Source of the DNA: Trebouxia sp. TZW2008
Taxonomy: Eukaryota > Chlorophyta > Trebouxiophyceae > Trebouxiales > Trebouxiaceae
Length of the DNA: 64,000 nt
Direction of reading: 5' to 3'
Assembly: GCA_002118135.1 (NCBI GenBank)
Contig: BDIU01000124.1
Location: 62,001-126,000, forward strand
Shown here: one piece after another, positions 1-64,000 of the stretch
How the letters are laid out: the number at the start of each line of letters is the position of its first letter
How positions within the stretch are numbered: the stretch's first letter is position 1
The notes under the pieces: generated by a model
What the model was told of the DNA's origin: nothing
Databases searched by the model: none
The model's input: the letters and a program-made list of their open reading frames with translations, nothing else
Program-made: the position numbers and the translations under genes

Positions 1-200
1 GCACGTGCGTCAAGCGCGTGCTGAACCTGTACATGTGCTGTCTTGTCTCGCTTTCCACCTGAGTGCAAGGACAGACAAATCAAACAGCACCACAGGGGAC
101 AGGGACTGTCACAGATGGCATCCTGCTTCTTTATGCCTCTGAGCGGGTCACTGAGATTGCCTAAAAGGTGCAACCAACACTGAGTGAGCTTTTTCTGCAG

Positions 201-1920
201 GGCAATGTGGATGCCAATGTGGCCAGGCAGAGTGAGCTGCTGGTGCTGATCAACAAGCACACCGCCTCCTACAGACAGGCTTTTGGCTTCCGAGAGTGGC
301 GCCAAGCTTGTGAGGTAGGCTGCGCTTTGTCTGCGTCAAAACATTGTGAGCGTCAATTTTCAAGGTCAGTCAACATCAGCATAGAGACCAGCAACACGAC
401 CGGTTGACAGGATGGCCACTTAATTGCCTTCTTGAGTCATGCTTCTGCGTGGTGCTCTCTTTATGAAGAAAAAAAGTTGCAAAGTAATGCACGGCGTCCA
501 CTCGTCCAGTCTTGCCACTAAATGATGTGGACAGTGTCATAGTTTCTGCTGGGAAGCGCTTGCCACACCTGCATCATAGCTCACTGCTGTACTCACATGC
601 CACCAGCACTGAAGTCTCTCTGCAAGATCCTGCATCATTTTGTATGCGTGTCAGCGTGCTGTTCTGGTTGCTGCAGGGCGCAGCATCAGGTATGCGCAGC
701 AAGGTGGCGCTGTTCCTGGAGGTGCGCGACAACTTCAGTGAGGGCCTGCGCTTCTACATGAGCTTGCAGGAGGCCATCTCCCACCTTGCCCAGCAGTGCG
801 GCGACTACAGCATGACCCGCCACATCCAGAGGTACATTGGCCTGTTGATACTGGACACTTCAGAGGAAAATGCAGTTTAGAAGCAAATGCTGCATTTGGA
901 CTGAAGGAGTCTACGATTTGACTTCTCAAATCACGGCAGGGAACTGTGTGTGTCAATCATACATATAACATGCTTTGACACGCCTGACTGGAACTGGGCC
1001 TGACTGGTCATTGTCTGCATTGTAAGAGATGGCGACAGAGCATGAAGTCAGCAGTTGATGCTTGCCGCAGTCCTAGTTACATGCATCAAGCAGCCCAAAA
1101 AACCCCTAGCTTATCAGCCTTATGTTTCTGTGAATGCTGTGCAGAGATGATTTGGTAGAGGACCTGGAGCGTGCACCATCTCAGGCAGCACAGCAGATGC
1201 AGCATATGAGCCTCAATCCACCTAGAGGAGGGTATGGGGGCCCTCAGCAGCCCCCCTCTGGGCCCCCACCCCCACCACACAATTACCCACCTCCAGCCTA
1301 TCAGGTGCTCTTCAGCAAACAATGTCCTGCCTTTTTGTGCACATCTTGTGATCATGCCACAAGTTCTCTTGTCAATGCCTCTTTGAATGTTTTTGCATGG
1401 TGGCAATTTGTCTGCTCTAGCTTGCATCTGCCAAGAGAGTCATTGTGTAATATGCTCAAGCCAAGCTCTTTCACATGGAATGGCAGGTGCTTCTGAAATA
1501 TTCTAGACTTGTGCTTGTTGATGAGCTATGTCAAGCTATAGTAGCAGAGTTGTTTCGGCATATTCTGAACAGTGATGGCATGCCCAGGCTGGCCCTCAAG
1601 CACCTCAAGCTGGATACAATCCTCAGGCCCCAAGTCCCCACCACTACCCACCCCCAAACTCCCAGTATTACCAACAGCAGCCTCAGTACAGTCAGCCACC
1701 CCAAAACCCATACATGCAGCAGCCCCAGTATGGCCAGCAACAGCAGTACGGTCAGCACATGTATGGTCAGCAAGCGCCGCAGTATCAGCCACCACAACCG
1801 CCTCAACAGCAGCAGCAGAGCCAACAGCAAGCGTATTACAACCCCTATGCCCAACAAAGTCAATCCTCATCAGCTGCATCTGCTCCTACTCAAAGCAATC
1901 CTCTTTGGGGCAGCAAATGA
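201..1920 (+). CDS. ALIX: ALIX/BRO1-domain protein, 3' part (V-domain end and Pro/Gln-rich tail)
   Basis: The 5' part of the gene lies outside the window. Exons with consistent phase are 201-314, 677-831, 1145-1304 and 1588-1920 (TGA stop); all introns are GT-AG and three acceptors end in CAG after a TGCAG- or CCAG-type tract. The first two exons read as the helical V domain of ALIX/PDCD6IP (SELLVLINKH, FGFREWRQA, DNFSEGLRFY, HLAQQCGDY). The last two give a Pro-rich segment (GPPPPPHNYPPP) and a long Gln/Tyr/Pro tail with repeated QYGQQ-like units, ending NPLWGSK. In the family this protein links ESCRT-III to cargo and membranes in endosomal sorting, and the tail binds partners. The minus-strand reading frames over the tail are composition shadows. 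Any exon before 201 is not resolved. Confidence 0.85.
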
Positions 1921-2136
1921 GGCTGAGACAGTGCTTTGGGTTTTTGGTGATTTGCTTCATTTGTCAAAGCTTGCTGGCCTGAGGGTCAGCTTGAGTGTAA
2001 ACACGCTGTGCTGCAGCTCAGCAAGAGAATGTTCTGTGCCTTGTATTCAGTTGTCCTACATGCTCCTCTGATCTTTGTGTGTAGCACCTCGGGTGCTGGA
2101 CATGGCATAGCCTTTCGAACTTAAGTTGGGTCATCA

Positions 2137-2142
2137 AATAAA
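2137..2142 (+). terminator. Probable polyadenylation signal of the ALIX gene
   Basis: An AATAAA hexamer lies 217 bp after the ALIX stop codon. Similar hexamers follow the lumen-protein gene and the CDK-inhibitor gene, so this genome may use AATAAA rather than the TGTAA signal known from Chlamydomonas. The role is inferred from position only. Confidence 0.45.
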
Positions 2143-2574
2143 CTCTATTGGGCCAGAAAGTAGCTGGTTGACTGCACAGTGGATAGCAGCACCTCTGGCA
2201 GCATAAATGCAGAGAATCTGTACGAATGCTGTTGACAGCAACCATGACTTTCATGGTTGGAGATTTTGTGCTCGATTCGCTGTCTGACATTGTTGCAATT
2301 TGTAGTGGAGGCGGTGAAAGGCGTTATGTATTGCAGCCGTAGCAAAGCCACCGCCGAGTCCTCTTCTTCAATTCCTCTTCTCCGCAGGATTTCGGAACAT
2401 CAAGTGCCTGCAGAAACGGGTAAGCACGGAGCCTGCTGGCTGGCTGCTAGGGCATCTCGGCTGCTGCGGTCGGTGGCAGGGGTTGGCAGGGCTGCTGCAA
2501 AGCCCCAGACTCACAGCGATCGGGTTGATTGTCGGGCTTTTTGACGATCAAGGTGCTGTGAGTCGACGCCTGAC

Positions 2575-5260
2575 ATGTCTGGAGCCGTTCCAACGGCGCA
2601 CCTTCCACACATCCAACATCGCCAAGCAGCGTTTCCCGGCTCAGGCAGAAGGTTGTCAGCCGCCTCTGTGGTCCCGGCAAGCGCAAAAGCGCGACGGCAG
2701 TCTGCTGTTAGGGTGAGTAGCTCGTCGCAGACAGAAAGCTGTCGGCCAACAATCGTTGCAGTTCATTCAGCAGAGCTATCGTCGTCCTTACCATTTGTGG
2801 TTCACGTGCGTTGGTGGCATTGCCATCAAAGTCCTGTATCATTGTACGTGAACACATGATGGTTTGCAGCGATTCTGCATCTGACAGGGGTATTTTTGTG
2901 TCTGCAGGCGGTTGCAGCATCAGGGCAGCCTCAGCACAAGGTATGCTGCAATTCAGCAGCGCAGTTCTCGCCGACAGCAATTTGTATCTGCTTCTCAGTT
3001 GCAGATGGCCAGCAAGGTTGCCTGAGCTGACGCAACTTTAAACACCATCCAACTGCCACTGCTTGCTGCAGGTTCTTGGAGCTTTCAGATTGCCTTTGTT
3101 GGGCTTAACTGCTGCAGCTCAGATTCTATCAGCAGGTCAGGCAGCTACGCTGACATGTAATGCATCATGCAAACAAAGCTGCATGCATGCGCAAGCGCCT
3201 GCTACATCACTGCAAATCCACATTTGACTGAATATTGCATCCATCTCAGACTGTTTCTGATGATCAGTGCTCCCAAGGAATACACGTGCACACACTGACA
3301 TTGAGTTGACGAGCTTACATTCAATCTGCAGGGCCTGCTTCTGCCATTGACTTTCAGCAGCCTCTAGCACTGCCGCCTTTGGTAGTGGAATGGGCACGAG
3401 TGGCAGAAGATGAGAAGGGTCCTGAAGAGGTCATTGGCAACCTGACTGCCACCCCAGCACCATCACCAGCAGACATTGCAGATGCTGTGAACCCAGCCAA
3501 CACAGACTCTCCCGCCTCAGACATTGCCAATAAAGTCATTGAGAATGTGCAGCCTGTTCAAGACAGCGCTGCAAAGGCCATCAGAGAAGCGCTAGGCAAC
3601 CCTGTGCAAGAGGATGCACCCAAGCTCCAAGATGCAGTTGATGCGCCTGCTGAGCTTTTGAAGCCAGGCCGAGAGGTAATGTTTTGCCCCAGTTCTGGTT
3701 AGGCTTGATAAGTTGACAAGCAAAGCACCACAGGCCAGTGCCAGCGTTTTACAGCATGTTGTGATTGACTGGTTCATACCAAACAAGACAATAGCCTGCT
3801 GGTCTGGTGTCCTCAACAGTTTGTTTGTATCCGCCCTTGTACCACATTGCTGTTCTGAAAGCGCATATGACGAGCTGTGTGCAAATGAGATACATGCATG
3901 CCAGGCTGTGATTGCATGCCAGGTCATGCTTGCATGCAAGCCTGGGGCAGCCCAGTCCACGCCTCATTGCTGCACGTCTGCCAAGATGCATATAGTTGTC
4001 ACGACCTCCCAAAGCTAGCAAGATGTCTGCACCACAGCACATATGGTCCATGCTGCATGAGGAGCAGCACATTGTCTTGATGTTATTGCACACTTTAAAC
4101 CTCTTGATGGAACGCTGACGCGTCGCTCAGTCATATTCTGTCCACTCACCAACACTGACTACGATGAACGAAGACAAACAAAGCAGATGTGACAAGCACC
4201 ACCAGCAATGCTCCTGCAGAAATGTACAGAGGTCAACAAAATAGTAAAGCAAGGTAATGCTGATGCTGGCACTAGCTGGTGCTGTAAACGAGCAGCTACT
4301 GTGCAATTTGCGTCGCTGAAGGTGGAGGTGAGAGCCGGTCACGAGGTCAGCAGACACACACCAAGCGCATCAAGTTCACAATCACATTATACCTGAATCC
4401 AGACAAATACAAGCGGTCTCGTATCAGAAGTAGAACAGTAGCTCCAACAAAGATAAGATCCAGGCACAAGCTCGGGCATAGGCAGGACGCGCAAGCACAC
4501 AGGCACTCGTGACCGGCAGTGGCTCTTGATGCACTGTCAGCACTGTCCTTGGCGCCTGAGGGAAGGTTGTGACTCAAGACCTGCCTTTTGTACAGGTATT
4601 AGTCCAGCGGCTGCAGCGTGACATTTTGCCAAAGATTGAGTCTCAGATTGCAGAGCTATCCAAGCAGGATGAGCCAAATGACGCCACCAAGGCCATTACC
4701 AAGCAGCTCAAGGTGTGTTGCTGGCTTTTTCACATGTCTTGACAGCAAGAACAGCATGATTGCACAGTCTTGCTGCCCTGCAGCCTCTGCAACAGCAATG
4801 CACAATCATACAGACCAGCAATGGCCAATCAAATTGTCAAGCAGCTGCTTTTTGCAGCAACATGTGCAACAATATGTGCATGACATGTCTGCATTGCACG
4901 CAGGCATCCTTACTCGTTACGCAATGCTTGAACTTTGAGAAAGACATCAGACATGAACCTTGGTGCACCTTACATCTTGGGCTCAGAAGCAAGCCCAGCA
5001 AGCCCAAGCTATCTTCTACATTCTGCCAGTAAAGTTACGTGTCTATCCTGACACCACCGTTTGGCATGCAGTCGGTTCAGACAGACATCAACAGACTGGT
5101 CATAGACGTGCAAGATGGAAAGACAGATGCAATTCAGGCAGATGCTAGCGGCTTGCAGCAGCAGTTTGATGCGTTGAGAAAGGCCATCCCCAGACTCAAC
5201 CCCAAAAACAGTGACAAAGCTACCATAGCTGAAAAGATAAATGGGGGGACAGTGGAGTAG
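2575..5260 (+). CDS. Predicted thylakoid-lumen protein, function unknown
   Basis: Six exons join in phase: 2575-2712, 2908-2940, 3072-3135, 3332-3675, 4596-4712 and 5072-5260 (TAG), giving about 294 residues. The N-terminus is Ala/Ser/Arg-rich like a plastid transit peptide. It is followed by a hydrophobic stretch, LPLLGLTAAAQILSAGPASA, ending in an A-x-A-type site. This is the bipartite layout of a Sec-type lumen leader, so lumen location is a good inference. The mature part is acidic and helical, with a Pro/Ala-rich linker (ATPAPSPADIADAVNPAN), then VLVQRLQRDILPKIESQIAE and a C-terminal helix with QQQFDALRKAIPRLNP. I do not recognise a named family and assign no reaction. The ATG at 2575 was chosen because the leader begins there. 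A transcript could also start further upstream, near 2257, where another open frame lies. Confidence 0.7.
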
Positions 5261-5598
5261 GCCATGCTCATGCACATGGCAATGTGGTTTGCAGCTATCC
5301 AATACGACATATCAGAGTTCACAAGCAGCCCACAATTTTGCGCAATTGGTGCTGCTTATGTTGGCTGAGGGTATCATCTCGTGGCGCATCAGCATAATGC
5401 GCACACTCACAGCCTCAGACTTGTTGTCAGTGTGCAGATGGTCTACATATGGTTTTGTTGCTGCAAACCGTACTGTGGATTGCAGCTATTCAAAGGTAGC
5501 GAGTGCCCAACAATAACGTTGGGATGACATGCTGATCGGCTTGTTTTCCATTTCATCGATGTTGACTGCTCTGAAATTTGTCAGCCTAATGTTTCCTC

Positions 5599-5604
5599 AA
5601 TAAA
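5599..5604 (+). terminator. Probable polyadenylation signal of the lumen-protein gene
   Basis: AATAAA lies 339 bp after the stop codon at 5260. The intervening sequence shows no gene. Positional inference only. Confidence 0.35.
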
Positions 5605-5875
5605 ATCATTAGCGGTGTCTGTCTCTAGGACTACATGATGACTGTAACATAGTGACCATAGCCATACACTGTACACGTGCATCAAGCAGTCAAGTCTCGA
5701 ACAGGGCTGTGTGCAAGCTTGTACATGTGCGTTCGTTGTGCATGATATTCCATGCTGTTAGACTACAACGCTAAGGTCGATGCAAAAGCAAACACTCATG
5801 CGCCGAGCCAAGAAAATTGCATCAGCTGCACTTGTGGCAGGTAGCTGGACGTGCGAGTTTCTGTGACAGCTGAAG

Positions 5876-6959
5876 GTGCGGTTGCAGGCCAATCTTGCCC
5901 TGGGCCTGAAGCCGCCTAAGCAGCTGTGCATTCTGCTGATGTTCGAGTTCAGGGTTGTACTTGTCGACCTGTCATGGGCGCCAGAAAGCAAATTGTCTTG
6001 GACCGTTGCTAAGCATCCGGATGGTGGAGTGTTCTTCAGCGACTGGCAGCGGATTGCCAGCGATTCCTCCGCAAGCATGTACAGCAGCTCTGGCCAATGG
6101 GCGGTGGTGTCACAGTCTATCCTGCATACCGACTTGGAAGCCAGCCCAGATGGCAGTGTCCGGTGGGGCTGTGAGGCTGAAGTCAACGAGACCGGCACGG
6201 AAACACGCGTCAAAATTACCTGGGGCTGCGGCACACGACCTTTAGGATTCAAGCTGCAAATCATGCTTGGCAGGGACAAATTGCTTGATAGCCTGTGAGT
6301 CAGCGACTGCTGAAGTGCCTCAAGGGTAACCTTCACAGAGACCCCAACTGTTTGATTGTCACAAAATGCTACAGACTGACAAAAGCTGTCACTTGAACAG
6401 TGTGTTGAACTGCTCATGAACAAGCACTTGGAGCTTCAATTGCAAGGCTTTTTGGCAGTGCTATGAAAACGACTGCTTCTGCCTGTGATGTTTTGGCAGC
6501 TTCGAAACCTGGATTCAATTCCCATGTCATGCTTTTTTTCAAGGTTAGGGAGCAGTAAAAGGCTAGAACACTGACAACAATTTGACGCCCGAAAAGAACA
6601 TTATTGCTGTCAGAGGCAACAGAAACAAGTTTTATGTGCTAGGTTTCCAATTTTACAGCGTGTACATAACAGATAAAGTATGCCTAGGCAGGCGCTGAAA
6701 TCAATTGGCTTTTGCTGTTGCGTACAGGTATGACAGAAGAGAAGAACTGTGTGAAGTAGCGTCTGCACTGCAGAATTGTTCAGATGTAAAATCATCAATG
6801 CTAGTATTTACTAGTGCTACAACAGCCAATGCTGTCGCCACTGGACTCATGACAGTGCTGAGCATGCTTGTTGGCTACCCAGTTTGTTGCAAGCTGCGAG
6901 CTTGCAAACTGACAGAGGAAAGGAAACATCTGGCTTCTGCCATCATGAGACCTCAATAA
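5876..6959 (+). CDS. Hypothetical two-exon protein, 5' end unresolved
   Basis: An open frame from 5876 to 6294 encodes a Trp- and acid-containing sequence (DLSWAPESKL, GVFFSDWQRIA, SVRWGCEAEVNETGTETRV) that looks more protein-like than the opposite strand. At 6295 there is a perfect GTGAGT donor. The acceptor at 6727 (GCGTACAG) continues in phase through YDRREELCEVASAL and a hydrophobic stretch to a TAA at 6959. Without the splice the frame ends at 6298. No ATG begins the frame: an upstream ATG at 5780, or the one at 5798 in the same frame, opens a short exon whose donor phase does not fit, so the start is unknown. I recognise no family. The call may be wrong in its second exon. Confidence 0.35.
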
Positions 6960-6981
6960 CCCAAGATGTGTTGATCACTAC

Positions 6982-8773
6982 TTAAGGACAATACCGACGT
7001 ACAGACGCTTGCAAAAGCTTGAACATGTGTATGGATGAAGGCTCCTGCCGTGTGAAACCGTGATTAAGAGTCATCATCTTCAGAAGACGTGTCGCTGCTG
7101 GTACTTGATTCGGCAATTTCATCAGCTTTCCTTTTTTGCTGGATTTGATGCTTGCCAACATCAGCTTCTGAGCTAATGCTGGCCTTTCTTGCATCAATGT
7201 CAACATGGCTGTTGTTTCTGCGATGTAACCACTGTAGACAATGCCATACAAAATTGATGCCCACACTTGGTGCAAAAAGTAGCAAAGCAGCAGCATGACA
7301 TGCTGACCTGTTTTCTGGGTTTGTCCAAAAGGACAAGCAGGCAACCATCAGAATATCATCATCCAGCATGTCTGCTGTCTTGGCGTATTCAAGCACATTG
7401 TCTAAGCTCATGCTTGCTAGTAGTTGTTGCATGCATCTGAGACGCAAGTCTGCAACCTGCGTGTCACCCCATGTTTGAAAACCTTCCTGTGAACCTGTTG
7501 CTAATCAGCAAAGATGCCTAAATGATGCAGCTCCAATAAGCGTGTGCTACCCTGCTCAGGTGATCAGCATTTTTTTGCGCTGATTTGCACGTTACCACAA
7601 TGCACATGGTGACACTAACTTTGTGTGCATCAATCACAGTTTGCAGTGTGGTACATGATGGGCGTCAGCAGCCAAAAATAAAGGCAAGACTTGATCAGTA
7701 TCAATGTGATCCAAATTGCCATACATGTGTGAGACCAAGCTCTTCTGCACAGGACCTTTCATGTCTTTCAAAGTGATCTCAGAAGCAGCAGCCTCTTGCA
7801 TCCCTGACTGCGGCAACAAAGAGCCATTAGAGGTTGCTGAAACGGTACATTGAGCTTAATTTTTAACCTCACCGTCAACATGGCTGCAAGAGATGGAGAG
7901 TGGGCTGCCAGCATGACTTTGTGGGCATGTATCTTGGTTCGTTGCGCTTTGAGAACAATGTCAGAGAATGTTGATGTCATTGTAGAAGGGAGCAAAGGCA
8001 TTGATTGTTGCATCAAGTCTGTCTTGACTGGTTGAGTCCTGCACAAACAATAGTTTGCTTCTGTGCAGTCTTTGCATCATCAGCATGTGCTCCTCTGATA
8101 CATTCTTGTGTGAGGTACCGTCAGCACAATGCTCATATGGACACCAATGTAAAGGCATCCGTCTTTGTTATACCCTGCTGCAGGATCCAGCAAGTCTTCC
8201 AATGGTGTCAGAAAAGCATCCCCAAATTCATCATCATGGCTCCAGTGAAAGCTGTACAGCTCTGCACAGAAGCAACAATTGAACAGATGCAGCTGCATTG
8301 TGACAATATGTAGCTTCTGTTGTCGCACCGCAGGTGATGCTCTTGTCTGACTGTGTGTTGCAAATAAACAGCTGCATATGCCACTCGTCCGTAGGCACTG
8401 CACCACAACAGACAACCCAGAGACCCACTTCACTGAGATGCTCGACAGGTTTCAAATCAATGATAAGCCGCCTGCAGTGCAAGAGAGTTGCGTCAGCAGC
8501 AGCGCCGCAAGTGTGATTATAACAAATTATCTTGACTCACACCATGTATGTCCACAGATGCTGAAGCTGGGTCATTCCAAGCTTTCACCTTCTTCTGTGC
8601 CGTCTGCCAGAATGCGTGCGGGAATTGGCAATCTCCACTGCAGCAAAAGAAAAATCTGACAGCAGCCAGCAATGTGACCTACCCAAAAACATTTTACATA
8701 CCCTGTAGGTTCCATATTCTCGACTGGCTGCATTTGTGGTCTTAGCAAACGGATTCTTTTCCGATGGTGGCAT
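6982..8773 (-). CDS. MATH-BTB domain protein (putative CUL3 substrate adaptor)
   Basis: Read on the minus strand from the ATG at 8773 (MPPSEKNPFAK). A MATH domain is recognisable across several exons: DLKPVEHLSEVGLWVVCC, then an exon joined at a GTGCGA donor that yields DEFGDAFLTPLEDLLDPAAG and YNKDGCLYIGVHM. A BTB/POZ domain follows: FSDIVLKAQRTKIHAHKVML, AAHSPSLAAMLT, EITLKDMKGPVQKSLVSHMY, LPLFLAADAHHV. A BACK-like region comes last, with LASMSLDNVLEYAKTADML. For the last exon I prefer the frame ending at 6982 (MLTLMQERPALAQKLM), because it resembles the C-terminal helix of the family. A rival frame ends at 7064 with a Ser/Asp tail. Family members bind CUL3 through BTB and substrates through MATH. 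The first MATH exon is the least certain. Confidence 0.75.
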
Positions 8774-9392
8774 CTTGCAGTGTTGATGCAGGCTGTCAAA
8801 CACAATTGCGCGCTGTCAGATGCCGCATATATGGGTATGTATTCACCCTCACAGGCTGTGCAGCAAGCCTGTTTAGCTGCCTTGAGTAAGCGGTTCTGAG
8901 TCAATCATTGGATTTGGTGCCACCATGATCGTACAACACGAGAAGGCTCAGTGCTCGTTACAGCCGGCATCATGCAGCAAGTCTGCCGTCAGAGCAAGCA
9001 GTACGAGATATCATCAGCGGTGAGCATTTCGGGTACAGGCAAGTGCTCAACACTGCTTGCAGAGACTTCGATTCAGCTCTTTACGACATGTGCGAGTGCA
9101 TTATTTTGTTTGGTCGAATTAGACCCATCTGCAGAGCGACTGTAATCGCACGTTCAAAGTTTGAAGAACTTCAAACTGCCGAAATTGTCGTTAGGTCAAG
9201 GCACCTTCTGCCATTAGGGCTCCGGTATCAGATGAGATCTTTGACTCAGTCTCGGTACCAGCGTGACCGCGACTAGCGCTTCGACTTAGCATTAAGCCGT
9301 CATTGTGATAGCGCAATTGATTCAAGCCCTTTTCCGCCGTTTGTCAACGTGAGGTTTGCAGCAGCCTGAGGCTCTGCTTGCTCGTCGAAGGC

Positions 9393-12300
9393 ATGCAGAC
9401 GGCCTGCGGGCAGGGATTGCAGCAGCATCTGCATCAATTTGTTCCTAGCAAAGCATTGCATCGGTGTCAGAGACCGGCCTCTGCATCATCGAGCAATCAG
9501 TACCTACACCGCAAGGCAAGTGACACCATCCTTTGCAGGATCAGGCACTGCCTGAACAACATCAGACGCAGAACTGATTTGCAGGCCCTACGTCAGCAAC
9601 GACAACCCTCACATAATAGAAGACGATCTCTCAAGATGCAAGCAGCTCCTGTAAGTCTGTGACTATAGCTGTATGTTCACTTGCAACAGCTCATGGCAAG
9701 TTTGACACAATGCAGAAATGCAGGCCATTGAGCAAGAAGAAGTTGTCGAAAGCGCCCCTGCAAGTCTCTGCAAAGAAACCTCAACAGAGCAAGACAGCAT
9801 GCGCGTCAAGTTTGAGGCAGCTGTGAGGCGCGCACAGGATGACATCTGCAAGGCTGTTTCAGACATGGATGGCAAGCAGTTTCATGAAGATGCCTGGACG
9901 AGACCAGGAGGCGGTGGAGGAGTCTCCCGTGTGCTTCAGGTGTGTTTGCAAGCTTTCCACATGACAGCTTCATGTCAGTGAAATGCCAAGCAGAATGTTC
10001 ACATATGATTGATCGATGTCAAGGTCTGATACAAGCAGCACAGGTGAACTGTCAAGACTCAGTTGCTGTTCAGTGGAGCTCTTCTGCTGTTGCAGTGGTG
10101 GGATTCATTAGGCTGGCACATGGCATTGACACTGCTTGCAAAAGCGTCTCCGTAACAGACATATGCACTTCTGGCTCTAGAGCCTCAGTGACCTTGACGT
10201 AGGCTATGCATAGCGGGAAGATGGATGGTGGTCGGTGTTGTTAAAATCGCACCAAGCCTGCAAGCTTTGTGCATTGAGCAGTTGAAAATACATTTGCCAC
10301 TTTGTGGTACAGAGCAAGATACATGCACGGAGTCATGCAGCGAGGCAATGTCTAGGAGAAGGCGGGAGTGTATGTGGCAGTAGTGTATGCCAGCATACTT
10401 GCAAACATCTTGAGTGGCATGTCAGTGTTCCACGTCAATGTCACAATCAGAAACACCCTCACATATCATGAGACATGCAGGGAGGAAATGTGTGGGAAAA
10501 GGCTGGAGTGAATGTGTCAGTGGTGTATGGCAGCATGCCTCCAGAAGCCTACAGGGCAGCTACGGGCACAGCCAAAACTCTAGGCAAGGAGAACGGGGCG
10601 CAAGACAGGGTGCCATTCTTTGCGTGTGGCATCAGCTCAGTCATGCACCCTCACAACCCCTTTGCTCCCACAATGCACTTCAACTACAGGTGACTGGACG
10701 CCACATGCTGCAATCCCTGTGTTTCTGGAACATAAGGCAACATGCAGCAGCTATGATTAGGCTGTCTCTGGATTCAAAGCTACATTCCTGCGTGACACTT
10801 GTGTGAGACCACATCACATTTCATCAGACTCTGCGGTACAGAAGAACGTGCAGCAATACAGTCTTGGGTGCTTGCTGAAACGTACGCCTGTTACAGGCTG
10901 TGGACAGGTCATTGTTGCATGTCACTAGCTTTGGCACATGCAATCAGCAACCAGTCATATGTGCCACATACTGGGCCAACAGACTTCAGACTCTGGTCTT
11001 CATAGACACATCTCTGCTTGCCGTCAAACAGCTTGCTGCACGCATCATGAAGTGCATACCCATTTGCAGCTGGTTCATGCCGTAAACTGCGGCAAGGCAC
11101 CTAAGTTTTCCTGCCCTGCTACGGGTAGCAAGAAGCAATCAACCATGTATTAACTTGTCAAGCCTCTTGCACAATTGTGTAGTTGCCTAAAGATGTTTTT
11201 GCGACAGAGGAGTGGAACACCAATCTCAGCCAACTGTTGGTTCCTATTGCCGTGCACCATACTGCATAGGGTCCGCCATTTATGTTGATTGCGTGATTGC
11301 CTGAAGGTATTTTGAGACAGAGGAATGGAACGGCATCCCCAGCCAGTGGTGGTTTGGAGGCGGCACAGACATCACCCCTAGCTACATCAACGCTGACGAC
11401 CTCAAGCACTTTCACGGCGCATACAAGGTAGGCTGACTGGGCTGATCCCCCACCAGTCGACATCTTGCTGCTCATTGGTCAATACCTTGCTTGCAAAGGC
11501 AGCAACCCTGGGCTGCTTCTGCATGCAGGAGCTCCTGCTCTGATGCTCACCGGCATCAAGCATCACTGCTAAATTGTGTCATAGTTGTTTTGTGTCGTAG
11601 CACAGTGTGCATGCATGTCCGCAAGACACATACAGCAGGCTGTGACAGACACAAACAGGCAAGGTCACATACATGCAGAAAGTATTGTGCTTGGCCTTGC
11701 AACACTGTATGCTCATGACTTTTCAGGCTGTGTGGGACAAGCATGACCCGGAGGAATGGCCCAAATTCAAACTATCTGGGTGACACAGCACATAAACATA
11801 GAGCACAAGATGCACCACAGATTTCTTGTGCAGCCACTTTTCACATTATGTTCAAACCATTTTGTGCATCCTCCCTTCACAGCATGTTCAAACAGTGCCT
11901 GTGAATGTTCAGGCTGTGTGTGATAAGCATGACCCTGAATACTGGCCCAAGTTCAAAAAGTGGTGTGATGACTACTTTGTGATCAAGCACCGCAACAATG
12001 AGCGCCGAGGCTGCGGCGGCATCTTCTTTGATGATCTGAATGACAAAGATGCTGACACCATCTTTGCTTTCTCACAAGATTGCCAGCAAGCTGTGGTAAG
12101 TGTTATCACACTGCTTTTGCAACAATGCCAAGCTTGACGGGTTGAGCAACAGAGATGCAAATCCAGCTTTGCTTCCTCACAAGACTGCCAGCAAGCTGTG
12201 GTGAGTGTTTCTGCTGACCCTGTGACTGCTGAAGCTCTTATTTAGTCGGTCACCACTGAGATCAAGTATGCATGCACATGTGACAGAACTTTGGTTGCTT

Positions 12301-13376
12301 GTGTTCCATTTGCTCTGTTTTTACAATGCTGATGCAAATGAGCTGTGAAATCCAATCTTTTGCTTGTTTGTTCGTGACTGAAGCAAGTGGTGATAGCACA
12401 ACCTGGTATTTACTCAGCCACTCAGCATGCATGACAGAAAAATAGCCGCTCAGTCGGAATTTAGATTAAGCAAATGTATTGATGCCTTGATAACACCCAA
12501 GTTGCTAACTGTGCTCATTTCTGCAACCCTTACTGCCTACCTTTGACATGGACCCAAGCGTAGATGGCTAGAATATGAGCTAGGACTGCCTCAAACGCTA
12601 GAGCCCATCAAACAATCTGTTCAATGGGTCCTAATCCTCAAGGCCGTTTCAAGCTCATACTGGCATATGTGCATGCTACCTTGTAATGCTGTGTAAGGCT
12701 CAATGGTCAGTCAGGGCATGAGTCTTGCTGTGACACAGCTAACACCTAAGCTGACGCAAGTGCCGCATGACTTTGCACACATGAAATTTAAAGTGTCCAC
12801 AGCAGCTGTGCATGCTGCTGATTAGTTTTTTTACTTGTGATTTGCAGGTTGACTCCTACCTACCCATTGTCGCCCAGCATAAGGATGATGACTTCACTGA
12901 GCAGCAAAAGCAGTGGCAGCAGATGCGACGAGGCAGATATGTTGAGTTCAATCTGGTGAGCGCCACCAAATTGTTTGCTGCATGTGCACCGCTTCTTGCG
13001 TTTCAAGGCCAAGCAGAAGCATGATCTGCACTTGTTTTGTGGCTGACACCCAACAAGCCGTCTTGAGTTGAAATGCAGTGTAGTCACCCTTGTTTCCCTT
13101 GAGGCTCAGGGCCTTGTAGCTCAACATCATTGGTGTAATTCTAGAGTGTTGAGCCAGAATGATGAAGGGTACATTTCAGAGTCAACAAAAACCCGTCTCT
13201 TGCCGCAGGTATACGACAGAGGCACTACTTTTGGCCTCAAGACTGGTGGAAGAATAGAGTCCATTCTGATGTCATTACCTCTGACGTCACGATGGGAATA
13301 CAATGTCAACCCCAAGGCCGGCTCTCCAGAAGCTGACCTGTTGGACGCTTGCCTGCACCCGCGAGACTGGGCATGA
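9393..13376 (+). CDS. CPX1/hemF: Coproporphyrinogen III oxidase, oxygen-dependent (plastid)
   Basis: Seven exons fit in phase: 9393-9650, 9724-9939, 10481-10689, 11307-11427, 11913-12095, 12848-12955 and 13209-13376, giving about 420 residues. The enzyme oxidatively decarboxylates coproporphyrinogen III to protoporphyrinogen IX, feeding both haem and chlorophyll. Family motifs visible in order are [134 protein letters not shown] and a C-terminal PRDWA. The first exon (Gln/Arg/Ser-rich) looks like a plastid transit peptide. Its ATG at 9393 is the first in frame. Introns carry four decayed copies of exon edges, at 10321, 11181, 11721 and 12150; none is needed for the protein. Confidence 0.95.
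10321..10400 (+). repeat. Ghost copy of CPOX exon 3 acceptor side
   Basis: This 80-bp segment aligns without gaps to 10461-10540, 140 bp downstream. The match covers the intron end, the CATGCAG acceptor and the exon start ([17 protein letters not shown] in the intact copy). The ghost has a TAG in the reading frame just after the acceptor, so it cannot serve as a coding exon. Confidence 0.8.
11181..11262 (+). repeat. Ghost copy of CPOX exon 4 acceptor side
   Basis: The segment repeats the intron end and exon start found at about 11295-11376 (TTGCCT-AAG, then TTTT-GACAGAGG-TGGAAC). The acceptor region has drifted (AAGATG instead of AAGGTA), and the GGGTD active-site part is lost. Offset is about 114 bp. 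Confidence 0.75.
11721..11771 (+). repeat. Ghost copy of CPOX exon 5 acceptor side
   Basis: After a TTCAG acceptor the ghost reads [15 protein letters not shown], against [17 protein letters not shown] in the intact exon at 11913. It then runs into a TGA. The copy is still 12 of 15 residues recognisable or better, and lies 186 bp upstream of the functional acceptor. Confidence 0.85.
12150..12206 (+). repeat. Ghost copy of CPOX exon 5 donor side
   Basis: This repeats the exon-5 end at about 12046-12102, including [11 protein letters not shown] coding sequence and a GTGAGT donor where the functional one is GTAAGT. Unlike the acceptor-side ghosts of this gene, it lies downstream of the intact exon. 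Confidence 0.85.
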
Positions 13377-14769
13377 TTTGCATACTCTTCAAATGATAGA
13401 CCCTGTCATTGTCTGAATATGCTTTTCTGAATCAATTATGAGTGAGCGAGAAGAGCAGCAGTGTCAAGAAAGTTTGTTACTCAAGATCAAGATGTCTAAA
13501 TTTGACCATTTGCAAGTGTCCCTGCAAGCTTGACGATTCTTGAACATTCAAGTTTACGACGGGACAAGTCTACAGTACCCCCAGAAAGTTTTGCACCGCA
13601 CGTGTGCCCTGCTCAGCATGATAGTAATCAGGCTCAGACTCAATCATCACTTGAGCACAACTCAGCTCCCCAGTGACTAATCATACACTGCATTTTGAAT
13701 CCAAGGCAGGCTTTGCATTCGAACCCTGGCGCGTTTTGCGGATTGTACTTGAGAGTAGGAATGGACTACTGCGCAGCAGCAGCTAAGCTAAGTCAAAGTC
13801 AAGGGGCAAGGGGTGGGCCAAACGCTGGCAATTTATTTTGACAGGTGGGGCAATAGCTTGTAGAAGCCAGTGCAAGTGGTCTGACAGGAAACGGAGGTGT
13901 GCTGCCTGCACAAGCGCTACCTGTAGCACTGGAGAGCCTGTGCAGGCAGCAGGCTTTCGCCCCTTTTTGTGCAAACTGTTGCTGTTGCTTGCCTATTGCT
14001 TTGCTGCAGAAACTGGATACTAAGTTTACAAGCTGGCCTGTTTGCCCAAAAGGGTTGACCGTTTGGAAGTTTCGCTGTGTACCTTTCTAGTGTGCCAGAC
14101 AGCCATGAAGTGGGGCTTGAACTTTCCTGGGTGGTTACTGCCTTTTCCACTACCTTTCCACTGGAGGTAGAAAGGTAGTGGAAAACCTACTGACACAGCA
14201 CATACCCGTGTCTAGCCGCACCGCCGCGCAGATCGAACGATGAGCCGTAGGCACATGTCGGAAGTAGCAGGCATGACCTAGTGGTGCAAGACTTCCTGGG
14301 GTTACTGTATGTGGGTATGTTGCATCTCTGCCTTTTGTGCGCTAATTCCGATTCGAATTCTGTGGTTTGAGGAAATTTGTATGCGCAATTTGTAGAGGTA
14401 GGGTTTGAGGCAGAACTCCTTCCTCAGCGCAAGCTTCCAACCAATGCATCGCTCTGCCTACAGCTGCCAGAGGGTTTGCAGGATGCTATTCATGCCGCAA
14501 CTGATCATTTGAGCAACGCAGCAACTGCCCCTCAAGCAACACAACCTTGCGTTGGCCCTTGTGGCCGGATTGTCGGAGTGATCTCGTGAATCTCAGACGT
14601 CAACATGGTTCTCTGGAGCAGCGCATCGACCTACCGACGGGAACAGTGAGACATCAAAGGTGTGTGCTGAAAGCTGCTGCCGTGTTGAGGCCATTTGTGG
14701 TCACCGCTGCAAATGCAGCCTCAAGCTTCACTCTCTGACAACCTGCAGGGGCTTCTTAGGCCACAGCAG
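13377..14769. other. Intergenic region between CPOX and RAE1
   Basis: No convincing coding sequence. Short frames at 13838-14090 and 14377-14589 show no family features. The region must hold the CPOX 3' end and the RAE1 promoter; I see no clear AATAAA. Its one distinct element is the perfect inverted repeat at 14143-14185. Confidence 0.6.
14143..14185. repeat. Perfect 16-bp inverted repeat, 11-nt loop
   Basis: The left arm TTTTCCACTACCTTTC (14143-14158) is exactly complementary to 14170-14185, separated by 11 nt. It lies about 600 bp upstream of the RAE1 start. It could be the trace of a small foldback element or a hairpin in a transcript. Confidence 0.8.
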
Positions 14770-15831
14770 ATGGCAGCTTTTGGGAGTACTTCATTCACAA
14801 GCGGGGCCTCCACGTCAACTCTTGGCAACTACAACCCCAACAAAGACGCTGAGTTGGTGTCACCTCCAACAGATGGCATCAGCAGTCTACACTTCAGCCC
14901 TACATCGAATTTCCTGACTGTCACGTCCTGGGACAATCACGTCAGATGCTACGAGGTCCAGTCAAACGGCCAGTCTCAGCCAAAAGCTGCCTTCTCTCAT
15001 CCAGACCCAGTCCTGTGCAGTGCTTGGAGCAGTGATGGGTCCAAGATTTTCTCAGCAGGCTGCGACAAGGAAGCAAAGATCTGGGATTTGTCCAGCAATA
15101 CACAGCAGACCATAGCCAAGCATGATGCACCTATCAGGCATATGCACTATTTCAACAACATGTTGGTAACAGGCTCCTGGGACAAAACTCTCAGGTACTG
15201 GGATCTCCGCCAGCCCAATCCCCTACACACCCAGCAGCTACCAGACAAGATTTATGGCATGGATGTGCGGCATCCTCTGCTAGTTGTGGGCCTTGCCAAC
15301 AGACGCATCCAAATTTTTCATCTCAACACTCCTCAGACTGTAGTCAAGGAGCTTGAATCCCCACTCAAGTTCCAGACCAGATGCATCACATGCTTCCCTG
15401 ACTCGACTGGATACCTTGTTGGTTCAATTGAGGGACGTGTGGCAGTCCATCATGTTGATGACAGTCAGCAGAGCAAGAACTTCACCTTCAAATGCCACCG
15501 TGATCAGAGTGGTGATGGCATCTGGGCAGTGAATTCTATTGAGTTTCACCCTGTCCATGGTACTTTTGTCACAGCTGGCTCAGATGGACAGTACAATTTC
15601 TGGGATAAAGACAGCAAGCAGAGGCTGAAGGCAATGCAGAGAAGCACACTTCCAATCCCCTGCGCAGCATTCAACAAAGAAGGCACTATCTATGCCTATG
15701 CTGCTTGCTATGACTGGAGTGAAGGCCATGCCAAGCACAACCCTCAAACTGCCAAAAATTTTGTCTTGCTACATCAGCCTCAAGACTCTGAGGTCAAGAG
15801 CAGAAGCAGGCAACAAAGTGGCAGGCGGTGA
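14770..15831 (+). CDS. RAE1: mRNA export factor RAE1/GLE2, WD40 protein
   Basis: A single uninterrupted frame of 353 codons, the normal length for RAE1. After a short Ser/Thr-rich start and NYNPNKDAELVSPPTDGISS, seven WD40 blades follow: FLTVTSWDNHVRCYEV, LCSAWSSDGSKIFSAGCDKE, MLVTGSWDKTLRYWDLRQP, then VGLANRRIQIFHL, YLVGSIEGRVAVHHV, FHPVHGTFVTAGSDGQYNFW and YAYAACYDWSEGH near the C-terminus. RAE1 binds the GLEBS motif of NUP98 at the nuclear pore for mRNA export, and in animals it also acts in spindle assembly. I chose the ATG at 14770 (MAAFGS) because family members start at this point. An in-frame ATG at 14713 would add 19 residues. The lack of introns is unusual beside its heavily split neighbours. 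It converges on TBCD. Confidence 0.95.
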   Translation: MAAFGSTSFTSGASTSTLGNYNPNKDAELVSPPTDGISSLHFSPTSNFLTVTSWDNHVRCYEVQSNGQSQPKAAFSHPDPVLCSAWSSDGSKIFSAGCDKEAKIWDLSSNTQQTIAKHDAPIRHMHYFNNMLVTGSWDKTLRYWDLRQPNPLHTQQLPDKIYGMDVRHPLLVVGLANRRIQIFHLNTPQTVVKELESPLKFQTRCITCFPDSTGYLVGSIEGRVAVHHVDDSQQSKNFTFKCHRDQSGDGIWAVNSIEFHPVHGTFVTAGSDGQYNFWDKDSKQRLKAMQRSTLPIPCAAFNKEGTIYAYAACYDWSEGHAKHNPQTAKNFVLLHQPQDSEVKSRSRQQSGRR

Positions 15832-16255
15832 CCGCCATGTTGCTTCCTGTTACTGCTGTGAATGCCATTGAGACAAGTACACGTTCATGACCAAGATGAA
15901 GATGCTGCTTTGAATGCTTAGACAACCTGCATCAATGCTTTGCCTACATCTATTGCTTGCACTGCCAACTTCACATCCTCAGCTACACACCAGCTTGGAG
16001 ACTCGCATAACTTGCTATCTGACATCACGACTAATGCGTTTGATCTGGAACATGTTTTCGTCAATGTAGACGTGACATGACTGCACCACAAGTAAATGCG
16101 TACAACTCAAGCTGATTATTCCCGACAGCAGGCAAGGAAGTCCTGCGCAAAAATAGGCTGCTGCATGACATCCTTCAGGAGATCAGCATGCCAACGCAGA
16201 GCCCTTGCATTGCAGTGAATCAGGTGGTAGATTAAGGTTGATGATGTTTTTACAG
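15832..16255. other. Convergent 3' region of RAE1 and TBCD
   Basis: This 424-bp gap holds the two 3' UTRs. I see no coding sequence and no clear AATAAA; the polyadenylation sites are not identifiable here by eye. Confidence 0.6.
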
Positions 16256-27551
<11,296 letters not shown>

Positions 27552-28267
27552 ACGGCTGTAAAGCAATGGATGTCTGGCGTTCAACGACTTGTATTGCCTA
27601 CATACAGCCTCTGACTCAGATCACGCTGGGCGAGAGTATAAGTTGCGAGGCTCGGGTCGGCAGAAAGATCAGTAAAACCAAGCAGTTAGAAGCAGATGGA
27701 TAGGGACGGTCGCTGCTTCTGCAGCAGGTCGTGTTGTGAAGACGAGACGCGTGTCCCAAAAAAATGCTAGACTGGATGCAAATACCAGAGCAAGTACATG
27801 GCGACAAGGTCCAAGCAAACACGGAGACTCACGCATTGCGAATGTAAAGCGTTTCCCCCAACGCTGAGCGTGGGGGCTCCTGATCAAGCAATCGCATCCG
27901 CGACCTATCGAAACCATCAGGAGTTTGACCGCGGTTCGCTCGCATCGGCCACTTCACCTGCAATCTCGTTGAAGCAGAGTTTGAGGTAATTGCGCAATTG
28001 CCTAGCGCGGCCGCCACAAAGCATGCTCAACCAGAGTGGTATGCGCACGCGACTCGTTTTGTTCACGAACTCAAATCGTTGACGAACGTTGGGCCAGCGC
28101 ATAAGAGAGCGCTTGACTGTTCACCGGCGTGCCATCGGGCGATCTGAGGAAGTAGCCTGCTGCCAAATCAGCTGCGATTCGGATGGCGCATCATAGCACC
28201 TTGCATCAGCAACCTTTCCCAGCGTTGCATTCTGACTCAAAGCTACGGGGCATCAGCTCTGGCAAGC
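27552..28267. promoter_or_regulatory. Divergent promoter region of TBCD and the DUF4336 gene
   Basis: This 716-bp region separates the start codons of two oppositely oriented genes, so both promoters should lie here. No TATA box or repeated motif stands out. It contains no convincing gene. Confidence 0.5.
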
Positions 28268-31200
28268 ATGCATTCGGACGCAGGTGCTAAGTACTTCACG
28301 CCAGCTGCTGCTGTCGGCGCTACCATATCATCGGTCGCGAGGATGAAGACAGTGAATCTGGCTGGTGCTTGCAGGGCGTCACAGCTTGCAAGGACAGCTG
28401 CGATGGCAACCAAGCGCAATCAGACAATCAGATTGCCAAAGCAAAGCTCAACAGGCAAAAGCAAAAGGCAAGTGGAACCTGAGGAGGTGCCACTCTGGGA
28501 TCGCTTTCATGTCAGCGTCACAGGCTTTCCCTTTCCGTTGGGACCCTTCTTTCAGAGAAGGACAGTACGCAAAGAGGTAATGCTCTGAGATGGCATTCTG
28601 TGTGTCAAATCCCTGATGTCTTGTGAATTTTGCCTGTGCAGCCTACAGCAAGTGCAGCAACAGTACCATAACTCGCACATTTGCACCAATGCCCTATGTG
28701 TTCAACAAGTTTAGAATGCATGTCGCATTCTGTCTCAATCTTGAGCAAGTAATGCTCAGCATGCGCATAGCTAGGCAAAGGGCAATTTTGCGCCACGATT
28801 GCTGACTCAAGCATATCTGGATTGGACTGTAGTCGAGCTTTTGTCCTGCTATGCCATGCTTGGGAGTGATGCAAGCAAGCAAGGAATGTTGGGGACAGTC
28901 AATTGCTCCTGTACCCAGCTGGGGCCCTTGAGCATGCCCAGCCTGCATTATCAATAAATGAACATAATGAGACTTGGTGTAGGTGGACAAAGGGCGGCTG
29001 TGGCTGTTTGAGCAGGAGCAGTCTCTAGGCGGTAGCAATGTCACCACAGTAGTCAGGATGACGGTGCTGAAGCTGAAGAGTGGCGGGCTGTGGGTTCATG
29101 CTCCTGTGGCACCCACCAGGCGAGTGAGTGCTGCGCCAGTCAACATCTGTCCATACTTGTGTACATCATCACTGTCTATCTGTGCCTGTGTGCTTCGTCG
29201 CCAGCAACCTTTCCTTCTTCAGCCCACCAGACAAGTGAGTGCTGCGCCAGTCAACATCTTTCTGTGCTTACGTGCATCCAGCTTCTACATCTTCTACCTC
29301 CTTGGTTTTTTCTTCTCTTTCTCCCTCTTCAATTTCTTCTTCTTTGCAACAAAGGCAGCCTTGTAGCTTATTAAAAGCAAGCCTGTTCTTTTGGTGACAA
29401 TCCCACCCTTTGCTCATTCATGTTGCCCATGGCAGGCAAGTTCCATGGCATTAGCTGCATGATGTTTGGGTGATTGACTGTCTTGTTGTGAATGACATGC
29501 TGCCTCAGCTGTCCCGAATCCCTCCTCTGGTTAAGTGTGACCGCACTTGACCACAGGAAAATCTCAGATCAGCTCAATCAGCAGACAATCAGTGAGTCAA
29601 AGTTCATGCACTGTAAAATGCTGAGATGCCTGCTCAGGACTTGAGCGCCTCCCAATTGAACCATGGCAGACATCAAAGCTGTCAGATTGTTTTGTCATGT
29701 AGCGACCCTTGATTGCACTCTGACTCACTTGGTTGTTTGACTTGGACTGTGATGCATGCTCAATTGAGATGAGCTCCGAAAGATGTGTGCAAATGTTGCA
29801 CAATGCCAAAAGTCATGCAAAGAAAAGCGCTGAGCAGTGGACTGCGTGCGGCCGCTCAGTGAAGATCCACTTTGCTTGCTGTTCTCCTGGCATGCAGTGC
29901 AAGACCAAGCTATAGTTTGCCTTGCAGAATCAGCATTGATTAAGCGTGACCTGATGGTATGTGCAAAGCCTGCTTGACAGTGCGCTTTGAGCATGCTGTG
30001 TGATTACAAGTCAAGGCAGGCTCAACGGTGCTTATACATGCAGCAGGCTATCAACCACAATGCACTGTGAGCACAGTCATCTTGCTATGCTCGCATAGGG
30101 ACCATGTGACACACATTCACACTGAGTCATTGCGGAGAAACAGCCAAAAACATCATGCACAGTGAAGTGATGGTCCTTGTTTAGATGCTTTTTGACAAGG
30201 TCTGGAAGTGTCGTCAGTGGATGCAGGGAATGTGTGAGATTAGTCAAAGAGCTGGAGTTGCCCATTGAGCACATTGTGCTGCCAACATTTGCGTATGAGC
30301 ACAAGATCTTCCTAGCGCCATTCTCTAGGGCATTTCCCCTGGCCAAAGTTTGGATTGCACCAAGGTAGGCTATATACTCCTGGCAAATTGCCTACATCAC
30401 ATCATCTGAGCATTCCCTCTGGCCAAGCATTGGAATAACCAAAGTGGCTTCTTAATCATGCCAGTTTGCCTACGTCACAATGAAAGAAACTTCCATGCAC
30501 CCAAGTGGCCGTGTGTTGCCATACTTAGCACTCAAGACCATAACACCTGTGAAAGTGTACACCAAAGGCATCTGTCTCACAAGAAGCGCTGCCACTATAC
30601 AATTGTCATCCTAGCAAGCTGCAGTCAACATGTAATTCAGCACCTTTACAACCACACTTCTGTGTAGTATTTGGATTGGCTTGCCACTGCAACTCTTGTG
30701 TGTTCTGCCAGCATCCGTCTCACAGGTTCTTCTTGCTGTTGCTATGCACTTTTTTTACCAGGGCCTCAACCTATGTTGCTGCTGGTGCAGCCATTGTGCA
30801 CATTTTTGTGCAAGATCATCAGCGCCCAAGATTCAAAGTTCCTCTGTAAGTGCTACACAGTCATGTCCATAAGCCGTGAATGTTTGATGAAAATAAATGG
30901 TAGCAGCAATGAAGACGATTTTGGTTCTGCAGGCAGTGGAGTTGGCCAGTGCAGCTGCCAGTACAGTTCTTTGGCATCTTTCCAACAGGTGGTGTCATCA
31001 CCGAAGAGAACCAGACGCTGCCTTGGAGTGATGAGCTGGAACACAAGATCTTTGTATCAGACATAGGTCAGTGTCCTGCTGCACAGGCATGTTGTCATCA
31101 GTCCCTGGCTGAATATCTCATGACAATCATGTGCCAACGTGAGACATGTCCGCGCCACTTGTGTGTGGGACCTGCAACATAGCATCTGCTTGTCAAGGCA

Positions 31201-34007
31201 AGCAGAAATGTTGCTGTGTCATCACAGAACGAAGTTTGCTTTTATGTTGGCGAGTAAAGATCACTGCTGTAGTGTATGCGGAAGTTTTGCCCCAAATCGA
31301 GTACTCAATGGGCCATGTCTTTGCTTCTTACCCCAAACTATCTGCAGGGCAAAATTTTGTCGAGGTCACCGCCGTCTATCACCTTGAGCATTGAAAGTTT
31401 GCACAACATGAAGCCAGTACTATCCTCTGGGCGCATGCAGTCAATGCAAGTTTTGTTTGCTGCCAGGTGTTCATGAAAAGAAGGAAGCGGTGATGTACCA
31501 TATTATCACATCTGACAAATGTCCTCAATTGGGCTCACTGATGTCAACTCTGGCTGCCAGGCTGTACACTCGCTGATGCAAGTTTAGAGCTTTGTCACAT
31601 TTGACTTTTTGATATCTGGTGCGCAAACAAATTTGAAGTGCAACTCTTTGCGCTGACAGATATGTTGTCGTATGCAGGTGGTGCGTCTGCTGGTGTGGGT
31701 CCCTATGTTGAGGTCGTGTTTCTGCACAAGCAGTCCAAGACCCTCATAGTCACAGATGCGGTGATCTGCGTTCCTCCCTCGCCGCCTCAAGTAGTCAGGA
31801 CAGCGAACCTTCTTGAAGCTGGCGCACCCTTGCCAGGTGACAACTGGCAACTTCAAATGTCTGCATGCTAGCTTGACATTCCACAGCAATCAATGTGAAT
31901 GGCGGCAGAAATCAACACATTGTTGGTATCAAGATTATATACCAGGCACACCTGTTCCATATCAGGCACACCTGTTCTACGTGAAGGGATTCGTGACATT
32001 GCCTGGCTCTGTTGTGGAGCTGTAAAGAGACTGGCGCTTGTCAGCCACAACCTTTACCAGCTGAAATGCACAGCAGCATACTTTGCAGCACTGTGGCTGC
32101 ACCAGTTCCAGCAGACTGACTTCTGCAGCAATTGCCCGACTGAGGGTCTCATTGATGCAACATGCTTCTATACTGCATTGTAATCATCCCTGTCCCTTGG
32201 GGTAGAGAAAGCTGCGCTTGTGCGTTGGGAGCTGGGTCAGAAACAAAACATGCATGCGCCATGTCGCATGGCTGACGCACAGCCTAAACATCATGCCTTA
32301 CTGCAGGGCTGATACGCGGCCTGAGCAGTCTAGATGATGAGCGAGGGTTCCGTGACAAATTTCTTGACGGTAGCATGGAGCAGCCAGCACCCTCACAAGC
32401 AGAGCAAGTACAGCTGGGTAAGTAATGCTGCTGACTAATTGTGGTGTTTGCCGTGAAGTGGCAAGCCCAATCAATCTCTTGCTTTCTGTTACATTAATGC
32501 TTAAAGGCACATGCTTTCTTCTTATTGTGTTTGCCACACATTCTTTGCTTCCGGGCAAGGCAGATCAGGGACTCAATGGCCCAGCGGGTATGGAAGGTTG
32601 GAACTACCAGCTTCGTCAAGAGCAGGCATACAAGTGTTGATGATTTCAGCCATTTTCCTTTAGAACACAAAGTCCATGAATTTTGATTAGATTAGCTAAA
32701 ATTGCACAATATGAGCAAACCCTTGCGCATGGAAAGCTGCACAGGAACCACACAATTTTTGGTGTATGCTTCTGCAATCTGTCTGCGTTGAATTGTATGC
32801 TTGTGTCCCACTCAAAAAAGCTCAATTATTGTGTTGGCAGGTTGGAAGAGGATGGCGCTGCAGATTCTATACTTTGTTCCCGGCAACCTACTGAACCCAG
32901 ACTCTAGCTTCCAAGCCCTGTTAGGGCGGCTGGTCGTATCTCCTGTGCTGCAAACCTTGGTCTACAGCAAAAATCCTCAAGGCGCCCGCGACTGGGTAGA
33001 TAGTGTGGTGAACAGCTGGAGCTTCAAGAGAGTCATCCCTGCTCACTTTGAAGCCCCTGTTGCGGCTGGTCCAAAAGACTTCAGGCAAGCACCTGCTGCC
33101 AATTTGTTACAAGTTGGTTTTGCCTGCTGCTCACATTGAAGCCCCTGTGGCGGCGGGCCCCCAAAGACTTCAGACAAGCAGCTGTTGCCGTTTTGCTTCA
33201 AGTCTTTTTGGCCTGCTGCTCAATGTTACGCCCCTGTTTCAGCTGGCCGCCAAAACTTCCAGGTAAACAGCTGCTGCTGTTTTTGATTCTTTCTCTACCT
33301 GCTGCCAACGCTGTGACCTGTTGTCAGGGTTCAGCTGCTGTCACTATGTAGTCTTGCTTTGCCTGCTGCTGCCAGTGTAAGTTCAACAATCAGCATGAGT
33401 ACTATGCTTGTAGACAAGAATAAATACAATGGCAAAGCAGCAGCTGTCACCACAAGGCTGCTGAGTCGATGTTGACATAGCTGAAAGCAGCCTATGCTAT
33501 TTCTGTGGCTGTAGCTCTGTGAGTATCAGCATAGGCAAATGTTACTGTATCCAAGTTCTGCAATCTTCTGTTTCAAAAGTTCTGTGGCTTGCTGGCTAGC
33601 ATCATACAGATTCACAGTGATTCGTATCAACGCTGTTCTTGACTGCCACAGAAAGTCTTCAGTTCAAGGCGATAGGAGCCAAATATATCAAGCATACCTG
33701 TTCGCACCTGGCTTACTTGATGACCTGTACACATTGCAATGCTAGAACTGCTTTCTTCTCTATTTCACGGTGAGATTGTAAAATGTGCTTCATGATGCAC
33801 TGCAGGCAAGCGTTCCAGTTTCTATGGGACATTCAGGACAACAACCCAACACAGGCTTCAGAACCAGAGCCGCAGCAAGGGCAAAACCTCTTGGCCCGTC
33901 TGTTCAACAAAAAACCTCAAGCGCCTTTTCGGCCGCCAGCCAGTGACATGAGAGCACTCAATGGCTTGGAAGACGTACTCACCAAAGCAGGGGTTTTCAG
34001 CAAGTAG
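28268..34007 (+). CDS. DUF4336 domain protein, probably plastid
   Basis: Eight exons fit in phase: 28268-28576, 28983-29119, 30227-30364, 30933-31066, 31678-31836, 32307-32417, 32841-33084 and 33806-34007, giving about 477 residues. The first exon is basic and Ala/Thr-rich, like a transit peptide. DUF4336 features follow: GRLWLFEQEQSLGGSNVTTV, VRMTVLKLKSGGLWVHAPVA, PTRECVRLVKELELPIEHIV, LPTFAYEHKIFLAPFSRAFP, KVWIAPRQWSWPVQLPV, GPYVEVVFLHKQSKTLIVTD, GWKRMALQILYFVPGNLL and DWVDSVVNSWSFKRVIPAHF. The family is shared by cyanobacteria and plastid-bearing eukaryotes; its biochemical role is not established. Introns 2 and 7 begin with GC (AG|GCGAGT and AG|GCAAGC), the only donors I find that keep the conserved frame. 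Donor-side ghosts follow exons 2, 3 and 7. Confidence 0.9.
29215..29272 (+). repeat. Ghost copy of DUF4336 exon 2 donor side
   Basis: The stretch CCCACCAG, GTGAGTGCTGCGCCAGTCAA at 29222-29262 repeats 29112-29152, which spans the exon 2 end and its GC donor. The ghost has ACAAGT where the functional donor is GCGAGT. Offset is about 110 bp. Confidence 0.8.
30405..30482 (+). repeat. Ghost copy of DUF4336 exon 3 donor side
   Basis: The exon end coding FPLAKVWIAP and about 40 bp of following intron (30325-30400) recur here with scattered changes (GGCCAAGCATTGGAATAACC). The tail matches too (TTTGCCTACGTCACA against ATTGCCTACATCACA). The donor GGTAGG has become GTGGCT. Confidence 0.75.
33041..33300 (+). 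repeat. Three tandem copies of DUF4336 exon 7 donor side
   Basis: Period is about 88 bp. Copy 1 is the functional exon end (HFEAPVAAGPKDFR, GC donor). Copy 2 at about 33130 has ACAAGC at the donor position. Copy 3 at about 33218 is the most diverged but has GTAAAC there. A stop in frame between copies 1 and 2 excludes read-through. Confidence 0.8.
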
Positions 34008-34942
34008 CAGAACACCAAGACCTCTTTTCAGGCATCTCAACCGTTTGCTGTCGGACTGAATGAACATTGTTGTAGGTCAGTTTGATTGTGAACCTGTGCC
34101 TACATTTCTTTTTCTTTAACTTTTCTTACAAGTCGAAATTCCAAGGGGTCACTGGTCACTCAAATGTATGATCTGTGGCCGAAGTGGCTTGCTGCAGCAT
34201 GCCTCTCTGTGAGAGACACAGAGAGAGAGATTTTGCATCCTTTGGCCAGCCAACAAGTCTGATCGGATGTATGTGGGTAATTCCCCAAAAATTTCCTCGA
34301 TTCAATGTCCATTTTGAATGCCCCTTTGAAGTAGAATAATACCATTATTGCTTGTGAAATGTACATTGCGTCGAATTAAAAACACGGCCCCAGACATTGT
34401 ACGAAACATGCACCACTAGCAGCCAATGCGGAAAACCTCCACAGTAAACACTAGCAATGAGAGACTAGCAGTCTACTTCAAGACATCTCCAGCTCTTTTG
34501 CTAAACTGGCCAAATGCAAAGTGCAGGCCTCAACAGGCTAAGCCAAGCAGCAATGATGAGGCGACAATGCGCCAATGGGAGGTGTCCAATCAACTACAAG
34601 GACAAAGCCACACTGCAACAGTCCTTCGGACAAACATGGCTGCATCACACTGATGTAAGCATTTCTGCATGCTGATGATGCAAACAATCTTGATGCCACA
34701 GTCGTGTGCCTGTTGACGATCTGAAAGGACCATTGCAAAGAGTTCGCGCGATGCGCTGATCTCGTACAGACGTCATTCGGGCTCGTGAATGCGAACACTG
34801 CCGCGATGCATTCCATAAACTTCCATTGAGCGAGCCGAGGACGAACTCGCAGGCTGTCGACGTCCCGATCTGCGAGCTGTGTCGTCTAGCATCGTCGCGT
34901 TGGAAACGCATGACAAGACAGCACGACTAATCGTGGGTTGTG
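34008..34942. other. Intergenic region between the DUF4336 gene and the BTB gene
   Basis: No supported gene. A short dinucleotide-rich stretch (AGAGAGAGAGA) lies near 34219-34231. The rest shows only short, featureless frames. Confidence 0.6.
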
Positions 34943-37012
34943 ATGACGCAGCTTTCGGTCGGTAAGTCTGACAGCCACTTGTTTGAGAAGGTGACAAAAG
35001 ACACGCCGGCATTCGATTTGCTGTACGAGCAGTTCAAGGTACGAGAATGACAGGCAGGCCATGCTTATTAGAAGAGCTTTTTGCACGAAAGCGCATTTTC
35101 GTGCAGTGGCGCACCAAGTCACAAAGAAGCTCTAGCAACTCTCCGTTGTTTGCCGCACATGGAGTAATCTGGTCAGCCAATCTAGTCTTTTGCAAAACAA
35201 GCCCTGGTCTACTGTGCAAGACTGCTTGTGTGGCTTCAGCCCTCACCGAGTGCGCCAGTGCAGGCAGCTTGCTGTAACGACAGCGCGGCAGACAATTAAC
35301 TTGGGGCTGAAATGTACTACGGCTGTTGGCAGGGTACTGCCAAAGGCAAGGATTATGTTCTGGATATCTTTCCAAAACAGCTCAGAACCAGAGAGGCATA
35401 CAAGTGAGTTTCACACTCTCATTTGTATTGTAATGCAAATATGATTGGCAATGTAATGTAATGTAATGTAATGTAATGTAATGTAATGTAATGTAATGTA
35501 ATGTAATGTAATGAGAACTTTTTTGCTCACAAGCTGTTCCAACAGGAGAAAACGTGGATTTTCACACCCAAACTGGTGGCTGCAAATGGCTGGGAGTCAT
35601 GTACCTTCAGTCTGCAAACACCACTTTAGTAGATATTGCAATCAGCATTGGAGTGCGACCTTGCAGTCATGTTGAGGTATGCCTTGCAGTTTAAACAGGT
35701 TGTTGAGGCACCTTGTTGTCACTTTGCGCCGATTGCACGCTTTGACCGCTGCGCAGGCAAGGCGATCATTCATCAACACCAGCATAGTCAGCGGTCTGGA
35801 GGCCCTTCTTGGTGATGATGCTTCAAGCGACATGGTCCTGAAGGCCACTGAAGAAAATGAGGAAAGTTTTTTCAATGTACACAAGGCCATTGTTGGATCT
35901 CAATCAGCTGTATTGAAAGCCATGCTTGAGATAATCATATTGCTCATTTTGCTCAAAGCTCACTTGTGCTATAGCTGGTAAACCAAATGTCTGTGCATCA
36001 TCAGCACGTGTAGCCGCACTCTTTGAACAACTCCATGTAGACTAAGCACCATTGTGTCATGACAGTCAAACATGGCGGAAGGCAAATGCTCTGAAATTTT
36101 CTTGAATGAGGTGCCTGGGGGCGTGCTGGACAGCATGATAAAATTCATGTACGGAGCCTGCAAAAGTATTCCAAACCACATGGCAGTGGACTTATTTGTG
36201 GCTGCAGATAAGTTTCAGGTAGGATTCAGAGCTCTTATTATCGCGTCTGACAGCATCCTTTCAAGAGTTTGCTGACGCAATGGTTCTATGATGCCAATGC
36301 AGCACGGCTGTGATGACAGCAGTGCTGGATTGCGTGACATGTTTTGTTGCATGCACTGTTGTTCCACGTCATCATATGTAGTCAAAGGAGTTGAAAAGAC
36401 GCAATTCTCTGCTTCTTTGGCAGGTGGTAGCCCTTCGCGAGCTTTGCTTGGAGACTATAAATAGTGATGTCCTCACTAACGAAACAGTTCTGGAACTACT
36501 TGAGGTTGCAGACAAGCTCCATTGCGAGGAGTTGTTGTCAGCTTGTCTGGAATACCTGACAGACAAGTCCAACAGGTATCAAGAGTTTGCATATTTGGCT
36601 CAGCGTTAATGAGCGCGTGACTGATTGCATGGTTTGTAGTTGGCTTTACGCACAATGATTGACGAGCAACCCAGCATCGAGTTTTGCTCTTTGATGTGTT
36701 GTGACAAGGTTTCAAGTATGCAAAGCATGGAGCTCATCTGCCGCTACGCACTGTTCTCTGACACAATCTGAGCTTTTCTGCTGTAGTGGCCTTGTAGCGA
36801 AGCAACCCTACATCAAAGACATGATGGTAAGGCACCCAGACCTGATGCAAAAGGTATTGTTGGCCTTTGCTGATGAACCGCCCCCAAGAAGCAGAAATTT
36901 GTCCAACACTGCAGCTGATCTCATCTGGGGTGTTATACGAAGGGCAACATGTCCTTTACATTTGGTTTTGTCCTTCTTCTACAACTTGCATGACCATGAC
37001 ACAAACCGCTAG
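34943..37012 (+). CDS. BTB/POZ domain protein
   Basis: Firm exons are 36066-36218, 36424-36575 and 36787-37012, plus one starting at 35757. They read as a BTB domain: ESFFNVHKAIVGSQSAVLKA, NMAEGKCSEIFLNEVPGGVL, SMIKFMYGACKSI, MAVDLFVAADKFQ, then LRELCLETINSDVLTNETVL, ELLEVADKLHCEELLSACLE and a tail with PYIKDMMVRHPDLMQKVLLA. Such proteins are often CUL3 adaptors. The N-terminal part is uncertain. An ATG at 34943 opens MTQLSVGKSDSHLFEKVTKD, and a frame near 35270-35400 and 35546-35678 (CKWLGVMYLQSANTTLVDI) may be a substrate-binding domain, but exon phases do not close. The junction after KAMLE (about 35930) lacks a GT donor where the family alignment wants one. The MATH-BTB gene at 6982-8773 is a distant relative on the other strand. 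Confidence 0.65.
35450..35512. repeat. (AATGT)n microsatellite
   Basis: About 12.5 uninterrupted copies of a 5-bp unit, in a presumed intron of the BTB gene. Confidence 0.97.
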
Positions 37013-37994
37013 AGAGGTGCAGCAATCGTGCAGCTGGGAAATGCGTCCTAGAGAATCTGTAATTATTCGAAAGCTTTCTGCTATTTAGCCTACAGTAGGC
37101 TAGTAAGTCATGGCTGCTTCTGGCTTTTGGTCCCCACCAGTGTATACCAATGGAGGTCATGAATAAGCTTTTGCTATAGCTAGGACTGTTCATTGTAGTT
37201 AACTGCCAACGTTTACAGGACTCATGTACGATGCAGCAGTTTTTTTCCGTGTGATAGTATCTGCTGCAGGCATACTGTTTGCTGTCTTGCAAGCAGCAGT
37301 AGGCCAAGCAGCGCAGGGCAGTGCTGCTACTGTAACATATGTATGTGTCATTGTGGAATTCCCATCTGTAGTTGCAAATCATGAGGCCACATGATGACAG
37401 CCAATTTACACATGCACACATTGGACCCTGCTCCTTTGTTGCGGCAATGATTTGCACAAGGATGCAAATGTTGTACATTGCACTTTAAGCTTGATTTCTC
37501 TGGCAGTCTCACGTGGGTTTTTTGCCTTCTGTGTGGCAAGTTGCTGACAAAGGACCCAGCAGTTTTTGTGTCCTGACTACCATGAGGCTTGAAAGCATGC
37601 AGCATGACCCATGCTGAGCAAATTATCGAATTTGAATGGGCGAATTGACAGCTGCATTGATGGTGAGACCCGCAGCATGTTTCTGATCAAATTGGTCTGA
37701 TAGCTTAGCTCATAGGCAGGGAAGGCGCACGATTATGCGGTAAAATCAACCGTGGGCCCCTCGTCTACCCTATGCAGTTTGTGCCAGACGTGCAACTTCC
37801 GACGAGGTTCAGCTCTAGCGTTGATTCCTGATCCCAGACCTTGGGCTTGATGCAGAAGCGCAAGCGCTCAAACTTCGCGTGCAGCTTAGCTGACCGTAAC
37901 ATCACTGGTTCAAGAAGTGAGAAGCAGCCTTTGCGGTGCTTGCTTCCCTTGACGTTATTCACGACCAGCTGAGCATCACTTCAAAGTTAGGTCG
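37013..37994. other. Region between the BTB gene and CDT2
   Basis: No firm gene. The first CDT2 exon must lie here or just downstream. An ATG at 37772 (MQFVPDVQLPTR) followed by a GTTCAG donor is a candidate first exon but cannot be confirmed. Confidence 0.45.
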
Positions 37995-40900
37995 TGCTGC
38001 GCAGTCTCACAGCAGCCCTGGCTGCGGCATTTCAGCTGCGAAGGAAGCTTTGCAGGCACAGTGCTGGTCCATCCGCACGGCGTTGGCACTCCGCCCTTTG
38101 CCATCGAGTATAGTCAGGTGGGTGCTTCAGTTTGACAGCAGAGCCACTGTTTGGCATGCATAGCTGTGCTCAAATCTTGCAAACTTATTACTTATGGGCT
38201 ACATGAGTTGCACAACCTTTGTTGCAAAGGGAACGGCAGGCCAGTAGGCCTCGCACCGTGCCGCCTGCAGCAAATCAGGTCCAAATCAAGCTGTACTGGC
38301 AGCGCCTTCTTTTGAAAGCAGCGCACTGATTTTCACCAGCAATAGCATCCCAGACCCATCACCCGGCACATTGCGCTCAGGTTTCCAAACAGTTATTAGC
38401 AAAATCACTGGCAAACAGCGCTGTTCTGCTTTCTGCACATGAAAGGAAAGGAGAAATAGGCATGGACTGGCCTACAGCTGGGCTGTCGCAAGCTGCTGTC
38501 ACATCACACAATTATTGGGGGTACAGGTGGTGAACATTCAGACGTAAAAGCCGTCGCACATGAGTAAGGGCTCTAACACTTGGCTGTCACATTGAACAGC
38601 TGTTGCGTGCAGGTGTCAAACAACAAGAAATACCTGGCAGTAGCAGATGAGGAAGGACACATCAAAATGCTGGACACTACTCAGCCTCTGCCAAGGGGAC
38701 TGAACAATAAGAAAATCCACACCAACATCACTCACAGCACAGCGCTGTCTTTGAATTTACCTGGCTTCACATCAGAGAGCTGTTGCATGCAGGTGTTGAA
38801 CAACCAGAAGTACTTAGCAGTGGCAGACGAGGAGTGGTGTGTCTCGATCCTGGACACTTGTTCAGCCTCTGACAAGAAGACTGCATAATGAGGAACACAC
38901 CCGCACAGTGACAGGCCCATCACCATGCTAGCTCTGATGTCACCTGCTGTCACATCAAAGAGATGTTGCATGCAGATGTTGAACAACCAGAAGTACTTAG
39001 CAGTGGCAGATGAGGAGGGGTGTGTCTCAATCCTGGACACTGTTCAGCCTCCGACAAGAAGACTGCATAATGAGGAACACACCCGCACAGTGGCTGGCCC
39101 ATCACCATGCTAGCTCTGATGTCACCTGCTGTCACATCAAAGAGATGTTGCATGCAGGTGTTGAACAACCAGAAGTACTTAGCAGTGGCAGATGAGGAGG
39201 GGTATGTCTCAATCCTGGACACCACAAAGCCCTTGCCAAGGGGCTTGCACGATGAGGGAGCAACACCAGCACAGTGGCTGGCCCACCATAACGCTATCTT
39301 TGATGTCACCTGGTGCCAGGTATTGTGCCCTGCAAAGGCTCACCACACCGTCCTGGACGCCATTAAGCCTTTCCCAAGGGGCCACGTCAGCACAGTGGCC
39401 GGCCCACCACAACGCTATGTTTGATGCACTTGTCCAACTGCAATGTAATGCTTGGTAGTATTTTGGGAAAAATCGGTTCAAAGTATGGCGCCTTGTGAAG
39501 GCCTATTCTAATTCTGTTTTTGATGTCAGCTGATGCAGTGAGTTACACCTTCTTTTTACCCCGTTCTGTTTCTACCCTGTATGATTTCTACTTAACTGTG
39601 CTGACCTGCAGTGCTGCTTTGCAGCAACAGCCAGATGGTGACAGCTTTTCTGCCCTGCATTGTTTTTATCCTGTAGTGCTGTTGTGCTGATGATGAAGTT
39701 TTCTTGGTGCGCTGCTGCAGAAAGACAGCCAGATGCTGACAGCCTCATGAGAACAGAAACTGGCTTTACGAGACATAGGCAGAGCTGCACATCGTAACAG
39801 CAAATTGCAGAATCCTGCTCTCTATCACTTCCGCACTGCGTCACTCCGCGAAGTTGCTCTTCTGTGTGGTTAGGGCGGAGAGGGATGCAGAATGTGACAA
39901 CAAAACGTACTGCTGCAGAAAGACAGCCAAATGCTGACAGCCTCAGGAGATCAGACCTTAGCGCTGTGGGACACCGGCAGAGCCAGCTGCCTGGGAGTGT
40001 TCAAGGGTCACCATGGCTCCGTGAAGTGTGTGCGAGCAAAGCCTGACTGCCCTGAGGTCTTTGCATCAGGTACTCGCCAGCCCTTCTCAGCTGTTGTTGC
40101 TATCAGAGTAATTGTTGGCAACACCGCTGCTGTTGCACTTGTGCACAGTTTACAATTTGCGCGTTTCTGACCATTCACGCAAAAGTGTACAATGTTCTGG
40201 GCTTGCCTTGTCACTGTATCTGCACTGTAGGTTGGCGAGAGACCAAGCAGGAAGGCTTTCACCTTGCATATGGAACAATGTGTGATGACTTGATCAACAC
40301 AAGCACAGTCATATTTGCAGCTGGGGTGGTGACTCTGGTGCAACAGGTGCAAAAAACAGGATTTTGACAGTTTAGGGTTCAAGGGAAATAGCTCATTGGG
40401 ATGCTGATAGAGGCGTGGCTGTTAATATGCCACCGTCGTGGTGATGGAGGATGCTCTCGAGAGCAATGCACATGGGCAACTTGTCATTGTTAAAACACCA
40501 TTCTGTCTGCGCATCTGTACATCTGTCCAATTTGTGCTTGTGTAGGTGCAAGAGATGGGGCTTTGATGGTTTAAGATTCAAGGGAGGTGGCTCTCTGGGA
40601 TGCTGACAGAGATGTGGCTGCTAACATGCCTGTCATGCTCAAGTCTAAGTCTTGCTTGACACTTCAGATGCAGTGTCCGTCTGTGCAGGTGGGAAAAGCT
40701 CTGATGGTATGGGATTCAAGGCAAGTGGCTTGCAGGGTTCAGACCGTGTCTGCTGCCTTGCTTTTCCAAGAGAGTGTCCTGAAAAATGGTATACCTGTGT
40801 GCAAGGCATGGTGGTGTGGGATGCTTGCAAGTAGCTCGCTGGGATGCTGATAGAGGCATCCTTGTCAATGCACTTTGCACATGCAATGAATGGTTTTGTT

Positions 40901-43900
40901 TTGCTTGCATCAGCGTCGATCTGCATGATCATCAAGAGTGTGTGTGCACAGGTGCGAGAGACGGGGCTCTGATGGTCTGGGATTCAAGCGAGGTGGCTCG
41001 CTGGGAAGCTGACAGAGGCGTGGCTGTCAGCACGCATGTGATGGCCATGTCTCATGCCTATTTCGTGATTGGTGATGCAGTGTCTGTTTGTATGCAGGTG
41101 CAAGGAGAGGAGTTTCATGTTGTGGGACCTCAGGGTAGCAGCTTGCTGGAATGTCAGAAAGGGCGTGCCTGTCAACACGCCTGTTATGCTCATGTCTGAG
41201 GTTTTGCTTGTCAATTCGGCGCAATGTCTGTGCACAGGTGCAAGAGATGGGGCTTTGATGGTTTGGGATTCAAGGGAGGTGGCTCGCTGGGATGCTGACA
41301 GAGGCGTGGCTGTCAACACACCAATCATGATGATGAAGAATGCTCTCAAAAAAAGCTTGACCTCAGCTTAAGCATTCCGTCTGTGCGTCGCTCACTTTTG
41401 TCTGTGTGCAGGTGCAAGGGATGGGGCCTTGATGGTGTGGGATTCAAGGGAGGTAGCACGATGGGATGCTGACAGAGGCGTGGCTATCAACACACCAGTC
41501 ATGGTGATGAATGATGCTCACAAGTATGTCAGCTGCGCTACTGACAGCGCACGCAAGAGGAGGAAGCAGGTGATGATGCATGGCAACATCCTGTTACACA
41601 TGCATATTGATGCAGAGGGAGACACCTGCTGGCCGCGCAGTGGCTGTCAATACGCCTGTCATGGTGATGGAAGACGCTCACAAGTATGTCAGCTGTGCCA
41701 TTGAGAGTGCACGCAAGAGGAGAAAAGGGGTGCTGCTACATGAAGCCATCCCGTTGTACTTGCATATCAAAACAAAAGGACCGCAGCTGAAAACATGCAT
41801 ATCATGGTGATGGAGGATGCTGACAAGTGTGTCAGCTGCGCCACTGAGAGCGCTCGCAAAAGGAGGAAACAGGTGCTGCTGCATCACGCCATGCCATACA
41901 TGCAATGTACACATTCATGCAGTTGTCCAACAAAGAAGCAAAAAAGAAGTCAAGGCGCTCCAGTGCTTCGGGACACTGATTGCGATGCCTCTCATCTGAT
42001 GAGTCAGTTTTACTCATGATGGTGCACATGGAGCAGCTGGGTACTCATCCTGAGCATTGCTTTGACAAGGCTTCACTTGGGGCCTTTTACAGAGTTGGCT
42101 CAGGATGCATCCACTCAAACAGCTTGCAAGTGTCAAGAAACACCTTTGTCCTAACTGTATGTGGACTACTTCAGGTGGAGAGCAAGCAGAGCGTGACCTC
42201 AGCGCTGTTCCTGCACGGTGGTCAAGTCCTAGCCAGTGCAGGTAACATTGCAAATGCATGCCTGCAATCTGCATCGTGATTTGAGCAAACCACCATGCTA
42301 CCAGTGCTCCTGCCTCGCTGCTTTTTTGCTTGTAGCAGAGTCTCGGGTTTGTCAAGACTGGCATATTGTCTCTGATTGCAGCAGCTACAGTAGTAATATT
42401 CCTGGATGCAAAGCTGGGATAGCCACCAATCAGCATTGCATTGCCTTCTACGCTGCCACAGAGGCCATATCAGGAGAGCTGCTGGCTAGCTATGGTGGTG
42501 CTGCTTTTGCAATGTTGCACACAGCTGTAATTTGGCAAAGTATTGTTGTCACTGATTTGCAAAAGGCATCTCAGCAGAAAGCCATTTTTGCTATGGTGTG
42601 GTCAATGTGTCACTTCACCTGGCCAACTCTTGTCATGACAGCTGCTAAATCCGCTGCTTTTATTGATTGCGTTATGCTATTGCCGCATTGACTGCCGTAT
42701 TCAAGTTTGCTGACATAACAGGTGCTGGTGATGGCATGGTGAAGTTTTGGGACTTGAGAAAGACAGACAAGCCCAGTTGGCAGCTAAGCGCACCCTCGCC
42801 AGGCTCTACCCCACAAGTGGTCACCCCCACCCCTCGTACTACCTCCAAGGTACCCAATTTACACCAAAGTTTGCTTGACGGCTATGCTGGCATTTTGGAC
42901 TCCAAAATCATGATGCCTGCACGGGGAAATGCCCAGTCTTGAGCATTTGTCTATTAGTTTCTCACACCGGCAGGATTGCTCTTGATCTTCATGGGCGTCT
43001 GGTGCCGTGAGAAGTTGTCACCCCTACCGCCTGCACTGCATCCTAGATATCATTAAATGCATGCCAAGCAATGCAGAGAGAGACCTCAGACAGGCTATCT
43101 GTTTTGTTTCAAGCCTGCCTTATGCCTCACAAAATCACTGCAAACCCCCGCAAACCTGCACACATAGTGAGGGCAAACCTGGGATTGTCAAAGGCCCTGT
43201 AGAGGCCTGATGGTTGCTGGAAGGGTGTGATGCACTTGAGCTGACCCTTGGCCTCATCTTGTGTATCTGTCCATGAATGCAGATGAAGCCTTTTGTGGAG
43301 ATTCCCTCTGTCTACAAGTCCAAACACCCGCATGGTGTCACATGCTTGGCTCAGGACCCATTAGGTAAATATGTTTTCCCATAGCCATGCACTTTGCTTA
43401 ATGTCATTGCTGCATTGAACTATCAACAGAGCAACTCAAAGAACTCAACCTTTTGTGGTTTGAGGTTCAGCCCAAATTTATATGCGCACAACTGATACGA
43501 TGCTGCAAGGTTGTGCATGAATGCCCTGAATGCCTGCATGAAGTAGGTGAGCAAGTAAACTTGTACCGTACGTCTACACGTTGATCGTTCATAAATAATG
43601 AGATCTGTCCTGCGCAATCAGCTCCAGTGATTATTTTGCCCCTGCGCAAAGTGCCCTGTGCAAAGTGATTTATTGATTGTTTTGGCTCAAAAGTGCTGAA
43701 CACGCTCAATTCTCACAGTTTTCAGCCGATTTTGGCCATATTTTGCCAATCTTGACCATATTTTGCCAAATGCACGCTGTTCCAAAACACCTCAAGGCCT
43801 TGCGCAAAAGGGGTGTCCAACGTCCTAAAACAACCCAAAAGGTGTGGGTTGCGCAATCAATTTGAGGACATACACTTGTTGAGTACGCCATATGCCACAT

Positions 43901-46900
43901 GCAGCTTCTCCCTTGCACTGATTGCTAGGGCTGTGCAAACATGCTGCAGTGTTTCCTATGCCTGGCGGTGAAAAATTTTGCTTGTATCGGATCGTCCTTA
44001 CCAAGAGATACCTTTGCAGTGAGAACGCAATTGCCTTGTCCTCACTTTGAGAACGTCCCTATATTGGGTGTCAATACAAAGAGAAGTTATTGCATAGTGA
44101 CTGCAGTGGGTGCCTGGCAATCAGGCTTACCACAAAGGCTGTTGTGATGCAGGCTCCAGGCTGTTAGTGAGTGTGGGTAACAGTGTGCATTACCTATACG
44201 ATACCCTAAGACCCAGCATTGGTCCCACGGCTGCCTTCACTGGCCATGTCATGTCATCCTTCTTCATCAAGGCCTGCTTCAGCCCAGACGGCACTCACAT
44301 CCTGTCTGGCTCCTCTGACAAGAATGCTTACATCTGGCAGGTACACCATGCATCGTCGTGAGCCAACAAGTCTCATATGCACTCGTTTTCTCCTAGTTGA
44401 TGCTTCTGCTTACATCTGGCAAGCAGACCTAGACAGAATCTGCATCATCAGCCTGTGTTTCGACACACAAAGTTGCGCTCACTTCACGTTTCATCTATGG
44501 AAGTGTACGTATCAGGCAGGTAGACCTGAGCAGATCTGCACCGAGTCTGCAACAATAAGTTTCACTGAGTTGGACCCAACCTGTACCTTATCGACACGGA
44601 TGTCGCTGCAGTTTAATGTAGGCCTGTTTGCTATGAGCTGCATCTGTCAGATGTAACATGATGTGGCTGCATGTAGGTTGATACGCCCAGCCACTAGCGC
44701 GGCAAAGGCATCACAGAGACGTGATACCTGTGACTGAGCAGGTGCACAAAGCCTCATCAAAGCCTGTATGCTACCTCACTACACACAATCAGACTGTGTC
44801 AGACTGTTGCTGCTTGTAGGTGGACGCTCCATATGCCAAGCCATTCAAACTACAAGGTCATGAGAGGGAGGTGACAGCTGTAGCATGGTGTCCTACAGAC
44901 CCTCACAGCATTGCCACATGTGGGGATGATGCGACTGTCAAGCTGTGGAATGTGCAACAGCCCTGGCCTCCTGCCCCTGGCCCTTCGCCCGAGGTGAGTC
45001 ATGTTTGGTGCAGTGCATTGCTCATGGGAAAAGGCACCTTGTACAGTCGGGAGTGTTTTCTCACAAGCATCATTGCTGCTGGCGGCACTGCTCTTGCCTG
45101 CCCTGCATGACGTATGCACTGTAGCTTTGACCAGTCAGCACTGCAAACGAAAGCCATGTGCTGAAGAAGATTGCAATTACTGCTGATGCAGATGTGACCA
45201 GTCACCACTCATGCGGACCGTCACAGTCACTCAGCAATCTGTGCTACAGAGTGCAGCAGATGCAGCTGTGTGTAAGTCAATGCTGCAGATTGCTAAAGTC
45301 AGTCAGCTGTCTGAACTAGATACAGCAACAGTCATTGCAGATATGTTTTGGCCAAATCAATGCCGCAGACTGTTAAAGACAATTAGCTGTCTCTGCCACA
45401 GGAGGCAATTCTCGCTGCAGATACAGTGTGACCAAAGTGACGCTGCAGACTGCTACAGTCACTCACGATTCTGTGCCCCAGAAGGCAACTGTCACTGTAG
45501 ATACATTCTCGCCAAGTGCAGTCAATGCTGCAGACTGTTCAAGACACTTAGCTGTCTCTACCGCAGGGGGCAAGTCTCACTGCAAATACAGTGTGACCAA
45601 ATTGATGCTGCAAAATGCTACAGTCACTCAGGGTTCTGTGCCCCAGAAGGCAACAGTCATTGCTGGCCAAGTGCTGTCAATGTATCTGTAGACTGTTAAT
45701 GATACTCAGCTGTTTGTGCTACAGGAGGCAGTTGTCACTGCAGATACAACTTTGACAGTCAAAGCTGCAGAGCGTCACAGTCTGGAAGCCGGTCAGAGGC
45801 AGTTCCAGCTGTGCCTACTGAATGCTGCAGACTGTTGCAGTGGTGGTCCTGACCCCCAAAACGCCATCTCTCTGCTGGTTGCTGCTCTGAAGGCAGTAGT
45901 CTCAGGCCACTTTCACTCACAGAGGCTCCCCTTGTGACGCCTGACGGCATAGGCTCGTCTTTTCCTTTCTGACACTCACACAGTTGTCTGTGCTACAGGA
46001 GCCAGCAGTCAGTAGGCTGCAGATGCTGTGTGGGTACTGTCACAACTGATTATCTCCATCAAACCCCTCCCCAGCTTCCCACCCCAACCCCTGCTGCGCC
46101 CCGGCAGCCTACCACTAGTCCCTGCCAGGCAGTGCTGTAGATTCTTGTCATTACTCAGCTGTCTGTGATACAGGAGACAACCGTCAGTACAGATGCTGTG
46201 GGTTTGGCCACAACTGATTGGCTGAGCTCACCACCCCCCACCACCCCTTCTGCGGCCCCTCAGCCAATATCCCAAACTTTGGCAGAGAACCCAGCTGCTG
46301 TTGCTGCAGCTGTCAACAGGGAGAACATGCTGCACAGCATATCAGGTGAGGTTCAGGTTTAAGTTGTGCTCAAACGCCTTTCTTGTATGCTTTCAACAAG
46401 CCTGCTATGGCCTGGGAGGGACTGTGACCACTCTGGAAGCCTCAACCCTTTTGATTGCCAAAGGAGGGGCTAAATCCAATGGCGACCCTTGCCAACAAGT
46501 TTGAAAGTTGTAGCAGCTGGCCCCAGAGCCTTGCAGTGCTGGTGAGGGCCCCAAGCCCATGGGGGTGACCTAGGAAGATATGGAACGACATTGTGTTGTC
46601 TGGATTTTGCATGTTGAACATCAGCCATCCTTATTGTGACGCTCAAAACAAGCCGGCCTGGCGGGACAGGACTTGGGCCACACACACCTAGCGCATGTGC
46701 TGGACAGTCTAAACATTTATTATTATTATTAACAAGCCTGCTTTTTCTGCTCCAGACTGCTTTGCAGCGTTGTCCTGTTCCAATATGCCTGGGTCCTGGA
46801 CAAGCAGTGCTGACAAGTGTGCCATTACCGGATGTATACAAGTTCGTCTGCTTGTCGCCGTCATGCTGAGTCCAGCATTGAGCAAAGATGTTTGTTTTGA

Positions 46901-48444
46901 CAATAAAAAAGGAACATTTGCTGTCAACCTGTGGTTGGTCACAGGAAGTCCGATGAGCCTATCAGGCTTCAGGTTTCGGACCCAGACTATAAATGTAATT
47001 GATTGATTGGTTGCTTTAATGGTCTTCAATGTCATCTTTCACCAAGGCCTAGTAACATACTGCAGGGGCTGGACAGACAGGGCTGGGGGCAGCAGCGCTG
47101 CCAGGCAGTGCTGTGAAGCTCACAGGAGCCAGGAACAGAGAGCCAGGCACCCCCTTCACACCTGAACCTCACCCCCAGGCAGGCTTTACTACTCTCTGTT
47201 TGCTTGCCTGGCACAATGCCCTGTCCAAGAATGCAAATGGACAGTCACATCACTGTTAATTATCATGATATCGATCATGAAGCTCACAATGTATTCAACT
47301 TCCTAGAAAAATCCTCTTGATAGTAATGACTGTGACGACAGTGATTAGCAAGATAGGAAGGTGATAGCAAAAGTAAGGACCATTGGCAACACATTGAACA
47401 GCAAATGAAGCTGTCTATATCACCATGTGAGATGTGTGGTAAAAGTGATGATTTGCTAAGCTGTACACATCCTAGCATTGCCTGGGGCCAATATATTGTT
47501 GCCATGCAAAATTTACATGTTTACTGCCCCAGAAGCATTAGGCACAAAGACATTCAAACAGTGAACGAGTGCGAAATGTGAATGGATTTTTGCAGGGTGA
47601 AGATGCGTTGACATTGAAAGCTGAGCCACACACAGTAGCACCTTCTAGCAGAAAGAAGCAGCGCTCCATTCACGACTTCTTCATGTCACCACCAGTTCTG
47701 CCATCTGCCAAGCGGCTCAAGAAGCAGCCTCAAGTCACCGTCAGCGCTCACACTTCAGCCACTCCTAATGCTCAGCACTCAGCTCCTCAGCACTCCGCCA
47801 CCCACCATTCAGCTGCTCAGCGCTCAGCTGCCCATGAGTCTGAGTCTGAGCAAGCTGCCTCAGCTTCTCATGACTCAACTATGCAGGACTCATCTGCTCA
47901 GCCATCAGACGCTCACACCTGCTACTCATGCGTTCAAAACCCTGGAACTCAAGACAGAGCTGCTCAGAGCGCAGCAGCTCAGGACTCAGATGCTCTTGGT
48001 GTCTCACACCATGCTGCAGCTGGGCCTGCCTCAACACAGTGGGGAGATGAGAACCAGCCTCCAGTGCGTGAGCCATCTGGTGATGTTAGGCCGTTAGCAG
48101 ACAAGTCATGTGCACCAAGCCAGCAGCAGCCCAGGTGTCATTTGTCCGAGCGCAACGGAATTTCACCAGGTTGCCTACAAGCATCATCAGGGGCGAAGTG
48201 CAGTCAGCAGCTGTGTCAGCATGCAAGTCTGCGTCTTGGCAAAAGCCGAGGATACCAACCAGCATTGCTGCAGCATGAGGCGCAAGTAACAGTAGCAGCT
48301 ATCAGCGTGACATGTCAGATGCCTAGGATATTTGCAGCAAAGTCAGATGAGGATGGGACAAGGCATGGGGCGCAGATGAATGATGACATCTCAAAGGAGA
48401 ACCAGCAACCCTCAGCAATGACCTCTGTGTCAATCCCTGCATGA
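37995..48444 (+). CDS. CDT2: CDT2/DTL, WD40 substrate receptor of CRL4 ubiquitin ligase, with C-terminal PIP box
   Basis: Exons joined in phase: about 38013-38117 (VGTPPFAIEYSQ), 39158-39319 (KYLAVADEEGYVSILDT, WLAHHNAIFDVTW), 39919-40069 (LTASGDQTLALWD), 41412-41569 (RDGALMVWDSREVARW), 42175-42241, 42722-42849 (GDGMVKFWDLRKTDKPSW), 43283-43364, 44153-44340 (SPDGTHILSGSSDKNAYIWQ), 44820-44993 (GHEREVTAVAWCPTDPHSIA) and 46174-46345, then a long last exon from about 47587 to the TGA at 48444. The blade order matches CDT2, which brings PCNA-bound substrates such as CDT1 to CUL4-DDB1. The last exon has KKQRSIHDFF, a canonical QxxIxxFF PIP box, then a Ser/His/Gln/Ala-rich tail. The start codon is not found. 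The last junction is uncertain (phase 0 via GAG|GTTCAG fits best). At least five ghost-exon arrays fill its introns. Confidence 0.88.
38602..39425 (+). repeat. CDT2 exon copies, about five, period about 185 bp
   Basis: Acceptor-plus-exon units start at about 38612, 38792, 38972 and 39158, with a partial unit near 39330. Only the unit at 39158 encodes a complete WD40 segment ending in a GTATTG donor. Copies 2 and 3 share the same small deletion and frameshift (HNEEHTRTVAG), so one was copied from the other after decay. Copy 1 is the most diverged (NNKKYLAVADEEGHIKMLDT). The partial unit is donor-side and lies 3' of the intact exon. Confidence 0.88.
39605..39768 (+). repeat. Two ghost copies of the CDT2 exon at 39919
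   Basis: The intact exon start (GCTGCAG acceptor, then KDSQMLTASGDQ) recurs at about 39713 (GCTGCTGCAG then KDSQMLTAS, followed by TGA) and, more diverged, at about 39617. Confidence 0.75.
40340..41900 (+). repeat. Array of about ten copies around the CDT2 exon at 41412
   Basis: Seven acceptor-side copies of GARDGALMVWDSREVARWDA precede the intact exon, at about 40345, 40545, 40687, 40785, 40952, 41098 and 41236. Two donor-side copies (MVMEDAHKYVSCAIESARKR) follow at about 41630 and 41795. Identity ranges from near-perfect (41236) to barely recognisable (40785). Only 41412-41569 has both splice sites and an open frame. Confidence 0.88.
44390..44540 (+). repeat. Donor-side ghost copies of the CDT2 exon ending at 44340
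   Basis: The exon end coding NAYIWQ with its GTACAC donor recurs as GCTTACATCTGGCAAGCAGA at 44410 and, more changed, as GTATCAGGCAGGTAGACCTG at about 44508. Both lie 3' of the intact exon. Confidence 0.65.
45210..46170 (+). repeat. Degenerate tandem array upstream of the CDT2 exon at 46174
   Basis: Units of about 80-130 bp share a pattern: AGTCACTCAGCTGTCTGTGC, then TACAG and a GAGGCAACTGTCACTGCAGA-like exon start. They echo the functional acceptor and exon start at 46174 (GAGACAACCGTCAGTACAGA). I count at least seven variants, near 45230, 45320, 45400, 45475, 45560, 45640 and 45720, and one more near 46000. Confidence 0.75.
46370..47586. other. Last large CDT2 intron
   Basis: No coding signal. 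It holds an ATT microsatellite (46717-46730) and an ATTG-rich stretch near 46998-47010. The minus-strand frame at 46709-47035 resembles no family I know and may be mobile-element debris. Confidence 0.5.
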
Positions 48445-49051
48445 GCCTGATCACTGTAATGTTGGTTTGTGAGGTCGACTTGCTGAGGTTTTTCTGAAAA
48501 GTGCTTGTCATGCTTAGGTCAGAATCGTCACTGTCTGTACATTTCATTTCGTTCTCTCTCAGATTTGTAGATGTTGAGTAACACCACCTCCGCCACCAGC
48601 AGCAGCAAGTGTACAATGATCGTGCACGAATGAACGGAAATACTGTGTGTACTTCAGCATCTGTCAACTTTGCATTCAAAATGTGAAAGGTGTAAAACTT
48701 TCAGCTTCTACCTCAACTGCTCAAGTTATGCTACGAGGAAGAGGAGCTCATGCTTCGCCATATACATTTCGTGGAAAGTTTGACCTTGCTGCGAGACTGC
48801 ATGTCGCAAATGATATTCAAGTTCCAACTAGTACCATAAGCTGCGTCGCGCGCAACAAGGGTGCTCCCAGGCTTTTACATTAGCTGATCAACTCAAGTGT
48901 GCGCACTGCATAAATACGCTTGGGGCATCGGGCGCCTTGAGTAGGGGCGTGCTATATTCAGAGTCGTAGAGCCATGATTAGCCTGGTCGATACAGGACAA
49001 ACATCGGCTGCGCAATAGCACCAGTAGCTGGGGCAGACGGCAGACACCAGC
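48445..49051. other. Intergenic region between CDT2 and WDR5
   Basis: It holds the CDT2 3' end and the WDR5 promoter. No gene or clear signal is seen. Confidence 0.6.
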
Positions 49052-52727
<3,676 letters not shown>

Positions 52728-53786
52728 CTGTGTCGTATCAAGCCTGCTCCCAGTTGGCAATGTCGATGTGCCTGCCCAAAGCCTCCACAACTACACAGCT
52801 GAAGCCAAGTCAGCAACGCAAGCAATTGCTGGGCAGCACACAACATGTTGATCCAAAGCTGCGACGGAAAACAACAGTGCACAGCGGCTCTACAGTCTGG
52901 CGTCAGTCTCAACAGTTCCTCTCAGCACTAGTCCCTGGGCAAGGGCACACTTCTAGCAGCCCTTTGGGCCAGCTCTGTGGGTCAACCACTCAGTGATGCA
53001 GCATGCGTGTGGTGGCGACCTCATACAGACAAAGTTTGTGTGTTGGCACCACGGCAATGAACGTCACAAGCATGCTTGTTGTGTTGTGTATGAAATTGAA
53101 TGCAGTATTGCCATGTTTGTAATGGCTTCCTGCATATGGCATACCATACGGCATACCATACTGCCATACTTGCTGGCAGTGCAGTACGCAGGCGTTGCTG
53201 AAACTATCATTGCCTTCAGTCTTCAAGGCTTGTCTGGATGCTTTTGATCGTCTTGGCCGAGCATTCTGCGAACACAATATGCTCAAAACATATCATGGAT
53301 TGCCCAATCTTTCGAGATTCGTACTGCTTTTGAGTATCTTGCTAGGTCCGAGCATTGCAGTGATCATCCTGTACGAGTTTTTCGAGGGCTCGCTGACTTA
53401 CGATGATCGCGTATTTGATATTCATCTGCATATGCATGCATGTGTCACGTGGGAGACACATGGATGCAAATGGCTTCTCACATGCGCAGCACATAACAAA
53501 CTTTCAAACGCAAAAATCTTTCCGTGGCCTCTCGAGCGGGGAGCGTGTGCTGCGGAATAAATGTGCCACACAATGTGCCTTTGCAGCTTGAATAAGTTGA
53601 GCTTGTCGCATCGGCAGTATTCACGCGCGCAGTCGGCATACGTGCATCACCTTCTTGCTTGTCGGGGGTCGTCGTCACAGCCCACCACTTGGCGCGGCTG
53701 TTTTGCATGCACGACTTCAACATCTTACTCAGCAGTGAGATGTCAGGTCACCAGGTTTGACGACAGCTCCCAAATCTGCAGCAGCT
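52728..53786. other. Region between WDR5 and the CDK inhibitor, with a small membrane-protein frame
   Basis: An ATG at 53279 opens a frame with one strong hydrophobic helix (RFVLLLSILLGPSIAVIILY) followed by EFFEGSLTYDDR and a possible GTATTT donor at 53410. This may be the first exon of a small membrane protein, but no partner exon is identified. Palindromic GCATACCATACGGCATACCA near 53144-53163 is a local repeat. Confidence 0.35.
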
Positions 53787-54329
53787 ATGCTCAGGCCAGA
53801 CATGGACGGCAGAAGTACAAATTATTCGCATGGGAGTCCAGTCCACGACATCCCTGGCGCAGATACCTCCGCAGCTGAGCCGATTGTACCGAAAGACTCA
53901 CCACTCGCATCGGCTTCTGCAGCTGCAGGAGAAGAGCCACGTCAAAAGGCTCTGCCCACGCTACAAGACCCAACATCAGCTGCAGCCAGCTCTCGGGGCC
54001 ATCCTCCTCAGCAGCAAATGCAGCTCGACGCCAGTCTGACTGCAGACCAGCAGGGTTCTGCACGCGCTTTCCTCGGAGATGTACCCTCGAGGTCGCAGCT
54101 GGACGACATGTTCCGCAAGGAGCGTCTTGAAGTACGGTAGTCCCCCACTTGCTGCTGAGTCATGTGTCTCGCAACGTTACCAGTCCGCTGCCAACGTATC
54201 TGAGCTCTGTTTCCAACGAGCCATCCTCGTTGCTTGCAGGGCGAGCGGGAGTTCAAAAGAAAATGGAATTTCGACGCTGAAAAAGATCAGCCTGTTCAGG
54301 GTCAATGGAAGTGGAAACCCATGGGCTGA
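53787..54329 (+). CDS. KRP: Kip/KRP-type cyclin-dependent kinase inhibitor
   Basis: Two exons, 53787-54131 and 54240-54329, join in phase 0 (GAA|GTACGG donor, GCTTGCAG acceptor) to give 144 residues. The C-terminal part is the CDI domain of p27/KRP: ARAFLGDVPSRSQLDDMFRK (cyclin-binding, RxLFG-like), then EREFKRKWNFDAEKD and QPVQGQWKWKPMG (CDK-binding). The KWNFD core is shared with animal p27. Such proteins bind and block cyclin-CDK. The N-terminal 85 residues are Ser/Pro/Ala-rich and likely disordered, with SP sites (GSPVHD, KDSPLAS). I see no PIP degron, so there is no sign that it is a CDT2 target. The ATG at 53787 is the first in frame; a frame extends slightly upstream without ATG. An AATAAA lies 207 bp after the stop. 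Confidence 0.85.
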
Positions 54330-54535
54330 CTTGCTCACTGCTGTGCACAGCTTGACACTTGACACAAATGACTTCAGAACTCCATGTGCTTCAGCCATTC
54401 TTTTTGTTTGGGCCGCCCGTTGAAATCTTGCCAAAGAACCAGAAATGTGGCCAGCCTATATAAGTCCTCTGGATGCTACAGCACCACTTCTGCTTGTGTC
54501 AAATGCTTACTGGCCCATTCCTGATATTGGCTCTG

Positions 54536-54541
54536 AATAAA
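54536..54541 (+). terminator. Probable polyadenylation signal of the KRP gene
   Basis: AATAAA lies 207 bp downstream of the stop codon at 54329, followed by a TGTG-rich stretch (GTGGAAGGTGTGCTG). Confidence 0.5.
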
Positions 54542-56070
54542 TGTGGAAGGTGTGCTGAGGATGTTGTACGGTTACAACTGTGGAGTCTGGGGACTGTGAA
54601 CATGAAGCATTGGACATGAGCAATGATGTACACCATTTGTGCAACTCAGCCTCAGCTTTCTTCTGTCTGTTGTACATCACTCAGAACAAGCCTTTTGCTT
54701 TCAGCTTTGAACTCAGGTCCTATGTATGTCAGAGCTTTGCTGTGATTTTTGCTGGTTTAATGAGCTGCAGGTTCACAATTCAAGACCACCGCAAGGTTTA
54801 GAGGGCAATCTGCAAACTCGGTTCCGACGTCATCAAACACAGCTTGATTTGTATGAGTGGCAGGTCTGAACCAGTTTGGCAAAGCTTTGAAAAGTTTTCA
54901 ACGCAGTTTCTCCCTGGCATTACATTATATCTGATCTGGGTTACCTGATTAACAAGCACATCTTCTGATTTTCCCTCTGAGTCGGTCTTGAGTTCAGACT
55001 CTCACACTTGTGAACATATTCTGTGCAAACAGCATCCAATCAACATTTTGGACACAACCCTGTCTTGCAGTTTTAGACTTGCAATGTGGCGTTGGTGTGT
55101 ACGTAGCGCCAAACGGCAATTGACAGGACTTTAAGATCGGCAAAATCTCATTTCGAGCTTAAAGCTTTTTTCTGTTCAGTTCTGCATGCTGAGATATTGT
55201 GATCACCTGGCCTTGGCACCACAGCACAAAGAAGATGTGGTGCCCTTCTAAATCAGTCTGTTCAGGAGAATCTGGATACACCTTTGCCTTTGTTATGCAA
55301 ACAAGCTAGGCAAACGGAACAGAATTTCAGATCAAACACAGACTTGAGTGAAGGTCTTGTTCATGATGTAACTGAAATCTGTCTTGAAAAACACACACTT
55401 GTCTGCCTTGCCATACATGAGCAAGGCAGACAAGACTCAACGCTTGCATGGAGCATGGCTGAAAGCTATTGGTAATTGAACATCGCTGTCGAGGCGGCGG
55501 CAGCTGCCAACAGCACCCCGTGCAACTGTTCAACAGGGCTCATGTTGATTTGTGTGTTTGTTTTGACTCATCATTGTTGCATGGCAGCTCAGGGAGTTGC
55601 TGATCTGGCAGGTGCAGCTTTTGCAGGGCTCATTTCAGCTGTCTGTGCATTGGCGATGCTGTTACGCATTGAGGGGCAGCGTTTCTGAGCATCCAGTTGT
55701 CTCTGTAGATGCTCCTGCAAAGCAACGCAGACTTAAACCCTCAGCAGACAAATTGACGGTAAGAGCTCATTGATTGAATGATTATATGACCAACCTCAAT
55801 GCCGTGCCTGCGCAAACACAAGGTCCATAAGAGGCATGTACGACTGCTTTTTTCCCCCTGTTAACATAATATGTGGGCTGAGCAGGCTCAGCAGGCCCAA
55901 CTAGGTACGCACAGAAGCAATCAATTGTCTCCAACCAGTTTGCTCATGACTGCTTTTGCAGAGTCAAAATGCCCAGTATTGGGCCTGCTGAGCTGAACAA
56001 ATTAACAGTCTGGCCACAAATGACAGAAAAGTTGGCCAACACAAGGCATGTCGCTACATGCAGCCAGAAG
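54542..56070. other. Region between KRP and the coiled-coil gene
   Basis: No firm gene. A frame ending at 55688 (GVADLAGAAFAGLISAVCAL, a hydrophobic helix) follows a TGGCAGCTCAG acceptor-like site and might be the last exon of a small membrane protein. Other frames here have no support. The 3' end of the minus-strand coiled-coil gene may extend into the right edge. Confidence 0.35.
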
Positions 56071-56079
56071 GTGGGAGTT

Positions 56080-59000
56080 GGCATCCGACCTGAACCTGGT
56101 GGCTGGCTTGCAGGTTCCTCTCCACGTGCTTCACCTTCTCACGCAGCCTCTCACTTTCCCCCTGCAGATACCTTACCTGCAACAGTACTGAGAAGCTCAA
56201 AAAGGCAACATACCTAAAGATTGCTAGATTATTGTACTCATCTACAACACAACAGGTTTGGCTGCAACATACGGTTAGCAACTTGAGGCACTGTCGCTGA
56301 CTTTGTCTCGGAACCAAAGTGCAAATTATGCACAAATGCAGCCTATCGCAGAGGGCTGTTGTGGTGCATTTCTAGCCAAACATGCTGTCATTTTGCGTAC
56401 ATGGCATCATGCTTGCGACATTTGGCAAGAGCATACATTGTGCGCTGCATCCATGCATATCCAACAGTGCTTCACCAAAGCAGCTGATCACCTGCAGGCT
56501 ACAGAATACTCAGAACTAATGTGCTATGCAAAGCAATGTTCACACTTCACAGTAAAGAAGGCGTCATGCAGCATGCGCTGGGGAAGGAGGAGATGGAGGC
56601 CTCAGAGATTGGTGGGGCTGGGCTTGATTGGGGAAACAAAAAGCCTTCGGGGATAATAATGGGTGCACAATGGGAGTTTGTGGGAAAGTTGTCCCCTGAA
56701 GCTGCAAGACTGGACTTTTGTTGCATCTGGCTTATCAATCAATCAATCAATCAATCATGGCAACTGACCATCCTGCATCATATGGAATGCTACAGCAATG
56801 TCTCGCGCGCAAGTAATGAGCAACTGAACATGTCAGTAGTTGCTATTGCTGTACTCATGTTCGACCAGCTGCTGTTTGCAGCTCACCTCTTCAAGATGAA
56901 GAGCAACAGGAACCACTCCCTCGTCCTTGCTACCATTCACCACTTCCCTGGCAGCTGCTCTGGCAGCTACTGCGCTGGTCCTAGTCAGCTCGTCAGTCAG
57001 CACTACAGCCTCTGTCTCCAGCTCCTTACACCTTTCTTGACTTGCCTGAAGAGCAGACAAAACACATGATCAGCATTCACATGAGAAAGCACACGAGCAC
57101 CAACAAGACATGAACAGCGACCACATGCACTGTGGCGACGTGACAATGCATATGCACAGCGACTTCTGGTGAGCTCATCTGTCAGCAAATGGCCATTCTT
57201 ATGTCCTTGCACTGCTGCTGACTTGCCTGAAGAGCAGACAAAGCACACGATCAGCAACCAAAGACAACATACAAATGCTGCGCCATATCAACTGGCCACT
57301 ATGCTGATTCTGGTGAGCTCATAAGTCAGGACTACAGTCTCTATTCCCAGCTCCTTACACCGCTCTTGACTTGCCTGTAAGGCAGACAAACCATGTCAAG
57401 TCCATCCCAGGCAAACAAGTTGATACCAGTCCAGGCAAAGCATGAATATGATAGTCATTGTTTGACCTGAAAGGCGACCTTTCAGCAACAGACCATATGC
57501 ATCATGGTATGCCCAGCTTGTATTCTATTACAGTATTAGAATGCTGCATGTATCCAGACCAAGAGCATGCACAGTCAGCCACGATTGGAAAGCAAACAAC
57601 TGCTTTGTTTTGCAGCCAAGCGTCAACTTACCTTGAAATCTGTTAACAGGACAGCCAGCTTGTGGTCTGTATAAGCCACCCTCTGATCAGCAGCAGCAAT
57701 CTGGGCTGTGAGGCTTGCTGCGTCTGCCTTGTGTTGCCTGTCCACTGCCAGCAGAGTGCCCTCCCTATCCTTGGCCTCTGACAACTGTCTGTTCAGATCC
57801 AGAATGCTGTTTTGCAGCTCCTACAAATGGTATCATGATTGTAAGTGCAGCGGCACTCATCAGCAGCAACCTGGGCTGTGAAGCTTGCATCTTCTGCCTT
57901 GTGCTGCCTGTCTACTGCCAACGGAGTGTTCTCCCTGTCCTTGGCCTCTTATAACTGCCAGATCAAGGATCCTGTTCTGCAACTCCTGCATTGAGATCGT
58001 CACCCAACTCATCAGTTCATCTCTGCTGGAGTATATGGAGTGCAAGGTGTTCAGATGTAAAGTGCTGCCTGTCCAGTGCCAGCAGGGTGCCTTTCCTGTC
58101 CTCCGCCTCAGCCAACTGCCAGTTAGATCCAGAATGATATTTTGCTCTAAGCAGCAGCAAGATCATCAGCGTGTCAGCAGTCAGCAGCAACAATTTCAAA
58201 TGTGAGGCTTGCAGCATCTGTCTTGTCCTGCCTATCTACTGCCAGCAGAGTGCCTTCCCTGTCCTTGCTTCCATCAGCTGTTGCGTGAGGTCCAGAAGCT
58301 TGTTTCATGAACAATACAGATAGCCTTGAGCAACGCCAGCAAGTTGACAGGCTATGGAAATGCACTTCAGATTCAGAATGCTGATTTATCATTCCTTTAG
58401 AATGCACGCAAAGTCAGCAAACTCTGTTGCACTGTAACCTTCATCATGCAGGAGTCGAGCATATTGCAGGCCAATGCATCTTTCAATTCCATTGCAGCTC
58501 AGCAGCATGCTGGCGACTCTGTGTAAGTACATGAAGCATTGGACAAGATGCGCAATTGCAAAGCAGACTAGAGTGCTCAGCCTTGCACAACAAATGCCTA
58601 GTACAGTAACATCAATGGATAAGGACACTCGATGTAAGGACATCCTTATTGTAAGGACCATGCAGCTATGAATCAAGCACTGCATTCTGACCACAGTGTC
58701 ATTTTTGAGTAAGGACATTTTGATGTAAGGATATTTCCCTGTTAAGCAATGCAGTTATGATAAAGAGAGGTAACTGTATGCTGATGTGGCTGATTAGTCC
58801 GCTATCTTGGCCTGCCAGCAAAGCTGCGCACTCAGATAAGATGAGATAAGATAAGATAAGAACATTGTCAACAATGGCTTCTATATTGGTCTTGCCAGGA
58901 TATACAACAGACTCATAATGCTCCATCTGTGCTCTTTTGGCCAGTTCCTCTGATTCATCTCATAAAGTCTAAACCGCAGAGTTCCAAAGCTGTTTGTTGA

Positions 59001-62000
59001 GGGGTTCACCTTGCTGTGCAGTTCAGTTTGGCAAACCTGCTCCACTTCCTTTGACATGCTGCTCACTGTCACCGTCAACATCTGCATGCTTTACCACCGT
59101 AAAAATGCTCTTGCTGTCAATTCCAGACTGAATTACCTTGTTATGCAGCTCAGTTTGGCGGGCCTGCTCCACTTCTTTGGCAGCGCTGTCCAGCTGCTTG
59201 TCCTTGGCCCGCAGATGGCTATAACACGCCTTGTTATCTTTGCTGAGCGCTGCATTCTCGCCCTTCAAGCTCCTGACCTCTGCCTCCAGACTTGCTACTT
59301 GGGCAGAGAACTTCGCATCCTGCACCGACAAGGAGACAAGTAAGTACTCATGAGCTGAAGCAAAATGGACTCTGCCTTACTTTTGCCCTCCAGGCTTCTG
59401 ACCTCTGCACCATGAATAGACCCTTGCACAGAGATCTTGATTTCCTGCAAACATAGGCAGAATGAAGACACTCATACACATAAGTGCTGATGCCAGTAGC
59501 ATGCCTTCTTATCTTTGCTGAGCACTGCGTTCTCGCCCTTTTATATTTTGGGCAAAGGAGTGTCTGCAGACATTAAGCAATGCCGAAGTCAATGCGTATG
59601 GATAGGACTGCAGCAGCGTTTTTGCCCTTCAAGTTCCTGACTTCTACCTCCAGACGGACCACTTGCACAGAGAACTTGGAATCCTACAAGAGATGCAGTT
59701 GTGAAATTGCAGTTGCATTTGAGGAACACCAGTTTGCAGCGTTCTTTCCCTTCAGGCTTCTGCCTCTAGGCTGGTCAAGAACTTGGCGTCCTGCAAGAAC
59801 AACCTGGAAGTGCACGTATACTCAGGCTATGTACTGCCTTTGCCAAATCTACAAAAGTCTGGAACCACTGTGATAATGTCAAGCATAACGTCACACTTGT
59901 ACTCCACTTGTTGACTGAATCATCAAGATGTGCTGCCCTTGGGTGTGACTGCTGCCACAATGAGCAGTGAACGCCATCTTCATGTCTGACTGCAATTGGC
60001 TGGCTGCAATGGGGCTCACTTGTCTGCATCGCTCTGCGGTTTGCTGGATCCAATCAAGATGGCATCGACACAATCAAGGGCAAACATGATAATGCTGTAC
60101 CTTGGGCATATTGGCCAGCTTGTGTGTGAGCTTGTCTGCCTGCCGACCTGCCGCCTCAGCACTGCTCTGCGCCTTGCTGTGTGCCTCCTGGCTCAGCTTC
60201 AGTTCCTTTGTTGCCACTGCCACAGCCTCTGCAATCGTGCACAATTTCTGAGACAACTTCAACTGCAGAAGAACAAGTCGCCTCAGCGCTGCTCTGCGCC
60301 TTGCTGTGTGCCTCCTGGCTCAGCTTGAGCTCCTTACTTGCCGCTGCCTCAGCCTCTGCAATCATGCATTTGTTCTAAGGGCACTCTCATAAAACTAAAA
60401 TTTCTCAGCACTGCTCTGGGCCTTGCTGGGAGCCTCTGCAACCATGCACGCGTTCTGAGGCAATGTTGATTGCAGAAATCAGTTGTCTCAGCGCTGCTCT
60501 GCGCCTTGCTGTGTGCTTCATGGCTTAGCTTCAGCCCTTTGGTCGCCACTGCCACAGCCTCTGCAACCATGCACAGTGTCTGAGACAACTGCAACTGCAG
60601 GAAAAGCCAGTCGCCTCAGCACTGCTGTGGGTCTTGTTGTGAGTCTCCTGTCTCAGCTTTAGCTCCTTGGTTGCCACTGCCACAGCCTCTGCAATTGTGT
60701 ATATATGCATTTCATGTTGTTGGCTTGACGTGATGAGTGCCACACCCTCTGCAACAACAGTGTTCTGGTGTTGCTGCCAGCATATGGCGTATTGTTTAGA
60801 ACAGCCTCTGCAATTGTGGACATGTAAACTCCTTGCCATTGAAGTGTTATTCTGCAAAGCAGTGCCACGGCCTCTGCACCTATGGCCATGTGACCTATGC
60901 ACTTTGAAAAGTTGCTTGAGTGCAGAAGACTCGGTGCCCGACCGGCAAGGGCACTGTGTTGAGTTGTAACTACTCAGCTTGTAGCATCAATATGCATATG
61001 CACATCATTTGCAGAAATGGCCAGGAAGTGTTCAATCACTCAACTAAATACCAGCACAGAGAGAAAACTCAGGCAGCACTTGGGCTGAGCATCGTCAACG
61101 CACCTCAACTATTGCATAGATTAGTTTTAAACAACAGCCTTGACAATTGATTTCTGTTGCCGCATAAGGCAGCACTTGCAGATGACTGCCCAGAATTTGA
61201 TGTCCAATCACAACTGGCAACCAGGACATGCATTACTCACGTTCAGCTTTAACCGCTCTTTCATGCTGGCGGGCCAAGTCATCTGCTCCCTTGGCCAGCG
61301 CCTTGTCTTTTGTCAATACTGCTGCCCTAAGAGTTCGCACCTGCACACACATCAAAGAGACTGAAATTCGTTAAAAGCCTGGATGAGTTGTGGAACAAGG
61401 TAATGTGTGGAAGAGTACACAAATGCAAAGCAGTAGTGTTACATGTACAGAACAGTACACAAGACTGTTTGCTTTTAGAAAGACAGAACACCAACTGCTG
61501 CATAGGTGCTGGCCAAATGGTTGAAGATAGCACAGGACCAAACTGGTTGGAGACAGCTCATTGCTCCAGTGTGAACCTAGCTGGGCCTGCTGAGCCTGTG
61601 TAGCACACATTTAGCAGGAAAGTTCAATGAACAGGTCCTAGCCAGCAATGATGTCTGCGGCATCTTCGAGCTGATTCACCAGTGGGCCAGGTGGAGCATG
61701 ATATCAGTTCAGTGATCATGCGGCTAGATATGACAACTCAACACAAGGTCAAAGTTGCTTAGCAGGGTGGCCATTATGCATGGCCATAACTCACCTCTTC
61801 TTCAGTCTGAGCATGCTCCCTCTGCTTGGCTCGCAGCTCATTGCGAAGGTTGTTCAGCTCAAACTGCAGGCCGGAGCTCCCTGGAGCATCTTGACCGCTG
61901 CTGCTCAGTCTTAAACTGCTGCTCGCTCCAGCCTGACAGCAACATTGCAAAACTGTGAGACAAACTGGTGGCAACTTATGCACTGCTGTCTGTTGTGCGT

Positions 62001-62707
62001 CGATGATCAGATTGCACGACTGAGCTGCTAGGAGCATCCTGACCGCTATTGCTCACTCTCAAAGTGCTGCTTGCTCCAGCCTGTGAGCCACAACGCAGTG
62101 AGTTGGGACAGAGCACAGCGGCAACAACGCTGTTACAGACTGCCTCTGCTTCCAAAAACACTGACAGAACCCCTACCACTTGCTGATTGAAGAATGCTGA
62201 TGCGTAAAAGCACAATTACACTTGAATGCTACTGGCAGGAACACAGCTTCTTTATGATGACAAGAACCTTCTGAGCATGAGGTCGTGTGTTCAATATCGA
62301 CAGAATTGATTGTTGCCAACTGGATTGCTGCCTGGCTTTACAGTGTGCATGACGCTGTTATGCTGGGCAAAGGGCAATGCAGTCAGCTCACCGGTGTCCT
62401 GGGTCTGGATCTTGGAGTGCTGAGAGAGACTGACTTGCCAAGCGGCGGGGTGCCCTTGACAGACCTTGGAGTCAGGCCACCACTGGTGCTCGCCCTGAGG
62501 TTGTTCACTTGCCTCAAGACGCTGCAAGGCACAGTCGTGACTCACAAGGTGTTGATGAAAGATCCATCGGAGGGTAGAACAGCAATACCAGGACGACAGC
62601 ATGGCCAGCGATGGCTGCATTGCCCCTGCAAAGAGGTCCTGCTAGAGCTACAGTGCTTGCCTGGGAGGTGTGAGTGACTGCTGAGAAGTCTCAGCGGCTT
62701 CACTCAT
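56080..62707 (-). CDS. Long coiled-coil protein, family unknown
   Basis: Read on the minus strand. Exon 1 (62707-62661, MSEAAETSQQSLTPP) joins through a GC donor (CCCAG|GCAAGC) to 62521-62392 (VNNLRASTSGGLTPRSVKGT), then 61932-61795 (FELNNLRNELRAKQREHAQT) and 61340-61241 (LTKDKALAKGADDLARQHER), all in phase. Further exons, with borders not all resolved, carry heptad-rich sequence: TKELKLSQEAHSKAQSSAEA near 60150, SLEAEVRSLKGENAALSKDN near 59260, LDLNRQLSEAKDREGTLLAV near 57760, ERCKELETEAVVLTDELTRT near 57000 and ESERLREKVKHVERNLQASH near 56120. The N-terminus has several TP/SP sites, as in cell-cycle-regulated centrosomal or Golgi proteins, but no family is recognised. The C-terminus is unknown. 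Five ghost arrays lie in its introns. Confidence 0.6.
56734..56757. repeat. (ATCA)n microsatellite
   Basis: About six copies of ATCA within an intron or the 3' part of the coiled-coil gene. The plus-strand frame just before it (56547-56733) looks unusually protein-like and could be mobile-element debris. Confidence 0.8.
57010..57385 (-). repeat. Ghost copies of the coiled-coil exon at about 56880-57047
   Basis: The intact exon start (CAAGAAAGGTGTAAGGAGCT, LETEAVVLTDELTR) recurs at about 57170-57235 and 57318-57380. Both ghosts lie 5' of the intact exon in gene orientation. Confidence 0.75.
57640..58330 (-). repeat. Four copies of a coiled-coil exon, one intact
   Basis: The intact exon at about 57640-57822 (LDLNRQLSEAKDREGTLLAV) recurs, with decay, at about 57870-57985, 58050-58145 and 58215-58295. 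All ghosts are 5' in gene orientation. Confidence 0.8.
58838..58861. repeat. GATAA-type microsatellite
   Basis: Short run of AAGAT/GATAA units in an intron of the coiled-coil gene. Confidence 0.7.
59010..59800 (-). repeat. Ghost copies on both sides of a coiled-coil exon
   Basis: The intact exon is at about 59141-59322. Acceptor-side copies (KFSAQVASLEAEVRSLKGEN-like) lie at about 59370-59450, 59615-59690 and 59740-59795. A donor-side copy (EVEQVCQTELHSKV) lies at about 59005-59060. The polarity matches the rule seen in the other genes. Confidence 0.75.
60085..60900 (-). repeat. Array of about six copies of a coiled-coil exon
   Basis: The intact copy near 60091-60262 codes AEAVAVATKELKLSQEAHSK. 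Copies follow at about 60285-60365, 60400-60450, 60490-60585, 60615-60700 and, as short remnants (CACAGCCTCTGCAATTGTG), at about 60740, 60800 and 60870. All are 5' of the intact exon in gene orientation. Confidence 0.82.
61990..62085 (-). repeat. Ghost copy of the coiled-coil exon at 61932
   Basis: AGASSTLRVSNSGQDAPSSS recurs 140-150 bp upstream (gene sense) of the intact AGASSSLRLSSSGQDAPGSS. The ghost then loses the FELNNLRNE part. Confidence 0.85.
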
Positions 62708-63733
62708 GCTGTGGAGATTTGATGAGAAGTCGCTGACTCGAGGGATGCTTCCGAGGCTCGCTGCACGGCAAGCAGACGTTGTGGCTTGCCTACTGCGCTT
62801 CCTCGGCTCGAGTGCAGAAAGCGGATGTTAACATCCAACTGGCAGCAGCATCTGAGCAGGCAAGCTGCTGCGGAACAGATGCAGCAATCGAAATACATAG
62901 ACGGGTTTGCGCCTGCACTATTGACCGGACAGCGTCTTCGGCCGGCTTGTGGGCGTCCAAGATCTCGATGAGACTTTCTGCCTCGTCGCGGACAACACAG
63001 CCCGCTCACGCTCCAGCACTGCAGTGCCGCACCTTGGCAGTTGTTCTGAACATGCAGCTACCTCAGCAGCGACTCACACGCACCAGATCTCAGGCAGCGA
63101 GAGACAGAGAGATGCTCAGGTTCGAACTCAGCTGAAAATGTTTCGACAGTTTGCACGCTCTGGGGATTTGTGCTTGGGGACGCCATATCTGAGCCCATAA
63201 TTTTCACAATGAGCAGAAGCGAATTGTGTACCAAATTGAGTACATCGAGCAAGATGTACATCAGGCACTCTGCAATTGATGTGCCTCAAGATTTGGGATC
63301 ATACATGATAGCAGCATCACACTGCCAGACTGACTGCCAGACTAACAGATTGCCATTGCCTGCACGATGTTGACTGTCATCATGCGGATTAATATTAGAC
63401 CTCCACTGATCAAATCTGCGCAGAGCAGCTTGATGATTGCTTGCTCCAGTGCAAGTTAAACACTGGATTCCAAATTAGTTTCAAGAAGCATTTGCCAAAT
63501 CCTCAACACCTCAACCTCGAGGTCACGGCCACCCTCAGTCAATCAAATAGTTGCGAATCTACGTGCTCTGCCTCAGCCTTCATACAGGTTCTGTAGTTTA
63601 TGACAAACCGAATACAGTCAGCAAAACAGCATCAGACACAACCACCTCTAGTAGCTAAAGCAGCTGTCACTGCAAGTAAAACAACACAATCTGATTCATT
63701 CATATGCACACGCTGCGCATAATAGCTCTCCTT
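62708..63733. other. Upstream region of the coiled-coil gene
   Basis: No supported gene. A minus-strand frame near 62800-62985 (AESLIEILDAHKPAEDAVRS) looks protein-like but ends in a stop and has no ATG; it could be an untranslated or unrelated exon. Confidence 0.35.
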
Positions 63734-63907
63734 CTCAAAATTGGACCCTGAGCAGCTCTACTGCGAACAGGGTAGCTCTCAGGATGATACATGCCCGGTC
63801 CTCAAATGGCGCATTTGCCAGCCATGAGTGAAAAGTTTGCAACGGGCTCAAGTAGCGTGTGTGCTGCTGATGGGCAATAACCAATCTGCGGAACAATGTT
63901 GCCCGAG
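63734..63907 (-). CDS. Possible terminal exon of a minus-strand gene extending beyond the window
   Basis: One frame reads RYLSPLQTFHSWLANAPFED and ATLFAVELLRVQF to a TGA at 63734. A competing frame from a clean GTGCTGCAG acceptor at 63933 reads GFLVIKIISSGNIVPQIGY and stops at 63818. Both are protein-like and I cannot choose between them or name a family. Confidence 0.3.
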
Positions 63908-64000
63908 CTGATGATCTTGATCACCAGGAAGCCTGCAGCACAGATACAAGACATCAGTTTTGCTGCACTGGACTCCAACACAATTTTACTGAAGCAGCAG

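What the first reader, a model, noticed from the sequence alone, without database searches (positions are those of the whole stretch)
9393..62707. Introns throughout the window are filled with tandem decayed copies of exon edges
Five unrelated genes (CPOX, TBCD, DUF4336, CDT2, WDR5) and the coiled-coil gene carry ghost copies of their own exon borders, in about 18 separate places, with 1 to about 9 ghosts each. Each ghost includes intron and exon sequence from one border, so it is not a protein-domain duplication. Copies differ from each other by many substitutions and indels, so they are not assembly stutter. One reading is that intron length in this genome grows by repeated short tandem duplication across splice junctions, with only one copy kept functional. 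I know of tandem exon duplication as a route to alternative exons, but not of a genome-wide pattern of this kind.
Basis: partly seen in the sequence, partly recalled or inferred. Interest (0 to 1): 0.88.

Follow-up and report, generated by a model that had tools for sequence, protein, structure and literature searches.

The report
Introns grown from exon-edge copies
In this green-alga genome (probably a Trebouxia, the partner alga of many lichens), stretches of about 150 DNA letters are often copied side by side, and copies that catch the edge of an exon are left as decaying ghosts in the neighbouring intron, which makes introns longer and leaves many decoy splice sites.

Summary
The window holds 20 local head-to-tail arrays; 13 lie in homology-verified genes (CPOX, TBCD, DUF4336, CDT2, WDR5) and all 13 meet an exon edge. 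It is widespread: 200 kb of another contig has 50 arrays covering 11.5% of bases, none after shuffling, and 8 of 10 HSP70/CCT loci on further contigs have arrays. Units are about 150-160 bp. Acceptor ghosts lie upstream (24 of 26) and donor ghosts downstream (13 of 13), as tandem duplication with continued use of the original site predicts. Divergence (codon positions .17/.15/.31, intron .27) fits a frozen exon beside a neutral ghost. Introns with arrays have median 722 bp against 322. Exon-edge placement exceeds a random-placement simulation modestly (33 of 45 against 53%, P .004); another null showed no excess. Ghost splice sites mostly persist (25 of 30). Best reading: frequent short tandem duplication, tolerated across splice junctions, lengthens introns; a new variant of a known kind. 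No RNA or sister-species DNA was available.

The parts
10330..10543 (+). CPOX: ghost (acceptor equivalent near 10339) upstream of the real exon 10481-10689, offset 140
11174..11354 (+). CPOX: ghost (near 11191) upstream of exon 11307-11427, offset 114
11716..11957 (+). CPOX: ghost (near 11725) upstream of exon 11913-12095, offset 186
12028..12209 (+). CPOX: donor-side ghost (near 12201) downstream of exon 11913-12095, offset 106
19257..19984 (-). TBCD: acceptor-side ghosts (near 19570, 19789, 19908) upstream of exon 19311-19128
23561..24457 (-). TBCD: array including the whole exon 24050-23857 with flanks
29112..29278 (+). two-copy array beginning 8 bp inside the end of a predicted exon 28983-29119 (gene not verified)
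33039..33283 (+). DUF4336 gene: 89-bp unit, 2.8 copies, donor-side ghosts after the exon matched at 32903-33091
38578..39432 (+). CDT2: 3 upstream ghosts (near 38611, 38791, 38974), period about 182, of exon 39158-39319, plus a short downstream match
39712..39983 (+). CDT2: ghost (near 39719) of the start of exon 39919-40069
40338..41904 (+). CDT2: large array, 9 HSPs, ghosts on both sides of exon 41412-41569
45142..46265 (+). CDT2: array upstream of exon 46174-46345
50446..51191 (+). WDR5: three upstream ghosts (near 50528, 50714, 50899), period about 185, of exon 51086-51353; each carries intron end plus about 105 bp of exon
51086..51353 (+). WDR5: the exon copy that continues the protein (last copy of the array)
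51630..52145 (+). WDR5: ghosts (near 51813, 51947, one further upstream) of exon 52073-52194
56966..57393 (-). coiled-coil gene: upstream ghost 57297-57374 of predicted exon 57045-56887
   Evidence: predicted exons only
57687..58305 (-). coiled-coil gene: array upstream of predicted exon 57820-57632
   Evidence: predicted exons only
59008..59182 (-). coiled-coil gene: two-copy array at the 3' end of predicted exon 59319-59056
   Evidence: predicted exons only
59211..59767 (-). coiled-coil gene: ghosts upstream of predicted exon 59319-59056
   Evidence: predicted exons only
60147..60702 (-). coiled-coil gene: ghosts upstream of predicted exon 60262-60101
   Evidence: predicted exons only
61859..62097 (-). 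two-copy array beginning 5 bp inside predicted exon 61863-61795

Best explanation
The genome undergoes frequent local head-to-tail duplication of units of about 150-160 bp. A unit that straddles a splice site is tolerated, because the exon body still lies next to one copy of that splice site: the last copy for an acceptor, the first for a donor. That copy stays functional and the other becomes intron. Freed copies decay neutrally and repeated events build arrays, so introns grow. Shown here: locality, tandem layout, polarity, neutral decay of ghosts beside a constrained exon, longer introns where arrays are, and presence in unrelated genes and in stretches taken without regard to content. Inferred: that the spliceosome really skips the ghosts (no RNA), and the molecular origin, most likely fill-in of staggered breaks or nicks followed by end-joining, or another replication-repair error with a nucleosome-scale step. 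A modest excess at exon edges beyond random placement is indicated but not explained.
For: Density and zero shuffled hits. Contiguous units, with no match outside the array reported for the WDR5 unit in the 68.5-Mb assembly (that search gives lower bounds), and only 5 weak cross-matches among 86 arrays. Polarity 24/26 and 13/13 ghost sites in homology-based genes, and mostly kept in the 200-kb sample (17 of 21 HSPs with an upstream ghost reach the acceptor, 19 of 25 with a downstream ghost reach the donor). Divergence pos1 .170, pos2 .151, pos3 .306, intron .266 over 42 pairs in 10 genes; intron/pos12 ratio 95% CI 1.42-2.17. 26 of 42 ghost loci have a stop or frameshift. Intron length median 722 against 322, P 4e-10. 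Unit sizes.
Against: The pos3/pos12 ratio alone is not diagnostic: functional HSP70 paralogs give 1.74-1.99 through saturation; the case rests on the intron/pos12 ratio, pos1 being close to pos2, and stops and frameshifts. Intron-only arrays are rarer than this model with random placement predicts (2 of 21 against 33-41%, P .002-.014), in a gene set partly picked for ghosts. The 42 pairs overlap and are not independent. Two of ten HSP70/CCT loci (L030, L035) show no array. No transcript or sister-species DNA was available, and no other eukaryote as a control.
Confidence: 0.8

Rival explanations
1. Exon-targeted duplication: the duplication process itself is aimed at exons or their edges (for example by a nucleosome positioned on exons, or by Okazaki-fragment or nick spacing), so exon-edge arrays exceed chance for a mutational reason.
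For: 200-kb sample: 33 of 45 against 53% expected (P .004). 14 genes: 2 of 21 intron-only against 33-41%. Unit length clusters near 150-160 bp with almost none above 300 (2 of 104 clusters; 70 arrays, 5-95% 111-258).
Against: The excess is small (odds about 2.4 by arithmetic) and could come from weaker deletion pressure next to exons or unmodelled detection effects. Shifting whole copy pairs gave no excess (39 against 40.5, P .78), though I hold a single unit in array-free sequence to be the better null. Coding-likeness gave no significant excess (37 of 50 against 34.4, P .24). The 14-gene set is partly picked for ghosts; in its eight other genes 7 of 9 arrays meet an exon edge. Exon-side breakpoints looked spread (read from coordinates, not tested).
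Confidence: 0.22
2. Ghosts are functional: alternative, poison or mutually exclusive exons, or recursive splice sites that help remove long introns.
For: Ghost splice-site dinucleotides are kept in 25 of 30 cases, above flanking intron dinucleotides (59%; P .005).
Against: Against the fitter neutral expectation (only the ghost mutates, about 70%) P is .085. Single-border arrays are the rule, so a ghost has one splice site (19 of 25 arrays; count). 26 of 42 ghost loci have stops or frameshifts. Exons with acceptor ghosts are not enriched for GT starts (8 of 17 against 27 of 71, P .58), which speaks against ratchet-type recursive splicing.
Confidence: 0.08
3. [quoted passage not shown]
For: Same kind of mutation; exons often start with GT after AG (35 of 88).
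Against: Among the detected repeats, 0 of 88 introns show the expected homology of the intron 5' end to the downstream exon start, or of the intron 3' end to the upstream exon end. 60 of 88 introns have no array of 30 bases or more.
Confidence: 0.05
4. Assembly artefact, or a dispersed repeat such as an Introner or transposon.
For: None found.
Against: The best copies per array are 61-94% identical, with many indels. The genome search with one WDR5 unit reported matches only in its own array (lower bound). No direct repeats further than 1.5 kb apart inside the twenty 10-kb stretches.
Confidence: 0.02

Closest known systems
Tandem genomic duplication model of intron gain (Rogers 1989, Gao & Lynch 2009 and Hellsten 2011 as cited in PMC4974935 and PMC3443670; passages read)
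   Same: Short tandem duplication inside genes touching exons; splicing hides the extra copy. The potato RdRp case duplicated an intron-exon structure.
   Different: Here no intron with AGGT-type duplicated ends was found (0 of 88); existing introns are lengthened with partial exon copies, often in arrays, at many loci.
Short tandem duplications from break or nick repair (CST/Pol alpha-primase fill-in, PMC8355091, passages read; rice insertions by Vaughn & Bennetzen 2014, seen only as a citation there)
   Same: Head-to-tail local duplication; plausible source mechanism.
   Different: That paper describes small tandem duplications as the most common short (<100 bp) insertions in the human genome; here units centre on 150-160 bp and recur at the same sites.
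Tandem exon duplication giving mutually exclusive exons (recalled)
   Same: Copies of exon sequence in neighbouring introns.
   Different: Here the copies mostly hold one splice site and part of an exon, and decay neutrally.
Introners / transposon-made introns (PMC9860276, start of abstract in search listing)
   Same: Intron sequence derived from repeats.
   Different: The arrays compared here are private to their loci.
Minisatellites (recalled)
   Same: Tandem arrays with period up to some hundreds of bp.
   Different: Low copy number, strong divergence, source sequence is an exon edge.

Membership tests
Local tandem duplication | Direct, adjacent copies, private to the locus | tested here: met
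Local tandem duplication | Polarity: functional copy is the one contiguous with the exon body | tested here: met
   37 of 39 ghost sites; the 2 exceptions lie in arrays holding a whole exon
Tandem genomic duplication intron gain | Intron ends homologous to flanking exon ends (AGGT duplicated) | tested here: not met
   0 of 88 introns, among detected repeats
Tandem exon duplication / mutually exclusive exons | Copy is a complete exon with both splice sites and an open frame | tested here: not met
   4 of 25 arrays include both borders; 26 of 42 ghost loci have a stop or frameshift
Tandem exon duplication / mutually exclusive exons | Copies used in mRNA | not testable with these tools
   no RNA data
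Introners | Same sequence in many unrelated introns | tested here: not met
   86 arrays compared, 5 weak cross-matches; one unit searched in the whole genome
Nucleosome-scale duplication | Breakpoints related to nucleosome positions | not testable with these tools
   only unit length measured

The most novel reading that the evidence does not exclude
A nucleosome-length (about 150-160 bp) duplication process preferentially hits exon edges in Trebouxia, is a main source of intron length in this genome, and seeds thousands of decoy splice sites that the spliceosome must ignore, perhaps through exon definition.
Probability: 0.2. Interest if true: 0.82.

Novelty: new variant of a known kind. Interest (0 to 1): 0.62.

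Why it matters
Here the donor of each intron insertion is known (the adjacent exon edge), its age can be read from codon-position divergence, and each ghost is a natural decoy splice site of known similarity to a real one. By arithmetic, 70 arrays in 264 kb would mean roughly 18,000 in 68.5 Mb, about one per gene at published Trebouxia gene counts (12,820 to 16,701); this extrapolates from two contigs. It would make both transposon-free intron growth and splice-site choice directly testable in a lichen alga with several sequenced relatives.

Tried and rejected
Protein-domain repetition (WD40, coiled coil): rejected, since copies contain intron and the effect is also in HSP70 and CCT genes. Chance: shuffles give 0. 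Unit length as a multiple of 3: no preference (27/20/26). Acceptor bias: 13 acceptor-only against 6 donor-only arrays in the 14 genes (my count, with HSP positions used for the four 'exonic' arrays), but 10 upstream-only against 12 downstream-only in the 200-kb sample, so no bias is claimed. Recursive splicing and AGGT intron gain: not supported. Codon-position ratio as sole proof of neutrality: dropped after the paralog control. Coding-likeness as an exon test: uninformative (inside against outside arrays 16% against 12% in the sample; 14% against 22% in gene bodies). Pair-shift null: no excess, 39 against 40.5 (at an earlier gene-finder setting). A first end-to-end simulation let splice sites mutate and gave too low an expectation (.39-.43); the corrected one gives .53 and is the one used, at setting -12 only. 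Other settings of the gene finder gave 38 of 47, 35 of 47 and 31 of 45 exon-edge arrays. Settings were compared on the same 14 genes by leave-one-out. Gapped BLAST found none of the simulated units of 50 and 70 bp, so short units rest on the ungapped scan. The E. coli 20-kb control (1 hit) checks the pipeline only. A plasmid search with one exon found nothing and says nothing here. Rows dropped: one uncertain intron in L032, one in L036 and two in L037; 5 exon-internal arrays in the sample; 4 whole-exon arrays when comparing with the single-border simulation (25 to 21).

Literature: 10 searches, listings capped at 8 to 15 papers each, showed no paper that I recognised as describing this pattern; the library holds open-licence PMC papers only. 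By term search in the main text, not whole reading: the Trebouxia A48 paper has no 'tandem', the six-strain Trebouxia paper no 'tandem', 'intron' or 'exon', the Asterochloris paper no 'tandem'.
Full report
What the sequence is. The window lies at 62,001-126,000 of contig C120 in a 68.5-Mb assembly of 527 contigs. TBCD matches Trebouxia proteins at 59-65% over the matched part and CDT2 matches Trebouxia sp. C0005 at 73%, so this is most likely a Trebouxia-like trebouxiophyte alga. Size and GC (about 50%) agree with published Trebouxia genomes (69.1 Mb and 49.7% for A48; 63-74 Mb for six strains).

The observation. Sensitive self-alignment finds 62 matches in the window, 57 direct, and none in three shuffles. 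They form 20 local arrays. I built gene models by spliced alignment to relatives for WDR5, TBCD and CDT2, to a draft of the gene itself for CPOX, checked against human CPOX in the PDB, and used Pfam for DUF4336. All 13 arrays in these five genes meet an exon edge. In WDR5, units at 50520-50704, 50708-50889, 50891-51074 and 51076-51191 follow each other directly, and a whole-genome search with the first unit reported no match elsewhere (the tool calls its counts lower bounds). Each carries the intron end and about 105 bp of the exon; the last runs on into the real exon 51086-51353. The first ghost has an in-frame stop and has lost its AG.

Not only here. Twenty evenly spaced 10-kb stretches of one long contig, C62, taken without regard to content, have 50 arrays covering 11.5% of bases, 111 direct against 17 inverted matches and 0 in shuffles. 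Four HSP70 and six CCT loci on ten other contigs were modelled exon by exon; 8 of the 10 have local direct repeats, L030 and L035 have none. Two of them (C150, C165) had already shown ghost-like extra matches: HSP70 positions 131-168 and 132-167 beside the real 131-205 in C150, and 369-415 beside 341-415 in C165.

Anatomy. In 14 genes with 88 modelled introns there are 25 arrays: 19 span a border by at least 10 bp on both sides, 4 reach 5-9 bp past it, and 2 are intron-only. In the eight genes not picked with ghosts in mind the figures are 6, 1 and 2. Ghosts of acceptor regions lie upstream in 24 of 26 cases and ghosts of donor regions downstream in 13 of 13. The two exceptions sit in arrays that hold a whole exon. 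This polarity is what tandem duplication must give if the exon body keeps using the splice site next to it. Introns with arrays (28 of 88) have a median of 722 bp against 322 bp, and arrays make up 25% of intron bases.

Ghosts decay neutrally. Across 42 ghost-exon pairs in 10 genes, divergence is .170.151 and .306 at codon positions 1, 2 and 3, and .266 in the intron part. If the exon is frozen at positions 1 and 2 and the ghost drifts freely, positions 1 and 2 should show about half the divergence of position 3 and of the intron, which is what is seen (intron/pos12 95% CI 1.42-2.17). The position-3 ratio alone is not proof, because saturated functional HSP70 paralogs give similar ratios. Of 42 ghost loci, 26 carry a stop or frameshift. 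Ghost splice dinucleotides are kept in 25 of 30 cases, not significantly above the neutral expectation of about 70% (P .085). So nothing suggests that ghosts are silenced or clearly used, and the spliceosome must somehow pass over many intact decoys. Exon definition would do this, because most ghosts have only one splice site; that is inference.

Is it aimed at exon edges? Shifting the arrays at random in the 14 genes expects 14.8 border and 7.0 intron-only arrays against 19 and 2 (P .03 and .008). Simulated random duplications with decay expect an intron-only share of 33-41% among detected single-border or intron arrays against 2 of 21 (P .002-.014). This gene set is partly picked for ghosts, so the C62 sample is the fairer test. 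For it I trained a small gene finder on the 14 genes; left-one-out it finds .97 of exon bases at .95 precision and 63 of 69 internal exons exactly. It puts 33 of 45 arrays on exon edges, with 5 more inside exons set aside. An end-to-end simulation with the same detection expects 53% (P .004). Against this, shifting whole copy pairs gave 39 against 40.5 expected, and a coding-likeness test 37 of 50 against 34.4. I prefer the simulation, because after a duplication the ghost lies in intron by construction, but the excess must be called modest. Most of the association is geometry plus the better survival and detection of copies anchored by a conserved exon. Candidate causes of the rest are exon-positioned nucleosomes or fewer tolerated deletions next to exons; neither was tested.

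Unit length. The smallest offset per array has a median of 161.5 bp over 70 arrays (5-95%: 111-258). An ungapped scan without the BLAST blind spot shows, besides short repeats under 40 bp, a peak at 140-160 bp, with 2 of 104 clusters above 300. The upper limit is not a detection limit. This is close to nucleosome length (recalled), but only the length points that way.

Place among known things. Short tandem duplication, and its role in intron gain, is known (PMC3443670, PMC4974935, PMC8355091; passages read). What differs here is the outcome and the scale: existing introns lengthened by arrays of partial exon copies at many loci, with a preferred unit size. The searches named under Tried and rejected listed nothing that I recognised as describing it. 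I rate it a new variant of a known kind.

Noticed in passing
22120-22297 and 46552-46729: Inverted 77% identical pair of about 179 bp; translations contain '[15 protein letters not shown]' and 'PRKIWNDIVLSGFC', perhaps ends of a LINE-like element (label recalled).
   Followed up: no
55871-55948 and 61533-61610: Another dispersed inverted pair, 82% identical over 78 bp.
   Followed up: no
35450-35513: Perfect AATGT microsatellite, 12.8 copies.
   Followed up: no
51354, 21978, 21290: GC-AG introns appear among the modelled introns of WDR5 and TBCD, so GC donors may be fairly common in this genome.
   Followed up: no
14689-15831: A long open frame that looks like RAE1 (name recalled; a WD40 match lies in it) and carries no array, in contrast to its neighbours.
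   Followed up: no
G000:C447:21195-23635: A second DUF4336 gene, a possible paralog for dating the ghosts.
   Followed up: no
14 modelled genes: A very simple codon-usage plus splice-site model finds 63 of 69 internal exons exactly in leave-one-out: splice signals here look very informative, which may be why decoys do little harm.
   Followed up: partly
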